Assembly (NCBI RefSeq): GCF_013401555.1
Contig: NZ_CP058552.1
Location: 310,001-374,000 of the forward strand
From: Paenibacillus sp. E222
GTDB taxonomy: Bacteria > Bacillota > Bacilli > Paenibacillales > Paenibacillaceae
Length of the DNA stretch: 64,000 nt
Direction: 5' to 3'
Positions 1-64,000 of this stretch are shown here, one piece after another (the first letter of the stretch is position 1; each line of letters begins with the position of its first letter). The notes under the pieces are model-generated. The model was not told where the DNA came from, made no database searches, and was given only the letters and a program-made list of their open reading frames with translations. The position numbers and the translations under genes are program-made.

Positions 1-254
1 AACCTCTCATTCTGAAAAGGGGTAAATGCTTTGTCATCCTTTTACAGAGCCGGCTGTAATGCCCTAATTGCTCAAGCTTCTCAGTACCCGGCCCATGCTT
101 ATCAAACCGTATTCCAGCTAGCAACGCAGTTCGAATGAAAATGCCAATGGCTCTAGATAATACTCTTGCACTTTATTAATCACAGACCACGTAAATGCCT
201 GGGTTGGAGAACCGCTCACGCCCCTTTTCAGAGGAACTGTCGCACTTAGCTTGA

Positions 255-836
255 CAATCCGTCATTTACAAATACGCTTTCTATGGTGATTGTGGACGTG
301 GAATGCATTATAAGAAGAACTTTAAGGGATATGTTTGGGGTACTATAACAAGCCAGGTAAAAACGGGAGAGTAAAGTGTAGTGACCATCTCGTACGTGAA
401 GCAGATTTAAAATTAGCTATTATCGAGGATATTCGAACGCTCGCATCCAATCTCTCAAATGCTACAATTTATAAAAAACTTGAAAATCAGCTACAGAAAA
501 TCAATTGGCAAAATGAAAAACAAATAAGTTCGGTAGAAAGTGAATTTGACAAGTTGAAAACTCGAAAGAAAAAAGCACGAGACAAAAATCTGGATGGCAA
601 CATGACAGATTTTGGCGTTCAGCGAATTAAAACAGCTCCTCGGAGAATTTTTGTCCTTCAGGGAGTTGACTCCAGAGATTTTGCACCGACTAATTAATCG
701 AATTGAGATTAAAGCAAACGAGAGTCCGAGAATCTTTTACAGATTCTCGAACCCTTCTGCTTATTCTTTAATCCTCACTATCATCGCAACGCTCTCCACA
801 TGCACCGTATGCGGGATCATGTGGGAGTTGGTTTGA
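255..836 (+). pseudogene. Remnant of a large serine recombinase (C-terminal part)
   Basis: Three short reading frames in succession encode pieces of the C-terminal half of a large serine recombinase. They are a degraded zinc-ribbon piece (DCGRGMHYK near 288), a piece with KCSDHLVRE followed by a coiled-coil stretch (335-610), and a tail with LTPEILHRLINRIEIK and PRIFYRFSNPSAY (612-780). Frame changes fall near 336 and 612, a stop lies at 252-254, and the N-terminal catalytic domain with its serine is absent, so it is inactive. The last frame runs through the 39-bp rlmCD-like att segment at 782-820, as is common for serine integrases whose 3' end overlaps the attachment site. It probably belongs to an element extending left of the window. 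Confidence 0.85.
782..820. repeat. att-like copy of the rlmCD 3' end (left)
   Basis: Read on the minus strand, this segment and the bases just left of it encode [19 protein letters not shown] and a stop, a displaced copy of the RlmCD C-terminus. By hand alignment 32 of 39 bases match 20820-20858, including an 11-bp identical core ACATGCACCGT and a following TGCGGGA. The best explanation is an integrase attachment site that left a substitute 3' end behind. The exact crossover bases are not known. Confidence 0.7.
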
Positions 837-919
837 ATCTGTATCAGTTGGCTAAAAGCCTTGATATATAGAGTGTTCTTGAAACGCAGACTATTCTTTT
901 TGTTTGGATTTTAATAGCT

Positions 920-960
920 GTTGACGTTGTTCGTCAACAAGTAGTCAACAACTATTGTTG
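920..960. repeat. Two adjacent small inverted repeats
   Basis: GTTGACG (920-926) and CGTCAAC (932-938) form a 7-bp hairpin with a 5-base loop. CAACAA (946-951) and TTGTTG (955-960) form a second one. They lie just inside the left att-like site in a gene-free stretch. There is no T-run on either side, so protein binding or a recombination accessory site is more likely than a terminator. Function unknown. Confidence 0.45.
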
Positions 961-1044
961 AATATCGATTTATTAAATCACGCAATAGGATGAGATCAAG
1001 GGGCGAGTTTAATTAGGTTCTCTGAAACCCATTTTAGTTTAAAA

Positions 1045-1152
1045 TCATTCCTTATTAGCACTTACGGCTTCATCCTTTTCACTTCCGAATGATCCGAAGC
1101 GTTTAGCACAGTCGGCAAGGTATTGCCTAAGCCCTGGCCAAACGCTCTCCAT
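1045..1152 (-). CDS. Possible 35-aa ORF or 3' gene remnant
   Basis: An ATG-started frame of 35 codons begins MESVWPGLRQYLADCAKRF. The frame stays open a few codons upstream and there is no convincing ribosome site, so this may be the surviving 3' end of a lost gene downstream of the DUF3883 gene. In canonical DISARM loci drmC would stand near here, but no HKD (PLD) motif can be seen. No family recognised. Confidence 0.25.
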   Translation of the reverse strand: MESVWPGLRQYLADCAKRFGSFGSEKDEAVSANKE

Positions 1153-1171
1153 CCGACTTCTATGAATTTTA

Positions 1172-1954
1172 TTATAATTGCTCCTTACTGATTGCCCAAT
1201 TTATAGAAATAGTTGTATACACATTTTTTTTCGCTACTAGTTTTTCATAAGGGTTTTGAATTAATTTAATATTGGGTATGCCATCCAGGTTACTTACCAA
1301 TACTAAAATATACCTTTCCCCCAATTCTTTTGCCACAATCCACTCTTTATCCGTAAATACTACTCCCCCAATTATAGCCGATAGCCCTTTAACCTCAAAG
1401 ACAAAAGGAAGGGATGAGTCCAGTTCAAAGTCAAAACCACAGCCATCATTTCTTCTATCTTTTAGCCCCCCTCCAAATCCGTCAATTTTATTCTTAAGGA
1501 ATGACTCATAAAAAAATTCTTCCGCTCTTTTACCCGTTATGCCTCTTGTACTAAATTTTCGAGTAGCGTGCTTTGTTTCATCATCTTCCTGTATTGTATC
1601 AATATATACTTGAATGTTTTTATCTAATTCAGTAGTCCGATTCAACGTACTATAAGATAAAATGTCTTTTACTATCCCCAATAATGCTGACTCACTCAAT
1701 TCCTCATATTTCTCCAAAACTTCAAGACGGCTTGGCCTCAGTTCTCTTTGATACCACCCTCTTCTATTATTAGGATGAAAGGGATCGAATTCATCTCTCA
1801 TATTCTTAATCGTATTAGGTTTAACACTTAGTTTAAAACCAATGTCTTCAAAAGCGGCTGTGAAATTTGAGTATCCAAGATTCTCTAAAGCTATCTCATT
1901 GTACTTTGAAAGAAAGTAAGCAACAATTAAAGCTAACTTATGATTATCCAGCAT
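1172..1954 (-). CDS. DUF3883-domain protein, nuclease-like
   Basis: A 260-aa protein. The N-terminal third is helical and could carry a winged-helix-like DNA-binding region. Residues about 138-235 form a DUF3883 domain: TGKRAEEFF at 140-148, then GFDFE (D175) and FEVKG (E187, K189). That D...ExK spacing is typical of PD-(D/E)xK nuclease folds. DUF3883 proteins are common in defence islands; the substrate is unknown. The ATG at 1954 is chosen because AGAGGTG lies 6 bases upstream; an in-frame GTG at 1963 overlaps that ribosome site. It follows drmB by 141 bp with a hairpin between, so it may have its own promoter. It takes the place where DISARM loci usually carry drmC (PLD), which it does not resemble. 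Confidence 0.75.
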   Translation of the reverse strand: MLDNHKLALIVAYFLSKYNEIALENLGYSNFTAAFEDIGFKLSVKPNTIKNMRDEFDPFHPNNRRGWYQRELRPSRLEVLEKYEELSESALLGIVKDILSYSTLNRTTELDKNIQVYIDTIQEDDETKHATRKFSTRGITGKRAEEFFYESFLKNKIDGFGGGLKDRRNDGCGFDFELDSSLPFVFEVKGLSAIIGGVVFTDKEWIVAKELGERYILVLVSNLDGIPNIKLIQNPYEKLVAKKNVYTTISINWAISKEQL

Positions 1955-2045
1955 TACGAACACCTCTTTTTTCTTACTTTATCAACACAGAATAAGAAAA
2001 TTTTTAATATATAAGCTACCAATGCTTACTAATACCAAATATTAA

Positions 2046-2078
2046 GACCCGAACGTGACGAAATGAGTCATTCGGGTC
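2046..2078 (-). terminator. Hairpin downstream of drmB, possible weak terminator
   Basis: GACCCGAA (2046-2053) pairs with TTCGGGTC (2071-2078), and inner TGAC/GTCA extends the stem after a two-base bulge. Only a short, mixed T/A tract follows on the minus strand, so termination may be partial and leave the DUF3883 gene linked to the operon. Confidence 0.5.
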
Positions 2079-2095
2079 ATTACAAAAAGAAGTTC

Positions 2096-3982
2096 TTATG
2101 AAAAATACCCTATCTGTTGAGAACCTGGCAAACCGACGGTCAGTCCCCTGTCTAGAAACCGGTTGAATTCTTCACATGCTGTTTCCGGCACAAGAGAGCA
2201 GCTATGGCAGGCGGCCAAGTTACAAGAATCAGGTCCTTGTGGCCCAATTTCGGAACAAATAGGATCTGAAGAACACCAACCTGCATTTATTAATGATTTT
2301 TGAATTACCTTCTCTAGATAGCCCGGCTTCCCCATTCGAACCAGTCCACCCATCGTTCCATCTGAATCACCTGCTGCGGTGTATATCAATATACCGTACA
2401 TAGGATTGGCTTCGTCATCGGATATGTACAATCGTTCTCTTAGTGAAGAAGAGCTATACCCGCATTCGAAAGTAAGCTGATTCATCAGAAGATGAGCAAA
2501 AGTATGAGCCATTACAAACCTAGGTGTAATTTGCTTTTCCCGAGTACGCCGATTCACGAGCAAATTTCTATAACGTTCTGCTAATGGTTGAAGTCTGGAG
2601 ACCACGTCGGCCTTGTCCTCCCACGTGTTTAATAGATCAGGATTGAATTTCAAGAAAATTCCTTCACCGTATACAACATAAGCGGGTAGCCAATTATCTG
2701 AGGACTCATCTGGTACACTCCGCCACATCTGATATTTCAATTGCTGAACGTCTGTAGGCCGATCATTAAAAACCCGGTTAAAACCCGCAAGCACCCGCGT
2801 TTCTTTTAATTTTTCTACCAGAAATACATCAGAAAAATATTTTTCCATATCAAACAGATTACTGTCATACTGTGCAAGTGGAATCCACCGGATTTTAAGA
2901 TCATCTTGATCCGAAGTTTCACTTAATACACTATACTCTTCTAGACGCAGAACTCTTTCTAAATCTGTACCGCCAGCCCCTTCGTTTTCTTCAATTTCAA
3001 TAGTCGCACGTTGCTCCAAGCTCAAAATCGCGCGCTTTATTTCAGCATCAGAATATGTTTCCAGCTCAATCCGAAACTGTGCACGGAGCTCATCCACTGT
3101 TTCTTCTTCACTTAAGTTACCCCGTTTTGAAAGATTCAGAATACGCACATATTGAGGCGATTGAAATAATTCAATCAATGTTTTGATTTGTCGACTTACT
3201 TCACCTGGTATATAAATCGCACTTCGGACTTGAGCGAAATAAACATTTGAAGCACTGCGGAGAGATCCCCTAAGATGGCATCTGCATGTTTCGCCATCCT
3301 CAGTACCAAGCCAGGGCCTTTTTCCCTGGCAGTAAAACACATTTCCGCCACCAACTAACTCTTTACTAAGTTCCGTGCTTCCATCCGGATGTGCGCTGGT
3401 TATTTTATTGAGCATACGGGGTTCTACTCCACACCCGCATTTTACTTGCATCGTCGTCAGCGCACCGCCGCCGGTACTTACCAGCTTCATCGTGGCAGTA
3501 CAAGATGGATTTGCTGAACGATGTACCCATTCACGCCACGGGAAATCTTGAATATGCCCGTTTTCGCATATTGCTATAAAGGGTACTTGCACCATAAACT
3601 TTTTGATGTTGTTAGCCTTACAAGTTGAGCATTCTTCCCTCGACTTAGTTGTAAGCTCCGTCTTTTTCATATCTCCGCAAAATGTGCAATAATGCCATTG
3701 TGGAAACCTTAAAAAGGGAACGGTCAAAAATTTATTATTCTCGCCTGCGCCTTTATAGCGGAAATCTGGTGGTAACCGAAAATGGTCTACCCCAAGCAAG
3801 CGTTCTAAACGCCACTCTTTGATTTTGTACTGTGATAGATCCACCCGCTCCGAAGATCCGTTTTTGTCCTTATACCAATGATCAAGTCCTCCACAAATAG
3901 CTGAGATTCCACTTTTCGATATAGACATTGCTCCGGTACCAAATGGGGCTATCATTTGTGCTCTGCGTATCGGATATACCAT
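2096..3982 (-). CDS. drmB: DISARM protein DrmB (DUF1998)
   Basis: A 628-aa protein that pairs with the DrmA helicase in DISARM, a multi-gene system that blocks incoming phage DNA. An N-terminal zinc-binding pair is visible (C99-x2-C102 and C118-x2-C121) after the segment IAPFGTGAMS. The C-terminal DUF1998 region has AHTFAHLLMNQL, then GILIYTAAGDSDGTMGGL and a Cys cluster (CSSDPIC, CNLAACHSC). Length and layout fit DrmB. The ATG at 3982 starts one base after the drmA stop and has GGAGG upstream; a longer frame to 4051 would overlap drmA by 68 bases and is less likely. Last gene of the coupled operon 9987-2096. Confidence 0.9.
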   Translation of the reverse strand: MVYPIRRAQMIAPFGTGAMSISKSGISAICGGLDHWYKDKNGSSERVDLSQYKIKEWRLERLLGVDHFRLPPDFRYKGAGENNKFLTVPFLRFPQWHYCTFCGDMKKTELTTKSREECSTCKANNIKKFMVQVPFIAICENGHIQDFPWREWVHRSANPSCTATMKLVSTGGGALTTMQVKCGCGVEPRMLNKITSAHPDGSTELSKELVGGGNVFYCQGKRPWLGTEDGETCRCHLRGSLRSASNVYFAQVRSAIYIPGEVSRQIKTLIELFQSPQYVRILNLSKRGNLSEEETVDELRAQFRIELETYSDAEIKRAILSLEQRATIEIEENEGAGGTDLERVLRLEEYSVLSETSDQDDLKIRWIPLAQYDSNLFDMEKYFSDVFLVEKLKETRVLAGFNRVFNDRPTDVQQLKYQMWRSVPDESSDNWLPAYVVYGEGIFLKFNPDLLNTWEDKADVVSRLQPLAERYRNLLVNRRTREKQITPRFVMAHTFAHLLMNQLTFECGYSSSSLRERLYISDDEANPMYGILIYTAAGDSDGTMGGLVRMGKPGYLEKVIQKSLINAGWCSSDPICSEIGPQGPDSCNLAACHSCSLVPETACEEFNRFLDRGLTVGLPGSQQIGYFS

Positions 3983-3983
3983 A

Positions 3984-6900
3984 CTATTCCAAATCCTCCA
4001 GTTCTTCAAGTTTATACAACACGGATATATCCCCCCGACATTGGGCATCAACGTTCCTTAATGACATCGGCGTTGCCAAGGAGAGCCTGGTTGAACGCTC
4101 ATCAGCATACTCTCCGGCGACTCGTAAGAGCGGATAGTCACCACCCTCGGCTGTTCCAGACCACTCAGAGGGATTTAGTTTCATCCAATGTGCAAGTCTT
4201 TTTTCAAAAACACGCTTAACGTTTTCCAATTCCTCAGGATCCGTGCGCTTCACACGCCGCACTAATATTTCCTCAAGTTGGTTCAGGATATCCTGTGGCA
4301 ATGGCCGCGGCGTATCAACTTCAACGGCATCACCGATTTGACGCACATAACCTACCATCACAGCATGGAGTAAGCGGTCAATGACAGCCGGAGAAAAAGG
4401 TGTAACACTAGTCGGTTCTACCTGGGCATATAGTTTTTCATGATAACTCCTGAACTTTTCATAGTGCGAGCGGTCACGCGGCTTTGATGCGCTGTATAAT
4501 GTCACGACTAACCCTGGCCTTTCGAACCAGCGACGGCCCACGCGACCGGTAACCTGGATGTATTGGCTGGTTGTCTTCGGCTGTCCTATAACGGCCATTA
4601 ATGAAAGACGGTCAATATCTATACCCACCTCAATAATGTTCGAGGCAAGACATACATCAATAGCCGTTCCACGCTTCACATCGGTTTTTAATTCACCAAT
4701 AGCAGCAGAAATTTCATCGCTGGTTAAACGGGATGTTAATTCCTTAATCCGGTTTAATCGGCGTAACTTGTCATAACCAATACCTTCCCTATTTTTGACC
4801 ACTTTTAGGTGGTTTGGAATGTCTGATTGCAATAGGGTGACAGTCGTACCTAATTCCCGTAGACTATTAAAAAATATTAGTAATGTCCACCATGGATCCC
4901 GCTCCCCTTCACCCATTTCAAAAGGTTTTTGCAGAAGAGCTGTTAAAGATCTCACTTGAAGTGTTTGCATAGATCCCAGACCTGGTGTGTTAATACCAAT
5001 ATACTTTCTCCCCGGCATTAATTTACCTTCTGTGTCAGTAGCATTTTGGGCGAAAAACGAATCATCCGCTTCAAGCCCTGGTGATGGAAACAGCCGAGTA
5101 TTCTCCCTAGCGTAAACATCCTTAACTTGTCTCTTGAATCTTCGTATTGTTGCCGTAGAACATACAAGCTTAGGGCGGACAGGCTCTTGTGCACGATAAT
5201 CCGTGCACAACTCTTCAATTAAAACTTCAAACAAACCGGTCATAGAACCCAGTGGACCTGAAATTAAATGTAATTCGTCTTGAATAATTAAACCCGGGGG
5301 AGAACAAAAACGCTCCCCGTCCGCACCAATACCAAACATCGCACGAGGCACGGAATTCCAGGCTAGCAGTGCAAATTTATCTACCGTTCCAATGACTAAA
5401 GTTGGTCTTTTGGAGTAGATATCTTCGTCCACTACATAGACAGGAAGTTCCTGGTTGAATATACAATCACGATCTGGACAGTGAATCATCACATTACCAG
5501 AAGATATTTTGTATCCATTAATATTGAATCCCAAGCCTTTTCTCTTACCGCGACCACTTCTTAGTCCGGATTCAGTTTTCCGGTTATCTGGTATTTTCCC
5601 CATTTGCGCTCCACACCAAGGGCAAGAGCGAACCAAAAACGGATTGTCCTCACTCGTTCCATTCTTCAAAGCTTTTAAATCAGCTAATGCGCCTTTGTGT
5701 GTGTTTGGTGTTGTATCTGATCCCAACCATATTCCTATTGAAAATGACTCGTCTCCCAAATCTATCTCATGTAGCTTTCGAATATATTCCATTGAACAAA
5801 TAAGCCTCGATGCTCTTTGAAATTGATCCGCAGTTAACAAGCGTAATGTATAACGCATAAGTACTTGGACACCTGTATCATAGGGGTCTCGTAGACGACG
5901 TAAGAACATAGAGTAGGCAGCTAAACCTAAATAGGCTTCTGTTTTACCTCCACCAGTAGGGAAAAAGATGAGTTCAACAGTTTCGCGTTCGTTAGAAAAG
6001 AAATTGGCAGTGGATTCAATTGACATCAACATAAAAGCAATCTGAAACGCACGCCATTTACCTTTATCTGTGCCAATGACATCAGGATTTGTATAAGGCT
6101 TACTAAAAAGAACACCACTCTCAGTTACTTCTGATTCCCGAACGACTGTACCAGTTATCTGCTGGAGCAGCATGGCATAATTCGCCAGTTGAAAAGCCTT
6201 TAACGCTTCTAAATTATTCTTAAGATAATTAAGTCCTTGTTCCATCCTGTCTGCGCATTCACTACAAAGAAGCAGGTTTCTTTCCGCCACTTCTTGTAGG
6301 TGTTTATCCAACTTCGGAATCGTTAATCTCTTCTTCTCGATCCATTCCCTATACAAATTTACTATTTCTTCTAATTCATTGAAGCCATGATCGCTGCTTG
6401 AATCGAGACCTGCCAATGTCCTCATGGAAACTTCAATATCGGAACCGTCCCCTCGCTTAATTGCAGGTGTCATACTCTTTGTTTCATAGCTAGGGAGAAA
6501 CTCGGTTCTTACGCTTTCCACTTTATCACCGGTCATATCCCAATCTGCAGAACAGCCATGTCCCACAGCGTATGTCTTCATCGAGCGATATAATAAGGCA
6601 AGTGATTGTTCCTCTTCATCAGCATCTGTTGGTTCTACAGCCTCCGGATAAGGCAGAATGCCTACGCTTTGATCTGCTTGATTTAACGGAAAAATATCTG
6701 CTGTAAATTGTGACTGGAATAAACTGACACTATCAACTGATGTATTACCTCCAAATTCGGAACGATTAACCAAGCTTACAGTAATTAGACGGCTACCATC
6801 TTCAATTGGCCTCGACAGAATCTGCACCTGCAAGTTTAGACCGTCTGTATTGTCGGCCTCAATTACCCGGCCTGTTAACAACACATGTCTTTCCGTATTT

Positions 6901-7481
6901 AACTCTTCAGCTGAACATGTGACTTTCATACTTACAGGTGATCGAACCCACCACTTTCTTTCCCTTTTATCCCCTTCTATCCTCGCTTTAAAAGAATTAT
7001 AACGTCCACCGGTTACAAATATTCTGAGCTCCGATTCAGGATTAAGGATAGCACGAAAACTTACTGCCATACTGCTTTGTTGATAGTCATTTGCTGATGA
7101 AATATCCAATTCGGAATCTTCATCATTTTTGTTGGAACTATTTCGCGATTCAATTTCCTCAATTTCTCTCGTATTGACAAGCTGGATAGCATCCGAATCT
7201 GCCGGGTCTAACTGATGATCTTCACTTTCATCACGACCGATACCGTAAGGGTAAAGAATTGCAGCCCCGTATCGTCTGCTGGGTTGCTCATGTAAAATCT
7301 CCTCTCCCGTCTCCTTATTTCTGTATGGCCTGTAATATTCTTCTTTACTTTTAAATAACACATCCGTCTGGCAACTAATTGACATACTGTTGTCTGAAAC
7401 AGCAGGCCCGATAAATTCCCGCCTCAATGCCTCAAAAAGCTGATCCCTGTTTTTCATATTTTTCTGCAGTTCGGTTAACAT
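3984..7481 (-). CDS. drmA: DISARM helicase DrmA
   Basis: A 1165-aa superfamily 2 helicase, the motor of DISARM. Motifs in order: Walker A PTGGGKT at 508-514, a zinc-ribbon insertion (CPWC at 620-623, CPDRDC at 668-673), DELH at 735-738, STAT at 775-778, ASNIIEVGIDID near 946-957 and arginine-finger GRVGRR at 979-984. The first 480 residues have no obvious motif, as in other DrmA proteins. The start is supported by AGAGGTG eight bases before the ATG; it overlaps the previous gene by 7 bases, showing tight coupling. Together with DrmB it forms the DISARM core shared by both DISARM classes. Confidence 0.92.
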   Translation of the reverse strand: MLTELQKNMKNRDQLFEALRREFIGPAVSDNSMSISCQTDVLFKSKEEYYRPYRNKETGEEILHEQPSRRYGAAILYPYGIGRDESEDHQLDPADSDAIQLVNTREIEEIESRNSSNKNDEDSELDISSANDYQQSSMAVSFRAILNPESELRIFVTGGRYNSFKARIEGDKRERKWWVRSPVSMKVTCSAEELNTERHVLLTGRVIEADNTDGLNLQVQILSRPIEDGSRLITVSLVNRSEFGGNTSVDSVSLFQSQFTADIFPLNQADQSVGILPYPEAVEPTDADEEEQSLALLYRSMKTYAVGHGCSADWDMTGDKVESVRTEFLPSYETKSMTPAIKRGDGSDIEVSMRTLAGLDSSSDHGFNELEEIVNLYREWIEKKRLTIPKLDKHLQEVAERNLLLCSECADRMEQGLNYLKNNLEALKAFQLANYAMLLQQITGTVVRESEVTESGVLFSKPYTNPDVIGTDKGKWRAFQIAFMLMSIESTANFFSNERETVELIFFPTGGGKTEAYLGLAAYSMFLRRLRDPYDTGVQVLMRYTLRLLTADQFQRASRLICSMEYIRKLHEIDLGDESFSIGIWLGSDTTPNTHKGALADLKALKNGTSEDNPFLVRSCPWCGAQMGKIPDNRKTESGLRSGRGKRKGLGFNINGYKISSGNVMIHCPDRDCIFNQELPVYVVDEDIYSKRPTLVIGTVDKFALLAWNSVPRAMFGIGADGERFCSPPGLIIQDELHLISGPLGSMTGLFEVLIEELCTDYRAQEPVRPKLVCSTATIRRFKRQVKDVYARENTRLFPSPGLEADDSFFAQNATDTEGKLMPGRKYIGINTPGLGSMQTLQVRSLTALLQKPFEMGEGERDPWWTLLIFFNSLRELGTTVTLLQSDIPNHLKVVKNREGIGYDKLRRLNRIKELTSRLTSDEISAAIGELKTDVKRGTAIDVCLASNIIEVGIDIDRLSLMAVIGQPKTTSQYIQVTGRVGRRWFERPGLVVTLYSASKPRDRSHYEKFRSYHEKLYAQVEPTSVTPFSPAVIDRLLHAVMVGYVRQIGDAVEVDTPRPLPQDILNQLEEILVRRVKRTDPEELENVKRVFEKRLAHWMKLNPSEWSGTAEGGDYPLLRVAGEYADERSTRLSLATPMSLRNVDAQCRGDISVLYKLEELEDLE

Positions 7482-9001
7482 AATTCTGACACCTCTTTCA
7501 TGTTTAAAAGTGTACGAGTTCTATGTTCATCAACATAAAAATCATTTGTGCCGATATACTCCACTTTAAAAGCAGTAAAGCTCGCATCCTCGGCTCCTGG
7601 CAGAGGGAAGATAATAGTACGCTCCAGTTCCAATTTAGAAAGGTCCGCTTTGTTTACAACGTTTAGTAACTGCTGCCTAATGGTAGCACCAGCCTGTAGA
7701 TGACCTCTCGCCAGAATTTCTGCTTCCCTCCATAGATCCTTTTCACGATCGTTATATTTTAAGATTTTAATAATTGATGAAAAATCTTGACGGTCCCTTG
7801 GTTTAATACTGTCCAGAGACATCCAATTACGTAAATTCATATGATTTGCCTTTGATGAACCATTTTTACGTAAGGCACGAATAACACGGTCATATCCATA
7901 CTTATAGACAAGTTTCTGAAGCCCCTTTTTCCATTCAACGTGTCTTTCACGCATTGATACCGCTTTCTCACCCAATATTTGATCCGCAATATTTTGAATC
8001 ACGTCCCGCTCTGTCCCTGTTCTAATGAGTATGTAGCATTCCGTATCCAGTTGCTGTACAGGCAACCGTATAACTTTTTCTTCTTGGTTAAAAGTAAGGA
8101 CCCAAATGTTACCAATAGTATGCTTTTCAAAAAAAATATACTTACCGCCTGCTAATGCTACTAGTGTAGCTGGTACTTGACTTTGCTCTTTAGGTTTACC
8201 GGATCTTCTATAAATAGATTGTTCTAATGCCATATAGTTTGTCTGAACGTTTTCGATGATTATTTTATCGGCCGCCTTGAAATGCCCTTTTTGTTCAGTG
8301 ACTGTACATCCATCATACAATGATGATACTCTGCTGTTCTCCCCACTGAAATGGTGGCTATTACTATTTTTCCAAGGTTGCCATTCATAAGCAACACTAT
8401 CAATTAAACGAGCACGAGGCGAATTATACAAATACTCGGGATACCAATGAGGTGCGCCAAAAATAATTAAGTGTTCAAAAATTGCGCCATGCTTCAAAGC
8501 CAATGGGCTGACTACAGTTATAGAAGCAGATAGCGATTCCTGTATCATCCGGTTAACTAAGTCTAAGTTGTTTGCAACCTTAATGACTAATCCGGTGTTT
8601 CTTCCGGCTTGTACCTGCCTGCTAATAAAATCTAAACCCGGTTTTTCATTTGATTCAACAACTGCAATACCAGCTTCCACTAATCTAATAGCTGATTCTT
8701 TCAAATCAGGAAACATTAAGCCACATTTTCTCGCGAGATTCTTTAGCTTGATTTGGTCAAATTGATCCTGTGAATTTGAAAAAGGTAGGACGCTTGCCGT
8801 CACGTAAAAGCGAAATCTCCTTAAATCACTAACGAAATCACGAATAAATTCATCTTCTCTAGCTTCCTCATTTAAAATGCGTTCAAACTTCGATAGCATG
8901 CTGGAAAAAGCGGATAAGGAATTGGACGTAACCTCATGAAAATTCAGCATGTATCTTTGTGACAAATCAAACACCCGGTTCATATGTTCAAGTTTGTTCA
9001 T
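7475..9001 (-). CDS. DISARM-associated protein, DrmE-like second half
   Basis: A 508-aa protein, mostly soluble and helical, with no helicase P-loop or nuclease motif that I can see. It lies between an upstream 329-aa gene and drmA, where class 2 DISARM carries drmE. The ATG at 9001 overlaps the stop of the upstream gene (ATGA) and has GGAAGG nearby; an in-frame TTG at 9016 is less likely. Together the two proteins total about 837 aa, roughly the size expected for one large DrmE. I infer a split or two-subunit DrmE; sequence identity to DrmE could not be tested. Confidence 0.55.
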   Translation of the reverse strand: MNKLEHMNRVFDLSQRYMLNFHEVTSNSLSAFSSMLSKFERILNEEAREDEFIRDFVSDLRRFRFYVTASVLPFSNSQDQFDQIKLKNLARKCGLMFPDLKESAIRLVEAGIAVVESNEKPGLDFISRQVQAGRNTGLVIKVANNLDLVNRMIQESLSASITVVSPLALKHGAIFEHLIIFGAPHWYPEYLYNSPRARLIDSVAYEWQPWKNSNSHHFSGENSRVSSLYDGCTVTEQKGHFKAADKIIIENVQTNYMALEQSIYRRSGKPKEQSQVPATLVALAGGKYIFFEKHTIGNIWVLTFNQEEKVIRLPVQQLDTECYILIRTGTERDVIQNIADQILGEKAVSMRERHVEWKKGLQKLVYKYGYDRVIRALRKNGSSKANHMNLRNWMSLDSIKPRDRQDFSSIIKILKYNDREKDLWREAEILARGHLQAGATIRQQLLNVVNKADLSKLELERTIIFPLPGAEDASFTAFKVEYIGTNDFYVDEHRTRTLLNMKEVSELC

Positions 9002-9987
9002 CGCTTTTCCTTCCAATATAAAATTTCAATACCTTTAGGTAACTTAGATAGCTCTGGCCTTGTCACGTTCAAAAAATCGTTATTCTCCAGAAACCTATTG
9101 TTTAATTCATCCACCGCTAGTTGATATTGTGTTTCAGATCGGTCGAGAAGAACAATAGAATCATAGTCATGAAAATTATGGTGGCAACTCAAATAACTGA
9201 CCGCATTACAATATATAATTACAGTTGCTGGTTGCAGTACTACATCAATTTTCCTTGACTGTGAAGCAACGACCTCGGATTGATATATATCCGTTATTCC
9301 CAGAAACTGTCTAATTTTTAGTATTTCGTTAAGGCAGCCGGAGATATATCTGCTTTCAGTTAAGGTTGCAAACTGGTAATCATTTGTTTCAGCCAACAAA
9401 GCTTCCTTATTCCCCACAAAGCATATCTTAGGATCGGAAAAACGGAACATCGGCGTATTTCCCGCGTTATCAAATAGTGCTGCTAAGAATTGGGACTCAA
9501 TTGCTTCTGTTCTTCCAACCTGATTATTGGGTATTTGTAGCTGTTGATTATTACTTATACTAATATCAAATGCGCGTGATTGTGGTATAAAGTCCACTAA
9601 ACCACCTGCCTCGGGATTTTGGGTCTGAATCTTTAGCCGTTTTTCACCATAAATAATTTCTGTACCTAAAAAAGTTGCTATCTTTTGTCGGCCGCCATCC
9701 CTAAAGCGAACCAGCGTGCCTTCATGTAACTGGGTCAGAGCCGAAAAATGGTTAAAAAGCAATCTATCATAGGGAATCGACTCAATAATGCCTGCTATTA
9801 CACCAATCCCTAATAACGTCGGGAGAAAGTATGCTGCAGGGGCAGAAATACACATAACTGACTTTCTTCTTTCCTCAGTGTGCTCTGAGAAATAATAGCC
9901 ACTATTTATAAAAAAGTTAAACCAGTCAGGAACCGGTGCCCAAACATTATTATCATTATAGAAAAAAATTTTGTTATGGATTGACAT
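8998..9987 (-). CDS. DISARM-associated protein, DrmE-like first half
   Basis: A 329-aa protein and first gene of the DISARM-like operon. Near the N-terminus it has a hydrophobic stretch (SAPAAYFLPTLLGIGVIAGI, about 49-68) that looks like a buried Rossmann-type strand and helix. Near residues 278-283 is IVLLDRSE, similar to a degenerate motif II of RecA-like folds. No Walker A lysine is visible, so ATPase activity is not supported. AAAGGATG precedes the ATG. It overlaps the next gene by four bases. The DrmE assignment rests on position and combined size only. Confidence 0.5.
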   Translation of the reverse strand: MSIHNKIFFYNDNNVWAPVPDWFNFFINSGYYFSEHTEERRKSVMCISAPAAYFLPTLLGIGVIAGIIESIPYDRLLFNHFSALTQLHEGTLVRFRDGGRQKIATFLGTEIIYGEKRLKIQTQNPEAGGLVDFIPQSRAFDISISNNQQLQIPNNQVGRTEAIESQFLAALFDNAGNTPMFRFSDPKICFVGNKEALLAETNDYQFATLTESRYISGCLNEILKIRQFLGITDIYQSEVVASQSRKIDVVLQPATVIIYCNAVSYLSCHHNFHDYDSIVLLDRSETQYQLAVDELNNRFLENNDFLNVTRPELSKLPKGIEILYWKEKR

Positions 9988-10045
9988 TGATTATCATCCT
10001 TTAGTTCTTTATGCCTAACTTTTTTACATGTTAAAATTCGACATT

Positions 10046-10290
10046 TTAATCGAGTTTCCTGCTGCGCCAATATTTAACAGTAGCTTCGCTAATATTCAAC
10101 CACGCGGCGGAAATGGATTATTTACCATAACTATTTTTATCTCTGTTTTGATCGTTTCAGAATTCTGATTTCTTGCAATTTGGACTGCCTTGTTAATAGC
10201 AGCTGCTTGGTTATCCGTTCTAGCGGTTGCACGGGCATTGCTTGCACGAGCTTTTTCAACTCCATGTGTTTTCAATTTTTTTTGAAAACC
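10046..10290 (-). pseudogene. Relic of a small DNA-binding (HTH) protein
   Basis: Two frames read leftward: one ends near 10110 (ARTDNQAAAINKAVQIARNQ...), and the next encodes SAAWLNISEATVKYWRSRKLD and a stop at 10046. The latter has the pattern of a helix-turn-helix recognition region. Neither frame has a good start and they are out of register. This is probably a decayed regulator or phage gene left between the two defence operons. The promoter of the DISARM-like operon must also lie here; I saw no convincing -35/-10 pair. Confidence 0.35.
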
Positions 10291-10294
10291 ATTT

Positions 10295-10325
10295 TTTAAA
10301 AAAAGAGCCGCTTCAGGACTCTTTT
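10295..10325 (-). terminator. Rho-independent terminator of the MORC operon
   Basis: On the minus strand an 8-bp stem (AAAGAGTC with GGCTCTTT, one G-U pair) and 7-base loop are followed by seven T. It ends transcription from the right and separates the MORC operon from the DISARM-like operon. Confidence 0.75.
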
Positions 10326-10373
10326 AAAAAAGACTTCGGTACACGTATTACCTCCCGCCTTTTTCCATTAAAA

Positions 10374-10712
10374 TTAGGCGGAGATTACAAAGCTCAGATA
10401 GTTGCCTACTGGATACTCATCAGACAGATCTCTCGCTGTAATTTTTTTCCTCTCATATACTATATCTAATATCTCTTTCAGGGCTTTCCCTAAATGTCCG
10501 AGAAGTATATGACCGTGATTTTTCTTAGCAACAATGCAGTCTTTTAGTCCTTCCAATGAGCTCCCAATATTGTATGCATGATCATATTCTAAATTCAAAT
10601 TGTCCTTGAAGAGGTACTTATCATGAGTCTTATGATTTATCCTCATCCATAGAACAACCTTTAAGATGATTTCATCAACACCTGAAACATTAATTCCATA
10701 GACCTCACTCAT
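10374..10712 (-). CDS. Hypothetical protein, 112 aa
   Basis: A small, mainly helical protein (MSEVYGINVSGVDE...NYLSFVISA) with no recognised domain. The ATG at 10712 overlaps a TGA of a short upstream frame as ATGA, suggesting translational coupling; an in-frame GTG at 10727 also exists. It is the last gene before the terminator at 10295 and so probably an accessory part of the MORC restriction operon. Function unknown. Confidence 0.5.
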   Translation of the reverse strand: MSEVYGINVSGVDEIILKVVLWMRINHKTHDKYLFKDNLNLEYDHAYNIGSSLEGLKDCIVAKKNHGHILLGHLGKALKEILDIVYERKKITARDLSDEYPVGNYLSFVISA

Positions 10713-10826
10713 ATTGTAAAAGACCACTCTGCAGCTAGGTCATTATTCTGGAGTTTAAACACTGCAATGACGGACTCAAAAAATTGCATTTGTTGTATTC
10801 TCACTTAAAAGCTGTATGCATTCCAT
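10709..10826 (-). pseudogene. Short frame interrupted at a T6 run (about 38 codons)
   Basis: An ATG at 10826 with GAGAGTGGG upstream starts MECIQLLSENTTNAIF and stops after a run of six T. Skipping one T continues as ESVIAVFKLQNNDLAAEWSFTI, and its stop overlaps the start of the 112-aa gene. It may be a frameshifted small gene, a sequencing slip in the homopolymer, or a programmed shift. No family recognised. Confidence 0.35.
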
Positions 10827-10843
10827 AATTCCCACTCTCTTTT

Positions 10844-11002
10844 TTATTTCGATTTTGTACTTGAAATCGGAAGCCATCTCATTTGACTTAGACCAACTTT
10901 AACAAGATGACTTGCGCTATGTGATTTATAAATTTTAGCACATTCGTGAGTCCAATCATGTACATCATTGACCGTGTCGAAACTTCCTATGAGTTTTAGC
11001 AT
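10844..11002 (-). CDS. Hypothetical small protein, 52 aa
   Basis: An uninterrupted ATG-to-TAA frame starting MLKLIGSFDTVNDVHDWTHE, 26 bases after the stop of the 240-aa gene. The ribosome site is weak (GGATG). Composition is soluble with several His and Trp residues. It may be a small accessory gene of the MORC operon or a remnant; not recognised. Confidence 0.4.
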   Translation of the reverse strand: MLKLIGSFDTVNDVHDWTHECAKIYKSHSASHLVKVGLSQMRWLPISSTKSK

Positions 11003-11028
11003 ACTTTTTCACATCCGAAGGTTTATTC

Positions 11029-11751
11029 TCAATAACTTTTGGTTAAGCATACCATCAGATTCAGCCCATTTACATGCTGAATTGAGTAGTTTTTGTCATT
11101 AATCGTTATTACACTTCCCGTCCCAGAAATAGTGTTCCCCTTCACAACTACATATGTTCCTGTTTCAACGGGTCCAAGTATGCTGTTCCTTGACACTATA
11201 ATAAATCTCACATTGTCCTGAATTTGTTCGTACACTCCAGGCGACAATGGCTTTAACGGCACTCCTGTCATATCCTCATAAGCGACTGCAGCAGATTTAA
11301 TATCGTCCGTAAGGACTACCACTTCACATGCAATTTTGTCAATGGTCTGCAACTTTTGCTTTAATTCTTCCGCATCCATCTCATCCATTTTATAAAGCGT
11401 TCCATAATCATGCGTCGGTTCTTTCATCAATGCGAGATGCTTTTTACCGTTCATAAAAAACCACTCAATGTATGGCAAGTTTGCCATTACGGTTTCCGGC
11501 TGATTTCTGCTTGAGCCAGATCCCCCAAGAACACTATCTACGTGTGTAGCTGGCGTAGAACATAACTTATCCCATATTTTCTTCAGTTCGCTAAAAGGCC
11601 TTGTTTTTGCCTTGCCTGCATAAGTAACCAATTCAATCCTCTTAGCTTCCCTGTCTATCCCAGTAAGAGTTATGTTGGCACCCGGTTTAATACTTTCTAA
11701 CTCCAAACCAACCATCTTCTCGATATCATTAATTACTTCATCAAATGTCAT
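11029..11751 (-). CDS. Uncharacterised MORC-operon protein, 240 aa
   Basis: Fourth gene of the coupled methylase-MORC-helicase operon; its ATG overlaps the helicase stop (ATGA). The N-terminal 60 residues look like a small beta-barrel (GANITLTGIDREAKRIELVT) followed by a helix. A striking motif GGSGSSRNQPET occupies residues 76-87, followed by ANLPYIEWF. A second region (about 140-240) is alpha/beta with strong hydrophobic strands (CEVVVLTDD, VRFIIVSR). I do not recognise the family. The fixed place in the operon suggests an essential partner, perhaps for target recognition or regulation. Confidence 0.75.
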   Translation of the reverse strand: MTFDEVINDIEKMVGLELESIKPGANITLTGIDREAKRIELVTYAGKAKTRPFSELKKIWDKLCSTPATHVDSVLGGSGSSRNQPETVMANLPYIEWFFMNGKKHLALMKEPTHDYGTLYKMDEMDAEELKQKLQTIDKIACEVVVLTDDIKSAAVAYEDMTGVPLKPLSPGVYEQIQDNVRFIIVSRNSILGPVETGTYVVVKGNTISGTGSVITINDKNYSIQHVNGLNLMVCLTKSY

Positions 11752-13484
11752 TTTCGTCCTCCTGGCAATTCCGGTGGAAATTTTAGTAGGCTTGTATCCT
11801 CGCCTGCCCCTTCAACAGCAGCCACATCTTCAATCCATTGCCTCATGAATGATTCGGTCTGCGGGTCCTCCCCGCCAGCTTTTCTGAAAGTAACTTTATG
11901 CGGCAAACTGATTCTGACCGGGTTACCCGGAGCGGGTCCATCTTCAAAGAGACCATCTTTTAAATCAATACCTGCCGCGAATCTGCGTATGTCAGATACG
12001 AAGTCGAGAACAATAACCTTTTCCTTGTCTTTCGACAATCTTAAACCTCTGCCTAACTGCTGGATAAATATTCTGCGGCTATGGGTTACTCTCTGAAACA
12101 CAATAATGTTTACATCAGGTACATCAACGCCTTCATTCAGTATATCAACGGCGCATAATACATCAATCGCCCCGTCTTGAAAATCACAAAGTATACGGTT
12201 ACGTTCTGCCGGGCCCATCGAACGTCCTGTAGAGGTTTGCGAATATATTGCTGACGCGTTACAAAAACCAAGTGAGTTAATCCTGTCCCTCATAGTTGCG
12301 GCGTGGTCTATCGTGCCACAGAAAACTATAGCCCGCGGTTTACGCTGTTCTTGCCAAACCCTCTTCAGCTCAAAGACGACAGCATCGTCCCATTCAGTAA
12401 TAAATAGTGTTCTATTTATCTGCCGCGGTGAAAAATTCTTCCCTTTTAATTGGCCTAAAGCTTCCCAATTTATATTATCTGTATACATCCTGTAGTCAAC
12501 ATTTGATAAAAAGCCATTACGCAAACCGGTAACAATGTCTACACGAACTAGAGGCTCACCAAAATAATTCGAAAGGTCAACATCATCTGGACGCCAAGGT
12601 GTTGCTGTTAGCCCGAGAAGAAAAGGGCCATTTTCCGAGCCAGCCATGGTATCATCTAAAACAGCATTATACATCTGCCCGCCCACATGATGACATTCAT
12701 CTATAATAATAAGATCAAAATGCGGCAGTTCTTTTCCCCGCTGAACATAATCAGCAACAGTATTTAAACACGCGAAAACCGCACTACTTTGTTTAAGCCG
12801 TTCTTCTCCAGGCTGCTCATACCCATTCCATACTGCTGTTTCCTGTTCCTTAGATAAAAATGACCAGAAAGCCTTCTCTATCTGGTAAACAAGTTCATTC
12901 GTATGAGCTATCACAAGAATCCTTACCGGAGAAACAGCATTAATCCGTTTAACCGTTTCGCATGCGACGAATGTTTTTCCAAGACCCGTAGCCATCACGA
13001 CAAGAGCTTTTTTTTTCCCTTCGTTAAAAGCTTGGATCGTTGAACGGATTGTCTGTTCCTGATATTCCCGCGGAACTCTGTCAAGTACGGGCATCTCTGG
13101 AAGTTTCTCTGCCTTTGTGACAAGAGCCTTTGTATCCCACAACTGAAGCGGGATTCCTCTACTCATGAGAGCTCTCTGGTGCTCTTTTAACTTTTCATCA
13201 AACCCATTTAAAGCTACAATAACTGGGACTTGAGCCCTGTATATTCTCATGGCCTCCAGCGTCTGGTCCGCAACATCGACACCGACCTTGTTCTTCCAAT
13301 GTTTCATTTGAAACAGCCATCGCTTACCGGCCCGATGTGCAAGAACATCCGCCCCTCGGTCACCAGACTGTCCAACAAGTCTTATACCTTCAAAACCCTC
13401 ATGGGCTAGTAAGCGCGAGACCACCCGTTCAAATGCCTGCCACGTACCGAACCTCAGGTTTGTATCACTGATAAAAACGCTCAC
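11748..13484 (-). CDS. Mrr-type nuclease / SF2 helicase fusion
   Basis: A 578-aa restriction subunit. Residues about 12-120 form an Mrr-like endonuclease domain: E19, GADV with D46, and QMK at 59-61, the D...QxK form of the PD-(D/E)xK active site. A DEAD/H-type helicase follows: ATGLGKT at 165-171, IIDECHH, GLTATPWRP, and QQLGRGLRLS as motif VI. It should translocate on and cut unmodified DNA. The GTG start overlaps the MORC-ATPase stop and has AAAGGTGAT upstream. Methylase, MORC-like GHKL ATPase and nuclease-helicase as neighbours match the prokaryotic MORC restriction systems described from comparative genomics. Confidence 0.9.
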   Translation of the reverse strand: MSVFISDTNLRFGTWQAFERVVSRLLAHEGFEGIRLVGQSGDRGADVLAHRAGKRWLFQMKHWKNKVGVDVADQTLEAMRIYRAQVPVIVALNGFDEKLKEHQRALMSRGIPLQLWDTKALVTKAEKLPEMPVLDRVPREYQEQTIRSTIQAFNEGKKKALVVMATGLGKTFVACETVKRINAVSPVRILVIAHTNELVYQIEKAFWSFLSKEQETAVWNGYEQPGEERLKQSSAVFACLNTVADYVQRGKELPHFDLIIIDECHHVGGQMYNAVLDDTMAGSENGPFLLGLTATPWRPDDVDLSNYFGEPLVRVDIVTGLRNGFLSNVDYRMYTDNINWEALGQLKGKNFSPRQINRTLFITEWDDAVVFELKRVWQEQRKPRAIVFCGTIDHAATMRDRINSLGFCNASAIYSQTSTGRSMGPAERNRILCDFQDGAIDVLCAVDILNEGVDVPDVNIIVFQRVTHSRRIFIQQLGRGLRLSKDKEKVIVLDFVSDIRRFAAGIDLKDGLFEDGPAPGNPVRISLPHKVTFRKAGGEDPQTESFMRQWIEDVAAVEGAGEDTSLLKFPPELPGGRK

Positions 13485-16018
13485 TTCATCACCTTTTGCT
13501 GTAGGAAATCCAAAGACAACCTTGTTTTTTGTCCAATGCTTGCCTCAGAGAAACGGTATTTTATATAATTTGCTATATCATTTAAACAGTTCAGATAAAT
13601 GTTCCGGATTCTTATTTGTGCCTGTTGCAAAATATTCCCTGTTAGTTCTGCGGAACTGGAATAAGAAACATCCCATATTCCACCATCAAAGAAAATGTGT
13701 GGATACCTTTTGAATATATCAGTTATTCCATCCTCATCAATATATAATAAAAACGCGCCACTTTCCTTCATATCCCCGAGCTGACTGATATCAGCGCTTT
13801 GATTAAGCATGTTATCAACCATAGCTTTCTTCTGCCCTTCGGGCATTTCATTAAAAATATCAACGGCCATTTCCTTTAGGAGTTCCGGAAGCTTCTCCTT
13901 TAATTGGGCAAAGAATCCGTTGATCTCTTCTCTTATTTTCTCAGGGCTATCCTCTAACTTATCCGACCATCTGCTATTCAATATCTGCCATTCAATATTA
14001 GAAAGCGTATGTTGACCCTGATATTGTTTTCCGGAGAGTCTTCGGTTCATATCGTAGATGTAAAGTGCTACCTCTGCGGCTATCATTTGCTCTGGACGGA
14101 TTCGGAAAGACTTATATACTTTGTGCGTCTTATCAAGATATATATCGATTTCTTCCCCTTTAAAAGCAATAAGAGGGACCCCTTCTTGTTGCTGATTAGC
14201 CTTAATCGATAGCTGTGTTATATACACATTTACATTCACAGGGGAACTATATGTGCCATCAGCTAACATAATAGAACATCCCGGTATGGAAAGATCATCT
14301 GATTTATTAGCATTCTTAGAAAGGAACTCTTTTGAAAGTGTATTCTCGGAACCTTTTTCTTCATTACAGGATGTACAGTTTTTTTCTGCTGCCCTGTTTT
14401 TCATACCGCAAACCTGGCATGTCCATGGTTCTTCGACTTTTGGATGCTGTGACATTCCGCATTCTGGACAAGAGTGTGCGGATTTCGGTATTTCGTTTTC
14501 ACATTCCGGATTGATACATGGCTTACCTATTAATACAAAACCACATACGGCACACGTATCATGTTCTTTAAGATTTTGTGCACTGCAGGCTGGGCACTCT
14601 GCAAGTTCCTCAAGCGGAGGGGAATCAGCCTGTTCCACGAGCTTCCACCATTCTGAATCATCATAATACCCTGGGAGTTTCACAAGAAATTTTTGATAAT
14701 ATTCTTTTTCAACATCTCTAGATATCCTCTTTGATTCATTCGCTTCCTTATCCCAATACCCCATATACAAATCAGATTTTCCAGGTTTTCTTACTCTGCG
14801 GAAACCTTGAAACAATTTATAAATATAACTTTCATTTTGACCTGCACCAGGCTGAGTTGGCTGTAAGGAACTGTCACCTCTTAAATACGAAATAGCACGT
14901 TGCCATTCAGGACTGCTTCGCTGAAAATCCTGCTTGAGAAAATCTACAGGAACATGATTGAGATGTACTTCACCTACTATCCTCCCATACGGCCCATCAA
15001 TAGGGTAATCTTTAATCGTTTTTTTAAATTCGTCAACAAATTCAAAAAAAGCTGTCTTTTCAGCTATTCGGATTGCTCGTCCATTCCGGATCAGATCAAT
15101 TCCGTACTCCGTACTGTCGTCAAACCTCTGAATACCAACCCAGCCTTTGACTCTTTCCTCAACACTTCGAATGCTTGAAGATTTGCAAGCAGGACATTCA
15201 ATTAGTCCGGTCGGTACTAGAGCTGTACAGTTACCGCATCTCCTCTGCACTCCTATAATATGGTCAAAATCATATCTTGCCTGAATCTGACCGTGCCCTT
15301 TTCGCTCAACATATCTATTGGAATCCCAAACGCAATGCTCAAATGCTTCACACGGCTCTCCATTCACCAATATTCTAATTTCACGTTTAGATAACACTGA
15401 AGCATACCGTCGGCCAATCTCAGAACGGACCTTAGGAAGCCCGTATTGAATCAGGCGTTTGACAAATTGACTGTTTGCATTCCCCTCAGGCCACCAATGG
15501 CTTATTTCAATAACAGTCCCATAATTGACTTCTCTAGGTTTATCAACGATATTAACAGGAAGCTGATAATTTTTGGATTGATTAATATTATCCAGATCAA
15601 TAATAACCTCTATTGCCTTCTTCTCATCCTTCCGAGCTGTCAGTAGCCGGGTTACTCTACCTAATTTACCTGTAGAAATATTAAACCCCATACCAAATAA
15701 TCCGAGACTGTCGTAAGGGTTATTACCAGAGAATCCCGCCTTTATTGATTTCTCAGCCATTTCAGCCGTCATGCCTGGCCCATTGTCACGAATACGTACT
15801 ATTCCTGCATTTTTATTGAGATCTGAATTTCTTGGCAATTCAATTGAGATTAATGGATTATCTATTTTTACACCTATAAGTTTAGCAGCCTGAAATGAAT
15901 CTATCGCATTATCGATCAATTCACATAACGCATCTAAAGGAAGCATTGGTGTGTGAGTTAAAGCTATCAGCACTTTTGGATCCGGTGTAAAATCAAAAAA
16001 CAACCCTGGCTGTATCAT
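13481..16018 (-). CDS. MORC-like GHKL ATPase with zinc ribbons
   Basis: An 845-aa GHKL-fold ATPase related to MutL/Hsp90 and to eukaryotic MORC proteins. The Bergerat ATP site is intact: ELIDNAID (33-40), DNGPGM (78-83) and GLFGMGFN (106-113). An S5-like domain follows, interrupted by a zinc ribbon (RRCGNC...CPAC). The second half contains at least three further CxxC zinc ribbons (CPAC/CAVC, CINPEC/CPEC, CQVC/CTSC) and then a helical C-terminus. Such proteins are thought to clamp or reshape DNA. The ATG overlaps the methylase stop (ATGA), so subunits are made together. Confidence 0.9.
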   Translation of the reverse strand: MIQPGLFFDFTPDPKVLIALTHTPMLPLDALCELIDNAIDSFQAAKLIGVKIDNPLISIELPRNSDLNKNAGIVRIRDNGPGMTAEMAEKSIKAGFSGNNPYDSLGLFGMGFNISTGKLGRVTRLLTARKDEKKAIEVIIDLDNINQSKNYQLPVNIVDKPREVNYGTVIEISHWWPEGNANSQFVKRLIQYGLPKVRSEIGRRYASVLSKREIRILVNGEPCEAFEHCVWDSNRYVERKGHGQIQARYDFDHIIGVQRRCGNCTALVPTGLIECPACKSSSIRSVEERVKGWVGIQRFDDSTEYGIDLIRNGRAIRIAEKTAFFEFVDEFKKTIKDYPIDGPYGRIVGEVHLNHVPVDFLKQDFQRSSPEWQRAISYLRGDSSLQPTQPGAGQNESYIYKLFQGFRRVRKPGKSDLYMGYWDKEANESKRISRDVEKEYYQKFLVKLPGYYDDSEWWKLVEQADSPPLEELAECPACSAQNLKEHDTCAVCGFVLIGKPCINPECENEIPKSAHSCPECGMSQHPKVEEPWTCQVCGMKNRAAEKNCTSCNEEKGSENTLSKEFLSKNANKSDDLSIPGCSIMLADGTYSSPVNVNVYITQLSIKANQQQEGVPLIAFKGEEIDIYLDKTHKVYKSFRIRPEQMIAAEVALYIYDMNRRLSGKQYQGQHTLSNIEWQILNSRWSDKLEDSPEKIREEINGFFAQLKEKLPELLKEMAVDIFNEMPEGQKKAMVDNMLNQSADISQLGDMKESGAFLLYIDEDGITDIFKRYPHIFFDGGIWDVSYSSSAELTGNILQQAQIRIRNIYLNCLNDIANYIKYRFSEASIGQKTRLSLDFLQQKVMK

Positions 16019-17133
16019 ATAGGTTCCCCCTCTATCATTTTCCTTATTGCTACCGCCATTGCATGTGCCAGCTTCACTGGCACGCCGTTACCGATTGTTT
16101 TGAACTTATAAGTTAGTGGCATTTCCGGCGGTAAAACATAGTCATCCGGAACACTCTGAATTCTTAGTGCTTCCCTGACAGTAAGCCTCCTTGGTTGTGT
16201 CGGATGCAAGTGAACCTCATTATGACCGTATGCCGCAGTAGGGCTATATCGCCAACGATGCAGCCGTTTAAAACTTTTTCGGGAAACATCCCCTTCATGA
16301 ATAACATAATACTTATCACTTAATGGCCTTAATCCTTCAAGACCGTTTGGCAATAAAGCTATCTCATCCAGATTACATATTATTGGACCCACCATTAATT
16401 CTTCTGGAATATCAGAGGGTTTCTCGGGATTGAATCCAAAAGGGTTTTCCCGCGGCCAAGTAAACCGCTGTTTCGCTCCCGCAAAACGGTGGTCCTCCGG
16501 CCATTGAAACCAGTTATAGTCCTTGGGGATATTCCTTACACCAAGTTTCTTTTTTAGCCACTTCTTTTTCAGCCCCACCATAAACACGCGTTCCCTGTCT
16601 TGTGGCACACCGAAATCGAGCGCATTCAATATGCGTACATCTGTCAAATAGTGTTCTGAAAACTGCATTCTCAGACTATCGAAAAACTCACGATGTTTTG
16701 CAGTTTTAAAAAGCCCTTTTACATTTTCAAATAAAAAAAAGGATGGCTGAAGATCCATTATTTTATCAACGTACACCTTTGAGAGGGTTCCATTTTCTCC
16801 AGTCCGTCCCTTATTTTTTCCGCCTACCGAAAAGTCAGGACATGGAGGCCCTCCAATAATCCCGAATGTTTCAGGAATTTGGGTATTATGAAAGGCCTCT
16901 TTGGCGATTTGATTAGGACCTATCTCAACTATTGAAGAACAGTTAGTGATTTTATGAGGCTGCACCCTCATGGAACTAAGTCCATATTCAAACCCCTTCA
17001 CAAACTGACGATCATATTCGTTAGACCAAATCGTTTGAAATCCTGCTTGCATAAAACCGATATCTAGAAATCCTGCACCAGTAAAAAAGGATAAGATAGG
17101 TATCGGTATTGTATTGATATAAAAATTGTTCAT
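16015..17133 (-). CDS. DNA (cytosine-5) methyltransferase, intact
   Basis: A 372-aa 5mC methylase with all catalytic motifs: SFFTGAGFLDIGF (I), GGPPCPDFS with the catalytic Cys (IV), FLFENVKGL (VI), QDRERVF (VIII), RRLTVREALRIQ (IX) and IGNGVP (X). The ATG at 17133 is chosen because AAAGGATG lies seven bases upstream; a TTG at 17169 is in frame but lacks a site. First gene of the MORC restriction operon, divergent from a second, broken 5mC methylase. The stretch EGDVSRKSFKRLHRWRYSP before motif IX is almost identical in both, so they may recognise related sites. Confidence 0.93.
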   Translation of the reverse strand: MNNFYINTIPIPILSFFTGAGFLDIGFMQAGFQTIWSNEYDRQFVKGFEYGLSSMRVQPHKITNCSSIVEIGPNQIAKEAFHNTQIPETFGIIGGPPCPDFSVGGKNKGRTGENGTLSKVYVDKIMDLQPSFFLFENVKGLFKTAKHREFFDSLRMQFSEHYLTDVRILNALDFGVPQDRERVFMVGLKKKWLKKKLGVRNIPKDYNWFQWPEDHRFAGAKQRFTWPRENPFGFNPEKPSDIPEELMVGPIICNLDEIALLPNGLEGLRPLSDKYYVIHEGDVSRKSFKRLHRWRYSPTAAYGHNEVHLHPTQPRRLTVREALRIQSVPDDYVLPPEMPLTYKFKTIGNGVPVKLAHAMAVAIRKMIEGEPI

Positions 17134-17185
17134 TTCAATACATCCTTTCACACTCGCCACACAAGTCAAGTATTCTTAAATTGTA

Positions 17186-17193
17186 CCGTACGG
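17186..17193. promoter_or_regulatory. Palindrome CCGTACGG in the divergent methylase promoter
   Basis: The sequence GTACCGTACGGAAAA begins at 17183 and contains this perfect 8-bp palindrome. A nearly identical stretch, GTACGGTACGGAAAA, occurs at 19167 inside the start of the restriction enzyme gene. It could be an operator for the controller protein or chance. On the minus strand a TATAAT (17240-17235) is a possible -10 box for the MORC operon; no good -35 was seen. Confidence 0.3.
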
Positions 17194-17287
17194 AAAAATT
17201 TAAAAGGGAGATTTTAACTTGAATCATACTACATATTATACCTAAAATCCTCCAGGGAACATATATTCGTTTTTTCCTGAAAGTTTA

Positions 17288-17316
17288 TTGAATATCCTTC
17301 GATAATCGGTGATAAT
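17288..17316 (+). promoter_or_regulatory. Sigma-A-type promoter of the second methylase
   Basis: TTGAAT (17288-17293), a 17-base spacer and GATAAT (17311-17316) lie 40 bases before the ATG at 17356. A GAGGAG ribosome site follows at about 17338. Confidence 0.65.
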
Positions 17317-17355
17317 AGAAAATAGCATTCAAGATAGAGGAGACTTATTAAAATA

Positions 17356-18494
17356 ATGACCTATCCCGTTATTTCGCTTTTTTCTGGTGCAGGCTTTCTC
17401 GATTTAGGCTTTACCGAGACGCATGCTTTTTCTATTATTTGGGGAACAGAATTAATAAAACAATTTGCTCAGTCAAATAACTACAACATGAGGCAGCGTT
17501 ATGGACATCCTGATAGAATTATCACAGGTGACGTTACTCAAATTGATCCTATAAAAGACATTCCCAAAGGTGCAGTTGGAATCATTGGGGGGCCCCCATG
17601 TCAAGACTATTCAATTGGAAATGCTAATAGTCCTGGGGTTGAGGGAGATAGAGGGAAGCTTGTCTGGGACTTCTTAGATAAAATTGAGAAACTGAAGCCA
17701 GACTTTTTTTTGTTTGAGAACGTTGAAGCCTTATACAAAACAAAAAACATCGAATTCAGGCTTTAAATCCTCTCATTGATAAATTTGAGGAGCTTGGCTA
17801 TGAAGTACAATTTAAGGTGCTTAATACGCTTAACTATGGAATTCCGCAAGATCGGTCAAGAGTATTTATTGTAGGATTTAGGAAATACATTCCTATTACT
17901 TTAAGACAGCGGGGCTTTGAAACTTTTAAATGGCCTGCTCCGGTCTATCAGGATCCTAAAAAATCATTTGAATGGCCTGATACATGGGAGATCGGGACTG
18001 AAGTTAGTGAAGCTGACTACATTGCTAATCTCGCACCCGATCAATACCAACTAACCATTCATTCGGTTATAGGAAACCAAAACGAATTATTACAATTGCC
18101 AAATCATGTTTCATTTAATCCCTACTCTCAACGATTTTTCACCGTACTTGAAGGTGACGTTAAGAGGAAATCATTCAAACGCCTACACCGCTTCAGATAT
18201 AGCCCAACCGTAGCATATGGTAATAATGAGGTACATCTTCACCCTACTCTACCGCGGCGCTTAACCGTGCGTGAAGCACTTCGGCTCCAATCTGTCCCTG
18301 ACTGGTATCATTTTGAGGAAGATATACCGCTAGATAAGATGTTTAAGATGATAAGCAACGGAGTAGCCTATAAACTTGCAAATTTATTAGCGGAAGAGAT
18401 TAGAACAGTTCTAGATAACTACAACATTGCGGTTCAGGAACGCACAGAAAAGATAAGATTAACAAATGAAACTATTAACAAAAATTCTGTATAA
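17356..18494 (+). pseudogene. DNA (cytosine-5) methyltransferase of the Bse634I-like system, frameshifted
   Basis: Two frames together make a full 5mC methylase. The first (17356-17766) carries SLFSGAGFLDLGF, GGPPCQDYS and FLFENVEAL, then ends after YKTKNIEFRL. The second supplies HRIQALNPLIDKFEELG and onward, with IPQDRSRVF, RRLTVREALRLQ and ISNGVA, ending at 18494. Adding one A to the A6 run at 17742-17747 restores a continuous protein of about 379 aa. As written, the product stops after motif VI and cannot methylate. The break is either a recent mutation, a phase-variable slip or a sequencing error. It is the cognate methylase expected next to the restriction enzyme at 19129. Confidence 0.88.
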
Positions 18495-18504
18495 CATCCC
18501 TAGA

Positions 18505-18540
18505 AGAGCAGTTCGCATAATATGCGAACTGCTCTTTTTC
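18505..18540 (+). terminator. Terminator after the second methylase
   Basis: AGAGCAGTTCGCATA (18505-18519) and its exact reverse complement (18521-18535) flank one base and are followed by TTTTTC. The stem is long and perfect. Confidence 0.9.
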
Positions 18541-18769
18541 TATTAAATTTGTAAAAAAATTGAGAGAAACTGTCTGATACGTTAATAAAGCTTGTTAGGA
18601 TCCTCCTTAATAGTATCACCGTTTTTCAAAGTGTTATTATACATGATTTTAAAAACAACAAGTTATCTGGCACATCTCTTAAAATGAATTTATTTTTCTT
18701 TTTTTATAGGAAATAATGATTCATTTTTCACCGTCCTCTTTGCAGATATACTCCAATTAAGGAGGTGAC

Positions 18770-19129
18770 ATGGTGAATCTAAATTTAAAAGAGGTGGGTA
18801 AGCGGATTAGACTCGTGAGAAAGAGCCGTTATAGGACAGCGAAGGCTTTTTCCGAGTTTTTAGGCTTGTCTGAGCGTCACATTCATAATATTGAATCTGG
18901 AAAAAACCTGCCTAGTTTCGAAATCTTAGCTCAAATCACAAATGAGTTTCATGTAACAATTGATTTCATTTTATTTGGTCAAAAAAGAGGGTTAGTGTAC
19001 GAAGAAAATTGGGATGCCTTACTAAATACATTTAACAGTCTGAGTCCAGATGGACGGCAAACTTTATTTCACATCGCTAAAGAACTACTAAGATTGGAAA
19101 ACAAAATAACAGGAGGTAACTCAGAATAG
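18770..19129 (+). CDS. XRE-family controller protein of the type II system
   Basis: A 119-aa protein with a Cro/C1-type helix-turn-helix at residues about 8-63 (VGKRIRLVRKSRY, LSERHIHNIESGK, FHVTIDFILFG) and a short helical tail. It stands directly before the restriction enzyme gene with a one-base overlap, the usual place of a C (controller) protein that delays nuclease expression. AAGGAGG precedes ATG 18770 by four bases, and the GTG next to it is the alternative start. No certain C-box was found in 18541-18769. Confidence 0.85.
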   Translation: MVNLNLKEVGKRIRLVRKSRYRTAKAFSEFLGLSERHIHNIESGKNLPSFEILAQITNEFHVTIDFILFGQKRGLVYEENWDALLNTFNSLSPDGRQTLFHIAKELLRLENKITGGNSE

Positions 19130-20019
19130 TGGAATTTGACTATTTGAAAAGCTATAGCGTTGAACTGTACGGTACGGAAAATAACCAAAAAACACGGATA
19201 AAACCCTCTATAGCTCTAGCTGAGGTATATGGAGATAACCTCCCGACAGGAACTATTAAAGAAAACCTCGACAAACTTGAAATGCACACAAAGAATGCAG
19301 CATTGGCACAAAACATGATGGTTCCTAATTCACAAGCTTTCTCAAATACCCGGGGATTCTGGTTTGAAGTTTTCATAGCTGTCCATGCTTGGAATTACCG
19401 TATTAGACACAATCTAGATGACGTGTTGATCGTTAAAATGCCCAACGTTAGCTCATTTGATTTCCGTAGAATTTTTGAAGAAAAAACAGATAGAATGCTA
19501 AAACAACTGGAAATATCGTTACTTAAAAACAATGTGCGGTTGATCACTTCAAATCCAGATTTATTAATAGTAGAACAAGAAGACCTAATATTGGATGAAC
19601 ATAACATACCCATATCCTGTCTTGGTACTCAAAATATTATGGATGCCGTTAATTTATATAAGATCCTCGAAAATAAGTGTCGTTGGAATAGCCTGAAAGC
19701 AGGAATAGGGGTCAAAACATCTTTACGTCCTGATAGAAGGCTCCAAGTCGTACACGAAGGCAACATTCTAAAATCATTATTTGCTCATTTGAAGATGCGT
19801 CACTGGAACCGGGAGGCAAACTTTAAATATTATGGTGCTTCTAGTGAGATTATAAGTGGTGCTGATGATGATGCCTTACAAACAGCAGCAACCCATACTA
19901 TTGTTAATGTAGATTCCTTGCCTGAGAGAGCAGTGGATGGTCTTTACTCCCTCCTTACTTTTGATGACATAGAAAAAATGCTTAATACGATCTTAAAAAC
20001 AAAAGCCCCCCATCAATAG
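19129..20019 (+). CDS. Type II restriction endonuclease, Bse634I/Cfr10I family
   Basis: A 296-aa enzyme strongly resembling Bse634I (R^CCGGY, a tetrameric type IIF enzyme) along its whole length, as remembered from the family. Matching blocks include PTGTIKENLDKLE, FSNTRGFWFEV, RLITSNPDLLI, KTSLRPDRRLQVVHEGNIL and KYYGASSE. The family catalytic residues appear as E80, D144, K196 and E210, all conserved. The GTG start overlaps the controller's TAG; AGGAGG lies 11-12 bases upstream. The gene looks intact although its methylase is frameshifted, which implies protection from another methylase, loss of expression, or an error in the methylase sequence. Confidence 0.93.
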   Translation: MEFDYLKSYSVELYGTENNQKTRIKPSIALAEVYGDNLPTGTIKENLDKLEMHTKNAALAQNMMVPNSQAFSNTRGFWFEVFIAVHAWNYRIRHNLDDVLIVKMPNVSSFDFRRIFEEKTDRMLKQLEISLLKNNVRLITSNPDLLIVEQEDLILDEHNIPISCLGTQNIMDAVNLYKILENKCRWNSLKAGIGVKTSLRPDRRLQVVHEGNILKSLFAHLKMRHWNREANFKYYGASSEIISGADDDALQTAATHTIVNVDSLPERAVDGLYSLLTFDDIEKMLNTILKTKAPHQ

Positions 20020-20079
20020 AGACGGGAGACTCTAAAGAATAACGCTAAAATAATTTTAAACAATTCGCCGTCATTTAAT

Positions 20080-20120
20080 AAGGAGCATTGAAATTGAATT
20101 CACTATTAATGCTCCTTTTC
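20080..20120 (+). terminator. Terminator after the restriction enzyme gene
   Basis: AAGGAGCATT (20080-20089) pairs with AATGCTCCTT (20108-20117) across an 18-base loop, followed by TTC. Confidence 0.75.
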
Positions 20121-20654
20121 TAAAAGCTCAGTTTTTAGATTATGTTCAAGAAAATCAGCCAATTTTCGAGATCATTCGTGCGTTGACCACCGTACATAGT
20201 GCAACGTGGGAACAGCATTTGCCTTGATATAGGAAAAGGCGGAAGCGTGAGGCGGACCTCAGAAGCGAGTGTATCAAATCGGTGTCTACGACACGTTTCG
20301 AGGATGGGGTGTTTATTCTACGAGTCGGGTCCGCTCATAAGCATCGCTATCTTGTATCGCTGTACAAAAGAAATTTGCCTATATAGGCTGTATTATCATT
20401 TTGAACGCAAAAAGCAACAGCAAGGTCCCTTCAGTGATAAAATACCTGAGGAATAAGATCACGAACAAGTTTATGTAAACCGTAATGGGCATTCAACCTT
20501 TGCATTTTAGTTAATTTTCATCTGTAACACCCTTTCATCTTAATCGTCATAAATTAGGAACTATTCTTTCAAGTACTAGAATCAACCACGCTGTTAATAT
20601 ATTTCTGTACTAGTAACCGGAAACCTCTGGATAAATCCTTTTTATTTCTTAATA
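20121..20654. other. Right end of the island, no supported gene
   Basis: All six frames are broken by stops or lack starts and ribosome sites. One frame holds CIKSVSTTRFEDGVFILRVGSAH, possibly coding relic, but no family is recognisable. No recombinase gene is present at this end. Confidence 0.5.
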
Positions 20655-20683
20655 TAAAAACACCTGAATGCAACTCCAGGTGT
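20655..20683 (-). terminator. Terminator of rlmCD
   Basis: On the minus strand ACACCTG (20683-20677) and CAGGTGT (20666-20660) form a stem followed by TTTTT. It lies 110 bases beyond the rlmCD stop and, if the att reading is right, inside the inserted element. Confidence 0.8.
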
Positions 20684-20792
20684 CCTTGACTAGCGTGTCT
20701 ATTTTTTCGTCACCAATCAGCCAACTCTAGTATTTTTACGCTTCAGTTTCATTTCATCTGTATTACCCCACACCCACTCCATCACTGCATTC

Positions 20793-22541
20793 TTAGCCCT
20801 CTGTACCATTCCGCACCAACATCGCCACCGACTCAACATGCACCGTGTGCGGGAACATATCCACCGGCGTTACCTCAACCGTCCGATATCCGCCATCCTC
20901 CAGCACGCGCAAATCACGTGCCAATGTACTCGGATTACAGCTTACATACACCACACGCTCCGGCTTCATTTCCAGGATTGTATCCAGCAAGCGCGGATCG
21001 CAACCCTTCCGCGGCGGATCGACAACGATGACATCAGCTTCAATGCCTTGTTCTTTCCAACGCGGAATAACATCCTCGGAGGCACCGACTTCAAACTTGA
21101 CGTTCTTCATGTCGTTCAACATCGCATTGCTGCGAGCGTCTTCGATGGCTTCGGGCACGATCTCCACCCCGTACACCTGATCCGCATGCTGCGCAAGGAA
21201 AAGAGAAATCGTACCGATGCCGCAATAGGCATCAATGACAGTCTCTTTGCCACTCAACCCTGCGTACTCCACCGTTTTCCCGTACAGTACTTCCGTCTGC
21301 ACCGGATTCACCTGGTAGAACGAACGCGCAGAGATGGCAAACTGTACATCCCCGATATAATCATAGATCACGTCACGACCCCACAGGACGCGGGTTTCAT
21401 CGCCGAAGATAACGTTGGTCTGCTTCTTGTTCACATTCTGGCAGATGCTCGCCACATGCGGGATCGCTTCACGAATACTGCCAATCCATTCATCCTTGTA
21501 TGGGATGTCCCGACCATTGGTGACCAGAACGAGCATCATCTCGCCCGTACGGAACGCCTTCTTCACAACCACATGGCGCAGCAGGCCGCGGCCGGTCTCT
21601 TCGTTGTACGCACTAATGCCGAGATGGCTACCTAGCTCCTTGACCTTGGCGACCACTTCATCGTTGTGCTCATGCTGAATGAGGCAAGTATCCATGTCGA
21701 TGATCCGATGGCTTCCTTTGGCGTAAAAACCACCCACCAAGCCGCCCTCGGCTGCACCGATAGGCACCTGTGCCTTGTTGCGATAGCGCCACGGCTCGTC
21801 CATACCCATGGTAGGCAGCACACGAATGCCTTGCGCAGCAGCTTCTTCGTTCATGACACCTTCCAGCCGAAGACGAATACGATTGCTGCCGTTCACTTGT
21901 TCTTCGGAAATAGCTGGTTCAGCTGCCTGATCCGCATTCTTTTCGCCTGTATCCTCCACCAACACATTCAACTTCCCAATCCGCTGCAAATTATCCACCA
22001 CCAGCTGGCGTTTCCACGCAAGCTGTCCGGCGTAACTCATATGCTGAATCTGGCATCCGCCGCATTGATCATAGATCGGGCAAGGCGCGGATACACGATC
22101 CGGGCTTGCCTTCACAATCTCCAGCAGTTTGGCGTAGCCGTACTGCTTTTTGGTTTTCATCACGCGCACACGCACAGTTTCACCGGGAAGCGCACCCTGC
22201 ACAAAGAGCGTGTATCCATTGGCACGGCCGACACCTTCACCGTCATGGTTCATGCCAATGATATCGATGACGGTTTCTTCATTTTTACTAACGGGCAGCC
22301 CTTCGATTGGTGCAGATTCACGCGCTCTCTCCTTTGGACGAACGGCAGAAAGAGATGCGCCTTGTGGCCGCACCTCTTTTCCTTGCTGACGTGTAGATGG
22401 ACGAGATGTTTGACTTGGCTGACGGGACACTGAAGCATTCCCTTGCCCCTGAGAGGCAGCCGAATTCCGGCGGTTTTTTCCACGACCGCTGCGGTTCGTA
22501 TTAGACAACGTACATTCACTTCTTTCTTCATATATGTTCAT
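20793..22541 (-). CDS. rlmCD: 23S rRNA (uracil-5-)-methyltransferase RlmCD
   Basis: A TrmA/RumA-family enzyme that uses SAM to make 5-methyluridine in 23S rRNA (U747 and U1939 in Bacillus). A basic, low-complexity N-terminal extension of about 90 residues precedes a TRAM domain ([16 protein letters not shown]), an iron-sulfur cysteine motif ([11 protein letters not shown]) and the methylase domain with [22 protein letters not shown] and the catalytic Cys in VSCNPSTLA. The start is uncertain: ATG 22541 is used here, but frames reach 22613. The last 22 codons overlap the att-like site 20820-20858, so the 3' end was probably supplied by the integrated element. Downstream of dgkB, as in Bacillus. 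Confidence 0.93.
20820..20858. repeat. att-like site in the rlmCD 3' end (right)
   Basis: This segment encodes the intact RlmCD end ([12 protein letters not shown]). It matches 782-820 at 32 of 39 bases, with ACATGCACCGT at 20836-20846 identical. It marks the right border of the defence island; chromosomal rlmCD sequence continues to the right. Confidence 0.7.
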
Positions 22542-22649
22542 CCCTTGTACAAGGGAGATTCCATTCATTTTCAGGCACCCTGAGATTATACGTGATCCCA
22601 ATGCCCACGGCAACAGGAAATCACATTTCCTCCCCGATCCATACTATGC

Positions 22650-23531
22650 TTAACGATACAACATCAGGTGATGGCGCAAGTTCTTGAATGTCGCAGGCAA
22701 TGTACCGCCCAGCTCACCATCCAGGTTCAACTGCACATAGCCCGGAGACGTTACTTCCATATAATCCGTTTGGAAATGAACGACCTTCTTGTCATTCAGA
22801 TGTTCACCACGCAGCGCTAGGGTTACGAGGCGAATCATGTCAGCCAGATTACATTTGCGCACACCAATCACATCGAACAGACCATCATCTATGGTCGCAC
22901 CCGGAGCCAGCTTCTCGAAGCCCCCGACGGAGTTCGTATTGGCAATGAGGAACAGCATGAATTCATCATGAATTTCTTCCTGACCCGCGGCACGGATAAC
23001 CAGTTCCTGCGGAGACAGGCTAGCCATTTTCTCAATACCCTTCATATAGTAGGCCAGTTGCCCGATCATCGTTTTCAGACGGCTTGGCACCTCATAGGTC
23101 AGTTCGGTTAACGAACCTCCGCCCGCAATATTGATAAAATATTTATCATTCGCCTTGCCCAGATCGAGCGGACGAAGCTGCTGGTTAATGACCAGATCCA
23201 CGTAATCTTCCCACTGTCTCGGAATACCGAGCGCACGCGCAAAATCATTGGTCGTTCCCAAAGGAAATACACCCAGCGGAGGACGATTCTCCCGCTCGGC
23301 CATACCGTTAATGACTTCATACAATGTACCGTCGCCGCCAGCGGCAATAATCATGTCATATCCGCGTTCAATCGCCAGCTCCGCTTCCCGGGTTGCATCT
23401 CCTTCACCCGTTGTTGCGTGACACGAGGCTTCGATACCACCTTGATCCAAACGCTGCAAAATATCAGCCAGACGTTTCTTCATTTCTTCCCGGCCTGAGG
23501 TCGGATTATATATCAAGCGAGCTTTTTTCAT
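22650..23531 (-). CDS. dgkB: Diacylglycerol kinase (DagK/YegS family)
   Basis: A 293-aa lipid kinase that phosphorylates diacylglycerol to phosphatidate, recycling the lipid released in lipoteichoic acid synthesis. Visible motifs are IYNPTSGRE at the start, AAGGDGTLYEVINGM (nucleotide-binding GGDGT) and PLGTTNDFARALG. ATG 23531 has AGGTGG seven bases upstream; a GTG at 23541 lies within that site. The gene precedes rlmCD, an order also known from Bacillus subtilis (yerQ-yefA). Confidence 0.93.
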   Translation of the reverse strand: MKKARLIYNPTSGREEMKKRLADILQRLDQGGIEASCHATTGEGDATREAELAIERGYDMIIAAGGDGTLYEVINGMAERENRPPLGVFPLGTTNDFARALGIPRQWEDYVDLVINQQLRPLDLGKANDKYFINIAGGGSLTELTYEVPSRLKTMIGQLAYYMKGIEKMASLSPQELVIRAAGQEEIHDEFMLFLIANTNSVGGFEKLAPGATIDDGLFDVIGVRKCNLADMIRLVTLALRGEHLNDKKVVHFQTDYMEVTSPGYVQLNLDGELGGTLPATFKNLRHHLMLYR

Positions 23532-23543
23532 CTCATACGCCAC

Positions 23544-24147
23544 CTATTCCACATTATCCATGAGTCTGAACGACCTCATTTTCTTACTATCTGAGAGTGA
23601 TCGCAGTCGGCATCATTTTACACAATGACTCACGTCCGTTAATCCTGCCCCAACACTTTTCTCTACTTATATATATGCATAAGGAATTCCGTCTCATTCC
23701 AAAGCCTTTATGTACTATCATATCATCAAATGTGAAGATGTCCTAGCCTGTGATACATAAGTAATTATTTTCATATATACTATAGTGAAATTTTACATCT
23801 GGATAACAATAACGATAAACCCTCAAGAATTACCTCATTCCAGCAATGACAACATACTTTCTGTTCACTTCCGAGCTTGCCTATCCTTTACAAAATAAAC
23901 CTCTGGCACTCCTCTTGAATCTAATCCTATGGATTTTCTGTAAATTATAACCATCCATCACCATTCTGCCCGCTTGGGCCGGAAATAGTCTTATACTCTT
24001 TCAAATCATGAGAACTACATATCCTCCAAAAAATTTACAAAATCCAGAACAAGATGACAAATAAAATGAAACCTTTTCCAATATAGTCTTAGTGCGTCCT
24101 GCATCCTCAACACATTCCAATACCATATCCATGAAGGAGATCACCGA
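23544..24147. other. Intergenic region between dgkB and the NLP gene
   Basis: About 600 bases of AT-rich sequence between divergent genes. No open frame with a ribosome site, no clear riboswitch and no strong inverted repeat were seen. It must hold promoters for both flanking genes. Confidence 0.5.
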
Positions 24148-24864
24148 ATGAAAAAACTCGTTTTATTGCTCATGATATCGATCTTAGCCTGTTTTCCCTT
24201 TATTACAGCCGTTGAAGCCGCAGTCATTAACCATGATCAGGTTGTCGGATTCCAGGAACTAACTCCCGTCACAGTCACGCAAATAACAGCCAAGCGTTTC
24301 CAACCCTACTTAAAAGTCTACCATGGATGTGTTCCATTCCCCGCTGTGGATCAACAGGGCAATACCAATGCAGGCTTGCAAACCTCAGGTTCACCTAATG
24401 GAAATTGCAGCTCAAGCACAGGCCAAGTGTACTCCCGTTCGGCATGGCATAATGGCGTATGGGCTATTATGTACGCATGGTACTTCCCGAAAGACTCCCC
24501 TTCCTCCGGCCTCGGCCATCGTCATGACTGGGAAGGTATCGTTGTATGGGTAGACAATCCCGCAGCACCAAATCCTCAAATTCTCTCCATCGCCTATTCA
24601 GGACATGGGCAGTTCACGAATGTTGCACCAAGTAACACGAACCTGAACGGTACGAATCCTTTGATTAGTTACAACAGTACCTGGCCTCTAAACCATGAGC
24701 TTGGTGTTACTGGAACCGTCGGTGGAATGCAGCCTTTGATCGGTTGGGATGATCTGACGTCTGCGGCCCGCAATGCGCTGAATACAACCGATTTTGGCAG
24801 TGCCAATGTTCCGTTGAACGATAGTAATTTTACGAACAATTTAAACAAGGCCTGGTTCAGGTAA
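24148..24864 (+). CDS. Secreted NEP1-like (NPP1) necrosis-inducing protein
   Basis: A 238-aa exported protein with a signal peptide (about residues 1-25, MKKLVLLLMISILACF...VEA). It carries the hallmark NLP heptapeptide GHRHDWE at 123-129, preceded by AIMYAWYFPKD, and the two cysteines of type 1 NLPs (C61, C87). NLPs are cytolysins that bind plant sphingolipids (GIPC) and permeabilise dicot membranes. They are common in oomycetes and fungi and known from some plant-associated bacteria including bacilli. GAAGGAG lies before the ATG; a terminator follows. It stands alone, so regulation cannot be inferred. Confidence 0.93.
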   Translation: MKKLVLLLMISILACFPFITAVEAAVINHDQVVGFQELTPVTVTQITAKRFQPYLKVYHGCVPFPAVDQQGNTNAGLQTSGSPNGNCSSSTGQVYSRSAWHNGVWAIMYAWYFPKDSPSSGLGHRHDWEGIVVWVDNPAAPNPQILSIAYSGHGQFTNVAPSNTNLNGTNPLISYNSTWPLNHELGVTGTVGGMQPLIGWDDLTSAARNALNTTDFGSANVPLNDSNFTNNLNKAWFR

Positions 24865-24872
24865 AAAAGTAA

Positions 24873-24914
24873 AATCCCCTTCAAGTAGACACAGAACTTG
24901 GAGGGGATTGTTTT
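24873..24914 (+). terminator. Terminator of the NLP gene
   Basis: AATCCCCTTCAAG and CTTGGAGGGGATT form a long hairpin (24873-24885 with 24897-24909) followed by GTTTTT. Confidence 0.85.
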
Positions 24915-24930
24915 TGCAATCACATATAGT

Positions 24931-25353
24931 TTAAAAGCCAATCTTTCTGCCAGCACAGAGCTGTTTATACCAAAAATATACGGTGCAGCCCACACAGTAA
25001 CCGAGCAATGCGGCACTTGCAGCCAGGAGAAGCATCGACGAGAAAATATAGCCCGCTACCTGCCAGCCAAGACCGAATGAGACAAGTGCCAACGTGAGAA
25101 ACAATACGGCCAGAACATTGTTGAAGCGTTGCAGTTCCACTGCCTGTGTCTCTGACCCTTTTCCCGTTAACACAGCCTTCCCAATCTGTACAAACAGATT
25201 AAGCTTGCCTCCGGATGCCAGGCCGACAACTTGGATGATCCATAACGCTCCCAGAATTAACGGCTGGTTGAACAGAAATGACAGGACGACAAATAGCACA
25301 ATCCCGATCTGATTCGCTTTGACATAGCGCATAGGTACTTCCCGCATCTGCAT
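24931..25353 (-). CDS. DUF4395 membrane protein
   Basis: A 140-aa protein with about four hydrophobic segments. An initial VKANQ and two N-terminal helices (IGIVLFVVLSFLF, LILGALWIIQVVG) are followed by a charged loop and two C-terminal helices. The C-terminus GYCVGCTVYFWYKQL has the CxxC typical of DUF4395. The function is unknown; relatives often neighbour thioredoxin-like genes, which is not the case here. AAGGTGAT precedes the ATG. Confidence 0.8.
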   Translation of the reverse strand: MQMREVPMRYVKANQIGIVLFVVLSFLFNQPLILGALWIIQVVGLASGGKLNLFVQIGKAVLTGKGSETQAVELQRFNNVLAVLFLTLALVSFGLGWQVAGYIFSSMLLLAASAALLGYCVGCTVYFWYKQLCAGRKIGF

Positions 25354-25436
25354 ATCACCTTATCCCCATTTTATTAGTTGGTTTAATTGTAGTCTGTAAA
25401 TGAAGTAAGAGCAATAGGAAGTTGCTTTGATCATGC

Positions 25437-26360
25437 TTATAAGATGGAATAGTCCCTTTTCAAGATCTCCCAATGCGGTGTTGGTACACCTGTGGCCTTT
25501 TTCCAATCAGTAAATGCATGATCTAACGCCTCGATCTCCCCAAAAGAACCCGCAACCAGTTTATAGATCGGAAGCATACTATATAATTTCAATAGAAGGT
25601 AAAACATCCGTTGATGCTTGCGAATCAGTTTAGCCTGCATCTCCGGTATAATCGTTATACCCATAGCCTCAAGCACGCGAAAGCCCTCATCCATCGCCCC
25701 AATCATATGCTGGAGTTGCTTTCTGTTCCCGTCCAACCTGATCATCTCACGCTTCTCATTAAAGCTCACTGCATTAAGCATCAGAATGGGCACAATATGG
25801 CTTTTCAGCCAGGCATCAATATCATCCAGGTAATTCAACTTGTATTTCGTCTTCTCAAAAGCTTGATCCAGTATGGATTTAAAGGCAATCTCGCTATCCA
25901 GCCCACCAATCACCATTTGCCCGCTTGCTCCACCAATGGATAACATCCGGTCTTCTTGCCGCCGCCCGCCGCTGATATGAAAACCAAATGCGACTTTCTT
26001 TTCCACTCTGCTGTTTTCCTCCAAAAAGAGTTGCATGCTTCGTGCATCTGCATTGTTACCGACAATCACCACATTCCTGCTCTGATTGGCCGCCAAAATA
26101 GGCAGCACTGATGGAAAATCGTTATATTTCATAACCACAAAAATAAGATCATAGTGATCATTCTCTTCCAACGTTCTTGTTACCCGCACCGGGTCAACGG
26201 TCGTTCTAAACTGGAACACATGACGAATGACGATGCCATCCCTCTCCAGTTCCTCTGCCCGCTTCCCTCTAGCCAGAATGGTGACGTCATTTCCCCCACG
26301 TACCAGAACCTGCGCCAACTGACTGCCCAAGACGCCTGCACCATACACTAATATGTTCAT
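25437..26360 (-). CDS. Ketopantoate reductase-like NAD(P)-binding protein
   Basis: A 307-aa protein of the PanE/ApbA superfamily. The N-terminal dinucleotide-binding motif GAGVLGSQLA (7-16) is intact and is followed by TILARG. The C-terminal half is helical. It lacks close matches to the PanE substrate region, so it may reduce another 2-oxo acid. It is transcribed divergently from a TetR regulator; two palindromes lie between them, so it is probably the regulator's target. Confidence 0.75.
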   Translation of the reverse strand: MNILVYGAGVLGSQLAQVLVRGGNDVTILARGKRAEELERDGIVIRHVFQFRTTVDPVRVTRTLEENDHYDLIFVVMKYNDFPSVLPILAANQSRNVVIVGNNADARSMQLFLEENSRVEKKVAFGFHISGGRRQEDRMLSIGGASGQMVIGGLDSEIAFKSILDQAFEKTKYKLNYLDDIDAWLKSHIVPILMLNAVSFNEKREMIRLDGNRKQLQHMIGAMDEGFRVLEAMGITIIPEMQAKLIRKHQRMFYLLLKLYSMLPIYKLVAGSFGEIEALDHAFTDWKKATGVPTPHWEILKRDYSIL

Positions 26361-26402
26361 TAGTTATCCCTCTATTTCAAAATTTTATAGATATTCGTTG
26401 CT

Positions 26403-26422
26403 TTATCAACATTTGTTGATAA
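26403..26422. promoter_or_regulatory. Operator-like palindrome 1
   Basis: TTATCAACA and TGTTGATAA flank two central bases: a 9-bp-arm palindrome of the size bound by TetR dimers. It lies between the PanE-like gene and tetR and shares GTTGA/TCAAC with the site at 26476. Confidence 0.7.
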
Positions 26423-26470
26423 AATAAGAGTAACAAAGCATCTGCAGCGCTTCAATCGCTAAAATATCCG

Positions 26471-26490
26471 TTTTTGTTGAATAATCAACG
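26471..26490. promoter_or_regulatory. Operator-like palindrome 2
   Basis: GTTGA (26476-26480) and TCAAC (26485-26489) around ATAA repeat the half-sites of the first palindrome 73 bases away. Two such sites would let the regulator control both divergent genes. Confidence 0.55.
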
Positions 26491-26528
26491 AATGAACCCA
26501 TATTGTTGAAAACATCAAAGGAGGAGCC

Positions 26529-27095
26529 ATGGACAGACGAGTTGTCAAGACAAGAAAAGCCATAACCGAGGCCTTGATCGGGCTGTTGAAAGAGCAGGAT
26601 TTTGAGCAAATTACGATTAATGACATTGCTGATCGGGCCGATGTGAACCGCGGTACCGTCTATTTGCACTACACGGACAAGTTCGATCTGCTGGATCAAA
26701 GCATTGAGACGTATTTGCAGCAGCTGGTGGAGAGCTGTATGGTGGAGAGCCCTACCACGCCCATGACTGTCAAGGAGGCATTGCTCCGAACCTTCCGTTA
26801 CCTGGAGCAGCACGCCCCCGTGTATACCACGCTATTAACCCAAAAAGGCATTCCCGCCTTCCGGAATCGGATGATGACGCTCCTGGTTCAGGGGGTCGAA
26901 GAGCAGGTTGATGCGTGTGGCATTCACAAAGGGATTAACCGGGAAATCACTGTACAATTTCTGGCCTGTGCCTCCGCAGGCCTGCTGGAATGGTGGATCA
27001 TGAATTCCATGCCTTATCCAGCCGAACAGATTGTTGAAGAACTGATGTCTTTGCTGGAGCTTCATCTGATTGTTCCTTCTCAGGTAAAGGGTTAA
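26529..27095 (+). CDS. TetR/AcrR family transcriptional regulator
   Basis: A 188-aa repressor. The helix-turn-helix is at residues about 8-55 (KTRKAITEALIGLL, ITINDIADRADVNRGTVYLHY), followed by a helical ligand-binding domain with a small C-terminal TetR_C region. AAAGGAGG precedes the ATG. The palindromes at 26403 and 26476 are the likely autoregulatory and target sites. Its stop overlaps the convergent bioC stop by a few bases, leaving no room for a terminator between them. Confidence 0.88.
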   Translation: MDRRVVKTRKAITEALIGLLKEQDFEQITINDIADRADVNRGTVYLHYTDKFDLLDQSIETYLQQLVESCMVESPTTPMTVKEALLRTFRYLEQHAPVYTTLLTQKGIPAFRNRMMTLLVQGVEEQVDACGIHKGINREITVQFLACASAGLLEWWIMNSMPYPAEQIVEELMSLLELHLIVPSQVKG

Positions 27096-27955
27096 TAAGG
27101 AGCTACGGATTGAATGAGTAGAAGATCGTACGTCGCTGCGACGCCTCCCTGTATGCTGAACTTATCCTCGTACTCCTTATACATGTTGGTGAACAATCGC
27201 CGCAAGCTGTACCCGGATACCGTTGCTGCTTCTGAAGTGCTGGCTCCCATTCCTTTAACTGTATAAAGAAAATCTCTCGCGGAAGCATACTTTTCCATAT
27301 GCATCGAACGCTCACAACGGAAACCAGAATACCCGGATTCCTGAAGCATGATCTCCCATTGAGCAGGTGCATGAAACGAAAGTCCATGTCGCTGTGGTTC
27401 CATCCCGTTGGCATGATAAACTTTATCAAATGCCTCATGCATCTCACGAAATGTATCAGGCCCGAAGGTCGTAAATATGAGCACACCCCCTGGGCGCAGC
27501 ATTCGCCGCAGGTGACCCAGTGTTTCCTTCGGCGAACTTAGCCATTGAAAACAGGCGTTGGAGACGATGATATCCACTGAGCACTCCGGAGCATTTACGG
27601 CCCACATTTCGATATCTGCTTGTAGAAAACGTAAATTATCCATTTTGCAATTTGCAGTACCTGGATGCTCTGCTGATCGGAACCGTTTTGAAGCCACTTC
27701 AATCATCTCGGATGCAATATCAAGTGCAGTAATATTGGCATTAGGCCATTCATTCACCAGAATTTGAGTCAAAGCCCCCGTGCCACAACCGATTTCGAGA
27801 ATGCTTGGATCACTTAAGAACCTTCTGTTCCTCCATTCAGCGAGGGATCTTGCTAGCTGCTCAGCCATAGAACGCTGAATATGAGCATGTGCATCATAAG
27901 AAGTGGCACTACGATTAAATTGGCGTTGAACCGCACGGCTTCTACCAATGGTCAT
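27092..27955 (-). CDS. bioC: Malonyl-ACP O-methyltransferase BioC
   Basis: A 287-aa SAM-dependent methylase that caps malonyl-ACP with a methyl ester so that fatty-acid synthesis can build the pimeloyl chain of biotin. The class I SAM motif ILEIGCGTGALTQIL is clear, with NACFQWL further on and an N-terminal VQRQFNRSATSYDAHA typical of BioC. ATG 27955 is chosen because GGAGGAG lies eight bases upstream; it overlaps the bioH-like gene by 14 bases. Last gene of the operon. Confidence 0.9.
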   Translation of the reverse strand: MTIGRSRAVQRQFNRSATSYDAHAHIQRSMAEQLARSLAEWRNRRFLSDPSILEIGCGTGALTQILVNEWPNANITALDIASEMIEVASKRFRSAEHPGTANCKMDNLRFLQADIEMWAVNAPECSVDIIVSNACFQWLSSPKETLGHLRRMLRPGGVLIFTTFGPDTFREMHEAFDKVYHANGMEPQRHGLSFHAPAQWEIMLQESGYSGFRCERSMHMEKYASARDFLYTVKGMGASTSEAATVSGYSLRRLFTNMYKEYEDKFSIQGGVAATYDLLLIQSVAPY

Positions 27956-28733
27956 GCCACCATCTCCTCCATTCATCAGCAATGTGTACTTCCTTTCCCA
28001 AAAAAGGTGCATGTCCGCAGGCGGTTAATGTAATTAACTTGGCATGGGGTAATTGATTCATAAGCTCCAATCCAGCACCATAAGGACATATCTTATCCTC
28101 GGTGCCGTGAAAAATAAGAACAGGACAATCTATACTCGGCAGTTGAGACAAACCATTCTCGGTTCGCAACAATTGAAGACCTGCCAGTAATGCTTGGGTT
28201 GTCCAGCTACCCGTATGGGGCAGACGTTCAGCAAGACCCGCCTCCCATTCTTGCTCCGTAAACATCACCTTTCGAAAATTCGTTTCAACTGCATGTCGAT
28301 CCCTTAAGATCCCTTTGATCATCTGCCTAACATATGCATCTGCCAAGCCGCGGTCAAACTCTTCTTTTGAACGGGTAAAACGAGCCGTTGCACCGAACAG
28401 CACAAGGCCATCTGCGTAACCTTTAGCCGCTAGTCTGAGCGCCAGTAAACCTCCAAGCGACCAACCTGATATTAGATGTGGACCTTGGGAAACTCTCTCC
28501 CTGAAAGCTGTTCCTTCAATATCTAACATGTCCCTAACTGCTGTTTCAGTTAAACACAGCATTTCCTCTGGAGAATCCGCAGCACTATAATCTACAGACA
28601 TATGACGAAAATCAGGCAATAACAGGCGAAGACGGTCAAACACAGCATCAGGCATGCTCCATCCCGTTAACCATAATATAGTTCCACTTTTCTCTTGCTC
28701 AATTTGTAGCGGATTATTATTCAAGGCACTCAT
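27942..28733 (-). CDS. bioH: Alpha/beta hydrolase, probable pimeloyl-ACP methyl ester esterase
   Basis: A 263-aa hydrolase with nucleophile elbow GWSLGG, an acid residue in FHGTEDKICP and a histidine in TACGHAPF. Its place between bioF and bioC and the BioC in the same operon argue that it releases the methyl group from pimeloyl-ACP methyl ester, ending chain elongation. The start ATG overlaps the bioF stop (ATGA). Sequence alone cannot separate BioH from other BioC-partner esterases. Confidence 0.82.
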   Translation of the reverse strand: MSALNNNPLQIEQEKSGTILWLTGWSMPDAVFDRLRLLLPDFRHMSVDYSAADSPEEMLCLTETAVRDMLDIEGTAFRERVSQGPHLISGWSLGGLLALRLAAKGYADGLVLFGATARFTRSKEEFDRGLADAYVRQMIKGILRDRHAVETNFRKVMFTEQEWEAGLAERLPHTGSWTTQALLAGLQLLRTENGLSQLPSIDCPVLIFHGTEDKICPYGAGLELMNQLPHAKLITLTACGHAPFLGKEVHIADEWRRWWHDHW

Positions 28734-29908
28734 GAGGTCAGCACTCCTAACTGCAGTCCGATTTTACAGATTTGTACGCTGGCATCATTCAGTTCCTTAG
28801 AGGTATGGTCGGCTGATAAAGAGAAGCGAATTCGGGCCGTGCCATCAGGAACGGTAGGCGGTCGGATGGCAATCCCAGCAATACCACCTGCTTCAAGTGC
28901 CTCACTGAAACGAAGAGCCCCTTCGTTATCACCGACAATGATCGGCACAATAGGGGAATCCCCGGTCCCAACGTGAAATCCGGCATCCCTAAGCGAAGAA
29001 CGAAATAATTGACTTGCCAAGTAGAGGCGTTCGCGGCGCCAATGATCCGCTTTTACCAAAGTTAACGCTGTTGAAATACCAGCTACGAGAGAAGGCGGCA
29101 ATGCCGTTGAATAGATAAGTGGTCTTGCTTTGTTGATGAGAAAGCGGATTAATGTTCGGCTGCCACAGACATAAGCTCCATATAAACCGAATGATTTGCT
29201 AAACGTCCCCATATGCACATCCACATCATGATGCAGACCAAGCTTAAAGCACAGTCCTTCACCCAGTTTCCCGTAGATGCCCCCACTGTGCGCCTCATCC
29301 ACCATCAGCATGGCCCCGTATTCTTGTTTGAGCGCAACGAGCTCTTTCAAGTGTGCTTGATCACCATCCATTGAAAAGACGGCATCCGTGACAATCAGCT
29401 TACGCCGTTTATCCCGATGTTTGTTCAATAATAGCTTCAGATGCTCCATATCATTATGCCGATACCGGGCATGTTCCGCGCGGCTCAGCACAATACCGTC
29501 CACGATGCTGGCATGGTTTAATTGATCACTAAAAACCACATCACCTCGGCCCACGAGTGCACGAATGACACCAGAATTAGCCATATAACCATTTGCAAAA
29601 ACAAGCGCAGCTTCACTATGCTGCCAAGTGGCCAGCGCTTCTTCCAGACGGCCATAAGGCGGTCGATTCCCAGTAACAAGACGAGATGCGCCTGAGCCTC
29701 CTCCTTCGGTAAGAAGCGCCGCGCGAATTGTATCGATGATAGCGGGATGTTGTGCAAGTCCCAGGTAGTCATTGGAGGCCAGGTTGAGGAGCACTCGGTC
29801 CCCCCTCCACGTATACCCAGGACAATCTGGAACCGCGGCACTATCACGCAGGTAACGTTCATTGGAGGCATCAGCCAATAACGCAAGTTCTTTTTCCATC
29901 CAATTCAT
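28730..29908 (-). CDS. bioF: 8-amino-7-oxononanoate synthase
   Basis: A 392-aa PLP enzyme joining pimeloyl-ACP with alanine. Typical features are NLASNDYLGLAQHP, GGSGASRLVTGN, DEAHSGGIYG and the Schiff-base lysine in GTFSKSFGLYGAY. ATG 29908 has AAGGCGG eight bases upstream; an in-frame ATG at 29932 inside the bioB end has no such site. Confidence 0.93.
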   Translation of the reverse strand: MNWMEKELALLADASNERYLRDSAAVPDCPGYTWRGDRVLLNLASNDYLGLAQHPAIIDTIRAALLTEGGGSGASRLVTGNRPPYGRLEEALATWQHSEAALVFANGYMANSGVIRALVGRGDVVFSDQLNHASIVDGIVLSRAEHARYRHNDMEHLKLLLNKHRDKRRKLIVTDAVFSMDGDQAHLKELVALKQEYGAMLMVDEAHSGGIYGKLGEGLCFKLGLHHDVDVHMGTFSKSFGLYGAYVCGSRTLIRFLINKARPLIYSTALPPSLVAGISTALTLVKADHWRRERLYLASQLFRSSLRDAGFHVGTGDSPIVPIIVGDNEGALRFSEALEAGGIAGIAIRPPTVPDGTARIRFSLSADHTSKELNDASVQICKIGLQLGVLTS

Positions 29909-29921
29909 AGTCCGTACCGCC

Positions 29922-30926
29922 TTATAGTGCATTTAACTCAATCTCAAAACCCAGATCTTCAATCATTTGATGATCATTTGATATTTCCTGACCTGCTGTC
30001 GTTAAATAATCACCTACAAAGAGTGAATTAGCAGCATACAGTGACAAAGGTTGCAATGTACGGAGGTTAATCTCGCGTCCACCCGCAACACGAATCTCTT
30101 TAGATGGACAGATGAGCCGAAATAGTGCCAGTACCTTAAGCGCCTTCATAGCCGGAGTGCGTCCTGCTCCTTCCAGAGGGGTCCCCGGTATTGCATTCAG
30201 GAAATTAATCGGAATTGAATCCGCATCAAGCTTACGGAGCGCGAAAGCCATCTCAACAATTTCCTGATTACTCTCACCCATACCAATAATGACACCGGAA
30301 CAGGGAGACATGCCGTATGCTTTTACCTTTTCCACGGTTTCAATTCGCTGGTCATAGGTATGCGTTGTGGTTATCGATGGATAATTGGCCTTACTTGTGT
30401 TCAAGTTGTGATTATATCGGTGCACGCCTGCTTCAGCCAAACGTTCTGCTTGATCGTCCTTCAAGATTCCTAGACAAGCACAGATTTTAAGTGGCATCGT
30501 TTCACGGATTTCTTTTACCGCCTCAACCACTTGATCCAGCTCTTTATTCGTGGGACCTTTGCCTGAAGCTACAATGCAATAGGTTCCTGCTTTACGCGCC
30601 ATAGCTTCATGTGCTCCTGCAAGCAACGTTTCTTTGTCGAGCAAGCTGTATTTCTGGATGGGAGCGGTGGATACGATGGATTGTGAGCAATAGCCGCAGT
30701 CTTCGGGACAATAGCCGCTTTTGGCGTTGATAATCATATTCAGCTTCACTTTTTTGCCGTAAAAATATTGCCTCACTTGGAAAGCCGCTTGCATCAGCGG
30801 CAATACCTCATCGTCGCTTGCTTCAAGCACGGCAAGTCCCTCTTCCATTGTTAAACATTCGCCATTCAACGATCGATTCGCAAGCGACGACCATTCTAGA
30901 TTAGTTACCGTTGTTTTCAACTTCAT
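29922..30926 (-). CDS. bioB: Biotin synthase
   Basis: A 334-aa radical SAM enzyme that inserts sulfur into dethiobiotin. The cluster motif CPEDCGYC (C-x3-C-x2-C) is present, with NHNLNTS and RVAGGREINL. ATG 30926 overlaps the bioD stop and has GGAGGAGG just upstream; the open frame extends to 31064 inside bioD without a ribosome site. Confidence 0.95.
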   Translation of the reverse strand: MKLKTTVTNLEWSSLANRSLNGECLTMEEGLAVLEASDDEVLPLMQAAFQVRQYFYGKKVKLNMIINAKSGYCPEDCGYCSQSIVSTAPIQKYSLLDKETLLAGAHEAMARKAGTYCIVASGKGPTNKELDQVVEAVKEIRETMPLKICACLGILKDDQAERLAEAGVHRYNHNLNTSKANYPSITTTHTYDQRIETVEKVKAYGMSPCSGVIIGMGESNQEIVEMAFALRKLDADSIPINFLNAIPGTPLEGAGRTPAMKALKVLALFRLICPSKEIRVAGGREINLRTLQPLSLYAANSLFVGDYLTTAGQEISNDHQMIEDLGFEIELNAL

Positions 30927-31657
30927 TCCTCCTCCATGGATTGAACTGTTAATGCCTGTCTGATCGGTGTTAACTGGATCGTCTCTCGAATGACCTGGAT
31001 CAACAATTCTGTATTTATTTCGTCCATTAAGCGAGGAAAACGTCCAAGAAAGGGGATGCCGCAATAACGTTCAATCAGCTCCGCGTTTGTTGTGATGCTG
31101 GAGTCGTTATAAATCTCGTCAGATTCACCATCGTTCAGAATAAAACCTACGATCTTAATCCCATGCTGCTGCAGGTATGACACTGTAAGAAGTGTATGAT
31201 TAATCGTACCTAAACCTGTCCGTGCAACGATCAGGGCCGGTGTCCGTAGCTTCGAGATCAAATCCACCACAAAAGAGTCTTCGGTCAGAGGGACAGCGAC
31301 ACCGCCTGCTCCTTCAATGAGTACCGATTCGTATCGATCTGCCAGCGGCTGACCCGCACTGATTATTTCCTGTAGCGTAATTTCCACCTCATCCTGCTTG
31401 GCAGCTAGCATCGGGGTCAGTGGAGCTTGGAACGTAAATGGCGCCACATGCTCGGCACGCTCATCAATTCCGGTGTATTGCAACAGGCGTTCTGCATCGG
31501 TTTCTCCACTGCCAAGAAGTGCACCGGATTGCACAGGCTTCCAGACGCCTATATTCCGCTTTTCAGCACGAAGCGCAGCAACAAGAGCCCCTGTAACGAT
31601 TGTTTTTCCAACCCCTGTGTCCGTACCAGTTACAAATAATCCGGGAAATACATTCAT
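30923..31657 (-). CDS. bioD: Dethiobiotin synthetase
   Basis: A 244-aa ATP-dependent carboxylase that closes the ureido ring. It has P-loop [11 protein letters not shown] (11-21), VWKPVQSG and [10 protein letters not shown]. Overlaps bioA by four bases (ATGA). Confidence 0.95.
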
Positions 31658-33012
31658 GATTTCGAACCACCTTCGGTAACGTCAACAATGGATTGCATCA
31701 AGATATCAATCATTGCTTCAAGCTCAGCTTCTGTGCTAGCGAGAGGAGGCATGAACACAACAACATTGCCAAGGGGTCTCGTAAGCATGCCAAGCTCTCT
31801 GGCCCGCTCCGTTACCCGAACACCAATTCGTTCGGCCCAATCGTACGGTTCCCGAGTTGCTTTATCCCGTACAAGCTCAATTCCTAACATCAGTCCCTTT
31901 TGCCTGATATCCCCGACGTGCGGAGAACCTTTAAGTACTGAGAGCTTCTGCTCGACAAAAGCCGCCTTTGCTCTTACACCTTCCACCAGGTTGCGCTCTT
32001 CAAATCGTTTCAAGTTAGCCAAAGCAACAGCGCAGCCGAGCGGGTTACCTGTGAAGGAATGACCGTGGAAAAATGTTTTTTGCTCTTCATAATCGGCATA
32101 AAATGCGCTGTACACCTCATCTGTTGCCAGTGTCGCAGCCACAGGTAAGTAGCCGCCTGTAAGGCCTTTGCCTATCACCATCAAGTCAGGTGACACTTCT
32201 TCGAGATCACAAGCAAACATTGCACCTGTTCTACCGAAACCTGTCGCCACCTCATCGGCGATGAATAGTATGTCATATGTAAGGCAAAGTGCTGCCATCT
32301 CGCGGAGACAGCCCTCTGGCATAATCAGGATGCCGCTAGCTCCTTGCACAATCGGCTCCACGATAATAGCCGCGATTTCATCTGCACTCGTTTCAAGTAC
32401 ATTACGTAATGCGGTTAACGTAGCTTCCATGGCTTCCCGCTCGCCATCCTCATATCGATAGACGTAAGGATATGGAATGACATGAGTAGGAAACAGCATG
32501 GGACGGAACACATCGTGGTACAACGGAATTGCACCGACACTCACCGCACCAATCGTATCTCCGTGATAGGCTTGATTCATCGTGATAAACTTCGTTTTAC
32601 CAGTTTCTCCTCGATTCTTCCAGTATTGAAACGCCATTTTCACTGCGATCTCGACACCAGTTGCTCCCGAATCGGAATAAAATACTTTATTTAATCCCTC
32701 TGGGGAAATCTCTACTAGTTTCTCAGCAAGTTCAATAGCTGGCACATTAGCCATTCCGAGTAACGTAGAATGTGCAACACGTTCCAACTGATCCGTTATG
32801 GCCTGGTTCAGCTCGGGTATGTTATGTCCGTGAACATTAAGCCAAACCGAGGAGAAGCCATCATAATAAGCACGTCCCTGGACGTCATAGAGCATGACGC
32901 CTTCGCCTCGTTCAATGATGAGAGGATCAGAGTTATTGTAATCTTTCATTTGCGTAAAAGGGTTCCATAAATGAGCCTTATTTTTGGCTGCAAGCCGTTC
33001 ATAATGTGTCAC
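31654..33012 (-). CDS. bioA: Adenosylmethionine-8-amino-7-oxononanoate aminotransferase
   Basis: A 452-aa class III PLP aminotransferase, first gene of the biotin operon. It has [12 protein letters not shown] at the start, [24 protein letters not shown] and the PLP lysine in [12 protein letters not shown]. The start is GTG 33012 with GGAAGGTG upstream. The BirA box lies just in front. Confidence 0.95.
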
Positions 33013-33039
33013 AAGATATCACCTTCCGTAAGAGCATTT

Positions 33040-33077
33040 CAATTGTTAACCAAAAATATTATTTAGGTTAACAATTG
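33040..33077 (-). promoter_or_regulatory. BirA operator of the biotin operon
   Basis: CAATTGTTAACC (33040-33051) and GGTTAACAATTG (33066-33077) are perfect 12-base arms around a 14-base AT-rich spacer. This is the classic BirA box TTGTTAAC-N14/15-GTTAACAA. It lies 28 bases before the bioA start, so biotinyl-AMP-loaded BirA should block the operon. Confidence 0.95.
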
Positions 33078-33210
33078 AATGTTGACATCTTATCAGACAA
33101 AAACTTTCCTGTAAAGAGAATCATTTCAGAGTTAGAATCCTCTGTCTTCACTCTGTCTGCATGGATTGAACTCGAAGTTTCCCCTCGTAGAGGGTTTGCC
33201 TAATACAAAA

Positions 33211-33281
33211 AAACACGCCTGCTTCGGCGTGTTTGGTCTAAATTACATACAAAAACAAAAAAAACGGCATCTCTGCCGTTT
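33211..33281 (-). terminator. Two tandem terminators after cbiX
   Basis: Read leftward, AAACGGCA/TGCCGTTT (33281-33262) is followed by T-rich sequence, and AAACACGCC/GGCGTGTTT (33234-33211) by another T-run. They insulate the biotin promoter from cbiX transcription. Confidence 0.85.
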
Positions 33282-33344
33282 GGTGTTTAAGCTATTGTTA
33301 GAGAGAACGGAAATAATCGCTAGCAGCGACCTGCTTTCCCTATC

Positions 33345-34124
33345 CTAAACCTTAACCTCATTACATCTTTCCAGTAAACGTTGAATTTGGCGCTCCAGCC
33401 ACGTCCCTAATAGCGGATGTGGAAGCAGCGTCTCACCACTATACGCGTAATCCAGCTCCTTCAGTCGGCTCGGAATCACTTTCATAGTGAAATAACCGGC
33501 ACTCAAAAACAACGGCGCCACAATAACCCGGCTCCCCCGCTCTTCACTCCAGTATTTCGCCTTGCTGTACACACTGTCCGGATTTAGCAGCGCATAATCG
33601 GTATGAGCAACACCGCTGACTTCCTGCACCCGCTGTGCGAGTGAAGAAATACCCGCTTCCCAGCGCTGACGGAATCCATCGTGAATACTCCCATGTCCGA
33701 CTAGCAGAATCGTCTCCTGTTCTGGCTGCTGCGACAGGGCCTTTACCTTGTCCCAGACCATGACCGCAATATCCGGGTCGTTATCCACAGGATAGCCGAA
33801 GTGGACTTGTGCTTTCACCTCAAAGGGTTCCAGATCCGTCTCACGCTCCGGAGCGTCTTTGGCACCGATGGCATACTCAATCTCATCCACATGTGTACTA
33901 CCGGACGATACAAACAGAGGTACGACCAATATATCAGTTACGCCCTGTGCTTCCAGTCGGTTGATACCGTCCTGGATCAGGCGTCCTTCCACCAGTTCAA
34001 GAAACCCGGCTTCAACGGGCAATGATTCAGGCAGATTCAACCGGGAGACCGCGTCATCGACGGATTCTACCCAGGTCTTCTCCTGAGAACCGTGACTAAT
34101 GATGAGTACACCCGGTTTCTTCAT
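33345..34124 (-). CDS. CbiX/SirB-family sirohydrochlorin chelatase
   Basis: A 259-aa type II chelatase with two related halves: ISHGSQEKTW near residue 9 and LLVGHGSIHDGF near 143, each with a metal-binding histidine, plus VPLFVSSGSTHVDE and APLFLSAGYFTMK. Such proteins insert Fe or Co into sirohydrochlorin for siroheme or cobalamin. No other tetrapyrrole gene is nearby, so the metal cannot be decided. It follows yerC by two bases. Confidence 0.85.
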   Translation of the reverse strand: MKKPGVLIISHGSQEKTWVESVDDAVSRLNLPESLPVEAGFLELVEGRLIQDGINRLEAQGVTDILVVPLFVSSGSTHVDEIEYAIGAKDAPERETDLEPFEVKAQVHFGYPVDNDPDIAVMVWDKVKALSQQPEQETILLVGHGSIHDGFRQRWEAGISSLAQRVQEVSGVAHTDYALLNPDSVYSKAKYWSEERGSRVIVAPLFLSAGYFTMKVIPSRLKELDYAYSGETLLPHPLLGTWLERQIQRLLERCNEVKV

Positions 34125-34126
34125 CC

Positions 34127-34417
34127 TTATCGTCCCAGGCGTTCCAGCGTCATTTTATAACCGTCATTACCGTAGTTCAGGCAGCGTTTTACACGAGAGA
34201 TCGTGGCTGTGCTTGCACCTGTCTCCGCTTCAATCTGGTTATAAGTATTTCCTTTGCCAAGCATACGTGCTACTTCCAGCCGCTGGGACATGGATTGAAT
34301 CTCGTTTACCGTGCAGAGGTCATCAAAAAACACATAACACTCTTCAATATCTTTCAGAGTCAAAATAGCCTCAAATAATTGTTCAATGCTTTTATCATTT
34401 AGCTTTTTCAGCTGCAT
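34127..34417 (-). CDS. yerC: YerC/TrpR-like regulator
   Basis: A 96-aa protein of the TrpR-related YerC/YecD family, with helix-turn-helix GNTYNQIEAETGASTATISR near 55-74. AlphaT-helical throughout. It heads a two-gene unit with the chelatase gene; ligand and targets are unknown. Confidence 0.9.
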   Translation of the reverse strand: MQLKKLNDKSIEQLFEAILTLKDIEECYVFFDDLCTVNEIQSMSQRLEVARMLGKGNTYNQIEAETGASTATISRVKRCLNYGNDGYKMTLERLGR

Positions 34418-34865
34418 TTCATCATCATCCCCTAGCGGTTACTGTGTACCTTCATTGTACCCAGCCTGAGTTGGTATTTCAAGCGTTAACGATTTCACGC
34501 ACTACAGAATAAAAATACATGTTACCGCTTTCATATAGCATAAATGTCCTCCGTGCGCGCACAATCCTCCTCTTTCTTACGATTTTCCCTCTTTTTCCGT
34601 GTATATTTCCTATTAATTATGTAGGAATTATCAAATTTAAAATGTGACAATTTTGTGTCGGAAAAATATAATTCCACTGTGAAGCTGGCATCCTCTCTGC
34701 GCCCAAATCCGCAAATATCCCGTTTTACGGGATACTCGCCTACGCCGTCTCTCCGCTAATGACATACAGTATAGCAAAAGGGAGTTCCGACTCGGTCTGT
34801 TATGCACGTCCAGCAGCTGAAGGAACGCAATTCCGAAATCCAACATAGAAGGAACGTGATAGTTC
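34418..34865. other. Intergenic region before the YqfQ-like gene
   Basis: About 450 bases, AT-rich, between divergent genes. Short GC-rich patches near 34676-34760 show no long hairpin. No riboswitch or coding frame is supported. Confidence 0.45.
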
Positions 34866-35492
34866 ATGCCACAGCATTATTATCACCGCCAGCCTGCTCC
34901 ACGGCAGCGTCCGTCTTCCCATACGCAACGGCAGGCCCATTCTTCTGCCTATATGCCGCCACGGGCATTGAATGAAGCTCAGGTTCAACCCATGTATCCT
35001 GGAGTAGAGCCTTACTACCCTCAATTCCAAGAGGTTGAAGCATCCGGACTTGTACCTTATAGTCCAGGTGGCCCGGGGGGACCTGGTGGAAACTTTTTCG
35101 GCGGGGGAGCTCCTGTTGCTCCCCCTGTTCCGGTGGAAGCGCCTGCGTCTTCCTCAGGCTTTTCCCTGGCCAACATCGGGGAACTGAAAGGAATGATCGA
35201 CCGTTTTGGTGGAATTGATGGCATCATGAACGGAATCGGCAAAATGCAAAAGGTCGTTGGTGGCTTCCAGCAGATGGCACCCATGATGAAACTGGTGATG
35301 GGGATTCTGCCTTTTGGAAAAGGAAAAAAGAGCAGCAGTCTTGCGGATAAAGATTATGAAGAGTATTCGCCACCTCGCTCACGCAAACGTCGTAAAAAAA
35401 CGACCTCTGCTCCTCGCAAACGGAACACGAGTAGTAAAACGGGCCGGAATAAATCCAATTCCACCAAACGTCGTCCCAAAAAAAGCAAATAA
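34866..35492 (+). CDS. YqfQ/VrrA-like protein, Pro/Gly-rich with basic tail
   Basis: A 208-aa protein. The N-terminus is Gln/Pro/Tyr-rich (HYYHRQPAPRQRP), then a Gly/Pro run (PGGPGGPGGNFFGGGAP), a hydrophobic central segment with GMIDRFGGIDGIMNGIGKMQK, and a strongly basic Lys/Arg/Ser tail (residues about 165-208). This resembles YqfQ-like proteins, some of which are spore or envelope associated. Function unknown. Confidence 0.7.
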   Translation: MPQHYYHRQPAPRQRPSSHTQRQAHSSAYMPPRALNEAQVQPMYPGVEPYYPQFQEVEASGLVPYSPGGPGGPGGNFFGGGAPVAPPVPVEAPASSSGFSLANIGELKGMIDRFGGIDGIMNGIGKMQKVVGGFQQMAPMMKLVMGILPFGKGKKSSSLADKDYEEYSPPRSRKRRKKTTSAPRKRNTSSKTGRNKSNSTKRRPKKSK

Positions 35493-35674
35493 CTCTAAAA
35501 TTTTTCCCAGGTGCCCTCTTACATAAGGGGGTGCCTTAATCCACTTCCATCTATTCTCCCCATCAATTCACTCATTCTTTAATATAAGAGAATTTTCCTA
35601 ACCATTTTTTAAGAACCTATGTTCTTATTCCCGTAAATTGAGGTATACTGAGTTATAGATAAAGGAGGCGGATT

Positions 35675-36766
35675 ATGGAACTGTTCAAAGACAAATATAC
35701 TCCCGCATTAATCGACCGGACAGGGGAATGGTTACACCAATTCTACCCCAAGTTGGACAAACAGCAATTTCGTGAACTTGTATTTGCCGAAGGCTGGGGA
35801 GAGCTGGAATTCAAAGCTCGTATCCGCCGCATTACGTCGGCATTGACCGAAGTTCTCCCTGACAACTATGAAGAGGCATTACACGTGATTGAGCAGGCCG
35901 CACCGCATATGCGAGGGGTCGAGTATCTGTTCGTTCCCGATTTTATTGAAGTCAACGGACTTGCGCCGGAAAACTACGAACTATCCATGAAATACTTGAC
36001 CCTCTTCACACCTTATTCCAGTTCCGAGTTCGCGGTACGCCCTTTTATTGAACGATACCCGATCGAAACGATGAAACGCATGATGGAATGGACGGGCAGT
36101 CCGAATGAACATATACGCAGGCTTGCCAGTGAAGGCAGCCGTCCACGTCTTCCATGGGGTTCCAAACTTCGGGGGTTCATCACCGATCCAACACCCGTAC
36201 TTCCCATTCTGCATGAATTGAAGCAGGACGAATCCCTGTATGTCCGAAAAAGTGTAGCCAACCACCTGAACGACATCTCGAAAGACCACCCTGAACTGGT
36301 CCTGGATTTGGCCTCCAGCTGGTACGGACAACATGAGCATACGGACTGGATCGTTCGCCATGCAAGCCGCTCTTTGCTGAAAAAGGGACATCCGAAGGCG
36401 CTGAGCCTCTTTGGTTATGTCGAGCAGGATGCGACACATATCGAGCATCTTCAGCTTGCAAGAGATACCGTAGCCATCGGGGAAGATCTTCATTTCTCTT
36501 TTGATGTGGTAAATAAAAGTGGTCAGTCACAGATGCTGCGAATCGAATATGAAATCGGATATATGAAAGCCAATGGCAAGCAGGCACCCAAGCGGTTCAA
36601 ATGCTCTGACAAAACCTTCCCTACAGGGAGAACCAAGGTTGCAACGAAGCAATCGTTCAAAGTCATTACGACGAGAAAGCATTACGCTGGTTTGCATACG
36701 CTAACGATTGTCGTTAATGGACAACCTGCCGCTACGGCCACATTTGTATTGGAGCAAGCAGAGTAA
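35675..36766 (+). CDS. DNA alkylation repair glycosylase, AlkC type
   Basis: A 363-aa protein with HEAT-like helical repeats (residues about 1-240) containing SEGSRPRLPWG and RKSVANHLNDISKDHP. A beta-rich C-terminal domain (about 250-363) fits the Ig-like domain reported for AlkC. AlkC/AlkD proteins excise cationic N-alkylpurines such as 3-methyladenine without base flipping into a pocket. AAAGGAGG precedes the ATG. It stands alone with a terminator behind it. Confidence 0.85.
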   Translation: MELFKDKYTPALIDRTGEWLHQFYPKLDKQQFRELVFAEGWGELEFKARIRRITSALTEVLPDNYEEALHVIEQAAPHMRGVEYLFVPDFIEVNGLAPENYELSMKYLTLFTPYSSSEFAVRPFIERYPIETMKRMMEWTGSPNEHIRRLASEGSRPRLPWGSKLRGFITDPTPVLPILHELKQDESLYVRKSVANHLNDISKDHPELVLDLASSWYGQHEHTDWIVRHASRSLLKKGHPKALSLFGYVEQDATHIEHLQLARDTVAIGEDLHFSFDVVNKSGQSQMLRIEYEIGYMKANGKQAPKRFKCSDKTFPTGRTKVATKQSFKVITTRKHYAGLHTLTIVVNGQPAATATFVLEQAE

Positions 36767-36881
36767 ACTACCCTATGCTGTAGCCATCCAACTTATCATG
36801 AAAACGTGGCACGGTTCATTTTATGATATGCATCCCATGTTCAAATTCAGCTCATAGAATCCATTCATCGAGAAATTCCCC

Positions 36882-36909
36882 AAGGCGTCTTCACTACTGA
36901 AGATGCCTT
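36882..36909 (+). terminator. Terminator of the AlkC-type gene
   Basis: AAGGCGTCTTCA and TGAAGATGCCTT form a 12-bp stem with one G-U pair and a 4-base loop, followed by TTTACTATTTT. Confidence 0.75.
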
Positions 36910-36958
36910 TTACTATTTTCACTCTGTTCGTAGCAGCCAAATATCCTTCAAAATAAAG

Positions 36959-37054
36959 TTATGCACATGTTGCTTCTTCATTTATCTTATCCACATGTGG
37001 ACATCTATTCCGAAAACCAATCTATATGTACTCCTATTTGCCCTCTTATACACA
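36959..37054 (+). repeat. Cluster of three exact DnaA-box sequences
   Basis: TTATGCACA (36959-36967), TTATCCACA (36987-36995) and TTATACACA (37046-37054) all match TTATNCACA on the plus strand within 96 bases. A divergent fourth (ATGTCCACA, minus strand) lies at 36996-37004. The gene-free stretch lies 3' of corA. Confidence 0.6.
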
Positions 37055-37072
37055 TCGTACACAGGCTAAAGA

Positions 37073-37092
37073 AGCGATCTGTGCAGATCGCT
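37073..37092 (-). terminator. Hairpin after corA, probable terminator
   Basis: AGCGATCT and AGATCGCT form an 8-bp stem with loop GTGC; TTCTTT follows on the minus strand. Confidence 0.6.
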
Positions 37093-37126
37093 AACTCTTC
37101 GCTTGCTATCCAATTGCTAGTCTTTC

Positions 37127-38086
37127 TTATTTAAACCAGCCCCGCTTCACAAACCAGGCCACCATGCTTCCGCCCAGAACAAACATCAGCAGCAGCACAG
37201 CTCCATACCCAAACTTCCATTGCAGCTCAGGCATATAAGCAAAGTTCATGCCATAGATCCCCGCGATCAGCGTCAGTGGCATAAAGACTGTTGTAATTAC
37301 GGTGAGGGTCTTCATAATCTGGTTCATTCGATTGGAATTCAAGGAGATGTAACTGTCACGCAGGTCAGCCGTCATTTCCCGATCAGCTTCAATCATGTCT
37401 GTCAGCTTCAACAAATGATCATAGATATCGGTAAAATAAACGGTATGCTCCCCAGTTCGCTGCACATGCTGAGAATTGACTACCCGATAGAGCAGATCCC
37501 GCATGGGCACTACCGTCCGTCTAAGCTTCAGCAATCGACTGCGCAAGTCGAACACCTGATTCATCAGGTCTTCCACCGACTCCTTGCCGCCCCGGTTCTC
37601 CAGTTCAGCCAGCTCATCCTCAATGGCAAATAGAGACGGGAAATAATGATCGACCAACTTGTCCATCACCGTATACGCCGCTGCCACCGGGCCTCGGGCC
37701 CAAATGGTTCGTTCATGCGCATGATGCAGCAATCGCTCCCAAGCTTCATCGACTTCCTCCAGGGCCCCGTGATGATAGGATACCAGGAAGTTTGCACCCA
37801 GAAACAGGTCCACCTCTTCCGCTTCCAATGTGGTCGGATTCAATGCATGCAGCACGAGGAACTGCAAATTGTCATAATAATCGAGCTTGGGTCGCTGCAA
37901 CACATGCATACAATCCTCAATAGCTAATGGATGAAAATGAAAATATGTATCCAGTAACTTGCTTTCCTCTTCGGAAGGCTGATTGAAATCTGCCCATACC
38001 CAGGCGTAATCCTGCAGATCCAGCTGTGTCAGCGGTACATTTACAGATACCTGATGATCCCGTGAGATGGCGAGTGTACGAATCAT
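37127..38086 (-). CDS. corA: CorA-family Mg2+/divalent cation transporter
   Basis: A 319-aa protein. A large cytoplasmic N-terminal domain with a long coiled helix is followed by two C-terminal membrane helices. The pore signature YGMNF is present near residue 280 (IAGIYGMNF), then a second helix and a basic end (VKRGWFK). It forms pentamers that take up Mg2+ or other divalent ions. It is flanked on both sides by DnaA-box-like clusters; no M-box riboswitch was seen upstream. Confidence 0.93.
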   Translation of the reverse strand: MIRTLAISRDHQVSVNVPLTQLDLQDYAWVWADFNQPSEEESKLLDTYFHFHPLAIEDCMHVLQRPKLDYYDNLQFLVLHALNPTTLEAEEVDLFLGANFLVSYHHGALEEVDEAWERLLHHAHERTIWARGPVAAAYTVMDKLVDHYFPSLFAIEDELAELENRGGKESVEDLMNQVFDLRSRLLKLRRTVVPMRDLLYRVVNSQHVQRTGEHTVYFTDIYDHLLKLTDMIEADREMTADLRDSYISLNSNRMNQIMKTLTVITTVFMPLTLIAGIYGMNFAYMPELQWKFGYGAVLLLMFVLGGSMVAWFVKRGWFK

Positions 38087-38166
38087 AAATTAGACCACGT
38101 CCTTGTCTTGTATCCTTTACGCTATTGCACAACTTTAACCATTGAACCGTCCCCTGCAACAGCCCA

Positions 38167-38396
38167 TTATACACACGTTATCCTGCAAACGCGACAACAA
38201 AAAAAGCCAACCCTGTTGGCTTCTCTCATTTCCCTATCCACAGTCTCCTGTATCCACAGGAATATCTTCTTTTGGTTTATCATTCCACGGATGGCTATCC
38301 ACATATCCAGCCTGTCCACACGTTCATGCACAGGCGTCTCTTCTTTTTGGTTGTTTAATTGTCCACATATCCCGATATTCACAACGTTATGAACAG
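38167..38396 (+). repeat. Cluster of DnaA-box-like sequences upstream of corA
   Basis: One exact TTATACACA (38167-38175) is followed by near matches in the same orientation: CTATCCACA 38234, GTATCCACA 38250, CTATCCACA 38295, CTGTCCACA 38312, TCATGCACA 38324, TTGTCCACA 38359, ATATTCACA 38375 and TTATGAACA 38388. Most differ from TTATNCACA at one or two positions. Confidence 0.55.
38200..38221 (-). terminator. Terminator of the DUF47-pit operon
   Basis: On the minus strand AGCCAAC and GTTGGCT form a 7-bp stem with a 3-base loop, followed by a run of T. Confidence 0.8.
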
Positions 38397-38438
38397 TTTG
38401 TCTGAAATCCAGAATTTGTTCTGGAACACTTTTTCGAA

Positions 38439-39428
38439 TTAGAAAATGATCCAGTACAACAATCCTGCCAGCGCCCCGGTAATCGGAATTGTAATGAACC
38501 ACGTAATAATGATACGTCCAGCTAGTCCCCATTTCACGGCTGAGAAACGTTTCGCGGAACCAACACCCAGAATGGCAGATGTGATTGCGTGAGTTGTACT
38601 CACCGGCAGGTGGAGCAAGGTTGCTGTGAAAATAACAGATGCGGCTGACAGATCTGCTGCAAATCCGTTAATCGGTTCAATTTTAAAAATTTTGGTTCCC
38701 ATCGTTTTGATGATTTTCCAACCACCGATGGAAGTACCAAGAGCCATCGCTGTTGCCGCAGAGATTTTAACCCACAACGGAACTTCCAGATGATCCTGTA
38801 CGCCTGCTGCAACGAGTGCAAAGGTAATGATCCCCATTGCCTTCTGTGCATCATTGGTACCATGCGTAAACGCCTGGAGTGCTGCTGTGAAAATCTGTAC
38901 CGTACGGAAACCTTTGTTCACGTTATGCGGACTGCGTTTGGCAAAAATATATTTGAGAATGGTCATGACCACATACCCGATGGCAAATGCGATCAGAGGT
39001 GATAATAACAACCCTCCGACGATGTCAATAAATCCACTCCATTTGACTTTATCAGCCCCTGCGCCAACAAGTACAGCACCAGCAAGAGCACCAATCAATG
39101 CATGCGAGGATGAAGAAGGAATTCCGAACCACCATGTAACGAGATTCCAGATAATCGCGGCGATTAAGGTGACTATGACGACCTCAATCCCGTTATCCAG
39201 CTTGGTGGGGTCTGTTACACTCCCCCCGATCGTCTTCGCTACTCCAGTAAACATCATGGCACCGACAAAGTTCATCACGGCAGCCATAAGGATTGCCCGG
39301 CGAGGAGTCAGTGCTCGTGTCGAGACCGAAGTTGCAATGGCATTCGCCGTATCGTGGAATCCGTTGATGAAGTCAAACGCCAGTGCAAGGAAGACGACTA
39401 TACCCAATACCCAAATCGTTGTTTCCAT
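38439..39428 (-). CDS. pit: PiT-family inorganic phosphate transporter
   Basis: A 329-aa membrane protein with about ten helices and the two PiT signature repeats: FDFINGFHDTANAIATSVSTRAL near the start and FTHGTNDAQKAMGII in the middle. It takes up phosphate as a metal-phosphate complex using the proton gradient. It lies 14 bases after a DUF47 gene, a common pair in bacteria. Confidence 0.93.
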   Translation of the reverse strand: METTIWVLGIVVFLALAFDFINGFHDTANAIATSVSTRALTPRRAILMAAVMNFVGAMMFTGVAKTIGGSVTDPTKLDNGIEVVIVTLIAAIIWNLVTWWFGIPSSSSHALIGALAGAVLVGAGADKVKWSGFIDIVGGLLLSPLIAFAIGYVVMTILKYIFAKRSPHNVNKGFRTVQIFTAALQAFTHGTNDAQKAMGIITFALVAAGVQDHLEVPLWVKISAATAMALGTSIGGWKIIKTMGTKIFKIEPINGFAADLSAASVIFTATLLHLPVSTTHAITSAILGVGSAKRFSAVKWGLAGRIIITWFITIPITGALAGLLYWIIF

Positions 39429-39442
39429 TATTCTCTGGCTCC

Positions 39443-40060
39443 TTAAGAATTACGCATGATGATGGATTCGAGCACATTCGCTACGTGTTCACAAGCATCC
39501 GTTGTTGTCTCAAGACGTTCGTAAATTTCTTTGCGTTTGATCAGTTCAATCGGATCAGGCACAGTAGCGAAAAGGTTCTTGATACAGTTGCGCAGCACTT
39601 CGTCGCCCTGGTTTTCCAGATCGTTCAGACGAATCGTGTACTCGCGGATCGCCAGCAATTTTTTCTGAGACAGCAAATGAATGGCCTTCTGAATTTCGTA
39701 AGCCGATTGGCGCAAAATTTCAGCGAATTGAACGATATATTCGTCCGGGTCAGTCAGTTGGTACATATAGAAACGGGAAGCCGTTGCTTCGAGTCCGTCC
39801 AATACGTCATCAAGTGTCGTTGTCAGTTCCATAATATCATCGCGTTCGATCGGCGTGATAAATGTCTTGTTGAGCTCTGTAATGATGGTATGAACATAAT
39901 CATCACACTGGGACTCGTACTTCTTCATTTCATTGGCAAAAAGAGTCACATCCTGAAGGTTGGAAACATGTTGGGAGAAATAATCAGCCGCTTGCACGAC
40001 CGTATCTGCCATGTTCTCTAGTGTCTCAAAAAATATATCCTTCTTCTTCTTAAGCTTCAT
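39443..40060 (-). CDS. DUF47/PhoU-like accessory protein of the phosphate transporter
   Basis: A 205-aa all-helical protein of the DUF47 family (related to PhoU), starting MKLKKKKDIFFETLENMA and containing DDVLDGLEATASRFYMY. These proteins modulate Pit transporters. ATG 40060 has AAAGGGGAT upstream; the longer frame to 40105 lacks a site. Confidence 0.88.
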   Translation of the reverse strand: MKLKKKKDIFFETLENMADTVVQAADYFSQHVSNLQDVTLFANEMKKYESQCDDYVHTIITELNKTFITPIERDDIMELTTTLDDVLDGLEATASRFYMYQLTDPDEYIVQFAEILRQSAYEIQKAIHLLSQKKLLAIREYTIRLNDLENQGDEVLRNCIKNLFATVPDPIELIKRKEIYERLETTTDACEHVANVLESIIMRNS

Positions 40061-40276
40061 AGCTCTATCCCCTTTACGAGAAATTGCCGATAACCGATGA
40101 AACATGAAATGACAACCTTTGATATCTTATCATAAATGTTTCACGGTTTGTACATAAGGCATGATCCTTTTTTATATTCTTATCACATAAATCTGAAATG
40201 AATCTTAATTATTTGGAATGGCTGGAAAAATGATGATGAAATTTTACACTGCGTTTACATTTCTCTTCAAATTGGA

Positions 40277-41344
40277 TTAATTTTCAATTTCGACATGTGA
40301 TGCAAAGTCGGGCTGATTCGGAACGATACTGATAAAAGTCTTGCCAGGAACAAGAGCAACTTCGGTCCCATTTTGTACAAATCGAATAATATCACCCGGT
40401 TTTTTGACCCACTGTCCTCGAATCATTTTGCCTTTCTGAAACAGCATGGCTTCACCGCCCTGCTCCAGATTAACGGACAATCTGCCCACATTATCGAGCA
40501 CCTTGTGATCCGCACCCGCTACAATAATGTTGGACCCTCCGATCGGATTGCCGTTATCCAGATCCTGGTCTGCCTTTCCGTTCACCAATCTCATATATCG
40601 TCCGCTAACTTCATCATAATCATACGTGACCCGGTAGCTCTCCAATAAATAATGAATATCGAACTGCTTGGCCAACTCTCCGCCAGACGTGGCGCCCTCC
40701 TCGTTATACGTATATACAGGGGATTTGAAGTCGTAACTATACCCTTTGGTGTCCGCGCCTTCTCTCAGCTTGTCCGCCGACGTGTACAGATTGTGCGGTG
40801 CTTTACGATCCGAGGAACGCCAGAAATAAGGGCCGCTATTCGATATCTCATCCATATGCTGTTTCTGCTGCTTTTGCAAAATGGAATAGGCATCCGGGCT
40901 GCCACCCGCATGAACTAATACCCCATCATAACTCTCACCAAGCTCGATCAGATACGGACGGATACTGCGCACGGGCCCAACCGTCTCTGCCCCGCCTTCG
41001 CTTTGGAAGATGGCAATAAAACGGGTGATGCCTCCCTCAGCGAGCACTTCGATCATAATATCTGCCGCACTCAGACCGGATTGGGGCCGTGCTGCAGGAG
41101 CATTGTTAATCATAACCGCCAATGGGCGGCGCGTAATGGCTTCATCAACAGGCAGACCCGTCAGAGGCGCAGTATAGAGCGACGTAGCAGGTTCTTCCGT
41201 CTCTTGTTCTTCCTGTACGGGTGTAGGAACGGACTCCGGCTTCGGAATTTGAACCATCTCCTTACTCTGGCAAGCAACCAGACTTGAGGCCAGAATAAGC
41301 AGCGATGCCGCAGAAATCATTTTGTTCCATTTCAATTGCTTCAA
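40277..41344 (-). CDS. yerB: YerB-like lipoprotein (DUF3048)
   Basis: A 355-aa exported protein with signal sequence and lipobox SSLVAC at about residue 25, followed by a Pro/Glu-rich linker. The DUF3048 domain has LTGLPVDEAITRRPLAVMINN and RPQSGLSAADIMIEVLAEGG. It is membrane anchored outside the cell. Function unknown although conserved in bacilli. Confidence 0.9.
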   Translation of the reverse strand: MKQLKWNKMISAASLLILASSLVACQSKEMVQIPKPESVPTPVQEEQETEEPATSLYTAPLTGLPVDEAITRRPLAVMINNAPAARPQSGLSAADIMIEVLAEGGITRFIAIFQSEGGAETVGPVRSIRPYLIELGESYDGVLVHAGGSPDAYSILQKQQKQHMDEISNSGPYFWRSSDRKAPHNLYTSADKLREGADTKGYSYDFKSPVYTYNEEGATSGGELAKQFDIHYLLESYRVTYDYDEVSGRYMRLVNGKADQDLDNGNPIGGSNIIVAGADHKVLDNVGRLSVNLEQGGEAMLFQKGKMIRGQWVKKPGDIIRFVQNGTEVALVPGKTFISIVPNQPDFASHVEIEN

Positions 41345-41680
41345 TATATGTACCTCCTGAACGATATGGCTGAAATCTAGGCTGTAGTTGCTCTTATGTA
41401 GGTGACCATTTCACGTATTTCTTTCCATTTAATCACACACAGCACCATTTGTCTTCGATAAGGAGAGCATTTTCTACCCTGCATTTTACATTTGAAACCT
41501 GAGCCAGGATGAAAAATATGTCCTAAATGTGAACTTCTCAAACCTTACTTAAAATTTGAACTAGATTGTGATAATAATCACAAACAAGATGACTTTTGAA
41601 CTATACAATAAAGACATCAAAGGTGATCACTTAGAAAAACAAAAACAACACACACTAGATTCCATGAAGGAGTGGTTTAT

Positions 41681-42220
41681 ATGTTCAGCTTCAACCAATG
41701 GCTTAGAGAAAACAAAGTGGCAATGTGGATTTTGACAGTACTTCGGGTGTATATCGGTTACGACTGGATGACACACGGCTGGGGCAAATTAACAGGTGGA
41801 TTCGAAGCTGGCGGATTCCTTGCAGGCGCTGTAGAAAAAGCAACTGGTGATCACCCGGCGGTGCAAGCTTGGTGGGCAACCTTCCTTGAGAAATTCGCGG
41901 TACCAAATGCAGGACTGTTCGACTTCATCATCCCGCTGGGTGAATTCCTTGTAGGTCTGGGTCTCATTCTTGGATGCTTTACAACACTGGCAGCACTGAT
42001 GGCGATGGTCATGAACTTCGCGTTCCTCTTCTCGGGAACAGTAAGCACGAATGCTCAATTAGTTCTGATGGAAATCTTCCTTGTAGTTGCAGGTGCGAAC
42101 GCTGGTAAAATTGGTTTGGATCGTTGGGTAATGCCTTACCTTCGCGGATTGTTCACTCGCAATAAAGGAAGCCAGCCTAAAGAAACACCAACGATAAATC
42201 CTACGCACAAAACAGCCTAA
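41681..42220 (+). CDS. DoxX-family membrane protein
   Basis: A 179-aa protein with four hydrophobic helices (LTVLRVYIGYDWMTHGWGKL, FIIPLGEFLVGLGLILG and others), typical of DoxX proteins linked to redox and thiosulfate metabolism. GAAGGAG lies 8 bases before ATG 41681; a GTG at 41672 is less likely. The tail after residue 160 is hydrophilic. Substrate unknown. Confidence 0.88.
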   Translation: MFSFNQWLRENKVAMWILTVLRVYIGYDWMTHGWGKLTGGFEAGGFLAGAVEKATGDHPAVQAWWATFLEKFAVPNAGLFDFIIPLGEFLVGLGLILGCFTTLAALMAMVMNFAFLFSGTVSTNAQLVLMEIFLVVAGANAGKIGLDRWVMPYLRGLFTRNKGSQPKETPTINPTHKTA

Positions 42221-42241
42221 ATCGTAAGTAGACATGATCCG

Positions 42242-42278
42242 GTCCTGCTCCCCTCCCCCTGGAGAGCAGGACTTTTTT
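42242..42278 (+). terminator. Terminator of the doxX gene
   Basis: GTCCTGCTC (42242-42250) and GAGCAGGAC (42264-42272) are followed by TTTTTT. Confidence 0.9.
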
Positions 42279-42378
42279 GTATTTTTATATATGCTTGTAG
42301 GTCATCCGACTTGCCCATCGACAGAAACACGTATTATGATGAACATATCGATCGATTATAATCAAAGGAGTACATGAC

Positions 42379-42591
42379 ATGCCAACCCAGCGCCGTCTTG
42401 AGACCGATGCCGACTTCCAGGAAGCCATGGAAATGAAGCATAAAGTCCGTGTTTTTAAAGATAATCACCAGATTGATTCCGGTGGCGTCATTATCCGTTT
42501 TGACAGCAATACCGTTGTGGTTCAGTCCAGTGTAAGTGAACTGGCATATCACTCGCGTACAGCATGTGAGCTTTTTGAGATTCGCAAGTGA
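42379..42591 (+). CDS. Small hypothetical protein, 70 aa
   Basis: A soluble protein starting MPTQRRLETDADFQEAMEMK with a beta-rich second half (GGVIIRFDSNTVVVQSS). AAAGGAG lies eight bases before the ATG and a terminator follows at 42624. No recognised domain. Confidence 0.7.
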   Translation: MPTQRRLETDADFQEAMEMKHKVRVFKDNHQIDSGGVIIRFDSNTVVVQSSVSELAYHSRTACELFEIRK

Positions 42592-42623
42592 ATATACTCA
42601 TTTGCAGAATGGTCAAGTTATAG

Positions 42624-42668
42624 AAAAAGGTTCCTGAGGCCCATTACGCTGGCCGCAGAAACCTTTTT
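42624..42668. terminator. Bidirectional terminator
   Basis: AAAAAGGTTCCTGAGGCC pairs with GGCCGCAGAAACCTTTTT with two mismatches. It serves the 70-aa gene and may also end the dioxygenase transcript. Confidence 0.8.
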
Positions 42669-42769
42669 GGATCAGCTCATTCATAACCTAACTCTATCTG
42701 GTCAAAGAACTACGTGTTTTTGCAAAATACAATCCGCGGACCTGTTTACATCCTCTTGTCTGTTCCAAG

Positions 42770-43555
42770 TTATACGCCGTCACCAAACTGCCAGCAGTTC
42801 AAACTGAGCGTACCGTAAGGATACGACTGGAATAGACGTTTTGCAGATCGTGACATATCAGCCGTACCCATGGCATAGAACAAAGGCGCAATGTGCTCCG
42901 TTCCATAGGATGGAACTGCTGTGCGGGCATGGGGCGCTTTTTTGTCATATTGAAACAGCTCTCTCGTATTCCACTGCTCCAGCCGCTCGCCAATCCAGTT
43001 ATCGAATTCCACTGCCCAGTCTTGCGGCTCATCATTACTGCCAAGCATACGCAAGTTATGAACGGTTCCACCGCTGCCAATAATCAGCACATTATCATGA
43101 CGCAGCTGCTCCAGCATCCGACCAATATCATACTGTTCCTGCGGGGAACGCAGCGAATCGACAGATACCGCAATTACAGGAATATTGGCTTCTGGATACA
43201 TGTGTAGCAGCGGTACCCATACCCCATGATCCAATCCCCGGCCTCGAACCGGTTGATGTGGGAGATTACTACGGGTGAACAGAGCGCAGATCTCATTCGC
43301 AAGGTCTGGCTGACCAGGCGCAGGGTAATTCATTGTATACATATTAGAGGGAAATCCGTAAAAATCATGCAAGGTCTGATGTGTATCATCCATTGTCACG
43401 GACGGTTCGGGACGATCCCAATGCGCCGTAAATACAACAATGGCTTTCGGAGCCGGCAGCCTGTCTCCAAGCTGGTTCAAAAAGTGAGTGTAATCATTGC
43501 TCTCCACCGCCAGAGCGGGAGAACCATGCGCAATGAATAGTGCGGGTAATGTCAT
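42770..43555 (-). CDS. DODA-type extradiol aromatic ring-opening dioxygenase family
   Basis: A 261-aa LigB-fold protein related to E. coli YgiD (4,5-DOPA dioxygenase). The metal-binding histidines are visible in FIAHGSP, FTAHWDRPEP, RGLDHGVWVPL and GSGGTVHNL, and a final YGTEHIAPLFYAMG is also typical. It uses Zn or Fe to open catechol rings; the natural substrate is unknown. ATG 43555 with GGAGG nine bases upstream is preferred to the TTG at 43564. Confidence 0.88.
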   Translation of the reverse strand: MTLPALFIAHGSPALAVESNDYTHFLNQLGDRLPAPKAIVVFTAHWDRPEPSVTMDDTHQTLHDFYGFPSNMYTMNYPAPGQPDLANEICALFTRSNLPHQPVRGRGLDHGVWVPLLHMYPEANIPVIAVSVDSLRSPQEQYDIGRMLEQLRHDNVLIIGSGGTVHNLRMLGSNDEPQDWAVEFDNWIGERLEQWNTRELFQYDKKAPHARTAVPSYGTEHIAPLFYAMGTADMSRSAKRLFQSYPYGTLSLNCWQFGDGV

Positions 43556-43735
43556 TGCTGCCAACCTCCAGACACGGATAGTATGCTTACCCTTCTATTT
43601 TACCCCGAAGAAGGCGCTTTTCCAAGCTAACATCCCAATCAGATGCAATCTGGACGCGCATGTGGCCTTATGGACCAATCCATGTTGGATATAGAATGTT
43701 CTAGCTTAAAGATAAAGATTGCTATATAACCACTC

Positions 43736-44566
43736 TTAGATCATCCAGTGCTGCCAATCCTGTTCGATCTTCTGACGTTCTCCCAGCCATTCTCTCGTAC
43801 GCGTAATCAGCTGTTCACGCTCTTTACCGGAAGAGAAGGTATGATCGCCCTGGAAAATAATCTCCTTGTCGCAGCGGCCTTCCTGGCGCATCCAGAATAC
43901 CTTTTGATACAGGAATGCGTAATCGACAGGAATGGTCTCATCCGATGTACCGTGCACCACCAGCACATCCCCGTTAAATTTAACGGCTTCCTGGAAAGGC
44001 TGATGTTCAGCCAGTGATTCAAAGAATGCTGGTGTAAACTTGTAGCCGAGATAATCAGCAGACCCCAGTTTCACCCCTTCATCGTATACATCACGTCCCG
44101 TAATTTTCACAATATCATTGAACGGGTATCCCACGGATGACCACATCACAAGATTCTTGACCCGTTTGTCACGGACAGCAGTGAGCAGCGCAACAGCTCC
44201 ACCCAGACTATGTCCGATCAGCGTTACACGGCTTGGATCTACATCACTGCAGTTTACCGCATAGTCCAGCACAGAACGTGTTTGGGTAATCATGGATTCC
44301 AGTCCTTCAGCTCCGTACTCACCACTGCTCTCCCCGCAGCCGATATAATCGAAGCGCAGCACCAAATACCCATCTTCGGCCAGCTCACGGGCGGTCTTCA
44401 CAAACAGACGATCTACACCGATCCGACTTCCTACGAATCCATGGCAGATGATAGCAAGAGGCACGCGCTGTTGGTGATTTCCCTCCTTGATGTCTTTGAC
44501 GACAGGATAATGAATCGTGGCTGTTAATTCTTCTTGCCCATGACGAATACTGATCTGACGCTCCAT
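43736..44566 (-). CDS. Alpha/beta hydrolase (serine peptidase-like esterase)
   Basis: A 276-aa hydrolase with CHGFVGSRIG (oxyanion loop), nucleophile elbow GHSLGG, acid loop VHGTSDETIP and GDHTF near the end. It matches the cinnamoyl-esterase/acyl-hydrolase group by layout. The start is chosen at ATG 44566 (AGGGG eight bases upstream); frames extend to 44605. Monocistronic, substrate unknown. Confidence 0.82.
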   Translation of the reverse strand: MERQISIRHGQEELTATIHYPVVKDIKEGNHQQRVPLAIICHGFVGSRIGVDRLFVKTARELAEDGYLVLRFDYIGCGESSGEYGAEGLESMITQTRSVLDYAVNCSDVDPSRVTLIGHSLGGAVALLTAVRDKRVKNLVMWSSVGYPFNDIVKITGRDVYDEGVKLGSADYLGYKFTPAFFESLAEHQPFQEAVKFNGDVLVVHGTSDETIPVDYAFLYQKVFWMRQEGRCDKEIIFQGDHTFSSGKEREQLITRTREWLGERQKIEQDWQHWMI

Positions 44567-44805
44567 GCCCATTTCCCCTTTCCATTCTTCCCTGCTCATG
44601 TTCAATTTGTTAATTATATATAAATCCGATAAGTTTAATGTGTATTAAGATGATATTAGTATATTATCATCCTGTGAACCTCAAGTCAACGCGAGGAAAT
44701 GTCCATTTCCAGACGTACCTTGTCTACATTTTATCGGTAATTTCGCAAAAAAAATGAGCCAAGCTGACCACAGCTGACTCGAATTATTTCTAATACTTAA
44801 AGTCA

Positions 44806-45042
44806 CTACTCATAACTGCGACGGAACATCTCATGAGTCTCCACTCGACCCTGCCATTCATGTTCATGAACCGAATTCGAGCTCCCCCAGAAGCTCCCTG
44901 ACTGAAAGGTTCCATCTGTATACTCTTCCGCATATTCAACATCCTCCAACGTCTCCTCCATTGGCACAACCTCATCCGTTACTCCACGGGAGTTGCTATT
45001 CAGCAGCAGCTTCCTTGTTAGTTTATCCGTTTGTTGATCCAT
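44806..45042 (-). CDS. Small acidic hypothetical protein, 78 aa
   Basis: Starts MDQQTDKLTRKLLLNSNSRG, has an acidic middle (EETLEDVEYAEEYTDG) and ends with GSFWGSSNSVHEHEWQGRVE. GGAGTG precedes ATG 45042. It looks like a lineage-specific soluble protein; not recognised. Confidence 0.55.
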   Translation of the reverse strand: MDQQTDKLTRKLLLNSNSRGVTDEVVPMEETLEDVEYAEEYTDGTFQSGSFWGSSNSVHEHEWQGRVETHEMFRRSYE

Positions 45043-45240
45043 ACCTGCCACACTCCAATCCCTGGTTTCTGTTGGAAATGCTACTATTGTGGTGGAATCG
45101 GCTGTACTTTATTCATTCTTCACACAATCGTTAGAACTTGACGAGCACTTACGCATATTAATGGCGAACCACGGAGAACCTAAGCAAAATATTATAGCCA
45201 ACATTTGCCTCTGATTCCTTCTGGCGAAAGGGTTGAATTC

Positions 45241-45360
45241 ATGGAACACATCTTGGAATGGATTCGTAGTCACGGAAAACTGGTGCTGTTATGCACCTGT
45301 GTCATTCTGGCCTGTGCAGGGCTATGGTCGAATCGTAAACAGTTGTTTTATAAGGAATGA
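45241..45360 (+). CDS. Small single-span membrane protein, 39 aa
   Basis: ATG 45241 with AAAGGG eight bases upstream gives a 39-aa protein. One transmembrane helix (LVLLCTCVILACAGLW, three Cys) is flanked by polar ends. It precedes the DUF1129 membrane protein by about 95 bases and may be cotranscribed with it. No family recognised. Confidence 0.5.
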   Translation: MEHILEWIRSHGKLVLLCTCVILACAGLWSNRKQLFYKE

Positions 45361-45455
45361 CTTTGCGAAACGAGAGCCCTTCCCGTATACTAAAATACCG
45401 TCAGGGTCTCCAGATCACCGGGGATCAGAACGTGTGTAGACAGGGGGAGCAATCA

Positions 45456-46298
45456 TTGGGGATTTCCTATAAAAAGTTGAAAGAAATACAGAATCGGCAA
45501 ATGACCGAAATGAGTAAGATGACACCGGAGCATGTAAAACTGTTTGATCAGATCAGCACCATTGCGCGCCAAGCACCTGCCGATGAGAGAACGCAGGAAG
45601 AATGGATTCTCTCGGCTGGAAGAGCCATCGTACAAGCTCAGCGTGACGGTAAGCCTGCTCGCGAGTTATATGGACCTAATCTGGAACAACATATCTATTC
45701 ACAACTAGGAGTAGCAGATGATAATAATCCGGCTGCAACTGCTGGCGAAATTCATATGGACTCATCCAGAGCTTCAAGTAAGGCTGTACAGAGCTCCGGA
45801 AGCAAATCCAATAAAACAACCAGTACCTCAGCCAAAAAGACCGCAGCGGTTGAAGCGGAACCCGCGGAGACTCCGGATCAAGTGAAACGGACGCCTAAAT
45901 GGTACTTCATGATCTCTTGGGCAGCTTTGTCTTTTGTCATGCTGATTCAAGGTGCAGTTGGATTATTTATTGGCTGGACGGGTGGAGATACGGAACCATT
46001 TAGCCATATCAGCCTGTTCTCCCTTATCGTTGCGGCGGTTGGAGGTATTGCACTGGTTGAAATGCTTCGTCGCCTTGCTGAGCGTCCAGATGATCAGGGA
46101 GCAGACAAGACGGCCAGACCACAGATCAACCTTCGTGGGATCGCCATCTATATCGTTATCGTTGTGCTTGTCTTATTTGTAGGATATCCGTTGCGTGACA
46201 GCCTTCCCGTATTTACGCTGGCTCCGTGGATAAGTCTTGTGATCGGTATTGTGGGCTTGGCTACGTTGAGACCACTATTTGGACAAAAGAAAGCATAA
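45456..46298 (+). CDS. DUF1129 family membrane protein
   Basis: A 280-aa protein. The cytoplasmic N-terminal half is rich in Gln/Glu/Ser and alanine (residues about 1-145), and four hydrophobic segments follow (FMISWAALSFVMLIQGAVG, FSLIVAAVGGIALVE, IAIYIVIVVLVLFVGY, WISLVIGIVGLATL). The TTG start at 45456 is chosen because GGGGGAG lies six bases before it; the open frame begins at 45357 without a site. Function unknown. Confidence 0.75.
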   Translation: MGISYKKLKEIQNRQMTEMSKMTPEHVKLFDQISTIARQAPADERTQEEWILSAGRAIVQAQRDGKPARELYGPNLEQHIYSQLGVADDNNPAATAGEIHMDSSRASSKAVQSSGSKSNKTTSTSAKKTAAVEAEPAETPDQVKRTPKWYFMISWAALSFVMLIQGAVGLFIGWTGGDTEPFSHISLFSLIVAAVGGIALVEMLRRLAERPDDQGADKTARPQINLRGIAIYIVIVVLVLFVGYPLRDSLPVFTLAPWISLVIGIVGLATLRPLFGQKKA

Positions 46299-46428
46299 GG
46301 ATGCTGATGCCCTTGGTGGGGCAGTAGCATTGGGTATATCGTACAGTAATGTGGTGTGCGAAGATTAAAGTACGAATGAAGTACGACATTCGGTGATGAG
46401 ATAGATCAGATTATCGAGTGTCCAAAAA

Positions 46429-46481
46429 GGGGCCATAATGGCCCCTAGCCAGCTGTTGAGAAGTTCTCGACAGCTATTTTT
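46429..46481 (+). terminator. Palindrome and terminator after the DUF1129 gene
   Basis: GGGGCCAT-A-ATGGCCCC (46429-46445) is followed by AGCTGTTGAG/CTCGACAGCT (46451-46475) with ATTTTTATTTTT behind, a good rightward terminator. Confidence 0.75.
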
Positions 46482-46624
46482 ATTTTTAGACCGTTCAGAA
46501 AAAGCTCATAATGCTCTTTATCTATCAGAGGTAAAGGTGATCATGTGCCACACCTTATGAGTAACCTTACATACAGTCAGTAGCTCGTATGAAGCTGATC
46601 CCGCCTCCCGAAAGGAAGGGCTTA

Positions 46625-47542
46625 TCATACTTCATATAGATGATCCACAGAACCCGTAGAGTCTCTCTCCATTTTGAGCTGAATGCGATGTTTGATTTCC
46701 TTGCCCGGGGTCTCTCCGAATTCTCGCTTATACATGCGGATAAAGTAGTTCACTTCCATACCAACCGTCTCCGCAGCCTCTCTTACACTTGCTCGTGGGT
46801 GCTTGTCCAGCCATTCCGATGCCTTGTGCAAACGTAATCGCTGCATGTACTGATGTCCCGTCACCCCATGTCTCTGGTGAAATAATCGGTTCAGGTGCTG
46901 CACTGAATAACCAACAGCTTCAGCTACATGCTTCAGCAGCAGATCATCCTGGTAGTGTGTATGCATCAGCGACACTGCTCGAGTGAATGCTTCATTTGCC
47001 GATTCCGACTCGCGCTCAGAACGTGTTAACGACCTACGCCTTGCTTCTCGCTCTTCTGTCTCATCATGCAGCGGGAGGATGTAACGAGACATGTCCAGAA
47101 TAAGCTGGTAGATGATCGTTGAGCTGTTCCACATTTCAGTCATCCCATCGTCCAGCGAGTGCCAGATCCCCGTCACTCTTGACCAGAACTGTTCAAATTC
47201 GGACAAACGCCGTGGCCCCATTGGCAGCAGTCCCGCCGACCGAAGCACCGCCCCCGCCGCCTCTCCACCAATGCCAATATATCCAAGCTCCCCGTGTGTT
47301 TTGGAATACGGAATATACTCATGTGCCACCCCCGGTTCGATCACGAACAGTTCAGCTGCCGATACTGTCCATGCTCCTTCACCTGGAACCTTAAATTCTC
47401 CCTTGCCGCTGCGTAACAAAAAAAGCTGATACACCGGAAATCCATCCGGTCTGAACTGGACCTTCTCTTCTTGTGTTCCCACACAATACAGATACAGAGG
47501 CAACCGGGAATCCGGCAGGCCGGTCAAGCGAAATGCAAGCAT
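46625..47542 (-). CDS. AraC-family transcriptional regulator
   Basis: A 305-aa regulator with an N-terminal cupin-like sensor (residues 1-180; GKGEFKVPGEGAWTVSAAEL) and a C-terminal AraC double helix-turn-helix (about 205-295; LKHVAEAVGYSVQHLNRLFH, VREAAETVGMEVNYFIRMY, KREFGETPG). Such proteins usually respond to sugars. No sugar operon is adjacent in the window, so the target is unknown. Confidence 0.9.
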   Translation of the reverse strand: MLAFRLTGLPDSRLPLYLYCVGTQEEKVQFRPDGFPVYQLFLLRSGKGEFKVPGEGAWTVSAAELFVIEPGVAHEYIPYSKTHGELGYIGIGGEAAGAVLRSAGLLPMGPRRLSEFEQFWSRVTGIWHSLDDGMTEMWNSSTIIYQLILDMSRYILPLHDETEEREARRRSLTRSERESESANEAFTRAVSLMHTHYQDDLLLKHVAEAVGYSVQHLNRLFHQRHGVTGHQYMQRLRLHKASEWLDKHPRASVREAAETVGMEVNYFIRMYKREFGETPGKEIKHRIQLKMERDSTGSVDHLYEV

Positions 47543-47789
47543 TCCATCATTCCTTTCGGATCATGCTCTTCTTTCTCCTATTATCCATCGGTTGACTCGT
47601 TGCAGCAACGGTCAAAGGAACCTTTTTGGTGACAGGATTTTTAAAATGGATTACATACGATTCACAAAATCTACTGCGATGACACAACAACTTTTAAGAT
47701 GATAAATAAAAAAACTCCCCTTCTCATTTGGAAAGGGAGGCTGAGTGTTAACATAACTGAAAGATAAGATTGTTGGTTCTTGGAGTGGC

Positions 47790-47921
47790 CGTTCCGGTTA
47801 CGGATCGTTCTTTCGATCGCTGTTGTCTCCAAATTTTTTTTGATTCAACCTCTATAAGGTTTAAATTCGGAGACAAAGGCGAGCGCTACCGCTTCTTCAG
47901 AATCGATTCCGTCCCCTCCAC
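47790..47921. repeat. Dispersed intergenic repeat, copy 1
   Basis: The segment begins TCCGGTTACGGATCGTTCTT, has TTGTCTCCAAATTT about 30 bases on, and ends with CTTCTTCAGAATCGATTCCG. It aligns with 57813-57945 at both ends with a more divergent middle. It lies in a 437-base gap without a convincing gene, downstream of the FN3-repeat gene. Confidence 0.7.
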
Positions 47922-47979
47922 TACTTCTGGAGCTCAAAACGAACTACTTACCTTGTTTAACGTTAATCTTACTTTATTA

Positions 47980-50900
47980 TTATGAAGATGGTGTATCTCC
48001 AGCTGGTGCTGGTGTATTGTTGCTCCCTTGGTCTGTACCCGTAGGAGCTACCGAAATTGGAAATGTAGCTACTTCTGAATTGTTTTTATACTTAGTATTA
48101 TCACTAGCCACAGAAACTACCAGAACTTTGTATTCTCCCGCTTCAAAAACTGAACCGTCAGAATCATTGGAGGAAACTCCAATATTCACAGTTGCTGTTC
48201 TTGGGTTACTACCAATATTCACTCTTTCTAAAGCTTTTCCAGTATCACCTGAACCACTCTTAGCTTTAACAACGTACACATCATAACGAGAAATTCCTGT
48301 TTCATTGCCAGGCTTGGTGAAACTTACACTAATCGAAGTATCCGTTGCCGTCGCCTTCACATCTGCTACCTTCTCTACAAATGTTGGTGACTGTTTTTTA
48401 GCATTAATTATGAAAGTAGCTGAATCTATGTTTGATTCACGTTTGCTGTCGGAGGATTCTGATAAAATGTAAGCCGTGTACAACTTGCCCGATACAATAG
48501 GTTGCCCATTGATATCATTCAGTGCATTCGGAAGTATAGCATAGCCCCCTGTCGTTTCCAATGATCTGATCACGTTAGGATTGTTTTCTTTTGCAATAGC
48601 TTTCGCCAAATTAAGATTAAATGCACTTCCAGTCGGGGCAATCATTACAACATAACGACTGATTCCTACTTTAGAAGCTGGTTCCGTATATCTCAAGGTC
48701 ACATCCGTTGCATCGCCAGCAGCTTGCTCTTCATTTTTAACTTCTACATCAGTGATTTTAACTGCTCCAACAGCACTTGTTACAGACAATTTAATATCAG
48801 CATACGCAGTGGACAGCACATTGGAAGAGTTGCTGGTATTGCTTACTGCAAGCACAAATATACGATAGTTCTCATCATTGCGAATATCTGTACCATCTGT
48901 TGCTTTTACATCCTTTAAAGTCAAAGTATAATTTCCGCTTCCGCTAGCTTTATTTACAACCTTATAGTTTGAGTTCCGATTTGCTTCGGCCAAATCGAAC
49001 CCACCCAAATTCGCCGTTTTGACTGCGAAAACACGATAATGATAAACATTCGTCTCATTAGACGATCTATTAAATGTCACCTGCAAATCACTACCGTCTC
49101 CATTATCTCCGATGTCCGCTGCATTCACGTAGGTCGGAGCGGCCACAGTCGAGTTCTGTACTAGCGTAATTTGTGAAGAATAAGATGACAATGCATTCTG
49201 GCTGGAATTGCCGCTATTGCTTACCGACAGGACGAACACACGATAAGAAACACCATTAGAGATTCGAGATCCATTAGTATCTACCGCGCTGCTCGGAAGA
49301 GTAAATGACTGATTTCCACCCGTTTTGCTCACCTGATAATAATTGTTCGATGCATTAGCCGCGCTCAGTGTGAAGCTGCCTGCATTTCCCGAACGGACCA
49401 CATATACACGATACGCAGAAACATTGGATTCATCCGAAGCTCTATTAAACGAAACCCGGAGATCGCGCCCATCGCCATAGTCACTCACATCAGCAACCCC
49501 GATATTGCTTGCAACGCCAGCATTACTATTCGTTGTCAGTCTCAACAGCGTTGACGACGAAGACAGCGCATTAGTATATCCATTCTGCTGGTTGCCTACA
49601 GCCATAACGTAGATTCGATAATCTTGCAGATTCGTTACGTTATAACCACTTGTGTCCTTCATGGAGGATGGCAGTGTTGTTGTAATGTTGTTGCCTGTTT
49701 TGTTCACGTTATAGTACAAGCTGGAAGACAGATTGCTCGCCGTAGTCAGATTAAAGCTGCTGGATACCGAGTTCCGCACTACAAAAATTCGATAATTAGC
49801 AACTCTGGACTCATCGGATGAACGGTTGAAGCTCACCTGAATGTCACGACCGTCTCCATAATCCGAATTGTCTTTTACTTGCGTGATGACTGGCGCTGTT
49901 GCTGTGTTTACGCCCAGCGTAAGTGAAGATGATACTGTGGACAGTTTATTGTCTGCTGTTGCCGCATTGGAGCTCACGGATACAATGTAAACGACATAAG
50001 ATGTGCCGTTTTTGATCAATTCCCCGGATGTATCACGCGTCGAGGAACTGAGCTGGGTTTTGACCGCTGCGCTGTTACCTTTGTAAATAATGGTTGAATT
50101 CGAACTGGACACATTATTGGCCGTAGTTAGATTGAATGAAGAAGCGTCTTTCGCCTTAACTACAAAAGCACGGTAATACGTAATATTCGATGTGGTGCTC
50201 GGCTGTGTGAAGTTAATTTCCAGATCACGTCCATCTCCGTAGTCGCTGATATCTGCGATCCGCAGGCCTGTGACAGGCTGCACCGTCGTTTTCACATTGT
50301 TTAGTTTTATGGACTGGGTAGACCAGGCCAGCTGATTTTTGTAGCTGTTGTTGCTGTTCCCCACCGTAAGTACATACAATCGATAGGTTTCATTTGAATT
50401 CAACAGATCCCCGTTCACGTCACGTGTCTGAGCATTCAATGTCAATCTTGGATCGGTGCCATTTGGAGAAATGGAAGTGTAATTACTAGATGGTACTGCC
50501 GATGCCGCAGACTCAGTAAAGCTGTTCACATCACGTGTTTTTACCAGCATAATCCGATATGCCGACACAGCCTTCTCGGACGTCGGACGTGTGAAACTTA
50601 CGGTCAGATCTCGACCATCCCCATTGCTTCCTGACACAGCACCGTAAATGTTCCATGCTGCATATTGCGTCTCATCCACAGGAGGAGTGGACGTTGTTTT
50701 GATATCTACTCGCTGATTGCGGGAATTCCAGAATACTTTCTCTCCAAAAGCTTCACTGACAAAACGAATTGGAACCATTGTGTTTCCCTTGATGGTATTT
50801 GCAGGTACATCTAGCGCTACCGCTTCTCCGTTGATGTAAGCCGTTTTGGAACCCAGTTTCAGCGATACTTCCTGATCTCCCCGGTTCGCCGTGATCGTTT

Positions 50901-51117
50901 TGGTTTTATTGGTGTACTTTACAGTGGCATCCAAGCCTTCGAAAATGGAGCGTAATGGAACCAGTACACGTCCACCTTTCATGACAGGGGCCTGTGCAGA
51001 GGATAACTCCGCGTCGTTAATATAAATGCTGATTCTTGCAGCTGCATCCATAACCGACGTTGGTAGTGCAGACATCAACATAGCCGATACGGCCAGTGCT
51101 GACATCACCTTTTTCAC
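47980..51117 (-). CDS. Secreted protein with copper-amine-oxidase N-domain and FN3-like repeats
   Basis: A 1045-aa exported protein. A signal peptide (KKVMSALAVSAMLMSALPTS) is followed by a copper amine oxidase N-terminal-like domain (RISIYINDAE, VLVPLRSIFEGLDATVKY, MVPIRFVSEAFGEKVFWN; about 30-145). Five closely related modules of about 100-108 aa follow, each starting with a DYGDGRDL-like motif and a SFNR...YRxxVV pattern, and then two more divergent modules. The C-terminal tail is Gly/Asn/Pro-rich. GTG 51117 with GGAGG seven bases upstream is the best start; the frame extends to 51165. A surface or matrix protein is likely; the ligand is unknown. Confidence 0.85.
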   Translation of the reverse strand: MKKVMSALAVSAMLMSALPTSVMDAAARISIYINDAELSSAQAPVMKGGRVLVPLRSIFEGLDATVKYTNKTKTITANRGDQEVSLKLGSKTAYINGEAVALDVPANTIKGNTMVPIRFVSEAFGEKVFWNSRNQRVDIKTTSTPPVDETQYAAWNIYGAVSGSNGDGRDLTVSFTRPTSEKAVSAYRIMLVKTRDVNSFTESAASAVPSSNYTSISPNGTDPRLTLNAQTRDVNGDLLNSNETYRLYVLTVGNSNNSYKNQLAWSTQSIKLNNVKTTVQPVTGLRIADISDYGDGRDLEINFTQPSTTSNITYYRAFVVKAKDASSFNLTTANNVSSSNSTIIYKGNSAAVKTQLSSSTRDTSGELIKNGTSYVVYIVSVSSNAATADNKLSTVSSSLTLGVNTATAPVITQVKDNSDYGDGRDIQVSFNRSSDESRVANYRIFVVRNSVSSSFNLTTASNLSSSLYYNVNKTGNNITTTLPSSMKDTSGYNVTNLQDYRIYVMAVGNQQNGYTNALSSSSTLLRLTTNSNAGVASNIGVADVSDYGDGRDLRVSFNRASDESNVSAYRVYVVRSGNAGSFTLSAANASNNYYQVSKTGGNQSFTLPSSAVDTNGSRISNGVSYRVFVLSVSNSGNSSQNALSSYSSQITLVQNSTVAAPTYVNAADIGDNGDGSDLQVTFNRSSNETNVYHYRVFAVKTANLGGFDLAEANRNSNYKVVNKASGSGNYTLTLKDVKATDGTDIRNDENYRIFVLAVSNTSNSSNVLSTAYADIKLSVTSAVGAVKITDVEVKNEEQAAGDATDVTLRYTEPASKVGISRYVVMIAPTGSAFNLNLAKAIAKENNPNVIRSLETTGGYAILPNALNDINGQPIVSGKLYTAYILSESSDSKRESNIDSATFIINAKKQSPTFVEKVADVKATATDTSISVSFTKPGNETGISRYDVYVVKAKSGSGDTGKALERVNIGSNPRTATVNIGVSSNDSDGSVFEAGEYKVLVVSVASDNTKYKNNSEVATFPISVAPTGTDQGSNNTPAPAGDTPSS

Positions 51118-51428
51118 TTGACGTCCTCCAGCTTTTCTCATATCCAATATCCCCATTCTCTTCATTATTTAAGTTGAAATGTCATCGTTGGTGAATTTCA
51201 TTTTATTCCTGTAATTTCCTGTGCACATCTAAGACGTATGAACATAAGTAAAAGTTTCCAATCCCACAAAAAATATTTTCGCAGAAATGTCCTTCCGCCA
51301 TCTACCCTCCAAAGGTTAAAAATAACAGAAGAATTTGTCATTATTCCGCAACAACATCTTTCCCAATTTCGTTTAATGTATAGTGAATAACAACCTATTA
51401 TCTTTATAATTACGGGAGGTTCACACAG

Positions 51429-52394
51429 ATGACATCATCGTATTTATCTGGTCAACGCAAAAGGATGCGATTCTTCATCACAGTCGTTACCATTGCTGCA
51501 ATCTTTACAGGAACCCCAGCTACATCCGGAGCTGCTACTGCCGCTCCTTCAAGCCTGGATACCAAAGTAACCACCAGCAGTTCAACCGCCATATATAAAA
51601 CATTTCAGTCCATGCTCAAAAAAAAGAACGGCTTACCCGCCGCTGACACCTATCTGGAATCCAATATCAAAAAAGTAACAAAGCATCACGCCACCCTGAT
51701 GGTCCTTCAATTGGAGAATGCACGTCTGAAGGCCCTAACCTCCATGACGGACCGCTTGCTCGTTCCTAACGTTCAGGACAAGATGCTCAAGGCATACCAA
51801 ACGAACGACAGCTTCACCAAACTCATGGAGCGTACCCAGGATTCCGATCTGCGTGTACTTTTAAAAGAAGCCCGTGACAGCGGCTATCGCCTCGTCATGC
51901 TCGAAGGCTCCCTCTATCCCATTATGAATTATGCGGCATTCGTGAAATATACCTCTGAAATTACAGAGGATATCTCAAGCTACATCAATATCATGACGAA
52001 GGAAACGAAAAACCTGCCTGCGGATGACGGAGCTCTGGTCATTGGATATCAGGAAATTCTCCTTCGGGCACTTAGCCAGGAAAGATTCCTGGAGCTGCAT
52101 CCGAAATCGAATCGGGCCAAGCAGGTACAGGATCTGTTGAACAGTTATACCCTGTATACCTTTTATGGGCTGAACAATACACCGCTGTTTGATTATGAAA
52201 CGAACAAAATGGTTGCTAACGCCCAAAGAGGATACAACGGCGTCTTGCAGCGTCTTGCATCAGTCGATAGTGTGTTTCTCTCCAAGCTGGATGCCTTTAT
52301 GGATGTGGTTAAGGAAGCGAAGTATGAGAAAACAGCTGCGGTGGAGAAATGGCTGGAACAGAATGTTCCGACCGGGGCGGATGCCGGCTATTAA
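51429..52394 (+). CDS. Exported helical hypothetical protein, 321 aa
   Basis: A signal peptide (basic start, then FFITVVTIAAIFTGTPATSGAA) precedes a helical, Lys/Glu-rich protein with no known motif (e.g. ITEDISSYINIMTKETKNLP). GGGAGG precedes the ATG and a strong terminator follows. It is divergent from the FN3-repeat gene, so the two may share regulation. Not recognised. Confidence 0.7.
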   Translation: MTSSYLSGQRKRMRFFITVVTIAAIFTGTPATSGAATAAPSSLDTKVTTSSSTAIYKTFQSMLKKKNGLPAADTYLESNIKKVTKHHATLMVLQLENARLKALTSMTDRLLVPNVQDKMLKAYQTNDSFTKLMERTQDSDLRVLLKEARDSGYRLVMLEGSLYPIMNYAAFVKYTSEITEDISSYINIMTKETKNLPADDGALVIGYQEILLRALSQERFLELHPKSNRAKQVQDLLNSYTLYTFYGLNNTPLFDYETNKMVANAQRGYNGVLQRLASVDSVFLSKLDAFMDVVKEAKYEKTAAVEKWLEQNVPTGADAGY

Positions 52395-52436
52395 ATAATC
52401 ATGATATTAATCACCTAAAGGACACATAAAGCACAC

Positions 52437-52479
52437 AAAGAAAACCGACATAGGATTCGCTCCCATGTCGGTTTTCTTT
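52437..52479. terminator. Bidirectional terminator
   Basis: AAAGAAAACCGACAT and ATGTCGGTTTTCTTT form a perfect 15-bp stem with a 13-base loop between convergent genes. Confidence 0.92.
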
Positions 52480-52549
52480 GTGGATTCTATCGATGAATTG
52501 AATTTGAATTGAATCTCCTACACCAGGCTAATTCGTTCGGATGCATGAA

Positions 52550-53152
52550 CTACAGAATTGGCTTGACCATATGGTTATACTCATGTCCACCAATGACAAT
52601 GACTTCATCCTTGATATAGCCCTGCCGTTCGTACAGCATCAAGGCCCGGCCATTGTCCCGTTCAACAATGAGGGACACCTGGGAGTGTCCGAGTTCCCTT
52701 CCCTGCTGCTCAAAAGCAGCCATCAACGCCTTGCCGATGCCCTGCCCCTGATACGCTTCGCTTACGGATAGAGTATCCAGATAATACTCCCCGGGACGGG
52801 TTTCTTTGACCAACGTATATTTCTCATCTGTACTCCGACCAGGCCGATCCAATATTGGCTGATCCAGAAGATCTGCTTCACCGCCATCATACGCTACCAG
52901 TATTCCAGCGACCTGTTCGTTGTGCTCCATTACCGTTATGTTGCGATAACTGATCCTATTGTCTTCCTGCACGTAAAATTGCTGCAATATCTGCATCGCT
53001 TTCTCATGCTCACCTTCACCCGCCAGAGCATAGGCAATATCACCAATCGCCTGATAAAGCAAAGGAATGACTTGTGCCGCATCTTCTTTGTGAGCAGGTC
53101 TCAACAGAGGCTGCGCCTCACTACGGTCCGACTTCACATTGGAATGATTCAT
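52550..53152 (-). CDS. GNAT-family N-acetyltransferase
   Basis: A 200-aa acetyltransferase with the acetyl-CoA motif EAYQGQGIGKALM and the later VERDNGRALMLYERQGY. The N-terminal PLLRPAHKEDAAQV is typical of GNAT folds. It starts within the ilvA stop, so the pair is cotranscribed. Substrate unknown. Confidence 0.88.
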   Translation of the reverse strand: MNHSNVKSDRSEAQPLLRPAHKEDAAQVIPLLYQAIGDIAYALAGEGEHEKAMQILQQFYVQEDNRISYRNITVMEHNEQVAGILVAYDGGEADLLDQPILDRPGRSTDEKYTLVKETRPGEYYLDTLSVSEAYQGQGIGKALMAAFEQQGRELGHSQVSLIVERDNGRALMLYERQGYIKDEVIVIGGHEYNHMVKPIL

Positions 53153-54444
53153 CAGATTAACATGTTGAACAGATTGAGATTTTTGTTCAGCTCGGTATAC
53201 GCGAGGCCTTTACGATTCATACGTTCAATCAGCGGCTGGTAATCTTCCTTGTACATCAGCTCGATGCCCACCAAGGCCGGTCCATTTTCCTTATCATGCT
53301 TCTTCGTATATTCAAAACGGGCAATGTCGTCATTGGGTCCCAGTACTTCCACAAGGAATTCACGCAAAGCTCCCGCACGCTGTGGGAAATTGACCATGAA
53401 ATAATATTTCAGACCTTCATAAATCAACGAACGTTCCTTGATTTCCTGCATCCGATCGATATCATTGTTGCCGCCGCTGATCACACAGACAACCGTCTTG
53501 CCCGCAATCTGTTCGCGATACTGCTCGAGTGCAGCAACCGCCAAAGAACCAGCAGGCTCCACAACAATCGCATTTTCATTATATAGCTCCAAAATGGTTG
53601 TACAGGCTTTGCCTTCAGGCACCTTCACAATATCATCCAACGTGCTGCTACAGATGTCGAAGGTTAGGTCACCAACGCGTTTCACCGCAGCACCATCCAC
53701 GAATTTATCAATATTATCCAACGTGACAACCTGCTTGCGGAACATGGCCTCACTCATGGAAGCCGCGCCAAGTGGTTCTACGCCAATGATGCGGGTTTCC
53801 GGGCTAACCGTCTTCATGTAGGTTCCAACACCAGCAGCCAGACCGCCACCACCGATTGTGACGAATACATAATCCGCTTTTTCATCCAGACTCTCCATGA
53901 TTTCCATCGCTACCGTACCATTACCCGCAATGATCTTCGGCTGATCGAACGGATGGATGAACGTCATGCCCTGTTCATTACACGCACGCATAGCTTCTTC
54001 ATAAGCATCGTCATACGTATCACCTGTCAGCACCACTTCAACATTATCTCCACCAAATCGACGTACCTGTTTCACCTTCTGGTTAGGAGTTGTGCTCGGC
54101 ATAAAAATTTTGCCGTGGATGCTAAGCGCGTTACAGGAAAAAGCAACTCCCTGCGCATGGTTACCCGCGCTCGCGCAGACAATGCCTTTCTCCAGTTCAG
54201 CAGGAGTCAGACTACGAATCATGTTGTATGCTCCACGAATTTTAAACGAACGTACCACCTGCAGGTCTTCCCGTTTAAGATACACATTACAGTTATATTT
54301 GGCCGACAATACAGCATCCCGCTGCAATGGCGTTCTTACAATGACTTCACGCAGCACATGATGTGCGCGCACGATATCTTCCATGCCAACACCGGTACGG
54401 CCGGGATTGGCAGTTCCCGTTGGTTCTTGTTCCACTGGTTTCAT
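53152..54444 (-). CDS. ilvA: Threonine ammonia-lyase (threonine deaminase)
   Basis: A 430-aa PLP enzyme converting threonine to 2-oxobutyrate, the first committed step of isoleucine synthesis. The PLP lysine is in SFKIRGAYN, with CASAGNHAQGVA, TIGGGGLAAGVG and VISGGNND. A single short ACT-like regulatory domain ends the protein, as in Bacillus IlvA. No T-box sequence was found upstream. GNAT follows with a one-base overlap. Confidence 0.93.
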   Translation of the reverse strand: MKPVEQEPTGTANPGRTGVGMEDIVRAHHVLREVIVRTPLQRDAVLSAKYNCNVYLKREDLQVVRSFKIRGAYNMIRSLTPAELEKGIVCASAGNHAQGVAFSCNALSIHGKIFMPSTTPNQKVKQVRRFGGDNVEVVLTGDTYDDAYEEAMRACNEQGMTFIHPFDQPKIIAGNGTVAMEIMESLDEKADYVFVTIGGGGLAAGVGTYMKTVSPETRIIGVEPLGAASMSEAMFRKQVVTLDNIDKFVDGAAVKRVGDLTFDICSSTLDDIVKVPEGKACTTILELYNENAIVVEPAGSLAVAALEQYREQIAGKTVVCVISGGNNDIDRMQEIKERSLIYEGLKYYFMVNFPQRAGALREFLVEVLGPNDDIARFEYTKKHDKENGPALVGIELMYKEDYQPLIERMNRKGLAYTELNKNLNLFNMLI

Positions 54445-54474
54445 CTCTTATCCACACTCCGCTTATCTTTGTTG

Positions 54475-54490
54475 GCAATGCAAGCATTGC
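54475..54490. promoter_or_regulatory. Palindrome upstream of ilvA
   Basis: GCAATGC and GCATTGC flank two bases, 31 bases before the ilvA start. It could be an operator or a small leader hairpin. A perfect TTATCCACA (54448-54456) lies between it and the gene. Confidence 0.4.
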
Positions 54491-54715
54491 TTTTTCTTTT
54501 TATTGTATCACTTTTGCACTGTTCTTGCGCCTGAGCTCGCATCATTTACCATTCGCAAACAAACCGCATCTAATTGAAAATCATTATCAATTACTTGATT
54601 ATAGATTATTCCATACTTTAGGACAAGGCATAGTGTCGCTCTGATTCATTAAAAAGTGGATCATTGAAATTGCACGAGTAGCATGCTGCTCGGTTCCTTA
54701 AACCGTATAAACGGC

Positions 54716-54764
54716 AAAAAAGGGGTATCCCCGTCATTTTCATGACCTATGGGACATCCCTTTT
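54716..54764 (-). terminator. Terminator of the mhqO-mhqD-like operon
   Basis: On the minus strand AAAAGGGATGTCCC pairs with GGGGATACCCCTTTTT across the loop, ending in T. Confidence 0.75.
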
Positions 54765-54796
54765 AAAAGAAGTATTTAAAGCAACTAGTCAAATTT

Positions 54797-55420
54797 TTAA
54801 GCCTGAGTCTTAAACCACGCCTCAGCAGCTTCCGCCTCGGTACGAGTCAACTGATGTCCCTGACGCTCCCAGTGCATGTGCACGGCTGCACCTGCTCCAC
54901 TAAGCAGTGAAGCGAGTTCATCCGTTTCTCGTTTCGGCACAATTGGATCGTTCTCTCCTGCTCCGATGAATACAGGCAGCCCCTTCAGTTCTGGCAATTG
55001 CAGACCGCGAAGCGGTACCATTGGATGGTGCAGAATCGCTCCTTTAAAAACATCAGCCTGATGGAAAATCAGACTTGCTGCGATGTTTGCTCCGTTGGAA
55101 TAGCCCAGTGCGAAGACATTGGCACGATCAAAGCCATACTCCACAGCGGCTGCATCCACAAAAGAACCCAGTTCCGCTGTCCGTGCAATGAGATCCTCTT
55201 CATCGAACACCCCTTCCGCCAAACGGCGGAAGAAACGAGGCATTCCATTTTCGGATACGTTACCACGCACCCCCAGAATACCTGCTCCTGGGGCAATCAT
55301 CTCGGCCAGACCTACCAGATCGTTCTCCGTTCCACCTGTCCCGTGCAGTAACAAAAGGGTGGGAGCAGTTGGCTGAGAACCTGCTTTATAGATATGTTTC
55401 ATTGTATTAGTAGTACTCAT
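54797..55420 (-). CDS. Carboxylesterase/phospholipase-like hydrolase (MhqD-like)
   Basis: A 207-aa alpha/beta hydrolase with LLLHGTGGTENDL, nucleophile GYSNGANIA, acid in GENDPIVP and histidine in ERQGHQLT. It matches the hydrolase paired with a ring-cleaving dioxygenase in the MhqR regulon of Bacillus. ATG 55420 overlaps the upstream stop (ATGA) and has AAAGGAGAG upstream. The product likely hydrolyses ring-cleavage products of quinones. Confidence 0.83.
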   Translation of the reverse strand: MSTTNTMKHIYKAGSQPTAPTLLLLHGTGGTENDLVGLAEMIAPGAGILGVRGNVSENGMPRFFRRLAEGVFDEEDLIARTAELGSFVDAAAVEYGFDRANVFALGYSNGANIAASLIFHQADVFKGAILHHPMVPLRGLQLPELKGLPVFIGAGENDPIVPKRETDELASLLSGAGAAVHMHWERQGHQLTRTEAEAAEAWFKTQA

Positions 55421-56376
55421 GATTTGGACTCTCCTTTCCATTCACGTACTTGAATAGGTGGCAGCAGCTGTTCAATCTGCTCACGCTGTGGTTCGTACCA
55501 TTCAGGCAGCATCAGTTTTTCACCCATGCTCTCCTGTGGTTCATCCCGTGCAAATCCTGGAGGATCAGTAGCCAGTTCAAACAGTATACCTCCCGGTTCC
55601 CGGAAATACACGGCGTTAAAGTACTGGCGGTCAATGACCGGAGTTGGATGATATCCGGCTTTTTGAAGCTCCTGCTGCATTTGTTCGTGCTCGACATAAT
55701 CTTTTGCGCGCCATGCAATATGGTGAACCGTGCCTGCTCCGCCAATTCCCCGTTGGATTCCAGTCGATTGAATGTCGATCAGTTGACCGATGTCACCACT
55801 CGCCTGCAGACGAATGATTCCATCCTCTTCTCCTACCTGCTCGAGACCGAGCATCGTTGTCAGTACATCCGTTGTTTTGTCAGGTACATGGCTGAATAAA
55901 ACAGCTCCACCAAAACCTTTGATGGCATGTTCAGAGGGTACGCCGTTGAATGACCACTGACTTGGCTGACCTCCTTCACGCTCGACCAACTCGAGCAACA
56001 GACCGCCTTTATCGAAGAAACGAATGTATTGCTCGCCAAATCTTGTTTTATTTTCAAATGGAATATCGAAGGATGCCAGACGTTCTTTCCAGAATGGTAG
56101 ACTGCCCACCGGAATCGCATATACGGTTACTCCAGTCTGTCCTGCGCCGATGACACCTCTTCTAGCATTCTGCTGCGGGAAGAAGGTGATAATAGTGCCA
56201 GGAGCGCCATCCTCATTGCCATAATACAGATGGTACACATCCGGTGCATCAAAGTTAATTGTTTTTTTCACCATTCTCAGTGCCAATACACCTGCGTAAA
56301 AATCAACGTTTTTCTGTGCATCATCTACAAAAGCCGTTACGTGATGGATTCCTGAAGTTCTGAACATAATCTCCAC
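55417..56376 (-). CDS. Ring-cleaving dioxygenase, glyoxalase/VOC family (MhqO-like)
   Basis: A 319-aa protein with two tandem VOC modules (GIHHVTAFVDDAQKNVDFYAG at the start; GTVHHIAWRAKDYVEHEQ near 220, with metal ligand H and the later FELATDPPGFARDE). MhqO-type enzymes cleave hydroquinone or catechol adducts. It forms an operon with the MhqD-like hydrolase. A candidate MhqR-like site lies upstream. Confidence 0.88.
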   Translation of the reverse strand: MEIMFRTSGIHHVTAFVDDAQKNVDFYAGVLALRMVKKTINFDAPDVYHLYYGNEDGAPGTIITFFPQQNARRGVIGAGQTGVTVYAIPVGSLPFWKERLASFDIPFENKTRFGEQYIRFFDKGGLLLELVEREGGQPSQWSFNGVPSEHAIKGFGGAVLFSHVPDKTTDVLTTMLGLEQVGEEDGIIRLQASGDIGQLIDIQSTGIQRGIGGAGTVHHIAWRAKDYVEHEQMQQELQKAGYHPTPVIDRQYFNAVYFREPGGILFELATDPPGFARDEPQESMGEKLMLPEWYEPQREQIEQLLPPIQVREWKGESKS

Positions 56377-56446
56377 TCCCTTGGTTTTATTTGTATCATT
56401 GTTATATTTAGCAGTTCGTTATACATTGCTTTGCTTTTTGTTTTTT

Positions 56447-56464
56447 TATCTTTAAATTAAGATT
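56447..56464. promoter_or_regulatory. Candidate MhqR-like operator
   Basis: TATCTTTAAATTAAGATT has ATCTT and AAGAT arms and resembles the remembered MhqR consensus (tATCTcgAAtTCgAGATa) in spacing. It stands about 70 bases before the mhqO-like start. Inference from pattern only. Confidence 0.4.
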
Positions 56465-56575
56465 CTTTAAATTTATATTAATCCATTAAGCCACGATTTG
56501 CAAGCTTTTGTTTTAAAGTTAAGATATTGCTGGACTTTAACCTGCTGAATGCCGCTTGAGTATACTCGGATGGGC

Positions 56576-56608
56576 AAAAAAACAGGCCCCGATCACTCGG
56601 AAACCTGT
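56576..56608 (-). terminator. Terminator of the shorter CNNM gene
   Basis: On the minus strand ACAGG...CCTGT (56608-56581) is followed by TTTTTTT. Confidence 0.7.
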
Positions 56609-56670
56609 CTTCCTTGAAACTTATTCAATTGCCGCCGCACAACATCGATCCTTATAATCTCGCATTACTT

Positions 56671-57753
56671 TTAGGTTAATTTTAATCGCTTAGTCGGTTG
56701 AACCAGATCTTTGCCATCATACTCGTCCTTGATATCCCCGACAATTTCTTCAAGAATATCCTCCATCGTAACCAGACCAACTGTTTCCCCTTCTGCATTA
56801 TGAACTGTAGCGATATGGGAACGACTTTGCTGCATCTGGACCAAGACATCCTTAATCGGCGATAACTCCGAAAATTTTAACATGTCGTGTACAAACGTAT
56901 CCATATTGAATTCCCGGCCTGCTGCAACACTCGTAAGCATTTCCTTTGTATGGATAAATCCAATGAATTGATCCTGATTTCCTTTTTCGATCACCGGGAA
57001 ACGTGTATATTCATGCTGCTTTAGAACCTCGATCATACGATCCAGCGGCATTTCTTTGTCCAACGTAACGATTTTTTCTTTGCGGATCATAATCTCCTGA
57101 AGCAAACGCTCATCAAAAGCAAAAATGTTTTTGAGGTAGTCCAGCTCTGTCTGATTAATTTCTCCACTCTCATAACTCTGTGCCATAATCAGCTTCAGTT
57201 CCTCCTCGGAGTGAACTGTATCGTGACCGGCAGGTTTTATACCGAAAATTCCAAGCAATAGACGAGCAGCCCCATTCAGGGCATAGATGAACGGATTCAT
57301 GATCTTACCGAACCAGTACAGCGGTGGTGCAAGCAATAGTGTCATCTTCTCTGCAAACTGGATCGCCAGTGTTTTCGGTGCCAATTCACCGATAACCACA
57401 TGCAGAAACGTAATGATTGCCAAGGCAATCCCGTACGAAAGTACCGTAGACAACGCCGCTGGGACTTCCAGTCGCTCAAACAACGGATGCAGCATTTTCT
57501 CAACAGTGGGTTCACCCAATGCGCCCAATACCAGCGCTGTGATCGTGATACCCAATTGACACGCAGATAGATAATAATCCAGATTGTGAGCCACTTTTTT
57601 GGCCAATACCGCTTTTTTGTTCCCTTCCAAGATCAACTGATCTATTCGGGACATCCGTACTTTCAGAATTGCAAATTCCGCTCCAACGAAAAAGGCGGTC
57701 AGACCTATAAATACGGCTACTAAAAATAAGTTTAAGGCTATTATTCCGTCCAA
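56671..57753 (-). CDS. CNNM/HlyC-family membrane protein, short paralog
   Basis: A 360-aa DUF21 (CNNM) protein. An N-terminal transmembrane domain with TAFFVGAEFAILKVRMSRID, SACQLGITITALVLGALGEP and AFAMKMTLL-like segments is followed by two CBS domains (about 215-340; VTMEDILEEIVGDIKDEYD). The C-terminal CorC/HlyC transporter-associated domain present in the neighbour at 58017 is missing; it ends KRLKLT. The TTG start is supported by the paralog; SD and start are separated by a hairpin (see 57759). Related proteins export Mg2+ or other ions. Confidence 0.9.
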   Translation of the reverse strand: MDGIIALNLFLVAVFIGLTAFFVGAEFAILKVRMSRIDQLILEGNKKAVLAKKVAHNLDYYLSACQLGITITALVLGALGEPTVEKMLHPLFERLEVPAALSTVLSYGIALAIITFLHVVIGELAPKTLAIQFAEKMTLLLAPPLYWFGKIMNPFIYALNGAARLLLGIFGIKPAGHDTVHSEEELKLIMAQSYESGEINQTELDYLKNIFAFDERLLQEIMIRKEKIVTLDKEMPLDRMIEVLKQHEYTRFPVIEKGNQDQFIGFIHTKEMLTSVAAGREFNMDTFVHDMLKFSELSPIKDVLVQMQQSRSHIATVHNAEGETVGLVTMEDILEEIVGDIKDEYDGKDLVQPTKRLKLT

Positions 57754-57784
57754 TGATTTCCCTCAAAATGAGGGATTCACCTCC
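57754..57784 (-). promoter_or_regulatory. Structured leader: hairpin between ribosome site and TTG start
   Basis: On the minus strand GGAGGTGAA is followed by TCCCTCA-TTT-TGAGGGA and then AATCA-TTG. If the hairpin folds, the ribosome site and start are about 9 bases apart, the usual distance. The same arrangement occurs before the second paralog. Confidence 0.55.
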
Positions 57785-57812
57785 AAGTTTTATTTAAGTG
57801 ATGCACGAGAGA

Positions 57813-57945
57813 CGCTCCGGTTACGGATCATTCTTCCGATCGCCATTGTCTCCAAATTTCTCTGATTATAGTTTTCAATGGTTTAAAATTTGTTTACAAA
57901 CGCGAGCGCTTCGCTTCTTCAGAATTGATTCCGCCCCCCTTCACT
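57813..57945. repeat. Dispersed intergenic repeat, copy 2
   Basis: It begins TCCGGTTACGGATCATTCTT and ends with CTTCTTCAGAATTGATTCCG, matching 47790-47921 at both ends and in TTGTCTCCAAATTT. It lies between the two CNNM genes in the same relative orientation. Confidence 0.7.
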
Positions 57946-58016
57946 GTTACGCTGCCATATCGTTAAAATATAATGAGGGCAGTAGCAGTGAAGAAAGCAA
58001 TTTTAGACTAATCAGA

Positions 58017-59354
58017 TCAGGCCAGGTCACTGGAAGATTCATCGATCTGAGCACCGTTTACACGTTCAAGCAGGACTTGTTTAATGTGAAAATTTTCTGC
58101 GTCCACAACGGTCCAGACGTAATCACCGTGTTCTACCGTATCGCCTTGTTCCACACCGACACCCTTCTGGAACTGAATCCATCCGGCCACGGTATCCATC
58201 TCTTCATTGCCTTCAAAGACAAGCCCAAACTGTCGCTCCAACTCATCCAGCAGCACCCGGCCGTTAATGAGATATTGGTTCTCTCCGGTTACCTGAATGT
58301 CAGCAACTTCATCGGCATCAAACTCATCCCGAATCTCGCCGACAAGCTCCTCCAGAATATCCTCCATTGTAATGATTCCCGAAGTACCTCCGTATTCATC
58401 CACGACCACAGCCATGTGCACGCGTTCCTGCTGCATCTTGATCATGGCATCCTGGATACTTGTAACTTCAGATACGAAAGGAATCTCCCGAACAAAATCG
58501 ATAAGTTGGTGCTCCCTAAGGGCAACCATGTCGGGCAAAATCTTTTTCACATTCACTACACCGACAATTCGGTCCTTGTCCCCATCCTCGATGACGGGAT
58601 AACGTGAATAATTATGCTCATCCAATATCGGAATGATATCGTCGTAAGTCATATTCTGATTCAGTGTCACAAGCTCTGTCCTCGGAACCATGATGTCTTT
58701 GGCATCACGCTCATCGAACACGAATACGTTTTCCAGATACGAAAGCTTGGTCTTGTTGTTCTCGTCTCCTTCATAACTCTGGTTCATGATGATTTTGATC
58801 TCATCTTCCGAGTAGGCCTGTTCATGTCCGGCAGGCTTTACGCCAAATGCCCGAAGAATTACCCGAGACGCACCGTTCAGCGCCCAAATGAAGGGATACA
58901 TAATTTTTCCGAACCAATATAGCGGCGGCGAGAGCAACAGCGTCAATTTTTCCGAAAATTGAATCGCCATCGTTTTGGGAGCCATCTCCCCAACCACAAC
59001 GTGCAGGAACGTGACAAGGATAAAGGCAATCGCATAGGAAGCAACCGCCGATATGGAAGCTGATACGTCCAGATAATTAAATACGGGGTATAACAACCTT
59101 TCAACGGTTGGCTTACCGAGCGCTCCCAATCCAAGGGCAGTTACGGTAATACCAAGCTGACAGGCTGACAAATAATAATCGAGGTCCGAGACTACTTTCT
59201 TGGCCAATATGGCTTTTTTATTCCCCTCGGCAACCAGTTGATCCACTCTTGATGTACGAATCTTAACCACAGCGAACTCAGATGCAACGAAAAATGCGGT
59301 TAATGCAATCAAGATAATGAGTAATACAATATTTAATATGGTGATTATGTCCAA
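58017..59354 (-). CDS. CNNM/HlyC-family membrane protein, full-length
   Basis: A 445-aa protein with the DUF21 transmembrane domain (TAFFVASEFAVVKIRTSRVD, SACQLGITVTALGLGALGKP), two CBS domains (about 200-340; VVVDEYGGTSGIITMEDILEEL) and a C-terminal CorC_HlyC domain (about 350-430; YLINGRVLLDELERQF). Such proteins are linked to Mg2+/Co2+ efflux. The TTG start is preceded by GGAGG separated by a conserved hairpin. Tandem paralog of 56671. Confidence 0.92.
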   Translation of the reverse strand: MDIITILNIVLLIILIALTAFFVASEFAVVKIRTSRVDQLVAEGNKKAILAKKVVSDLDYYLSACQLGITVTALGLGALGKPTVERLLYPVFNYLDVSASISAVASYAIAFILVTFLHVVVGEMAPKTMAIQFSEKLTLLLSPPLYWFGKIMYPFIWALNGASRVILRAFGVKPAGHEQAYSEDEIKIIMNQSYEGDENNKTKLSYLENVFVFDERDAKDIMVPRTELVTLNQNMTYDDIIPILDEHNYSRYPVIEDGDKDRIVGVVNVKKILPDMVALREHQLIDFVREIPFVSEVTSIQDAMIKMQQERVHMAVVVDEYGGTSGIITMEDILEELVGEIRDEFDADEVADIQVTGENQYLINGRVLLDELERQFGLVFEGNEEMDTVAGWIQFQKGVGVEQGDTVEHGDYVWTVVDAENFHIKQVLLERVNGAQIDESSSDLA

Positions 59355-59385
59355 TGATTTCCCCGCTTCTCAGGGATTCACCTCC
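59355..59385 (-). promoter_or_regulatory. Structured leader of the second CNNM gene
   Basis: GGAGGTGAA, TCCC-TGAGAAGCG-GGGA and AATCA-TTG, the same order as in the leader at 57754 with a shorter stem. Confidence 0.5.
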
Positions 59386-59987
59386 AGAGATAGTTACAGC
59401 GTCATCGGTTAACTTGGTTAACCATTCAACAGCTGATTGACGTTCAATATGGCGTATGCCTTATATGAAATCGAAAAGATAAAGTGTGTATAGGTTATAC
59501 TTTGACCTTGTAAAATTGCAAAACAGGAATTCAGGATGAAGTCAATCACTTATAGAAACTACTTCACTAAAAACAGGGTTCCCCCTCATGCTGTCATTGT
59601 TTCTCGATTTACTCCACCAAAATTCTCCATTTGGACAGTTTACAATATCGCCTTCCCAATAGATATCCACCTCCCCTCTTGTTCATTCCTGTTTCAGAAA
59701 AGTATAACATGTTCTACGCCAAACCATCCAGTTGCACGTTATGGTTTGGAATAAAGAATAGATATGAGTTCACAAAAAAATCTTTTATATACGTGGTTTT
59801 TCTCCCATTTACAGTTCATTTTATGTGATATGGTTCACATAATTAGTATAGACCAATTTATAGAAATGCTACCCTTTTACTTTGGTCGATTAAACCTGCT
59901 GGGGGCCTTTATTTATAGCCATTCTTCTTTGCCGTATCCGGACTATGACACGTCCAGCAATGACACCATAATCATGTATACGTTGAA
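59386..59987. other. Intergenic region between CNNM and purD
   Basis: AT-rich sequence of about 600 bases. Open frames lack ribosome sites and recognisable products. No gene is supported. Confidence 0.5.
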
Positions 59988-60041
59988 AAGGGCCCGCAGG
60001 ATGCAAACACCTTTTTTCGGTGTACATCTTTACGGGCCCTT
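59988..60041 (-). terminator. Terminator of the purine operon
   Basis: AAGGGCCCG and CGGGCCCTT enclose a second hairpin ACACC...GGTGT; on the minus strand TTTTC follows. The two-tier structure lies 38 bases beyond purD. Confidence 0.85.
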
Positions 60042-60079
60042 AGGCTTCACTTTATCAAGTTACAATGAATTAGAATTAG

Positions 60080-61345
60080 TTATACCAACGCTTTAGCAGC
60101 AATATCAGACCTTTGATGTTTACCGTCAAAATGGATGCGTTCTGCTTGAGCGTAGGCTTTGTTTCTGGCCTCGGCAATATCAGAACCAAGACCCACAACG
60201 CCTAGAATTCGTCCACCATTGGTGACCCATTCTCCAGATTCAGTGCGTGCCGTTCCAGCGTGGAATACTACTGCTTCATCGACTTGATCCAGTCCTTCAA
60301 TAACTACACCTTTTGAATACGGACCAGGATATCCTCCAGAAGCAAGCACCACACATACAGCGGATTCGTCACTCCATTCAATCTCGATATCCGCCAATTT
60401 CCCGTGCACCGTAGCCCAGAAAATGTCGAGCAGATCACTCTTCAGACGTGGCAATACAACCTGCGTCTCAGGATCACCGAAGCGAGCGTTGAACTCAATC
60501 GTTTTGGGTTTACCATCTGGTGAAATCATCAGCCCGGCAAACAATACACCTTGGAACGGACGCCCTTCGGATACCATCGCTTTGGCTGTTGGTTTAATTA
60601 TCGTCTCTACCGCTTCTTCAATGATCGAGGCCTGAATATGTGGCAATGGTGAGTATGTACCCATACCTCCCGTGTTTGGCCCCTGATCATTGTCGAATAC
60701 CGGTTTGTGATCTTGTGCTGCGGCCATCGGACGAACGGTCTCCCCATCGACAAACGCCAAAATCGACATTTCCTGACCTGCGAGGAATTCTTCAATGATG
60801 ACTTTGGCTCCTGCTTCACCAAATACTTTGTCCACCATAATGCTGCGGAGTGCTTGATCAGCCTCATCACGTGAATAGGCTACGGTAACTCCTTTTCCAG
60901 CTGCCAGCCCATCGGCCTTGATTACTACAGGGATGGCCTGCTCATTCAGATAAGCCTGCGCTTGCTCGTAATTGTCGAATTTCTCATAGGCTGCAGTCGG
61001 AATATTGTATTTATGCAGCAAGTCTTTCATGAACGTTTTGCTGCCTTCAATCTCTGCTGCATTGCGGCGTGGTCCAAATACCGGAATGCCTGTTTTATCA
61101 AAAGCGTCTACAATGCCGTCTGCGAGCGGATCGTCTGGCCCAATAACAACCAATCCCACGTTAAGCTCCACGGCAAGTGCCGTCAGTTTATCGAATTCAT
61201 TAACCGCGATCGGATGACACTCCGCAAGCTGTGCAATGCCTGCATTTCCCGGAGCACAATGAATCTTGCCTGCCTTCGGGCTTTTCGCCAGTGCCCATAT
61301 GATTGCGTGTTCCCGGCCACCGCCGCCCACTACCAGAATATCCAT
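60080..61345 (-). CDS. purD: Phosphoribosylamine-glycine ligase
   Basis: A 421-aa ATP-grasp enzyme joining phosphoribosylamine with glycine, step two of purine synthesis. It has MDILVVGGGGREHAI at the start, HKYNIPTAAY, VIKADGLAAGKGVTVA and EFNARFGDPETQVV. ATG 61345 is preferred; GGAGGGGG lies upstream, while the open frame to 61441 has no site and a poorly conserved start. Confidence 0.95.
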   Translation of the reverse strand: MDILVVGGGGREHAIIWALAKSPKAGKIHCAPGNAGIAQLAECHPIAVNEFDKLTALAVELNVGLVVIGPDDPLADGIVDAFDKTGIPVFGPRRNAAEIEGSKTFMKDLLHKYNIPTAAYEKFDNYEQAQAYLNEQAIPVVIKADGLAAGKGVTVAYSRDEADQALRSIMVDKVFGEAGAKVIIEEFLAGQEMSILAFVDGETVRPMAAAQDHKPVFDNDQGPNTGGMGTYSPLPHIQASIIEEAVETIIKPTAKAMVSEGRPFQGVLFAGLMISPDGKPKTIEFNARFGDPETQVVLPRLKSDLLDIFWATVHGKLADIEIEWSDESAVCVVLASGGYPGPYSKGVVIEGLDQVDEAVVFHAGTARTESGEWVTNGGRILGVVGLGSDIAEARNKAYAQAERIHFDGKHQRSDIAAKALV

Positions 61346-61466
61346 TAGCGCTGTTCCCCCTCCATAAATTTCAGGATTTTTTTCTATTCTCTTGGCAAAA
61401 AAGCTGAAAAAGAGGATGAACAAGCCTATTCGCTTGTTCATCGTTTGGAAGCATTATAGTTGTCGT

Positions 61467-63014
61467 TTAGTGTTTGAAGTGACGAACGCCTGTGAACACC
61501 ATGGCAATACCGTATTCATTCGCAACTTTGATGGACTCTTCGTCCTTGATCGAACCACCTGGTTGAATAACGGCTGTAACTCCAGCTTTCGCTGCAAGTT
61601 CCAGTGTATCGCCCATTGGGAAGAAAGCATCGGATGCCAGAATGGCTCCTTTGGCTAGTTCTCCAGCTTGTTCAATAGCAATCTTGGCTGCGCCCACACG
61701 GTTCATTTGCCCTGCGCCTACACCTACAGTCATGTCGTTTGCTGCAAGCACGATCGCATTGGATTTCACGTGCTTAACCACTTTCCAGCCAAACAACAGC
61801 TGTTTCAGTTCTTCTTCGGATGGTGCACGATCAGTAACTACCTTGAGCTCGCTCGCTTCAATGGAATGCACATCGCTTTGCTGCACGATCATGCCGCCGT
61901 CGATTGAAGTTACTACGAACTTACTCTCCCGATTGCGGGCAGCGTTCAGTTCACCCGTTTTGAGCAAACGAATATTTTTCTTTTTGGTCAGGATGTCGAG
62001 TGCCTCTTGTGTAAAATCAGGAGCCAGTACGATTTCCAGGAAAATCTCACTCAGTTTAGCCGCTGTATCGCTATCGATTATGCGATTGGCTGCCACGATT
62101 CCACCAAAGATAGAAGTTGGATCAGCCGCATAAGCTTTGCCATAAGCTTCGTAGATGCTTTCGCCAATACCCACGCCGCAAGGATTCATATGTTTAACCG
62201 CCACAACTGCCGGTTCTTCGAATTCTTTCACAATCTGCAATGCTGCGTTCGCATCGTTGATATTATTGTAGGACAACTCTTTGCCATGCAATTGCTCAGC
62301 TGTTGTCAACGTATCTTGGGCTGCCAGCGGTTTGCGGTAGAATGCCGCCTGCTGATGTGGATTTTCGCCATAGCGCAAATCCTGGAGTTTTTCGTAAGTA
62401 ACCGTCAGACGCTCTGGCAGTGGATCACCGTTCAGGTTGGAGAGATAATCGGAAATAACTGCATCGTATGCCGCTGTATGGCGGAACACTTTTGCCGCAA
62501 GCCGTTTGCGTGTCTCGAGTGTGGTGTCCCCATTGCTGCGGACTTCTTCAAGCACCTTGCCGTAATCTGCTGTGTCTACAACAACACTAACATAAGCATG
62601 GTTTTTGGCAGCAGAACGAAGCATGGTTGGACCACCAATATCGATGTTCTCGATTGCGTCCTCATACGTTACATCCGGTTTGGCGATGGTGTCTTGGAAC
62701 GGATACAGGTTTACAACAACGAGGTCGATATAGTCCAGTCCATTCTCTTCCATCTGGCGCTTGTGCTCTTCGCTGTCACGAACAGCTAATAAACCACCAT
62801 GAACTCCCGGATGCAATGTTTTCACACGTCCATCCATAATCTCCGGGAATCCGGTCACATCCGAAATTCCGATGACAGGTACGCCTTCCTTCGACAACAG
62901 ACTGCTTGTACCTCCTGTCGAAATAATCTCCACACCCATTTGCGACAGCTCGCGGCAAAAATCCACGATGCCTGTTTTATCCCATACGCTGACCAGCGCT
63001 CTTTTGATACTCAC
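61467..63014 (-). CDS. purH: Bifunctional AICAR formyltransferase / IMP cyclohydrolase
   Basis: A 515-aa enzyme for the last two steps to IMP. N-terminal cyclohydrolase ([37 protein letters not shown]) and C-terminal formyltransferase ([37 protein letters not shown]). The GTG start at 63014 with AAAGGAGG upstream gives the normal length; the frame extends to 63065. Confidence 0.95.
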
Positions 63015-63157
63015 AATATGCTCCTCCTTTAATGTCCCATGGCTTCGCGCTTCATGGCGAAACACAACCGATTTATTTCCCGAGAAATATCACAAAATGC
63101 GTACCAATTTTCGACGATCATACTTGTTTCAAACGACAGTTCCTGCCCGAATCGGCT

Positions 63158-63775
63158 TCAATCCGCTTTCTTTACAGTAACTTGGCGGCCTTCGAGCTGG
63201 ACCCATCCCTGAGCAAACCAGGATACAACCTGAGGGTACAGCTGCTGTTCGGCAGCATGGATGGACCGACTGACGGACTCAGCCGTGTCCTCTGGCAAAA
63301 TCGGAACAGGATGCTGGGCAATAATCGGCCCTGTATCCATGCCCCCATCCACAAAGTGGACGGTAACCCCGGTAATTTTAACGCCGTATTCCAGTGCCTG
63401 TCCTATGGCATCTTTGCCTGCAAACGCTGGCAACAAGGACGGATGAATATTGATCAGCCGTCCTGCATAGCGATCCACAACAACCGAAGTCAACAATCTC
63501 ATATATCCGGCAAGAACAACCAGGTCAATGTCTTTGGATTCAAGCACTTCTACGATCTCAGCCTCGTAGGCTTCGCGGGAATCATAATTTTTAGGAGTAA
63601 ACAGATGGCATTCCACGCCTGCATCCTGCGCCCGCTGCACCACACGTGCAGACGGTTTGTCACATACCAGCAGATCTATGGATGCACCTACTTCTCCGCT
63701 CCGCACTGCATCCACCAATGCCTGAAAGTTCGACCCTTCACCAGAGGCAAATACAGCAATACGGTAGTTAACCAT
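63158..63775 (-). CDS. purN: Phosphoribosylglycinamide formyltransferase
   Basis: A 205-aa folate-dependent GAR transformylase. It has ASGEGSNFQAL, LAGYMRLL, INIHPSLLPAFAGKDAIGQA with catalytic N/H, and VHFVDGGMDTGPII. ATG 63775 overlaps the purM TAA (TAATG). It is 143 bases ahead of purH. Confidence 0.95.
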   Translation of the reverse strand: MVNYRIAVFASGEGSNFQALVDAVRSGEVGASIDLLVCDKPSARVVQRAQDAGVECHLFTPKNYDSREAYEAEIVEVLESKDIDLVVLAGYMRLLTSVVVDRYAGRLINIHPSLLPAFAGKDAIGQALEYGVKITGVTVHFVDGGMDTGPIIAQHPVPILPEDTAESVSRSIHAAEQQLYPQVVSWFAQGWVQLEGRQVTVKKAD

Positions 63776-64000
63776 TAAACATCCGCTCCCGTGAAGGTTA
63801 CTCGCGCATCTCCTTCGGTCACACGTCCAATGATGTACGCTTCTTCACCGGATGCTTTCAGTTGTTCCAATGCTTCACCTGCATCTGCTTCATTCACAAC
63901 CAGCACAAGTCCGATCCCCATATTAAATGTGGTGAACATGTCGCGGTTCGAAACGGAGCCCTTTTCTTGCAACAGATTAAAGATTGGCAGAATCGGCCAA
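63775..64000 (-). CDS. purM: Phosphoribosylformylglycinamidine cyclo-ligase (3' end)
   Basis: Only the last 74 codons are in the window; the gene runs past the right edge. PILPIFNLLQEKG and MFTTFNMGIGLVLVV followed by EAYIIGRV are typical of the PurM C-terminus. Coupled to purN. Confidence 0.93.
   Translation of the reverse strand, partial: WPILPIFNLLQEKGSVSNRDMFTTFNMGIGLVLVVNEADAGEALEQLKASGEEAYIIGRVTEGDARVTFTGADV

Follow-up and report, generated by a model that had tools for sequence, protein, structure and literature searches.

A defence island at the 3′-end of rlmCD in Paenibacillus sp. E222 with a predicted MORC restriction-modification operon, a Bse634I-like restriction gene and a DISARM-like operon

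MORC proteins of eukaryotes act on methylated chromatin, and we know of no experimental test of the function of their bacterial relatives. Prokaryotic MORC genes were assigned to restriction-modification operons by Iyer, Abhiman and Aravind (2008, PMC2292703), and the sections available of that description give for helicase group 1 a MORC protein with GHKL motifs and an S5 motif of the form GhXhhpXXRhl, an SF2 helicase with an N-terminal restriction endonuclease (RE)-fold nuclease, and a C5 cytosine methylase. Bse634I, BsrFI and Cfr10I form a second related set, with RCCGGY as the site; an excerpt of PMC8112702 gives the DNA of Geobacillus subterraneus CPW16, which has plasmid pBsrF30, as methylated at 3,050 of 8,133 RCCGGY sites. 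The third is DISARM, with a DrmA helicase and DrmB (DUF1998) in one operon and a DrmC nuclease that, according to the portion available of PMC9142583, is dispensable and frequently missing. Literature searches, covering mostly titles and the starts of abstracts, returned no paper on RCCGGY-kind methylases paired in a MORC operon, nor on a DISARM operon with a split DrmE.

The window, a stretch of 64,000 nucleotides, carries three gene groups between two att-like copies of the rlmCD 3′-end, with little other cargo, where the original prediction had placed them (Table 1). They are a DISARM-like operon, group (a), a MORC operon, and a Bse634I-like restriction endonuclease (REase) gene with its controller. 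The boundaries originally drawn between the groups were wrong, as M2 goes with the MORC operon on the grounds that an M2-kind methylase adjoins MORC in relatives.

Table 1. Features of the rlmCD island and its borders in window coordinates.
Feature	Position	Strand	Evidence or remark
Serine-recombinase-like gene tail, two frames (frameshifted)	335-782	+	Outside island; ends beside left att-like copy
Left att-like copy, degenerate rlmCD 3′-end	772-820		49 bp, 79.6%, E 1.6e-4 in local search
NOV_C (NO VEIN C-terminal) protein	1172-1963	-	Pfam PF13020 1.4e-10
DrmB (MZB/DUF1998)	2096-4051	-	PADLOC 3.9e-78; NCBIfam DrmB 441 bits, cut-off 240
DrmA, YprA-family SF2 helicase	3984-7481	-	PADLOC 2e-207; PDB 7s9v DrmA 1.4e-138
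DrmE C-terminal two-thirds, 513 aa	7475-9016	-	PF24957 5.5e-9
329-aa protein beside DrmE C-terminal gene	8998-9987	-	tblastn matches in 8/10 related loci; profile match in G169
u240, conserved last gene of MORC operon	11029-11751	-	C-terminal VOC-like fold
Mrr-type nuclease fused to SF2 (ResIII) helicase	11748-13484	-	PF04471 2.7e-17; PF04851 1.5e-32
Prokaryotic MORC (GHKL ATPase + S5), zinc-ribbon-like stretch	13481-16018	-	MORC3 5ix1 E 0.0012
M1, C5 cytosine methylase, Cfr10I/BsrFI methylase kind	16015-17169	-	PF00145
M2 N-terminal piece, second C5 methylase	17356-17766	+	98% over piece to intact 379-aa G121 ortholog
M2 C-terminal piece	17817-18494	+	96% to G121 ortholog; 66% to pBsrF30 methylase
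HTH controller-like protein before REase	18770-19129	+	HTH_3 1e-8; 33% to HTH gene before pBsrF30 REase
Bse634I/Cfr10I-family REase, full length	19129-20019	+	PF07832 3.7e-83; Bse634I 1knv 8.6e-115
rlmCD	20793-22613	-	Right att-like copy is its 3′-end, 20810-20858

The gene called rlmCD, a name taken from the original prediction, matches tRNA_U5-meth_tr and TRAM in Pfam. Both of the att-like copies predicted to bound the island are present, flanking it as in an integrative element, and the left copy (E 5.9e-5 when searched against the whole genome) matches the rlmCD end of species G121 at 23/23 bases. They are, however, not the only ones. A third, firm copy lies at genome position 291631 (whole-genome search, E 4.8e-6), and local searches added copies at 291991 (26 bp, 92%) and 307376 (34 bp, 82%, E 0.007) that were absent from the whole-genome search at E ≤ 1e-3. 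Because rlmCD has further copies upstream, a tandem array is likely, in which the island would form one cell. Among the island genes scanned there was no recombinase or integrase, the frameshifted tail beyond the left copy being the only trace. This tail is a remnant of a neighbouring element; the recombinase-like reading is based on DUF4368, which we take to be a serine recombinase-linked domain and which a 40-aa piece from 663-782 matches at E 7.4e-5 and 23.3 bits (family cut-off 25), while 335-697 alone matched no family. Further att-like copies would also suit repeated insertion at a hot spot, by which three independent defence systems were stacked, M2 being the partner of the Bse634I-like enzyme, orphaned where the REase was lost, and their nearness functionally meaningless. 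This explanation is possible but doubtful when set against the distribution of the methylase genes.

In the MORC protein all four motif patterns (4/4) were found, with the S5 motif GIDLIRNGRAI at residue 306, and the zinc ribbon match reached 26.4 bits, below the cut-off of 27.3. The adjacent helicase has the motifs GAD..QMK and DECH; a pattern search for Walker A returned nothing, and ATGLGKT is visible by eye in the sequence. The operon shares with group 1 (PMC2292703, as far as available) the GHKL and S5 motifs, the SF2 helicase with its N-terminal RE-fold nuclease and the C5 methylase alongside, and Vsr genes, also a feature of that group, are present in the relatives G229 and G200. Paired methylases of the Cfr10I/BsrFI kind, a conserved u240, an optional type II REase and a slot for YprA-helicase systems go beyond the sections available of that description. 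The C-terminal part of u240 resembles VOC/glyoxalase folds, a likeness that is uninformative on function. Outside the family, a 398-genome class sample contained the MORC gene only in the window's own genome (E ≤ 1e-30), phages gave no match, and plasmids gave distant matches only (6 records, 3 inspected).

From u240 to M2 (11201-18591) the DNA is 96.4% identical to that of species G121, and the flanking rlmCD 83%. The G121 cassette, M2-M1-MORC-helicase-u240, occupies the same rlmCD site without a REase and without DISARM. Four indels separate the two cassettes, one well inside a gene (M2), one at the M1 start region and two between or after genes. In 394 family genomes, the sample used for all counts of group (a), strong MORC and Bse634I, 7/7 strong MORC loci carry, next to M1-MORC-helicase-u240, another cytosine methylase of Cfr10I/BsrFI (RCCGGY) type. 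This enzyme is M2 in five, including the window; in the other two it comes from a different clade, which clusters (100/100) with methylases adjacent to Cfr10I-family REases. Methylases at least 60% identical to M2 were confined to MORC genomes (3/3) in a 255-genome sample. At distant MORC loci (G070, Rhodococcus, Deinococcus and Pseudosulfitobacter) the adjacent methylases number one or none, so the pair is not general. Chance insertion would hardly place such a methylase, drawn from two clades, at 7/7 M1-MORC loci, or preserve it at the four where no REase is recognised. On the side of independent stacking, in G145 a methylase of this kind and a PDLC03534-family REase make up an ordinary type II pair, a pair of this type lies beside MORC in G229, and the controller and REase genes fall outside the cassette common with G121.

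M2 clusters with the pBsrF30 methylase (tree 99/99), to which the window pieces are 66-68% and the M2 orthologs 59-63% identical. M1 is 44-45% identical to the same protein and about 40-45% to methylases with known partners. Its specificity region is 48% identical to that of pBsrF30, equal to the rest of the protein (48%) and to pBsrF30 versus Moraxella (48%). Identities to the family in this region are 34-48%, compared with 14-21% between the family and two outgroup methylases. The best 3 of 684 plasmid records for M1 are the pBsrF30 methylase and methylases beside Cfr10I-family REases. Judged from these alignments, M1 would be expected to modify RCCGGY-type sites and so may protect those of the REase, although with identity this limited the site could differ and be another with a CCGG core. 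RCCGGY was seen 52 times against 66.6 expected, but related CCGG words were about equally low, and there is no site-specific avoidance; as evidence on restriction the count is uninformative.

The REase belongs to the Cfr10I/Bse634I family and follows an HTH gene as in pBsrF30; M2, its candidate cognate methylase, fits in kind but carries a frameshift as sequenced. Unlike in Bse634I, BsrFI and Cfr10I, the methylase also occurs with MORC where no REase is recognised, and here it is a different enzyme, M1, that a search of the 7.5-Mb genome for C5 methylases returned as the sole intact one. With M2 broken, M1 would be the obvious protector. If the frameshift is a sequencing error, the argument that M1 must protect falls. 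M2 (17356-18494) may be intact in life, misread at a homopolymer, or active as two polypeptides, in which case the system would be a normal Bse634I-type one that implies nothing for M1. Split C5 methylases exist. The frameshift sits at an A homopolymer and is the sole indel of the four well inside a gene, and each of the two pieces resembles part of a C5 methylase; the genome, on the other hand, is finished in a single contig. We regard an intact or split M2 as a serious possibility, if short of an even chance; it is compatible with the other readings and neutral on the pairing of M2 with MORC.

Only two of the 394 genomes, the window's and G178, have a Bse634I-like REase, and both carry the MORC module; five of the seven MORC genomes lack the enzyme. 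The gene stands behind M2 in the window and apparently just behind M2 in G178 too, across a break between contigs C13 and C57, which have no end overlap and whose ends presumably carry halves of an IS30-like element. Phages gave no REase match, and the three plasmid records with one were all inspected. Group (a) is likewise present in 2/394 genomes and strong MORC in 7/394, and all three occur together in the window's genome alone. G169 has group (a) without strong MORC, and six of the seven MORC genomes lack group (a), two further points for independent stacking. The expectation that the three operons travel together was thus rejected on this sample, in which they occur independently. Part of the original suggestion of one compound system survives in altered form: the set of three is not linked, but both methylases accompany MORC and belong to the type that neighbours RCCGGY-type REases, G178 combines MORC with a REase that apparently follows M2, and no intact C5 methylase besides M1 was found. 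There is moderate support for a unit of MORC and type II enzyme that share one mark.

We lean, by a modest measure, towards reading the island, a cell of a probable tandem array, as three interchangeable modules that centre on a single methylation mark. Its core would be M1-MORC-(Mrr nuclease-helicase)-u240, a restriction-modification module of RCCGGY type, and beside this M2, a methylase of the same kind. The Bse634I-like REase and controller would be an add-on, inserted behind M2, and would leave the same methylated sites uncut, and beyond u240 there would be a slot for a YprA-helicase system, filled by the DISARM variant here and by Druantia in relatives. M1, and M2 where intact, would mark RCCGGY-type sites of the host. 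The type II enzyme would cut unmarked incoming DNA and the MORC complex would also recognise it, the GHKL clamp perhaps holding or looping the DNA during translocation and cleavage by the Mrr-helicase. DISARM would attack unmodified 5′-overhang DNA, with the NOV_C protein as its putative nuclease. The modules are presumably expressed. The methylase pair at all strong MORC loci, MORC in both Bse634I genomes, the contrast between cassette (96%) and flank (83%), the kinship of M1 and M2 to the pBsrF30 methylase and the Druantia systems in the slot of G121 and G038 argue for this modular arrangement. Against it stand the position of the controller and REase outside the shared cassette, the lack of a Bse634I REase in five of the seven MORC genomes, the contig break in G178, the limited identity of M1 to methylases with known partners, the distant MORC loci without the pair, the missing avoidance of RCCGGY, the chance that the M2 frameshift is a sequencing error, and the occurrence of all three modules in one genome of 394.

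A YprA-helicase system lies next beyond u240 in 3/7 MORC loci, DISARM here and Druantia type II/IV in G121 and G038, and the best PADLOC match of M1 is the DruM2 model (495 bits). A search for DruE in the window's genome (E ≤ 1e-30) found none. Group (a) lacks a methylase of its own, as originally predicted: neither DrmMI, DrmMII nor another methylase was detected in the genes at 1172-9987, and the closest one is M1, which belongs to the neighbouring operon. A fully compound system, in which the 5mC of M1 also licenses the methylase-free DISARM (Druantia in relatives) so that one mark serves three engines, would fit this absence and the finding, in a search for C5 methylases only, of no intact one other than M1. 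It would also suit the recurrence of YprA systems beyond u240, a C5 methylase near 3/10 relatives of group (a) (L010, L011 and L013), and the probable presence of groups (a) and (b), the MORC operon, together on one 50,154-bp contig of a further organism. In the portion available of PMC9142583, 5mC lowers the DrmAB ATPase of Serratia, but phages without DISARM methylation sites are still restricted by DISARM. Moreover, (a)-type operons of Nostoc (L007 and L009) have no such methylase in the flanks retrieved, G169 has group (a) without strong MORC, and a 1-kb gap separates group (a) from the MORC operon here, with no operon in common. The fully compound system is therefore improbable. That one M1 mark acts as a shared self-licence, sparing RCCGGY-type sites from both the REase and the MORC machine and licensing the slotted YprA system so that engines swap without a methylase of their own, is unlikely, if a shade less so. 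If true, one mark across restriction engines would explain how parts are exchanged in defence islands without self-damage. A MORC operon with methylases of a known-specificity kind (RCCGGY) offers a concrete test sequence, with commercial enzymes as the readout.

By its gene content, group (a) is a DISARM variant with an apparently split DrmE, a NOV_C nuclease, and neither DrmC nor a methylase. DrmA, DrmB and the DrmE C-terminal domain in one operon are shared with DISARM class 2 (drmE type), from which it differs in the two-gene DrmE, the NOV_C nuclease and the absence of DrmC and methylase; no DrmC or PLD nuclease matched in the scanned genes. The DrmE C-terminal gene aligns with residues 289-745 of a 797-aa DrmE-like protein (hhalign probability 96.3), but against full-length DrmE (NF038323, cut-off 250 bits) it reaches only 31.3 bits, over residues 512-699 of 785. 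The canonical model itself matches 3/151 class genomes, none above the cut-off, and the DrmE part has no relative in viral contigs. The adjacent 329-aa protein is possibly the separate DrmE N-terminal part; hhalign found no sequence link to a DrmE N-terminus (probability 0.4, reversed control 0.1), and its predicted model has a pLDDT of only 71. The NOV_C gene occupies the usual DrmC position. Its FDFE..EVKG motif, which we read as PD-(D/E)xK-like nuclease, is retained in Roseithermus (L011), in a gene of 40% identity that follows drmB. Relatives of group (a) carry extra genes, for a NERD-UvrD helicase in L010 and an Mrr-type protein in G169.

The defence island appears modular. Our reading is of a MORC restriction module with methylases of the RCCGGY kind, accompanied by an optional type II restriction endonuclease (REase) that would use the same kind of mark and by a slot for a YprA-helicase system. 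Of the single compound of a DISARM-like, a MORC and a Bse634I-like operon that was first put forward as possible, the part joining the module and the optional REase has moderate support; a compound of all three systems is not established.

The genes for M1 (a C5 cytosine methylase), MORC, the Mrr-helicase and u240 form a chain in which each overlaps the next. The MORC protein contains all of the N-box, G1, G2 and S5 motifs, its PDB matches include MORC3 (E 0.0012), and the operon belongs to helicase group 1 of Iyer et al. 2008 (PMC2292703). MORC was matched in 17 of the 394 family genomes. Seven, including the window's, are strong matches (70-100% identical along almost the full protein), and G070 (33%) and nine weak hits, taken as other ATPases, were set aside. 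Gene context was compared in the seven strong loci and G070. All seven carry M1-MORC-helicase-u240 plus a second methylase, which is the divergent M2 in five including the window (63-98% identity by piece in the other four), and in G229 and G068 belongs to a different clade and lies upstream on the same strand. G070 has one methylase only. Distant plasmid MORC loci (3 of 6 opened) have one or none adjacent, so the two-methylase pairing is a feature of this MORC clade. M2 at at least 60% identity was found in 3 genomes of a 255-genome family sample, all with MORC; three further genomes have 40-51% relatives and no MORC match. M2 goes with MORC. The u240 family has 242 hits, with no Pfam domain among the 120 listed.

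Positions of features in the window, the genome and the compared loci
Feature	Record	Position	Remark
Left att-like copy of rlmCD 3' end	window	772-820	E 5.9e-5
u240	window	11029-11751	residues 70-87 strongly conserved, HVDSVLGGSGSSRNQPET
Segment shared with G121	window	11201-18591	96.4% DNA identity; adjoining rlmCD 83%
M2 frameshift	window	near 17.74 kb	splits M2
rlmCD end	window	20793	
Upstream rlmCD-end copy, firm	genome	291631	E 4.8e-6
Upstream copy, weaker	genome	291991	26 bp, 92%
Upstream copy, weaker	genome	307376	34 bp, 82%, E 0.007
Region of the three upstream copies (L002)	genome	291606-307409	
Biosynthesis-like cluster	genome	between 291991 and 307376	
NERD nuclease-UvrD helicase protein	L010	11532-13280	between DrmE part and DrmA
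M1 of G068	L040	9265-10408	matches in three different frames
Vsr endonuclease near MORC methylase	L039 (G229)	7541-8026	
Vsr endonuclease near MORC methylase	L044 (G200)	11523-11948	
SIR2-like, GHKL-ATPase and further C5 methylase genes	L041 (G038)	16399-19977	adjoin MORC cassette

The full-length REase has Bse634I as its closest match, an enzyme that shares the site RCCGGY with Cfr10I and BsrFI (PMC2413257), and an HTH gene lies upstream. It had been described as part of a Bse634I-like type II system, and the REase is of that family; M2 is frameshifted as sequenced (G121 has an intact 379-aa ortholog), and a second methylase accompanies MORC in all seven strong loci (5 M2, 2 of the other clade). 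PF07832 occurs in 2 of 394 family genomes, the window's and G178. In G178, contig C13 holds the MORC cassette and breaks off on the side towards which M2 is directed, whereas contig C57 opens with HTH-REase. With the window excluded because it was the selected case, the chance of the sole other REase genome falling among the 6 MORC genomes of 393 is 1.5%. The other methylase clade is accompanied by a second REase family (PADLOC PDLC03534) in G229, next to MORC, and in G145, which has no MORC match. As an REase is present in 3 of 7 strong MORC loci, counting G178 across its two contigs, and none was recognised in the other 4 among the part of the neighbouring genes scanned, it appears to be optional. 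In G068 the second methylase reads open and M1 matches in three different frames, which may reflect a lesion or an assembly error, a mirror image of the window.

The methylase of pBsrF30, a Geobacillus subterraneus CPW16 plasmid, adjoins an REase 63% identical to the window's, and shares 66-68% identity with the M2 pieces and 59-63% with the four M2 orthologs. RCCGGY is methylated in Bacillus stearothermophilus CPW16 DNA and was matched to BsrFI (PMC8112702); we read the two names as one strain. In the tree, M1 stands as a separate clade (96/98) within methylases of the Cfr10I/BsrFI kind, and the other methylase clade groups (100/100) with those that neighbour Cfr10I-family REases in Moraxella and Nostoc. 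The same three methylases (pBsrF30, Moraxella, Nostoc) are the best plasmid records for M1 among the 40 listed of 684, the fourth being an unannotated Rhizobium match at 41%. In the specificity region, bounded by motifs VIII and IX, M1 shares 48% identity with the pBsrF30 methylase, as in the rest of the protein; the pBsrF30 and Moraxella methylases also share 48%, M1 and members of other clades 34-44%, and the family and two outgroup methylases 14-21%. These values fit, but do not prove, a common CCGG-core target. A whole-genome PF00145 scan, which covers C5 methylases, found only M1 and the two M2 pieces, as did a search with the G121 M2 (E <= 1e-50). This genome has 52 RCCGGY sites in 104 kb, so the host would have to be protected from an active REase; if the M2 lesion is genuine, it must be M1 that lets the cell tolerate an expressed REase.

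The unit common to the window and G121 begins inside u240 and ends shortly after M2, with the HTH-REase pair and DISARM outside. The G121 cassette is also at rlmCD, with DruF, DruE and DruK beyond u240; DruF and DruE (71% and 82% identical) occupy this position in G038, where rlmCD had no match within the 20 kb covered. DruE is in 2 of 7 MORC genomes, only beyond u240 in these two (E <= 1e-30). A YprA-helicase system thus fills the slot at 3 of 7 MORC loci, DISARM in the window and Druantia in the others. The MORC cassette runs directly into the Druantia genes at both sites (L038 and L047 in G121, L041 in G038). The best PADLOC match of M1 is the DruM2 model.

The DISARM-like group comprises NOV_C (263 aa), DrmB, DrmA, a 513-aa DrmE C-terminal protein and a 329-aa protein (u329), all on the minus strand and, as predicted, with no methylase. 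The 513-aa protein has 8 relatives (of 7,993 candidates that were scored out of 5.8 billion proteins), and u329 has 3 matches, one being itself. An alignment-based search of 84,980 species gave 10 loci for the DrmE part, 8 with a u329 relative upstream (tblastn); in L011 a 371-aa gene replaces it, and L014 is cut by the contig end. On contigs long enough to show it, the gene order is u329-DrmE part-(extra gene in some)-DrmA-DrmB. L011, L012 and L013 have genes of comparable size at the place of the L010 NERD-UvrD gene. A NOV_C gene follows drmB in one of the 10 loci (Roseithermus, 40% identity, motif kept), and C5 methylases matching M1 are near L010, L011 and L013 only. The split pair recurs in G169, together with DrmA-DrmB and an Mrr-type protein. 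Though DrmC, a methylase and a full DrmE were each sought in the group and not found, the DrmAB core is present, and the group is a real variant of DISARM.

The three operons were not found to travel together, the DISARM-like and MORC groups co-occurring only in the window's genome among the 394. However, the matches P0002 (DrmE part, 70%), P0010 (329-aa protein, 65%) and P0014 (u240, 69%) each list a contig of 50,154 bases, and this equality of size suggests a second case on one contig. The adjacent control pair P0003/P0011 also agree in contig size; P0004 (6.75-Mb record) has no u240 partner on a same-sized contig among the 120 listed of 242.

The window (310001-374000) lies in a single 7.52 Mb contig, and G+C over 1001-20000 is about 36-46% per kb vs mostly 44-54% in the right flank. 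The two att-like rlmCD copies predicted to bound the island are present but are not the sole ones: a whole-genome search with the rlmCD 3' end recovered that end itself, the left copy and the firm upstream copy, and local searches added the two weaker ones. The left and firm upstream copies are taken as insertion relics because they are identical to the rlmCD end of G121 at 23/23 and 35/36 bases. Given the further copies upstream, the island is probably the final cell in a tandem array at rlmCD. No intact integrase was recognised among the scanned island genes; directly beside the left copy lies a frameshifted tail that resembles a recombinase. The upstream biosynthesis-like cluster includes radical-SAM, adenylation, carrier-protein and FkbM-methyltransferase genes and, judged by eye, ABC transporter genes.
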